Of a stretch of 64,000 nt of DNA, positions 1-64,000 are shown piece by piece; positions within the stretch are counted from its first letter, which is position 1; every line of letters starts with the position of its first letter. The translations under genes and the position numbers were made by a program. This stretch comes from Nannobrachium achirus (lineage: Eukaryota; Chordata; Actinopteri; Myctophiformes; Myctophidae), in contig OY997652.1 in assembly GCA_963921795.1 (NCBI GenBank), forward strand, positions 22,063,678-22,127,677, written 5' to 3'. The notes under the pieces are model-generated. The model did no database searches and was not told where the DNA came from. It saw only the letters and a list, made by a program, of their open reading frames with translations.

Positions 1-577
1 ATTCTACCGTAATTATGAATCGTTTTCTACTTAGGCAAAGGTAACAGTTCTGACACGCCCTCATTATTTTTGAATGGATGTCCTCTGAAAGTAAAAAAAA
101 AGAATCCCTTAAATTAGTACATTATTTCCCCCAGAATCGTACAGTATAGGATCATGCAGATTTACCAACAACTGCATGATCAGACTTTGTGTCTTTGGCA
201 AGGCCATGTGTGACAATAATCGTGCCACATGTGATCCCTAAATCCCCTTAATAAGGCGGGCTTATACAGTGGTATACGTGAAGACCTCGCACAGCTTACA
301 CATATGTGCTGCTGCAGAGGTCAACACGAGGCTACATGGGCTGCCCTCCAGTTACTGATCAGCTCTGGGAGATTTCTACACAGGGGTAACTACTCTACTG
401 TAAGTACATATACTCAAGTACTGTACTTGAGTATATGAGTTTGAGGTTTACTTTACTGGAGTGTTTCCAGTTTTCAGTACTTTTACTTCTACTCCACAGC
501 CACTACATCTCAGAGACAAATATTGTACTTTTGTTTTACCCCACTGCAATTATTTGAAAGCTACATTTTGGCCATTT

Positions 578-649
578 AAAAATAGACCATCTACAAGCTC
601 ACAAAAGCAATGCGACCCATTGTGAGCTTGTACTGTAGATCTGCTATTG
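578..649. repeat. Palindrome copy in family G (TACTTTTACTC repeat)
   Basis: AAAATAGACCATCTACAAGC and GAGCTTG...TAGATCTGCTATT arms. The preceding CAATTATTTGAAAGCT also precedes the copy at 62327, defining a family of its own. Confidence 0.75.
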
Positions 650-1347
650 TCAAAAGACTTTTATACAATTTATAAGTGGCAGTGATGTCTTGGAAAATAG
701 CAGTTATCTCAAGTGTTGCAGTCGCTAGGCAGATTAGCAGCCATCCACTGCCGAGGCAAACTGAACCACAGTGCTGCTCTGAGGTATCCCATGTATCTGC
801 TGTTTACATCTGCTTGTTTATTTGTGCGTACGGTTGACATCAGGATCGTTCTCCCTAAATGCTGGAACCATCCCGTCGTCTCCTTGGCGAGATGGACAGA
901 GCGGTTCGGTTTTCCCTGTGCCACATCTCTCTGTCTACTTACTGGCTTGTGTTTACAGGTATACCCAGGGCACCTGACACTTTGTGTGTAACCCTAGGAG
1001 TGCACCCACATCACCACCCACGCCACCACAGATGTATAAGGTGTATAAGATGTATAAGGTTTGGCCTGGACACCTTATTTGAAGGGCAAAACGAAGACAT
1101 TCTGAATATCGTTGTTGTTGGGTGGAAACCTTGCACAGTATGTCCAAAACTGTTCGTTCTAACGATCTAAAAAGAAAATAAGACGCCTGGCATCGCAAGG
1201 CGTTGTGTGCTTGCAGATATGCTATTTTCACTAGTCTTGTGCGACAGTCTTGTATGATGAAGCAGGGCTTCACTTTACGAAAAAACATACAAATTTGAAA
1301 CTTGGATACAAGATTTCTGGCCGACAGTGACGATAAGGGAAATCTAT

Positions 1348-2325
1348 CTAGGTCGTCCTCAGATGAGCCCTCCATCGTTGTTTCCAGTCATCTCGGTTCT
1401 CCATACATCTGGCCAGCTCCTTGGTGTTCTGTGTCCCTACGTCTTCCTTGAGTACGTCCACGTATGTTTTTGTGGGACGTCCTCGCGACCGGTGCCCATG
1501 TGTTGGCTCCCACAGTACCAATTTGCTGGCTGGAAGCTCCTGGTGTCTTTGGCAGTGTCCTGCTAGTCTCATTCTTCTGGTGGCAATTTTCTCGCTTACC
1601 TTTGGTATTCCCTCATACAGGCTCCTGTTTGTAACATGTGCACTCCTGTTGATGTTGAGTACTGCACGCAACATTCTAGTGTAGCACCCGTCTAGAGACT
1701 TCTGCAGGGTTGGCTTCAGGGTCCAGCATTCACTGCCATAGAGGAGAACAGACTCCACCGTTGCAAAGAAGAAGCTAAGTTTGATTTGGCGGGGGAGGTT
1801 AGAGTTCCATACACTGTTCATGCCGTTCAGGGCCCTCCAAGCGAGTGCCTTCCTTACTTTAAGGTCTTTCTCAGTTGAGTCGACCCATGCGCCCAGGTAC
1901 TTGAAGTCCTTGACTTCCTTCAACACAGCTCCTTCTGTTGTTGTCAGAGGTGAGTGATCAGGTAGGTTATAGGTGATAACCTCAGTTTTCTTAGCATTTA
2001 GCCTGAGACCAACTTTGGCACACTCTATCTCCACCCTGTTCAGGAGTTCTTGTGCTTGTTCCATGCTGTCGGAGAGCAGGCTGATGTCGTCCGCATAGTC
2101 CAGGTCTGTCAGAACTACTGCGGGATGCCGCCTTGACCTCCTTGGTGTTAGCGTGAAGCCAAGCTCTTGTTCTCGTCCCCCTATGGCTTTCCTGAGCGCA
2201 TAATCTAGAACTATGATGAAGAGGTAGGGGGCTAGGGTGTCTCCTTGCATTACACCAGCTCGGATGTCAAACACCTCACTGCTGCCATCTGGGGTCACCA
2301 CTTTGGCCCTTGTTTTTGCGTACAT
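1348..2325 (-). CDS. LINE reverse transcriptase, C-terminal part (5'-truncated)
   Basis: 325 codons open. Reads IRAGVMQGDTLAPYLFIIVL (RT motif with QGD), LDYADDISLLSD (YADD active-site box), LRLNAKKTEV and KYLGAWVD, then the C-terminal region FATVESVLLYGSECWTL, TRRMRLAGHCQRH, HGHRSRGRPTKTYVD and MENRDDWKQRW. Family: non-LTR retrotransposon; RTE-like or a relative, subclade not resolved. No endonuclease domain and nothing of the element recognisable past about 2390, so it is a truncated copy. The frame is intact, which suggests a fairly young insertion. Confidence 0.88.
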   Translation of the reverse strand: MYAKTRAKVVTPDGSSEVFDIRAGVMQGDTLAPYLFIIVLDYALRKAIGGREQELGFTLTPRRSRRHPAVVLTDLDYADDISLLSDSMEQAQELLNRVEIECAKVGLRLNAKKTEVITYNLPDHSPLTTTEGAVLKEVKDFKYLGAWVDSTEKDLKVRKALAWRALNGMNSVWNSNLPRQIKLSFFFATVESVLLYGSECWTLKPTLQKSLDGCYTRMLRAVLNINRSAHVTNRSLYEGIPKVSEKIATRRMRLAGHCQRHQELPASKLVLWEPTHGHRSRGRPTKTYVDVLKEDVGTQNTKELARCMENRDDWKQRWRAHLRTT

Positions 2326-3195
2326 GGTCTCGATAGCCCGGAGAATGTTGGGAAAGTTGAATAAAAATGTGGGTGAGAATTGCCCTCCAGCAACTGCAGA
2401 GATGATTTACATACTGTACATAGTGTACGTGTCTTTCCAGGGTGCAGATTACAGCTCTGCAGCAGGGGTTCTCCAAAGTTTTCAGCTTGAGACCCAAAAG
2501 AAATTCGGTGTATCCCCAGGGCCCAGTTATACACCATGAATAAACCACTTTATGCCCTATAAAAAAGGAATTACTGTGTGTCAAAGTGTTACTACAGTAC
2601 ATGCAGTTTAAAATACTGCATGTAGATAATAAATCATAAATACATTTTAACTGTAAAAATGCAATAATAATTTTGTATACAGTACAAACTTATCATACGC
2701 CACTGCATCTGCATCTGTCTAATTTATGCTTTGTTTCGCAACAGAGCATAATTTTAAGTGTTTCTCCATGTTCTCCTTGCAGAACATAAACAAGGACATG
2801 CTGGGCGGCTTGAGAAAGTTGGTTGCATTTGCAGGTTTTAAATTACACACAAGACACAGACCCTGCATGATTAATATAGTAGTTAGCTGAGGATAAATCA
2901 CTGGCCCAGTGTTCAACTGGTTACAGGGAATCTCATGTAGGTCAGGGTCATGCATTGTTTACGGTATATATCTTCAGATTATTTAAAACATTTAGGATTG
3001 CTATTCATACCTTTTTGCTAATGGGAAATAAAAAAACTGACAAAGAAATAAAACGTAATTCACCCCACTGTGTTTAAGGCTCTATATCAGTGTTTCTCAA
3101 TCTGTTTTGGGGGGCTGAATCTGAAGGTCCCTTACCGCCCCCCACACCTAATAAAATGTCATTTATTTTGCAAGTCCAAAATGTCTTGAGTCATG

Positions 3196-3418
3196 GGCCC
3201 TATTATGATCCAGGTCTTATGCCTTATGCCTTAACTTCTTTACCTTTTTTTCACTATTTTGAAAAACATTTTTAAATACTTCAAATGCTGATCTACATCT
3301 GCACGTTGTGAACTTGCAGATCAGCTATTTGAAATATTTAAAAAACAAAAACAAAATAGTAAAAAAAGGCAAAGAAGTTAAGGCATAAGGCATAAGACCT
3401 GGATCATAATTGGGCCCG
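3196..3418. mobile_element. Fold-back MITE with palindrome core
   Basis: Left GGGCCCTATTATGATCCAGG and CTTATGCCTTATGCC are mirrored at 3370-3416. The centre (3283-3330) is a diverged copy of the local GATCTACA palindrome. Confidence 0.75.
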
Positions 3419-3472
3419 TAGTGTCAAGTGACAGCCAGGACCTGTCACAGCCCTGCCACACGGTCAGTGCCT

Positions 3473-3592
3473 GTCAGTGTCATGGTCAGTATCATATCAA
3501 TCTCATGTCATTATCATGGTCAGTATCATCTCAGTGTCATGGTCAGTATCATCTCAGTGTCATGGTCAGTATCATGGTCAGAATCATGTACT
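3473..3592 (+). repeat. Tandem repeat of CATGGTCAGTATCATCTCAG
   Basis: About five 24-bp units, diverged at the ends. Confidence 0.85.
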
Positions 3593-3729
3593 TTACGGTC
3601 AGGATCAACAATTATGTCGCATTGTGACCTGCTTGTCAGGACCCCGGATATGTTTGGACCCATATGTAGAACTCAACTTCAAAGTAGAGGCAGGAAACCA
3701 CAGGGGACAGTTTAACGAAGGCTTTACTT

Positions 3730-4135
3730 CAAGGGTCTTCAACAGGGGGTCCGGGTCCCCTAGGGGGTCCTCGGCGTTACTATAGGGGCTCCTCCAAATC
3801 ACAGAAACGTTTTTCTCCTTTTTTATATTAACCACTAGAGCCCTAGTGTCCTTATTCTGAGAACTTTAGCCAAAATCGGCTATTTTTGGCACAGAAGTTT
3901 GGTGTAGAGGGGAAAAGGAGCAGACTAAGTACAAAGTGAAATGTCAAGTTTATTAAGTATTGACAGTTCAAGTGGTTAGATATCTGAAAACACAAATTGA
4001 CATGAATCCAAAATATACTGATGATTGTGCTGTCAAACAATGAAACTATATGGAATCTATGAAAATGTTGTGGGGGTCTTTGCTTCATCTCTCTCAACTA
4101 AGGGGTCCTTGGCCTGAAAACGTTGAAGACCCCTG
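3730..4135. mobile_element. hAT-like MITE, family J, palindrome nearly absent
   Basis: Inverted relative of the 62636 element. Perfect duplication CTTTACTT (3722-3729, 4136-4143). Where the other copy has a palindrome of about 80 bp, this one has only AAAATCGGCTATTTTT (3870-3886). Confidence 0.9.
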
Positions 4136-4408
4136 CTTTACTTACATAACAATACACGCAGACCCAGAAAGAGGGAACCTGACACTGCAATGAACCAACA
4201 TAGAGAGCAGACACAGATAAGCTTATATAGTCTCGGACTGTCAGTCAGTACTCACAGGAGGGGAGGGGAACGCAGGGTACAAACCCAGGACGTGTGACAC
4301 AGAATGTGACAAAGCTGTTGGCTTGTGTGTTCTTTTCAGCAATCAACTCATTGACTGCTACCAGTATATGTTTTTCGACTTGTCGTTCCACGCTTTGAGA
4401 GATTTTCA

Positions 4409-4727
4409 CTAACCTGTGGGTCGGGGCCCCAAATTATTTGGTGGGGTCCCCAGATGATTAACTTAATGTGCAACATTGTTTTCTCTCTCAACAGTAAACA
4501 GACAACAAAAAGTGCATAGAGGGTATCTGCACATTTCTAAAGTGACAAATTAAGGAATTTTTAGTACCTCTAAAATGACAAATTAAACATTGACCAAATT
4601 GTCAAATATTAGAGGCAAATTGTGAAAATAGTTGATCTACATGCCCACAAAGCCAGCATGTAGATCTGCAATAGAACCGTGCTATAAAAATGTAATGCCT
4701 CAACTCTTAGTGCTCATCAGGGTTGGG
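4409..4727. mobile_element. Family A MITE interior without ends
   Basis: Matches the interior of the 22671 copy from CCTGTGGGTCGGGG to GTGCTCATCAGGGTTGGGG. It contains a decayed hairpin (4627-4690). Both terminal repeats are missing. Confidence 0.65.
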
Positions 4728-4819
4728 GGGTATTTTGTTTATTTATTTTGTATATTTTTTAATCACAAAAAAGGTTTGTCATGCCACAGCTAAGCCACCA
4801 AACCCACGCCAACACATAT

Positions 4820-4891
<72 letters not shown>
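4820..4891 (+). repeat. (GT)n microsatellite
   Basis: About 35 uninterrupted GT units, followed by an impure TG/GA-rich stretch to about 5020. Confidence 0.97.
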
Positions 4892-4892
<1 letters not shown>

Positions 4893-5473
4893 ACACATGC
4901 ATGTGCGCGAGAGCGTGTGTGTATGTGTGCATGCATGGTTGCTTACGTGCATGTAGGCTACAATATGTGCAGAGCAAGTGAGATAGAGAAAGAAAGAGAG
5001 AAAGAGAGAGAGAGGCAGCTCGAAAGATAGAGTTGGTGCAACCTATTCTTTGAGGTCATTAATTTAAGAGATTAATATGAGTTTTAGTCTTTTAGACAGC
5101 ATGTAAATCAGGGGAAGAAACGTGTGTGGGACTGCGGCGATGCAGACATGACATCAAAGAGAAGAAAGGCACGCAGGGCTGAGTGACTGGGCCCATTTGA
5201 CATAGACATATCATCACTTTTGGGCAGAAAACTCGTATCTCCAAATGTGTACGTTTTTTTGTAAAGTAAAGCCCTGCAGATCTACAAGCACACAGCGCCG
5301 CAGATTGTGTGCTTGAAGATCGGCTATTTTCACTAGTTTAAATCCTTTTCAAAATGATAAACACAAAACAAACGCTTTTGGACGTACAAGGTTTCGGCCT
5401 ACAGCGACGATAGAGGTTAGGTTTATTTATAATCCTAAAATGTTTATGCCCTCACAAGTATAGCAATACAAAT

Positions 5474-5475
<2 letters not shown>

Positions 5476-5535
<60 letters not shown>
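5476..5535 (+). repeat. (GT)n microsatellite
   Basis: About 29 units, followed by impure GCATGT repeats to 5590. Confidence 0.97.
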
Positions 5536-5640
5536 ATGAGTGAGCGTGCCAGCATGTGCATGTGCATGTGTATGTGCATGTGCATGCTCCTGTGCCAGGT
5601 ACATGCAGTCCAGGTCTACTTTGTTTGGTCATAGTCAGCT

Positions 5641-5971
5641 AACAGAGGAGCTTAACTAGGTCCCCCATCACTTTGTCCCTCTGTCCTTCCTGTGCCCCCT
5701 CCCCCCAACCCTATGCAAGCAGTGAGCGCTAAATTGTATTTGGTGCAGATTAATGGGGTGGTGGTGTCCCAGAAAACCTATCTTTTACTACAGTATCTTC
5801 CCGTGAACGCCAGACACTAATTCAGATTCAGATGCCTGAGCGTGTTTGTTTTTGCTGCCAGACAAACTCTTATTATCAGGGGGAAAGAATTCTGCTGTGC
5901 ATACAGATATGACACACCTCTTGTCATGCATGGTGGTGGTAATCTTTCCAAACATTATTAGCATGAGAAAG

Positions 5972-6050
<79 letters not shown>

Positions 6051-6800
6051 AGATTTATGAACATTTTCACCTGCAGTATAACAACCAAAAATTGGATGCC
6101 AAGTCACACATGCACAAATCAATGTACAGTATGTGTGCATCATCCTTTTGGTCTCATAATCATGGTCAAGTCAATCAGACAACAACATGGCCAGATGGTC
6201 CCGACCAGATGTTCATGATTACAGAGAATGCAAAATGATTCCGGATTTCAACATCATTAGCAAATAAAATAAAATAAATAAAAAATTGAAAATCCTGTTT
6301 CTGGCTTGGAATCAACAAAGTAAATGCCCTTCATGTTTGTTTTTTGTCCAGGGGGTGTTAGTTTATGCAAGTGTCTGGCCCTGCAAGCTCCCATGGCCAG
6401 ATGTTATTATGTCATATTTATTGAAAAGCTCTGTTGTTTAGTATTGGCCTATTCTCACAGTAGCCGGCCGTTTATAGACGGCTTGAACTGCAGAGAAAAG
6501 TCTGCAGAAATCAACGGCTCTCCTTCAATGTAGGATATGCACTGTGTGATTACATAAAAAAGAGTAACATACAGTCATAAAGTCCTCTTGTAATTCTATG
6601 TAATGGAGAAATCAAATACTTATTTTCCCCACTTGGACATAAACACAAAGTCAGGTATTTGGGTGGCAAGCACTGCTCAAAAATGCTGTACTAAACTGTT
6701 ATTACAGGTTAATATACAGGCTGTTAAAATAAATAACAAAATATGTATTTATTTTGGGACCAACTGAGGGATCAATAAAGGTCTGTCTATCTATCTATCC
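5641..6800. other. Stretch without recognised genes
   Basis: Apart from the (GA)n at 5974 and a LINE-tail-like stretch with TCTGTCTATCTATCTATC near 6780, I see no coding, RNA or terminal-repeat signal. The short open frames lack codon bias or motifs. Confidence 0.6.
5974..6046 (+). repeat. (GA)n microsatellite
   Basis: About 36 GA units. Confidence 0.97.
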
Positions 6801-7970
6801 TTCTTAAGGAAGGTGTTTTTCATAAGTATTTTTGTTGTTGATTAAATATTTATAAAGATTGTTATTTCCATTAAGATACATTGCAGGTACAGTATGGACA
6901 GTATGGCAGGGTATTGCTTCCATAGCAGAACAATTCAAATAAATTATGTATCTGATTGAAAATACGAATTTCCATCCAAATCCAAGTTCTTCCTTTAGAT
7001 CCTGTCTAGCAAAGTTATTTATTTCATTTACACAGACAGATAGACAAACAGGGGTGAAAACACAAGGTCACCCTACATTTAATCAAAGTGACTCTGCAGT
7101 GTTTTTAGCCAACAATTCCCATTTTGAACCTATTTCCAGCAGGTTCAGGTGATGTGAGAGATCCTGTTGCCCCTTAGACATTGTTGCATTTTTAATAAGC
7201 GCAGTCTCCCTGCAGGTCCCCATTTAAGATTGTCCCTGATTCCTGTCGCAGACTTCAGTTTTAACACCGCAGGCCATGTGAGGACAGCTACATGCTTCCC
7301 TCAAATAGCTGTGATGAAAGGTATGATTATCATTTACCAGAAAGAATATGCAACGAACGATGCTACTTATACTTAATGAATAGATAACACAATGAATTAA
7401 TTAAAGAACATTATGTCTATGCTCTTGTGTACCCTCATGGAATGGAACACAGTCTAAACTGTACATTTGTTTAAGTCTTCCTAAACAAAGAACTTTATGC
7501 ATTCATCTCCTTTATCCTGACCATGTATTTTACTCAAAGCATTCATCTTTTATCTTGCCCGATGCCCATGTACTTTACTCAAAGCACTATCATGCATTCA
7601 TCTCATTTAGTGTGTCTGGCCCACATCCCAAATTAATCTGAATGTCTGACTGTTGCCAGGCAAGTATAGATCCTTATCACGTCACTGACTGAAACTATAC
7701 CAGAGTCTTAAGTGGCTCCAAGGTACACGGGTCACACACTGGCTGTGCTGTCCTGTAACAGGAGAAGAGAGGGTGCCAGCCAGCCAGGATACTCAAACAA
7801 GCCAGCGGCGACAGAGGCACACGTCACGTCACCCAGTTGATTTGTCAATTCACCGACCCACATTCAAGTGTCTCTCATCCATTCACCGTCTGGATTACCT
7901 TGTTTCCTCCCCTTGGACGCAGTATAGAGGAGACTATAGAGGGTGAGCTAAGGGGGTGAGGTAGTGAGGG
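6801..7970. other. Stretch without recognised genes
   Basis: AT-rich unique-looking sequence. A short repeat CATTCATCT with TTTACTCAAAGCA occurs twice (7500-7610). No gene supported. Confidence 0.6.
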
Positions 7971-7978
7971 GTATAGGG

Positions 7979-8373
7979 CAGTGGTTCTCAACCTGTGGGT
8001 CGGGTCCCCAGATGATTGGCTTAATGAGAAACATTGTTTTCTCACTCATCAGTAAACAAATCAACATACAGTAGCCTATAAGTGTATAGAGGTTATCTGC
8101 ACATTTCTAAAGTGGCAATTTAAGGACTTTTAAGACCCTTTTAATACCTCTAAAATAAAATAAAATAATAAACATTGGCCATGTTGTCAAATATTAAAGG
8201 CAAAACAATTGAAAATAGCCTATCTACATGCTTGTGAGCATGTAGATCTGCTATTTTCACAATAGAACTGTGTTATACAAAATGTAATGCCTCAACTCTT
8301 AGTGCTCGTCAGGGTGGGCGGTCCCCAGTTAATATGAGATTATTTCGCGACCTAAAAAGGTTGAGAACCACTG
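7979..8373. mobile_element. hAT-like MITE, family A, with central palindrome
   Basis: Termini CAGTGGTTCTCAACC and GGTTGAGAACCACTG. Target duplication GTATAGGG/GTATAGTG (7 of 8). The central hairpin at 8211-8260 is short because the inner stem is missing. Confidence 0.85.
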
Positions 8374-8887
8374 GTATAGTGGGTGAGGTAGTGACACATT
8401 CCTCAATTGCCCCAGTGAGTGAGACTATGTAAGTTACATCCTCATTGGTGTGTGAGACTTTATTCTCACAAATGCAAGATAGGCAATTGCAATATGTAAA
8501 AAAAAAAAAAAAAGCTTTTTTCTTGTTTGTTGTTGTTGTATTCAGTGGTGGACATGGGTTTACACCAGTCTCAATACAGATCTGAGTTAATTGATCATTA
8601 TTCACTTGATCGCCAATTGTGCATGTTCATGCATGTGTGTGGGTGTGTGTGTGGCACCGATACTGTTAGTGTATCCCTGATTTGCCTTCCAAGATTAAAA
8701 TCTTTGGAGCGTCAGTAGCACTTTGTATTTCTAGTTATGATAGATTGCAGTCATATTCATCAGTTTATTCAACATAGAGATAGAGAGACCTTCTTCCTCA
8801 GAGGATTATTATATCTCACACTTGTAGTGTAAGACAAGTCAACAACAAAAACTAATATAGTTTTAAAGTTTTAAAATAGTCCCCCCC

Positions 8888-9101
8888 GGGCGCCCGCTGG
8901 CCTACGGGTCCAGGCGCATACCACTTAGGCATTGCCACATAGGCATAGATGTCTGGCGGTGTCGCCGGTTCGATTCCCGATCCGGATGACCTTTGCCGCG
9001 TGTCACTCCCCATCTCTCCCCCCATTTCATGTCAGTCTACTGTCCTATCAATAAAGGCATAAAACCCCAAAAACAAATCTTAAAAAAAAAAAAAAAAAAA
9101 A
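8888..9101 (+). mobile_element. tRNA-derived SINE
   Basis: A head with a box-A-like TGGCCTACGGGTCC and a perfect box B GGTTCGATTCC (8967-8977), followed by a body with AATAAAGGC and a terminal A-run of about 20 (9082-9101). About 214 bp. Confidence 0.8.
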
Positions 9102-10243
9102 CGAAATAAAATAGTTTTGTATAAAATTGCAGCATTGCATTGAACACCAAACAAATTCCAGATCTTCAACCAATTATCAGGTCGAGGAGGATAGCAGTTC
9201 CAACAGAGAGCTCCAGCAACTTCCTCCTGGGGGAGCACTCGGGAGGCATCCGTACTAGATGCCTGAAACACCTAAGCTGGCTCCTTTGTAGGAGCAGTGG
9301 TTCTACTCTCTCGCAGATGACTGAACTTCTCATCCCATCTCTAAGGGAGAGGCCGGCCAGGCGGCCACCCGTCTGAGAAACTAATTTCTGCTGCTTGTAT
9401 CCGCAATCTTATTGATGATCCATAGGTGAGAGTAGGAACAAGGATTGCTCAGTCTATCGAGAGCTTTGCCTCCTGGCTCAACTCTATTTTCGTCACAACA
9501 GCGCGGTAGAGCGACTGCAATTGCCCCTACTGCTGCTCCGATTCTCCGGCTGATCTCCTGAGTACAACAGGCTCGTAGCCAACGTTAAGGCGAAAAGGCA
9601 ATTTTTTGAGACGTGATCTCAAAAAATAAAACTGACGAAAAAGTTCCAGTTCCTTATCCAGGCGCTAGGCGGGGGAAGGCGGCCAATTAATCAACTCGGG
9701 GCTGGCACTTCGCTGGCATTTCGGATGGCATTTCGCCAACCCTGAATCTCATTCCGGGATACGCCACTGGTACACAATCCATCGGTTCCCTGCTGAGGAC
9801 CATGGCCTCAGATTTGGAGATGCCGATCCTCATCCCAGCCGCTGCACACTCGACCACAAACCGATCCAGTAAGAGCCGCAGGTCTCGGCAGGACCACATC
9901 ATCCCCAAAAAGCAGTGAAGCAACCCTTAGCTCACCTAACTGTACAGTATATCCTCTCCTCCACGGCTGCGTTTCGAGATCCTGTACATGAATATCACAA
10001 ACAGGGATAGGTGACAAGGTGCAGCCCTGGCGGAGGGCAACTCCCACCGGAAAGTGCAGAAACTAACCCGATTTACTGCAGTGCACATAATGTAGGTACA
10101 GTACGGCTCGCTTTGGGCATTCAGAGATTGGATGGCCCTCAACAAGGACTCCCTCACCCCATATTCCCACAGTATTTCCTGAGGAACCTGATCATATGCC
10201 TTCTCCAAATCAATGTAGGTACAGTACGGCTCGCTTTGGGTAT

Positions 10244-10654
10244 TAGGGCTGTCACGAATGATCACGATATGACATTTTACATGACGATTAATTGTCACTC
10301 AAATAATTGTCGATTAACGATTTAATTGTATATTTGTCGTTGATAATTACATTTCTGTTTGGCTTTTAGGCTTTGAAGTTGCACATGGTAGATATGACAC
10401 ATAACCTAAATATACAAAGAAATTACTGACATATTTGACAACTTACTACTTAAAAAATAACTTTGTTAGTGGAAATAGCCGATCTACAAGCTCACAACGC
10501 GTCGCGATGCGACGCGTTGTGAGCTTGTAGATCTGCTATTTCCACTATTTCGGAATTTTTTCAACATTCACGATTATGACGATTATGACAAAATAATTGC
10601 GATAATGTCAAATAATCACAATTAGACGATTATGTAATAATTGTGACAGCCCTA
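10244..10654. mobile_element. hAT-like MITE (TAGGGCTGTCAC ends) inside Rex3
   Basis: Ends TAGGGCTGTCAC and TGACAGCCCTA. Target duplication TTGGGTAT/TTGGGCAT (7 of 8) at 10236-10243 and 10655-10662. The uninterrupted Rex3 duplicate at 10117 confirms the empty site. Central palindrome 10467-10547. Confidence 0.92.
10467..10547. repeat. Palindrome copy, 39-bp arms
   Basis: Arms TAGTGGAAATAGC..., inner stem AACGCGTCGC/GCGACGCGTT. The single arm mismatch is CCGATC versus CAGATC. In MITE 10244-10654. Confidence 0.92.
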
Positions 10655-11412
10655 TTGGGCATACAGAGATTGGATGTCCCTCAACAAGGACTCCCTCACC
10701 CCATATTCCCACAGTATTTCCTGAGGAACCTGATCATATGCCTTCTCCAAATCCACACAACAAATCCGGGTATCCATACTCCCAGTCCTTAATTCTCCAG
10801 GATCCCTGCAAGAATGAAGTTCAGTGGTCAGTTGTTAAACGACCATGACGGAATCTGAATCTGAGGTTCGACTGTTAGAACCTCCTTTCCAGTACCTTGA
10901 TGTAAACTTTCCCACGAAGACAACAATGTGATGCCTCTTTAATTGGCACATACCCTACGGTCTCCTTTCTTAAAGAGTGGCATCAGTACCCTGGTCTGCC
11001 AGTCCACTCCTTCAGTACTGTCCCAGACTTCCACGCAAAGTTGAAAAGATGTGTCAACCAAGACAGCCCGTCAACACCCAGTAGCCTTCAGCATTTCTGG
11101 ACCCGAAATTTCAAAAGTAACAAAAGTAGCAGATCTACTGTAGCCTACAAGCTCACAATGTGCCACAACGTGACATGTTGTGAGATTGGAGATCCGCTAT
11201 TTTCGCTATTTGTTGTGCAATGAAGTAATTTGATGAATATCCACATTGTGCCACAACAATTAACAATTTAATGTATGCTTTGGTCTAGCTTCTGGTCAAG
11301 GTTGAATAGAGAAAGCCTATTACTTCAACCTGTGACCTTTCGGTTCTGCCTGTATGCACTATGTCCCACAACGATTACATGATGGCATGGACCCACGTGA
11401 TCAATCTATCTA

Positions 11413-11414
<2 letters not shown>

Positions 11415-11496
<82 letters not shown>

Positions 11497-11508
11497 CGCG
11501 CGCGCGTG
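11415..11508 (+). repeat. (TG)n/(CG)n microsatellite
   Basis: About 38 TG units grading into GCGCGCGCG, a potential Z-DNA former. Confidence 0.95.
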
Positions 11509-11579
11509 CATGGGCGTGTGTGCTTGCGGCATAGGCGCTCAGTGTCGCATTATACAATATTCAGGAAATTAATTAAGGT

Positions 11580-13860
11580 GAGTAACGTGGCTTTCTTGTT
11601 TCCAAACTCACGCTAACACTTGGCTTCATCTTGCAGCCTCTCTGTTTCCAACAACACTGAATCTAAAATAGTCTCTACGATTTCTAATACCTAGCATCCA
11701 GTTTAATCTAATTTCTGCTTCTGGATATTCTTAACATTTCTTATCATTCCATTGGTTTCTCCATCATAATAGTGGTATTTGATTTAATACTGTCCAAAAA
11801 TAGTAGGGAAAAACATGGATATATGAGATGGAATGCAGACAATATGAAAACAAGAGAATATAATGAGATTGTATGAACAAACATCAGTGATATATTTATT
11901 AACCCCTATAGCATAACATATAGTAATAAAAAATGCCTGGCATCTAACTAATTCGCTGGGAATTCAATTTGCAGGGAGTGTGATTAATATTTCTCATTAC
12001 ACCATGTTGTGTGGGACTTGATTATCCATGTGCTTTATGGAATTAGGTCACACACTCAGCAAATATCATCTTGATCTGATCACCATTACGACTCGATGCC
12101 TGAGACAGGTACCGTTCATCACAAGATCACAGAGTCGTTTACAGGTCATGAACACATACAGTAGCGTTACTGTCAGGTGAAAACCCATGTCTAACACGGT
12201 TCCTTTTTATGATTATTAAGAAAATACAAACACAAAAAAACATTTGAAAATAGGAGATCTACAAGTTCACAACATGCCGCAATGCAACGTGTTGTTGTGT
12301 GGCAGCTATCGTAATTTCACTCCTTTTATGTGACACTCTTTTACTACAGTGGGACATTAACCTGCAAAAAAACAAAACAAAACATAAAAAGTGAAGAAAG
12401 ATACAAGGTTTCTGCCCGACAGCAACGATAGGATTGTGTTTGTTCAGGGCTGCGATATTTGCATGGCAAACAGAGGAGAATGAAAACACAAGCATATGAA
12501 ATCAACTGCATTGTGTACAGGTAGCTTTGCTTTGAAGATGTTTCTTGTAGTCCTGCAGAATGCTTGGCATCAGTGTTGCCAGATGGGAAATGTTGAATTA
12601 TTGAAAGAACAGCCAGAAAAGAGAAATCACACGTGTAAATAAGTAAATTCACAAAACAACTTGGTGTAAGAAACAACCTGGTTTGAGACGCCTACGACTA
12701 TGTGAAAAAAACGCATAATATATGCTGCGTGGAGGCAGGAAACATCCTGGACCTTAAGCAAATGAAAGCCTGAAACTGGACTGGAAAGACGCGACCAGTG
12801 TTTTTAATGCCTCACAGTACAGATCTAGGTTACTTTGAGAAGCCCTGATCCCTGATCAGCAGCCACGGAATTCAGTAAATCCACGTTTTTTGAGTTAGTG
12901 ATCGCACATCGTACAGAGGATAAAATTATCGTACAAATACGATAATTATCGTACATCTGACAACACTGCTTGTCATTTTCACACTTTGAGTGGGACTTGG
13001 ATGATCATAGACTGATCACATGGAGTCTGAGATACATTATGAAGCCAGGCAGGTTGTTATTGGACCTAGTCTCGTTTGGATTTGGAGCATGAGCTGTAGC
13101 TCATATTTTAAACAACTAGGCCAATACCTAGGGATGATGCTTGTCGGGGAAAAATACTAGTTGAGAACGCATGGCTGTCCGATTATGCAATACTCATTGT
13201 AAATGTTGCTTTATTGATAGGTAAACAGTAGGTTGACAGGAAATGGGGAGAGAGATGGGGGGTGTGTGTATGTATGTCCATCCGTATGTCAGACTGACAT
13301 ACTGACGGGACGTTAATGAAATGAACTAAAATGCACGACTCACTTCACAATGGGTGTGATTTTTGAGCAGTGCTAACCGTGTAGGGACGTATGTCCCTCT
13401 GTGCCTATGTATGCAGTGTAGGTCCCTATGTCCCTACAGTATGTATGCAGTACCAACACAAGACTAACGTCATAGAAAGTACGCAGAGACCGACCACAGC
13501 TGATGTCATGGACATAGAACGGCCCATACAAGGAGATATGCACGTGTTGATGGTTGATGGTGCTCACTTCACACAGGTGCAATTTCGCACAGGACTGTCC
13601 GGGTTTAGGTCATCAACTTGATTCAACGATTCAACTAAATTCACTGATGGATGAATTGCAACGGTCAGATGTGCAAATCAGTGTTATTAGGAATGACGTC
13701 AACGGTTCGTGTTGCGTGACGTCAGACCATAGCTCTGGTCAACCTGAATAAGATGTGATGCAGTTTTTAAACATCACAGAAGGAGTGTAGTTTGAGAGTC
13801 AGAGAGGCGGGTATTTAGTGAGACACCGACAATTAGAGGGGGAGAAAGAATATTGAGCGA
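11580..13860. other. Stretch without recognised genes
   Basis: Mostly AT-rich. It contains one decayed palindrome (12246-12300) followed by GATACAAGGTTTCTGCCCGA as in family C. It has short TATGTCCCT repeats near 13390-13445. No supported gene. Confidence 0.6.
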
Positions 13861-13892
13861 ATATATTAAACCAAATCTTTCCAGCCCGCAAG

Positions 13893-14092
<200 letters not shown>

Positions 14093-14913
14093 AAATCAGT
14101 TTGATATTCTGATGACAACCATGCAGCATCTCTACACTTTTTATTTTTGTTTATTTTCTGTTTATTTCGTTGCTGAGTGAGGTCAGCAGACAAAGTGAAG
14201 TGAGTGAGATGAAAAAACCTGGGTGAAATGTGCCAATGTCAACCAGAAACATCGGTATATCAACATTTCTTTCCTGGAACATACTCAACTCCAAGGGTCC
14301 CCTGAACCTAATTTGAAAACCATCCATAATGGTCAAATATAATATAAAGTACATGCAGTCATCTAGAGCAGAACTTAAGAGGGGCAATGGCTGCTAGAAG
14401 GGCACTTCTACAGTATGTTTTAATTTAGCTTGTTATGCACCTGGGTTGAACTTGGCCCATGGTTACCTACTTACATAGGCAGCTGTGTGGAGGTCTACTG
14501 TATTTGGAATGCTGGAGCAGGCTCTAGTATCTTGGGAATGGATTCTTTTTTAGTGCGGTGTCATAAATAGACCTTTTGTGTGGTGTCTGGTGTACTCTTC
14601 TTGGTTTTCACTAGATACATGAAAATAAAAAAATAACAGTGTACAGTGAAGAGCAAGGTACATTTTTCATTTCCACGTAAAAGTAAACATCCTGATCCAC
14701 ATCACAAGACCGTGAATTTCCACAACATGGACACGATCGTGGCTTCCGGAGCTGTTAAAAATAAAGTGAATGGCGGTACACTGTGTTTGGATGATTACAA
14801 AAATAAGTGTTATGTACAGTTATGTGGGGTTTAAGTGGTTAAATTGATTCATGCATAAGAAGACAACCTGAGTCAAAAATGTCATAATCTTCACTATAGA
14901 TAGAGTTCCAGAG

Positions 14914-14914
<1 letters not shown>

Positions 14915-14989
<75 letters not shown>
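14915..14989 (+). repeat. (GT)n microsatellite
   Basis: About 37 units. Confidence 0.97.
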
Positions 14990-14990
<1 letters not shown>

Positions 14991-15156
14991 TGGGCCCCTA
15001 TTGTGGGATCGCTGGCAGCCCTGCCACGTGGAATTTGGGAAATCAAATACTCTCATCACGCAAAGAAAAGACAATAAGAACGAAATGTGTAAAAGAAAAG
15101 CTTGTCATAAGACAAGCTTTTGTGTATGGCTGTGTGCTGAAATTGGTCCCAAGGGT

Positions 15157-15612
15157 AGTTCACCCCCCAAATAAATATTTTTCTATTGATTACTCTCGCC
15201 ATGGAGACTTGAGTTCAATAATATCTTTTGTTTTTGTTGCATTCCTTGATGGCCAAAACGCAAAACTTCCTATCTGAAAAATTCACTTTGTTGGGAAAAA
15301 GAAAATGTGTGTTCAACATTAAAATCTGATCTACTATTTCTAGTCACATGACATTTGTGGCAAAAATGAGGGGCAGAACGATGTTGCAGACAGACTGACC
15401 ATGTGCAGCATAGCCTGTTGTCCTCATTTCAAGTGAAATCCAAAAATCATGACATTTGCGGATAGGAGGTTTTGCGCTTGTGCTTGAATGTAATGGAATC
15501 AATGGGGATTGATTCCGGATGGGGAACCAAATGCATTATTCCCCATCCGGGTCCCCATCCGGAATTTTAACTCAAGTCTCTGTGGCGTGAGTAATCCTTT
15601 AAAGAGTTCAGG
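15157..15612. mobile_element. MITE-like element with inverted ends
   Basis: GATTACTCTCGCCATGGAGA and CTTGAGTT near the left end are mirrored by AACTCAAGTCTCTGTGGCG and TGAGTAATC near 15570-15598. The inside holds CCCCATCCGG repeats. Ends only approximate. Confidence 0.6.
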
Positions 15613-16259
15613 TCTTGTTAAAAATACAAAACTACATGCATGTATAGTTGTTCTTTTCTTTAAATTGGAGAATTACATTTAGAGAAATTAGATGGGCACC
15701 TTGCATGGCTGATTATCACTATGAGGATAATGTTTTAGGTCAACTCATATTATGTGTGTAAATTATTCTGTGCCACATGACGGTTTTGACGGTTTTTTTC
15801 CAATAGCCCTGTGTGCCAATGACGGTTTATGACGGTTTTTGTGTTTTTTACATAGAAAAAAAAATATTCTTTTTCATTTTTTTTTTTTTAAAGATGTCAA
15901 AATGACCTGAGATCAGAGAGATGCTTTTCTCTGTTTGTGTGTTCGCTCCCTCGTTTAGCTGATTGAGAAAATGTGTGTTCATGTGTGTCCATTCTAGTGG
16001 ATGGACACTTTTTTCATTCAAACAGCTCTATCTCTGGAACCATTTGTCCGATTGAAAATTATAAAAAAAAAAACATTTTTTTTCATTGCATAGTAAAGAA
16101 AAACATACAAAACCGTGGCACAGCTACCTTGGAGGCATTTTGGCATCTGGCACAGAATGAGTTAATAATGGTTGGAGCTTGGATCTTCTTTACATCTGAT
16201 GATGACAATAAAGTTGATTCTTGATAGAGTAGACTTTGAGGTCAAGACACACTGACGCG

Positions 16260-16410
<151 letters not shown>

Positions 16411-16476
16411 GTTATTGTATGGTCAAATCAACATGATCCAGCCGATCCACATTGAATCACTGCATTAGATGCAAAG

Positions 16477-16844
16477 GAATTACTTAAAAATCAGCTCATG
16501 TTATGGGGCGGAATTGTACAACTCGAGCAATTCTTGATTCTGGAATTACTCGGAATTACTGAAAATCTCCATAGAATGGCAAGGCAACTTCTATTGGCTA
16601 ACTACACTAAAACTAAACACTAAAACTAACCCTAACTCTACCCCCAACCCTAAACCTAACCTCAGTAAACCTTACGCTAAGTAACTAACCTGCCGACGCT
16701 AAGTAACTAACCTGCCTTACGCTAAGTAACTAACCTGCCTTACATTCTATGGAGATTTTCAGTAATTCCGAGTAATTCCAGAATCAAGAATTGCTCGAGT
16801 TGTACAATTCCGCCCCATAACATGAGCTGATTTTTAAGTAATTC
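16477..16844. mobile_element. MITE with 102-bp perfect inverted repeats
   Basis: The arm 16477-16578 is the exact reverse complement of 16743-16844 as far as I can read. Both begin GAATTACTTAAAAATCAGCT at the outside. The 164-bp spacer has CTAACCCTAA-type words and three tandem GCTAAGTAACTAACCTGCC units. Confidence 0.85.
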
Positions 16845-17172
16845 GTTCATCTGAACTGCAGTGCTACAGAAGTACTGCATCAAGTTGCAACAACTTTAGT
16901 GCCCCCCTGTGGGAATAGTAAGTATTGCTATTGCCGTGCCTGCATTATTTATGGTCTGGGCTTTCTTTCAAATCAAAGCCTGTCTCACAGTCAGTCATCA
17001 GTAAATGACTCACCGCTCAGTCTTGTAACAGTGGCATTTAAAGAGTTATAATGGAGCAAAATACAGTGCAGTGAAGGTCATGCCACAGCTTTAGGCAATA
17101 AACAACACAGAACGTTAAATCTCTCTTTGCAGAAAAACTATTTACATTACTCCATTTCTTGGCTGACTGAAT

Positions 17173-17531
17173 TAGGGCTGTCACGATTATGACATTTTAC
17201 ATGACGATAGATTTTCTCTCAAATAATTGCGATTAACGATTTAATTGTGTTTTTGTCGTTGACAATTACATTTCTATTTGGCTTTTAGGCTTTGAAGTTG
17301 CACATGGCAGATATGACACCTAACCTAAATATACAAAGAAATTACTGACATATTTGATAACTTTATACTTAAAAAAGAACATTGATAGTGGAAATAGCAG
17401 ATCTACAAGCTTGTAGATCGGCTATTTCCACTATTTTTTACATGGAAACGATTATGACGATTATGAAAAATAATCACGATTATGTCAAATAATCACGATT
17501 AGACGATTATGTAATAATTGTGGCAGCCCTA
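17173..17531. mobile_element. hAT-like MITE (TAGGGCTGTCAC ends), second copy
   Basis: Perfect 8-bp duplication GACTGAAT (17165-17172, 17532-17539). Aligned with the 10244 copy it lacks the inner stem of the palindrome, leaving a 50-bp hairpin (17385-17434). Confidence 0.92.
17385..17434. repeat. Palindrome copy, inner stem deleted
   Basis: ATAGTGGAAATAGCAGATCT through ACAAGCTTGT to CGGCTATTTCCACTAT. Same outer arm as 10467 but without the CACAACGCG stem. Confidence 0.92.
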
Positions 17532-17856
17532 GACTGAATGAAAAGGTGTGGTTCAATCTGTGAGATGTTGCCCAACTGGTAATTATAGGTGAATATTCTC
17601 AAAATGCCTGTAGGCCTACGCTATATTTATGGCCCATTCATTGTACGCCTTTGTAGATCAGCTACTTTCACCAGGAGACACCATTTTACAATATTATGCG
17701 AATATAATTCAGTCGTGATTAAGGTGATTGCGTCAAATATTTCATCATGCATGGCTTCAGCCATGTGGAACAGAATTACAGGAAAGATTGTACAGTGTGA
17801 TGTCTGTGATACTGTATATAGGCCTATACTTGTACAATGTAGCCTATGTGTGTGTA

Positions 17857-18024
17857 CAGTGTTTCTCAAAGTGGATTCTAGGGACTTTTTGGGTTCCTTT
17901 AGGGGGGTCTAAATTGACCCATACAAGTCTGTAACTCTAACAGCATACAAATGGAACCAAATGGACCTCCATTTGTATACTGTCAAAGGGGAGACCTTGA
18001 AATGTAAAAGTTTGAGAAACACTG
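17857..18024. mobile_element. Small MITE, family E
   Basis: Ends CAGTGTTTCTCAAAGT and TTTGAGAAACACTG are inverted. The centre has GGAACCAAATGGACC and an inverted CCATTTGTATACTGTCAAAG. No convincing target duplication. Confidence 0.75.
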
Positions 18025-18233
18025 TGTTAAGAGAACACCAACATCAACCAACAAAAGTACCGGTATATTGTGATTACATGTGACCTTCACGGCTACCTCA
18101 GTACTCCCATGTGTCCATTTATCCTAAGCCACATGTAGTACTAGACTCCATTCAATGCAGGAGAACACAATAGTCTTTCCTCTGTCCCTATATCATACTA
18201 TGAACAAAGGAGACACTACCTTAAGCCTAAGTC

Positions 18234-18234
<1 letters not shown>

Positions 18235-18284
<50 letters not shown>
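18235..18284. repeat. (AT)n microsatellite
   Basis: About 24 TA units directly before an AT-rich transposon-like stretch with ATCGTATCG words (18285-18850). Confidence 0.97.
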
Positions 18285-18287
<3 letters not shown>

Positions 18288-18850
18288 GATGTAACAATAT
18301 AGTAACTGAATCAAAAAATCGATTTTAATTTGCAATGATCTACTATATTGTTATCCAAAAGCATATATCGTACCTTTTTGGCTTTGTATTGTATTGGTAT
18401 CGTTTTACAATGCAGATAATCGGTATCGAATCGTTTCGCAGTGCAAATAATTGATTGTATGGAAACTAAATATTTGTGCCTTATATTTAGCCATTTTAAG
18501 AGGGAAAATTAAAAAGAGGGGTCTAATTACTTTTCCATTCCATATAGCTACTCTTGGTCTATCGATAAATGTGTGTAATCTCTGTGTTCATGTCAAGGTG
18601 CGGGTTTGTCGATATGTGTTGAAATATAATGTCCATGTATTTGCCAGAGAATCACAGTGTTTACTTATTTACATCCATAATAATAGATTTTTCTATTAAA
18701 AACATGCACTATTGACACGTTTCACACAGATTTAATTTCTTTGCTAAATAGTTACTATATAGATTTTAAATCATTGAATCGAATCGTATCGCCATTAATG
18801 AACCAATATCGTCCATGTGTTGTATCGTCAAACATGTATCGTATCACGCA

Positions 18851-18989
<139 letters not shown>

Positions 18990-20500
18990 ATTTTGGGGGA
19001 CAATTTTCATTGAAGCATAAGCTTTATAGTGATGACTGTTAATTGCCAAAGAAATTGCAAGTGGATTAAAAAACATAGAGGTTGCTCCGAGTCTGAGGTC
19101 ATACTATGCATCATTATTTTCTTTTTACATGACCTAAAACAAAGCTTCCTCATTTGTGTAATGCAAGTGACATCCTAGCCTGCGTGTGCTACATGTGCAT
19201 CTATTCAGCATTTGTGTGGGCCAGTGTGTTTGTGCAATTATGCGTGTTTGTGTATGTACTGTATGTATATTTATGTGAACGCTTGCATACAGTACAGTCA
19301 CCAATAGTAAACAAAATAGCTCCAGCTGCCGGGCACAGTAATCGGAAGATGACACATCATCTCATCAGCTGCTAAGGCCATTCTTCTTTCAGTGCATTGC
19401 ACAACATTTCCCCTGCGGATCAAGGCTGAAATCTCTTATTATCTCAGCGCAAGCTGTGACTACTGCTACCTTCACCAGATCAACCTCCACACACACTCAC
19501 ATCTCTTTCCTTCTCTGCTGTTAGTTCAACCACGGGAAGAAAACACTGCTAAATGTAGAGGGGACATTTGGTTAACAATTGCACATACAGATACGTCTAT
19601 CCAGATTTGCCAAATGAAACCGCTGAAGATTATTATGAGCTGCTGTTTGTCCAAAATTCATGTCACATTTACATAGTTACATTTTTATTTTTGGCATGCT
19701 GCAAATGTAACATTTAGGTACTTAATACAGGAAAGGTCGGCACTAGGGCAATCTGGGCACTATTGTTTTGGGAAGACAGGGCACTAGAGAACAGTGGGCA
19801 CCAGACAAAGTGGGCACTTTGGGGGGAGAGGAGTGGGCACTAAAGAAGAGTGCCCAGTCTTCCGAGGTGCCCACATTTCCCTAGTGGCCCACTCTTCCTA
19901 GTTGCCCAGAAAGTCATGGTGCCCATCTTTCCTGTTTCCACCGGCCGGGACACATCACCACTTACTGTATCCGTTGTTTCAAATTAAAAGCTCTCCAGTG
20001 TTGTAAACACGGTCCAGCCATATACTGTACTATTTGACCTAGTCTTGTTAAACGATGCATGAACAGCTAAATGTGGCTATGTGTGCTGTTATTTTGGACA
20101 GGATAAAGTAGACAAAGGGCACCCCCTAGGTTATTACACATGTTCAAGACTAGTTGCTTGTCTCATCACTTTTGAGGTAGAGGGCGTTCATGAAAAAGAC
20201 GTTTTGTTATCCATGTGCATGTGTGTTAAGAGTCGCCCGTGATACAGTAGGCTACACCTGAGCATGCACCTGTGTGCACAACACGCAGGATGACAAGTAG
20301 ACCACAAGCATTCCAGTTCAGCAGTAATCATACTTGCAACAGAAAAATCCTGGCACATTTTCCCCCCCTCCTTTGGCCTTTCTAAATTTGTGTACTAATT
20401 ATGTTGATAGATGGATGGTACTATTTATATTCAGCGAGAGCCCTTGTGAAGAAGCCTCCCCCTCCCTCTCAGCTGCAAGGCTGCTGACTGCAGGCTGAAT
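18990..20500. other. Stretch without recognised genes
   Basis: Unique-looking sequence interrupted by the GGGCAC fold-back at 19731. Short frames at 19392-19676 show no motif. Confidence 0.55.
19731..19936. repeat. Imperfect fold-back of GGGCAC words
   Basis: The left half repeats GGGCACT/C about six times and the right half repeats GTGCCCA about five times. The outermost AGGAAAGGTCGGCAC pairs with GTGCCCATCTTTCCT. Probably a fold-back element. Confidence 0.6.
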
Positions 20501-20516
20501 CCCAAGCAGCACAGAG

Positions 20517-20979
20517 CAGGGACGTGCTGGCCATTGGGAAAAGCGGGACAACTCCCGAACGGCCGGTTCATTCCCGGCCGGTCCAGGCCGGCCATTAGGA
20601 AAAAAATAAACTGTTTGCACAAAAGTAAAAAATTAAAATGTTTGCACAAAAGTAGTGAAAACAGCAGATCTACAAGCACACAACGCCTCGCGGTGCGAGG
20701 CGTTGTGTGCTTGTAGATCGGCTGTTTTCACTAGTTTAAATCATTTTTAAAATGCTAAATACAAAACAAACGGTTTTGGACATACAAGGTTTCCACCCGA
20801 CAACGACGAAATATAACTCATGTAATTGGCCCACTGGCTTGTCACTTGTCATGATCTGAAATGGCAAATCTTTGAGTAGCAGCAGCAGTGCTATGGAGAG
20901 AGATCTCTCTCTACAGCGCGCAATGAGGGCCTCTCCAACTCTTTTTCCCGGGCTGAATCAGGGGCCCAGCACGTCCCTG
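20517..20979. mobile_element. hAT-like MITE (CAGGGACGTGCTGG ends), family C
   Basis: Ends CAGGGACGTGCTGGCC and GGCCCAGCACGTCCCTG. Perfect duplication GCACAGAG (20509-20516, 20980-20987). Palindrome at 20653-20733. A truncated inverted copy lies at 43741-44078. Confidence 0.92.
20653..20733. repeat. Palindrome copy, GAAAACAGC/CACACAACGCC variant
   Basis: Both arms carry AAAACAG (not AAAATAG) and GCACACAACG (not GCTCACAACG). The mismatch is again CAGATC versus CCGATC. Confidence 0.92.
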
Positions 20980-21284
20980 GCACAGAGCCAAACAGATGGG
21001 TAATAAGGTCACAAGCCGAAGCACTTCTCACTTCCTCAGACTAATGGCAGACATATACCTTCATCTGTGCTGACTCAGGACAACATTACACTCGGGAGAA
21101 TTGCACTGGGATGGATTAAAAATGGCTTAGAAGATGCAAATATAGTTGGTGTGCACCACTGCTCTATCATAAAACATGTAATTATTTGTGTGGGCGAATG
21201 GGTTTCTGAAATTAAAAAACGAAAACAAAACACTACGTACAGTACTGTACCTAATATGTAGTCGATTATCAGCAGCTACTCATA

Positions 21285-21560
21285 GAGGCGGCAGTAGCTC
21301 AGGGGTAGAGAAACCGCCATTAGAACACAGACAGAGGGTTCCGGAAGGATTCCCAGTTCGATCCCGGGCTCCTCCAGAGTTAGTGTCGAAGAGTCCTTGA
21401 GCAAGACTCTGAACCCCTAGTTGCTCCCGGTGAGCAGGTTGGTGCCTTGCATGGTTTCTTCTGCCATCAGTGTATGAATATGGGTCTGAATGGATGTTGT
21501 ATCAATCTATGTAAAGCGCCTTGGATAAAAGCGCTTTATAAATGCACCATTTACCATTTA
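21285..21560 (+). mobile_element. tRNA-derived SINE with LINE-like tail
   Basis: Box A region TAGCTCAGGGGTAGAG at 21295-21310 and box B-like GTTCGATCCCGG at about 21357. A central block contains CTTGAGCAAGACTCTGAACC. The tail TGTAAAGCGCCTTGGATAAA ends in CCATTTACCATTTA, as in several fish SINE families. Confidence 0.8.
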
Positions 21561-22185
21561 CTTGAACCCTGGCATCACTACTCTGGGGCGATCATTCGCC
21601 CCCAAAATAGACGATCTACAAGTTTGATAGTACACACACAAGTTAAACAAGTTGTATAGCTGCTCCAAGTCTCCAACAGACTATATATGACTTCATCTCA
21701 AAGCTCATACCCAGCAGAATGTAGTGCCCAGCATAGATTGTGTACATTAGATTAGGTCTGACGCAGCATTGCATGTGGGCTTGTTGGGAGATAGCTGTGA
21801 CAGTTTGTCTTTAACACACTGATAAACCTTATTTTGTTAACTGCATCTAGACTAGCTGTACAGTAAACCAGTGGTTCCAAAGCAGTGTGCCGACTGGTGC
21901 TGTGTGACACATACAGTATGTAACTAAACAAACAATTTTGAATGATTCATTTTATTTACTATATTAGTACCTAAGTCCTCATTTCCCAATGCAGAGGCTA
22001 ATCCTATGCAGTAAAATAATATAGATTGTATATTTTAAGTCTCTTCCAACCTTACCTCGTGTCCACATTTTGAGCATGCTGTAATGGCGGTGTTGTTTTA
22101 GGATGTCTTGCTGTTCCTGCATCAAACATGGTATTGCAACATGCATGATTTGGTGAATTAAGCACATCATTTCATACTTTAGCTA

Positions 22186-22253
22186 TTGAAAAATAGCAGA
22201 TCTACAAGCTCATTGTGCGGCACTCATGAGCTTGTAGATCTGCTATTTTTGAA
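22186..22253. repeat. Palindrome copy downstream of HERC1
   Basis: TTGAAAAATAGCAGATCTAC with arms symmetrical at the usual mismatch position. The centre TTGTGCGGCACTC is partly unpaired. Confidence 0.88.
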
Positions 22254-22414
22254 GGGAAAAAAAGTTAGTGAATCTAATAATGTCTTCAACAACTCTACTG
22301 GAAACAGTCCCATAAGAACTATAAACGTCTACTATAAACTTATAAACTTAAGAACTATGAACTATAAATTATAAACTCATGATGCACAAAATCCACGCCA
22401 CACCGCTTATATAA

Positions 22415-23163
22415 TCAAGTTTTATTTTACAATGACTCCAAGACAGTTTAATAAATCTTTTTTTTTTTCCCATCTTAAATATTCTCAAAGTGATACATTG
22501 TCGCCATCCGGACAATATATTTACAAAAGAAAACTCTTTCTATGATCATTCCTATAATGTTTAGGAAGCAAGCACTGCATCACAACAACATTTACAGCAG
22601 ACGATAAAACAACAAAAACACCCATGAAATGATATTATTACACAACCCCAAAGTAGTAAGTACACTACAGCAGTGGTTCTCAACCTGTGGGTGGGGACCC
22701 CAAATTATTTTGAGGCGTCCCCAGATGATTAACTTAATGTGCAACATTATTTTCTCACTCAACAGTAAACAAACCAACATACAGTTTAAGTGTATAGAGT
22801 GTATCTGCAGATTTCTAAAGTGACAATTTCACTTTTTAACCACTCTAAAATGATAAATTAAATATTGGTCAAATTGCCAAATATTAGAGACAAACATCTG
22901 GAAAATAGCCGTTGCGAGGCGTTGTGAGCATGTAGATCTGCTATTTTCACAACAGAACCGTGTTATACAAAATGTAATGCCTCAGCTCTTAGTGCTCGTA
23001 GGGTGGGGGGGTCCCCAGTTAATTTTAGGGGTCGCGGCCTGAAAAGGTTGAGAACCACTGCACTACAGTACAGGTTTGGCAAATAATAAATCTGTTCAGT
23101 GCATAACAATGTGCATGGCATCATAAGACCTACATACACACATACATACAGCACATACTGTAA

Positions 23164-23198
<35 letters not shown>

Positions 23199-23250
23199 GT
23201 ACACAGTCATACATACATTCATCGTCCAGTGTGCCACGGTGGGGCTGCTG
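22415..23250 (-). promoter_or_regulatory. herc1: Probable HERC1 3' UTR with poly(A) signal
   Basis: Noncoding sequence after the HERC1 stop. The first AATAAA on the minus strand in a plausible place is at 22421-22426 (TTTATT on the plus strand). If used, the 3' UTR is about 0.8 kb. It would contain a complete 390-bp hAT-like MITE with its palindrome (22671-23060) and a (CA)n run (23163-23192). The end is inferred. Confidence 0.5.
22671..23060. mobile_element. hAT-like MITE, family A, in HERC1 3' UTR
   Basis: Same termini as the 7979 copy. Perfect 8-bp target duplication CACTACAG (22663-22670, 23061-23068). The central palindrome is asymmetric: the left arm lost its middle (22900-22950). Confidence 0.9.
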
Positions 23251-63583
<40,333 letters not shown>

Positions 63584-64000
63584 CTGAAAAGAGACAGTAG
63601 AAACATCTAAACTGCAAACATTGATTTTTTTTTCCTCTTAAATCTTTATCCCAAGGTTTTGTAACCCATTTTTCACCCAGTGCTAATTGCCTAAGCTCTA
63701 ATCCTGAGCGCTGCTCTCACTCTGCCAACCTGGGGAGAGCTCCGAACTGAGCTCATGCTGGCCAGGAGGAGGCATTTTTTTTTTAGGTTACCAACCCTAG
63801 GGGACAAGGGAATAACATGCAAACTCTACACAGAAAAGCCCTTTCGCCAACCCCACCTAGGGTGTCGGAGCTGATGACACGGAGGAGAGAACACGCCCCC
63901 AGCGTCCCCCGGTGGGAATCGAAACCAGGAACTTCTATAAAAATATGTATGCAGATTATACTGCAGTTTAAACTGTTATTACAGTGTTATATACAACATT

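Follow-up and report, generated by a model that had tools for sequence, protein, structure and literature searches.

MITEs of different superfamilies are expected to have no internal sequence in common. The described systems that come closest to the arrangement reported here are three. Made1, a human mariner-related MITE, is described as an 80-bp element made of two 37-bp inverted repeats with 6 bp between them (PMC1784062). Angel, from zebrafish, is characterized in its description as a high-copy fish DNA element with long inverted repeats that are able to form a stem-loop (PMC3636048). Finally, one of the highly conserved domains of SINEs, the V domain, is described as being found also in the MITE MER6 (PMC6887750).

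We analyzed a window of 64 kb, that is, the whole stretch of DNA under study (42.6% G+C, no Ns, fish-like in its general appearance), in which about 45 copies of one short hairpin occur inside MITEs. The pattern is real and unusual, and it is partly explained by nesting. What remains, a bare palindrome in unrelated families and in most of the intact hAT-like elements found, is best read as a small mobile or exchangeable unit.

The hairpin core and its copies

The half-site AAATAGCAGATCTACAAGC matches the two strands of the window 62 times at up to three mismatches (100 shuffles: mean 0.03, maximum 1) and 72 times at up to five (30 pair shuffles: mean 2.0, maximum 4). The initial annotation had listed 45 sites at which the palindrome recurs, and a half-site search with up to five mismatches verifies 44 of them. 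Both arms are present at this threshold in all 20 sites that had been called full, and a half-site in 24 of the 25 that had been called damaged; the one exception, at 24425, is very degenerate. This copy and another degenerate one at 46010 have the flank GCATGCTGAAAATAGG in common, which perhaps represents one additional host family.

Folding of 26 two-armed copies gives a canonical core of 69 nt, a near-perfect palindrome (AAATAGC...GCTATTT) with 33-bp arms and a 3-nt loop. Together with a few bases on each side, the hairpin unit measures about 75-80 nt. The 69-nt length is found in ten copies (10473, 20659, 23525, 23953, 28235, 38546, 43866, 48897, 51642 and 53115), which span families A, B3, C, D, E and H, and two further copies are 70 nt long (580 and 24144). 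The inner stem of the family H hairpin at 28235 is imperfect. In the shortened copies at 17392 (36 nt), 8213 (44 nt), 54069 (50 nt), 27964 (54 nt) and 39878 (62 nt), the pairing centre is unchanged, and the copies at 4626 and 5271 pair about the common centre less well than these do.

Host elements and their independence

A hAT-like MITE is defined by an 8-bp target duplication and short terminal inverted repeats. Hosts were sought in two scans, the first for inverted termini and target duplications around hairpins. The second scan ignored the hairpin in order to avoid circularity, and covered the whole window for 8-bp duplications and 11-bp termini, each with at most one mismatch. This hairpin-blind scan yielded 14 candidates, compared with none in each of 8 shuffles. 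Three of them (16522, 23580 and 23764) were set aside as elements, since 7-8 of the 8 bases in their flanks are inverted-complementary as well; in the case of 16522-16799, the supposed target duplication is part of a longer inverted repeat. The region 16480-16838 is a long inverted repeat with arms of about 100 bp, and it lacks a hairpin of this kind.

Nine of the 11 credible elements contain the hairpin (3202, 7979, 10244, 17173, 20517, 22671, 47880, 51561 and 62636). The element at 3730-4135 has a hairpin remnant only, and no hairpin is visible in 12571-12968. Ten of the 11 have the 8-bp duplication and the terminal inverted repeats of hAT-like MITEs, the class of the eleventh (F, 3202-3410) being unsure, and this confirmation does not extend to A, E, H, D0 or the fragments. 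A hairpin in nine credible elements, and a remnant in one more, is what would be expected if it were a cis-acting module that aids MITE amplification or escape from silencing, with carriers prevailing however they acquired it. However, the 11 elements are not independent, because B1, C and G are represented twice each and B2, B3 and D1 have the hairpin by nesting, and 64 kb is a small sample.

Family C was found by both scans on the plus strand. The host at 10244-10654 (terminal inverted repeat TAGGGCTGTCAC, target duplication TTGGGTAT/TTGGGCAT) is a hAT-like MITE with a 69-nt core at 10473-10541; in the host at 17173-17531 (target duplication GACTGAAT), the hairpin is shortened to 36 nt (17392-17427), and its mismatch orientation is opposite to that of the 10473 copy. 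The element at 10244-10654 is flanked by a 98% identical duplication (10113-10211 and 10655-10753). Family B1 hosts, likewise on the plus strand and found by both scans, are located at 7979-8373 (terminal inverted repeat CAGTGGTTCTCA, target duplication GTATAGGG/GTATAGTG, with a shortened hairpin delimited by folding at 8213-8256) and at 22671-23060 (target duplication CACTACAG, with a damaged hairpin near 22910-22946). Host G (CAGGGGTCTTCA) occupies 62636-63099 on the plus strand (both scans; target duplication CTTTAGAT) and has a rearranged hairpin at 62888-62964. A second G copy, 3730-4135 on the minus strand, was detected by the hairpin-blind scan and contains only the remnant AAAAATAGCCGAT.

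Four hosts have the hairpin because they contain a nested piece of another hairpin-bearing MITE, in which it is visibly carried along. Pieces of the CAGTGGTTCTC (B1) MITE, with the B1 hairpin, lie within B2 (TAGGGCATTCAC), B3 (TAGGGCATTAAC) and the CAGGGTTCCCAC element at 32174, and the D1 host (CAGGGACGTGC) contains half of the fold-back D0 MITE. B2 is present at 27643-28145 on the minus strand (B1 piece with hairpin 27964-28017), a copy absent from the hairpin-blind list because its target duplication is imperfect (TGGGTGG/TGTGTGG), and at 47880-48390 on the plus strand (both scans; target duplication CTGTGCAG; damaged hairpin 48008-48065). In B3, at 51561-52028 on the minus strand (both scans; target duplication TTATCTAC), the left part of the host is followed by the hairpin (51642-51710), a reversed B1 half and the right part of the host. 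The CAGGGTTCCCAC element spans 32174-32723 on the minus strand and has a 7-bp target duplication (TATTACC) and, along with its nested B1 piece, a hairpin at 32449-32510. D1 spans 20517-20979 on the plus strand (both scans; CAGGGACGTGCT; target duplication GCACAGAG), its hairpin lying at 20659-20727. The initial annotation had spoken of hosts with different termini; these four have the hairpin by nesting only.

Other hosts are fold-back or TTAA-type elements. A second hairpin of family D lies in reverse orientation at 43866-43934. In palindromic D0 elements, we found a hairpin with a truncated left arm (5271-5329), a degenerate one (12248-12310) and half of one with the D0 motif on either side (1190-1227). 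Nine D0 arms were aligned. Seven of them lie outside D1 and D2, and each of these seven terminates in TA (judged by eye; CGACGATA or a similar form), which is consistent with D0 being a TA-flanked element. F is a fold-back element (3201-3411) with the hairpin at its tip (3283-3330). The TTAA-type A elements have one hairpin per arm and a hAT-like fragment in between, all read by eye: the element at about 23475-24083 (ends by eye) has hairpins at 23525-23593 and 23953-24021, and that at about 54031-54511 has one at 54069-54118 and a damaged one near 54430. Three more family A hairpins were delimited by folding (38546-38614, 53115-53183 and 61761-61822). For families E (hairpin 48897-48965, one side ending near CAGGGGTGGGCAAC) and H (hairpin 28235-28303, with a CAGGGACGTGCAGAGA flank), a single outer end was read, by eye. 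Among the hosts, two or more types of target site are represented: hAT-like (8-bp) and TTAA (by eye), as the initial annotation had stated, with TA perhaps as a third. Its placement of the hairpin in the centre of MITEs does not hold in general: in elements with both termini found, the relative position of the hairpin ranges from 0.25 to 0.69 of the element length, and each TTAA-type A element has two. A central position is confined to the fold-back elements, namely F at 3201-3411 and D0 at 1190, 5271 and 12248.

Clustering of 150-nt flanks gave six clusters with 3-9 sides, five with two sides, and 28 single sides. In comparisons across families, several pairs scored above the shuffled maximum of 29; judged by their coordinates, these fall on neighboring hairpins, a TG repeat or A+T-rich stretches. 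There are about eight contexts without a common flank (A, B1, C, D0, E, F, G and H), plus fragments. The grouping of 33434 and 40723 as a ninth context, J, is doubtful, since the flank of 40723 falls in the B cluster. The claim of at least nine unrelated families is upheld for about eight contexts, the flanks of which do not align.

The window contains several other features. A C2H2-like zinc-finger repeat array with an 84-bp period, open in two adjoining frames, extends over 59402-61708 on the plus strand. On the minus strand, 39397-43744 contains open frames at 39397-39753, 40051-40470, 40734-41186 and 43166-43744, which bear a presumed resemblance to RCC1-type repeats and to a SPRY-like exon and may belong to a HERC-like gene whose introns are filled with MITEs. 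The minus strand of 1348-2406 has an open frame of 352 residues, presumably resembling the end of a LINE-type reverse transcriptase, and direct repeats of irregular form, each about 162 nt long, lie in 30300-31316, with five copies in a single family.

Descent, timing and arm complementarity

Hairpins representing six families give a gap-free alignment of all 69 positions. A mismatch between the arms, AGCAGATC opposite AGCCGATC or AGACGATC, is recurrent in B, C, D, E and H, and absent from the A copies and from the B copy at 32449. This mismatch, common to the five families, indicates that the hairpins share an ancestor, and because it recurs in all of these, the unit was probably already asymmetric at the time of its spread.

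Between families, the arms differ at 0-11 of 44 positions in host orientation and at 0-9 of 44 in the better orientation. B differs from both C and E at 2 of 44 positions, A differs from both C and E at 3, and A from B at 5. The arms of C and E are identical over all 44 positions. Near-identical hairpins such as these, in flanks that do not align, support a spread between families, and the hairpin seems to have been passed between otherwise unrelated MITEs. In A, B, C and E, the age of its spread roughly matches that of the diversification of the families themselves. Families D and H differ from the others at 4-9 of 44 arm positions (better orientation), and because this exceeds most flank differences within families, the hairpin may have entered them earlier than A, B, C and E. 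As the spread falls near the time when some families were amplified, the hairpin provides a handle on the assembly and amplification of MITE families.

Within families, flank substitutions amount to 353/3443 in B (0.103), 119/1021 in A (0.117), 20/366 in D (0.055) and 16/250 in C (0.064), and arm substitutions per base to 0.096, 0.049, 0.106 and 0.136, respectively; the comparison covers 26 of 36 pairs in B, 7 of 36 in A, 3 of 3 in D and one pair in C, and omits arms with more than 7 differences in 22. Roughly, the hairpin evolves as its flanks do. Conservation of the hairpin by constraint, suggested by a naive comparison and by an alignment with misaligned flanks, was rejected, since the comparison limited to substitutions disagreed, except for A. 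That the arms evolve like the flanks, and that the spread in A, B, C and E is about as recent as these families, speaks against one ancient ancestor and against strong constraint. The gap-free alignment, and the fact that many hosts are hAT-like with related termini, might suggest that all hosts stem from a single ancestral hairpin-bearing element and that their flanks have diverged past recognition. However, this is difficult to reconcile with arms that are alike at up to 44 of 44 positions amid dissimilar flanks when arms within families diverge about as much as flanks, and the TTAA-type and D0 hosts have other ends. The initial annotation had contrasted its own proposal with such an ancestor; the flanks in the 64-kb window do not bear out a single ancestor of all hosts, which we consider highly improbable.

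The two arms have changed together. In 16 hairpins, 17 of 38 pairs are changed on both sides, two-sided cells outnumber one-sided cells by 54 to 7, and 93.0% of cells are paired; in six families, 10 of 32 pairs are two-sided, with 13 two-sided cells against one one-sided cell and 97.4% of cells paired, both sets having been picked for intactness from about 45 hairpins. Four of five measures for the 16 hairpins exceed all 500 shuffles, and the remaining one, further pair types (27 versus 24.4), was matched by 48 of 500. Slid structures of the same hairpins give far lower values, and no shuffle equals the result for the six families on any measure. The excess of two-sided changes points to copying from arm to arm at the DNA level. 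More G-U intermediates would be expected under RNA selection, but not under replicative arm copying. None of the 25 matches to Rfam microRNA families at E<=1 in the window attains the gathering score, and some of the sub-threshold matches coincide with hairpins, for example mir-3145 at 48892-48970 (E 1.1e-5, 44.1 of 98 bits). A function at the RNA level was rejected on the basis of the few one-sided cells and the lack of an Rfam family at gathering score. Away from the hairpins, 29616-29717 on the minus strand is foldable and has sub-threshold Rfam matches to MIR1507 (E 3.4e-9) and mir-335 (E 7e-7).

These results also bear on the idea of a cis-acting module. The arms change as fast as the flanks or faster in B, D and C, and more slowly only in A, and the scarcity of one-sided cells argues against selection at the RNA level, so that we judge such a module to be quite unlikely. 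It is also unlikely, in our estimate, that a palindromic cassette circulates among hAT-like, TTAA and perhaps TA families and boosts the amplification of the MITEs that carry it. The hairpin also offers a natural setting in which to study how palindromes break and how one arm is copied onto the other in a genome of vertebrate-like type.

Modes of movement and comparison with known systems

Similarity between copies is lost within about 4 nt beyond the core, at both edges. Elements that follow the mariner rule duplicate a TA target. TA is found directly outside offset 4 in 10 of 30 arm contexts, compared with about 1.9 expected from the TA frequency of the window; the 30 contexts were hand-picked from 38, J_L and J2_L among them are related, and F_L, J2_R and 46_L are misregistered by 1-4 bases. 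C, D and 11124 (and F, if registered by eye) have TA on both sides, and A, B and E have none at offset 4. The TA could have been inherited along with the edge. A slightly longer edge, which is TTTAAACTAG-like, is common to D0, the J sides and A. The outermost bases of the hairpin are variable, unlike usual transposon ends, and a target duplication consistent across the families in the window was not found. The 64-kb window yielded no true empty site, so that the comparison of occupied and empty sites proposed in the initial annotation has one candidate only, the G copy at 3730-4135; this was rejected, because it retains AAAAATAGCCGAT and reads as a deletion remnant. The same annotation had offered a choice between an inserting hairpin and an exchange process. 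Spread between families is supported by our data, and insertion as an independent unit is a proposal only.

Our tentative preference, which falls somewhat short of an even chance, is that a Made1-like palindromic unit entered MITE lineages separately and was passed on by nesting and edge breaks. The copies would then descend from one ancestral palindromic repeat that entered several MITE lineages on separate occasions. It may first have entered the other families as an independent small palindromic unit, with the size and shape of Made1, perhaps at TA. After entry, the host MITEs would multiply the hairpin, and copying between its arms would maintain their complementarity. Where the hairpin is extruded, breaks may assist the joining of unrelated halves at its edges. 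Two further findings speak against insertion: independent entry by chance poorly explains a hairpin in 9 of 11 credible elements, and in some contexts one half is swapped at the hairpin edge, which is better explained by exchange.

Exchange would make the palindrome a recombination joint. Extruded in replication, it would be cut, and the half of a MITE that bears the hairpin would be ligated to another MITE or copied into it; the hairpin, always at the joint, would spread, and chimeras with matching ends would then transpose. Inverted repeats are reported, in the account cited, to induce breaks (PMC3855049), which suits this model. In B3 and D1, host sequence reaches the hairpin edge and is followed by half of a donor MITE, and the copy at 22191 resembles A over about 20 nt on its left side only. 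Several hairpins are shortened symmetrically about their centre. The two C copies have similar flanks and the same orientation but opposite mismatch orientations, which is consistent with flipping or replacement of the hairpin.

Matches in ENA contigs, as read from amino acids, are suggestive of exchange as well. P0006, P0007 and P0008 keep the A-R side and have other letters past the opposite edge, and one side of P0009 apparently resembles P0006. P0002 combines B2-like flanks with an H-like arm, P0001 is closely related to the B2 frame, and P0005, at the protein level, has a window-like outer side. A protein search with P0003 gave no match, and exact scans of viral contigs and of genome contigs gave 0 matches each. 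Two points weigh against exchange: the ENA evidence depends on amino-acid letters, and C, E, G and H have no recognized donor sequence, which would require both sides to be trimmed to the hairpin edge. We regard the recombination joint as possible but doubtful, and the separate entry of a palindromic unit as slightly ahead of it.

The literature matches listed, a search scope to which most subscription journals do not belong, include no description of a hairpin common to several MITE families; the hairpin family itself may already be catalogued. With respect to the nested and chimeric MITEs that are generally known, B2, B3, D1 and 32174-32723 look like usual nesting or capture, but nesting alone does not account for the bare hairpin that is also present in C, E, G and H. 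The highly conserved domains of SINEs are similar in that a short module is common to otherwise different mobile-element families (PMC6887750). However, the V domain is not described as a palindrome in what that source says of it (PMC6887750), whereas in our window several types of MITE act as carriers and no constraint is evident. An assignment of the hairpin to this class was rejected, since its carriers are MITEs and its arms are not clearly slower than the flanks, except in A. Angel, compared by its description, is likewise a fish DNA element of high copy number with stem-loop-forming inverted repeats (PMC3636048), but it is treated there as a single family, and the relevant portion of that description does not mention sharing between families (PMC3636048). 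Made1, as far as its description goes, differs in that the unit in our window sits inside other MITEs, has inconsistent TA duplications and has no known parent transposon. What the two have in common is a very short, near-perfect palindrome with a tiny spacer, in our case 33-bp arms and a 3-nt loop in most of the 69-nt cores.
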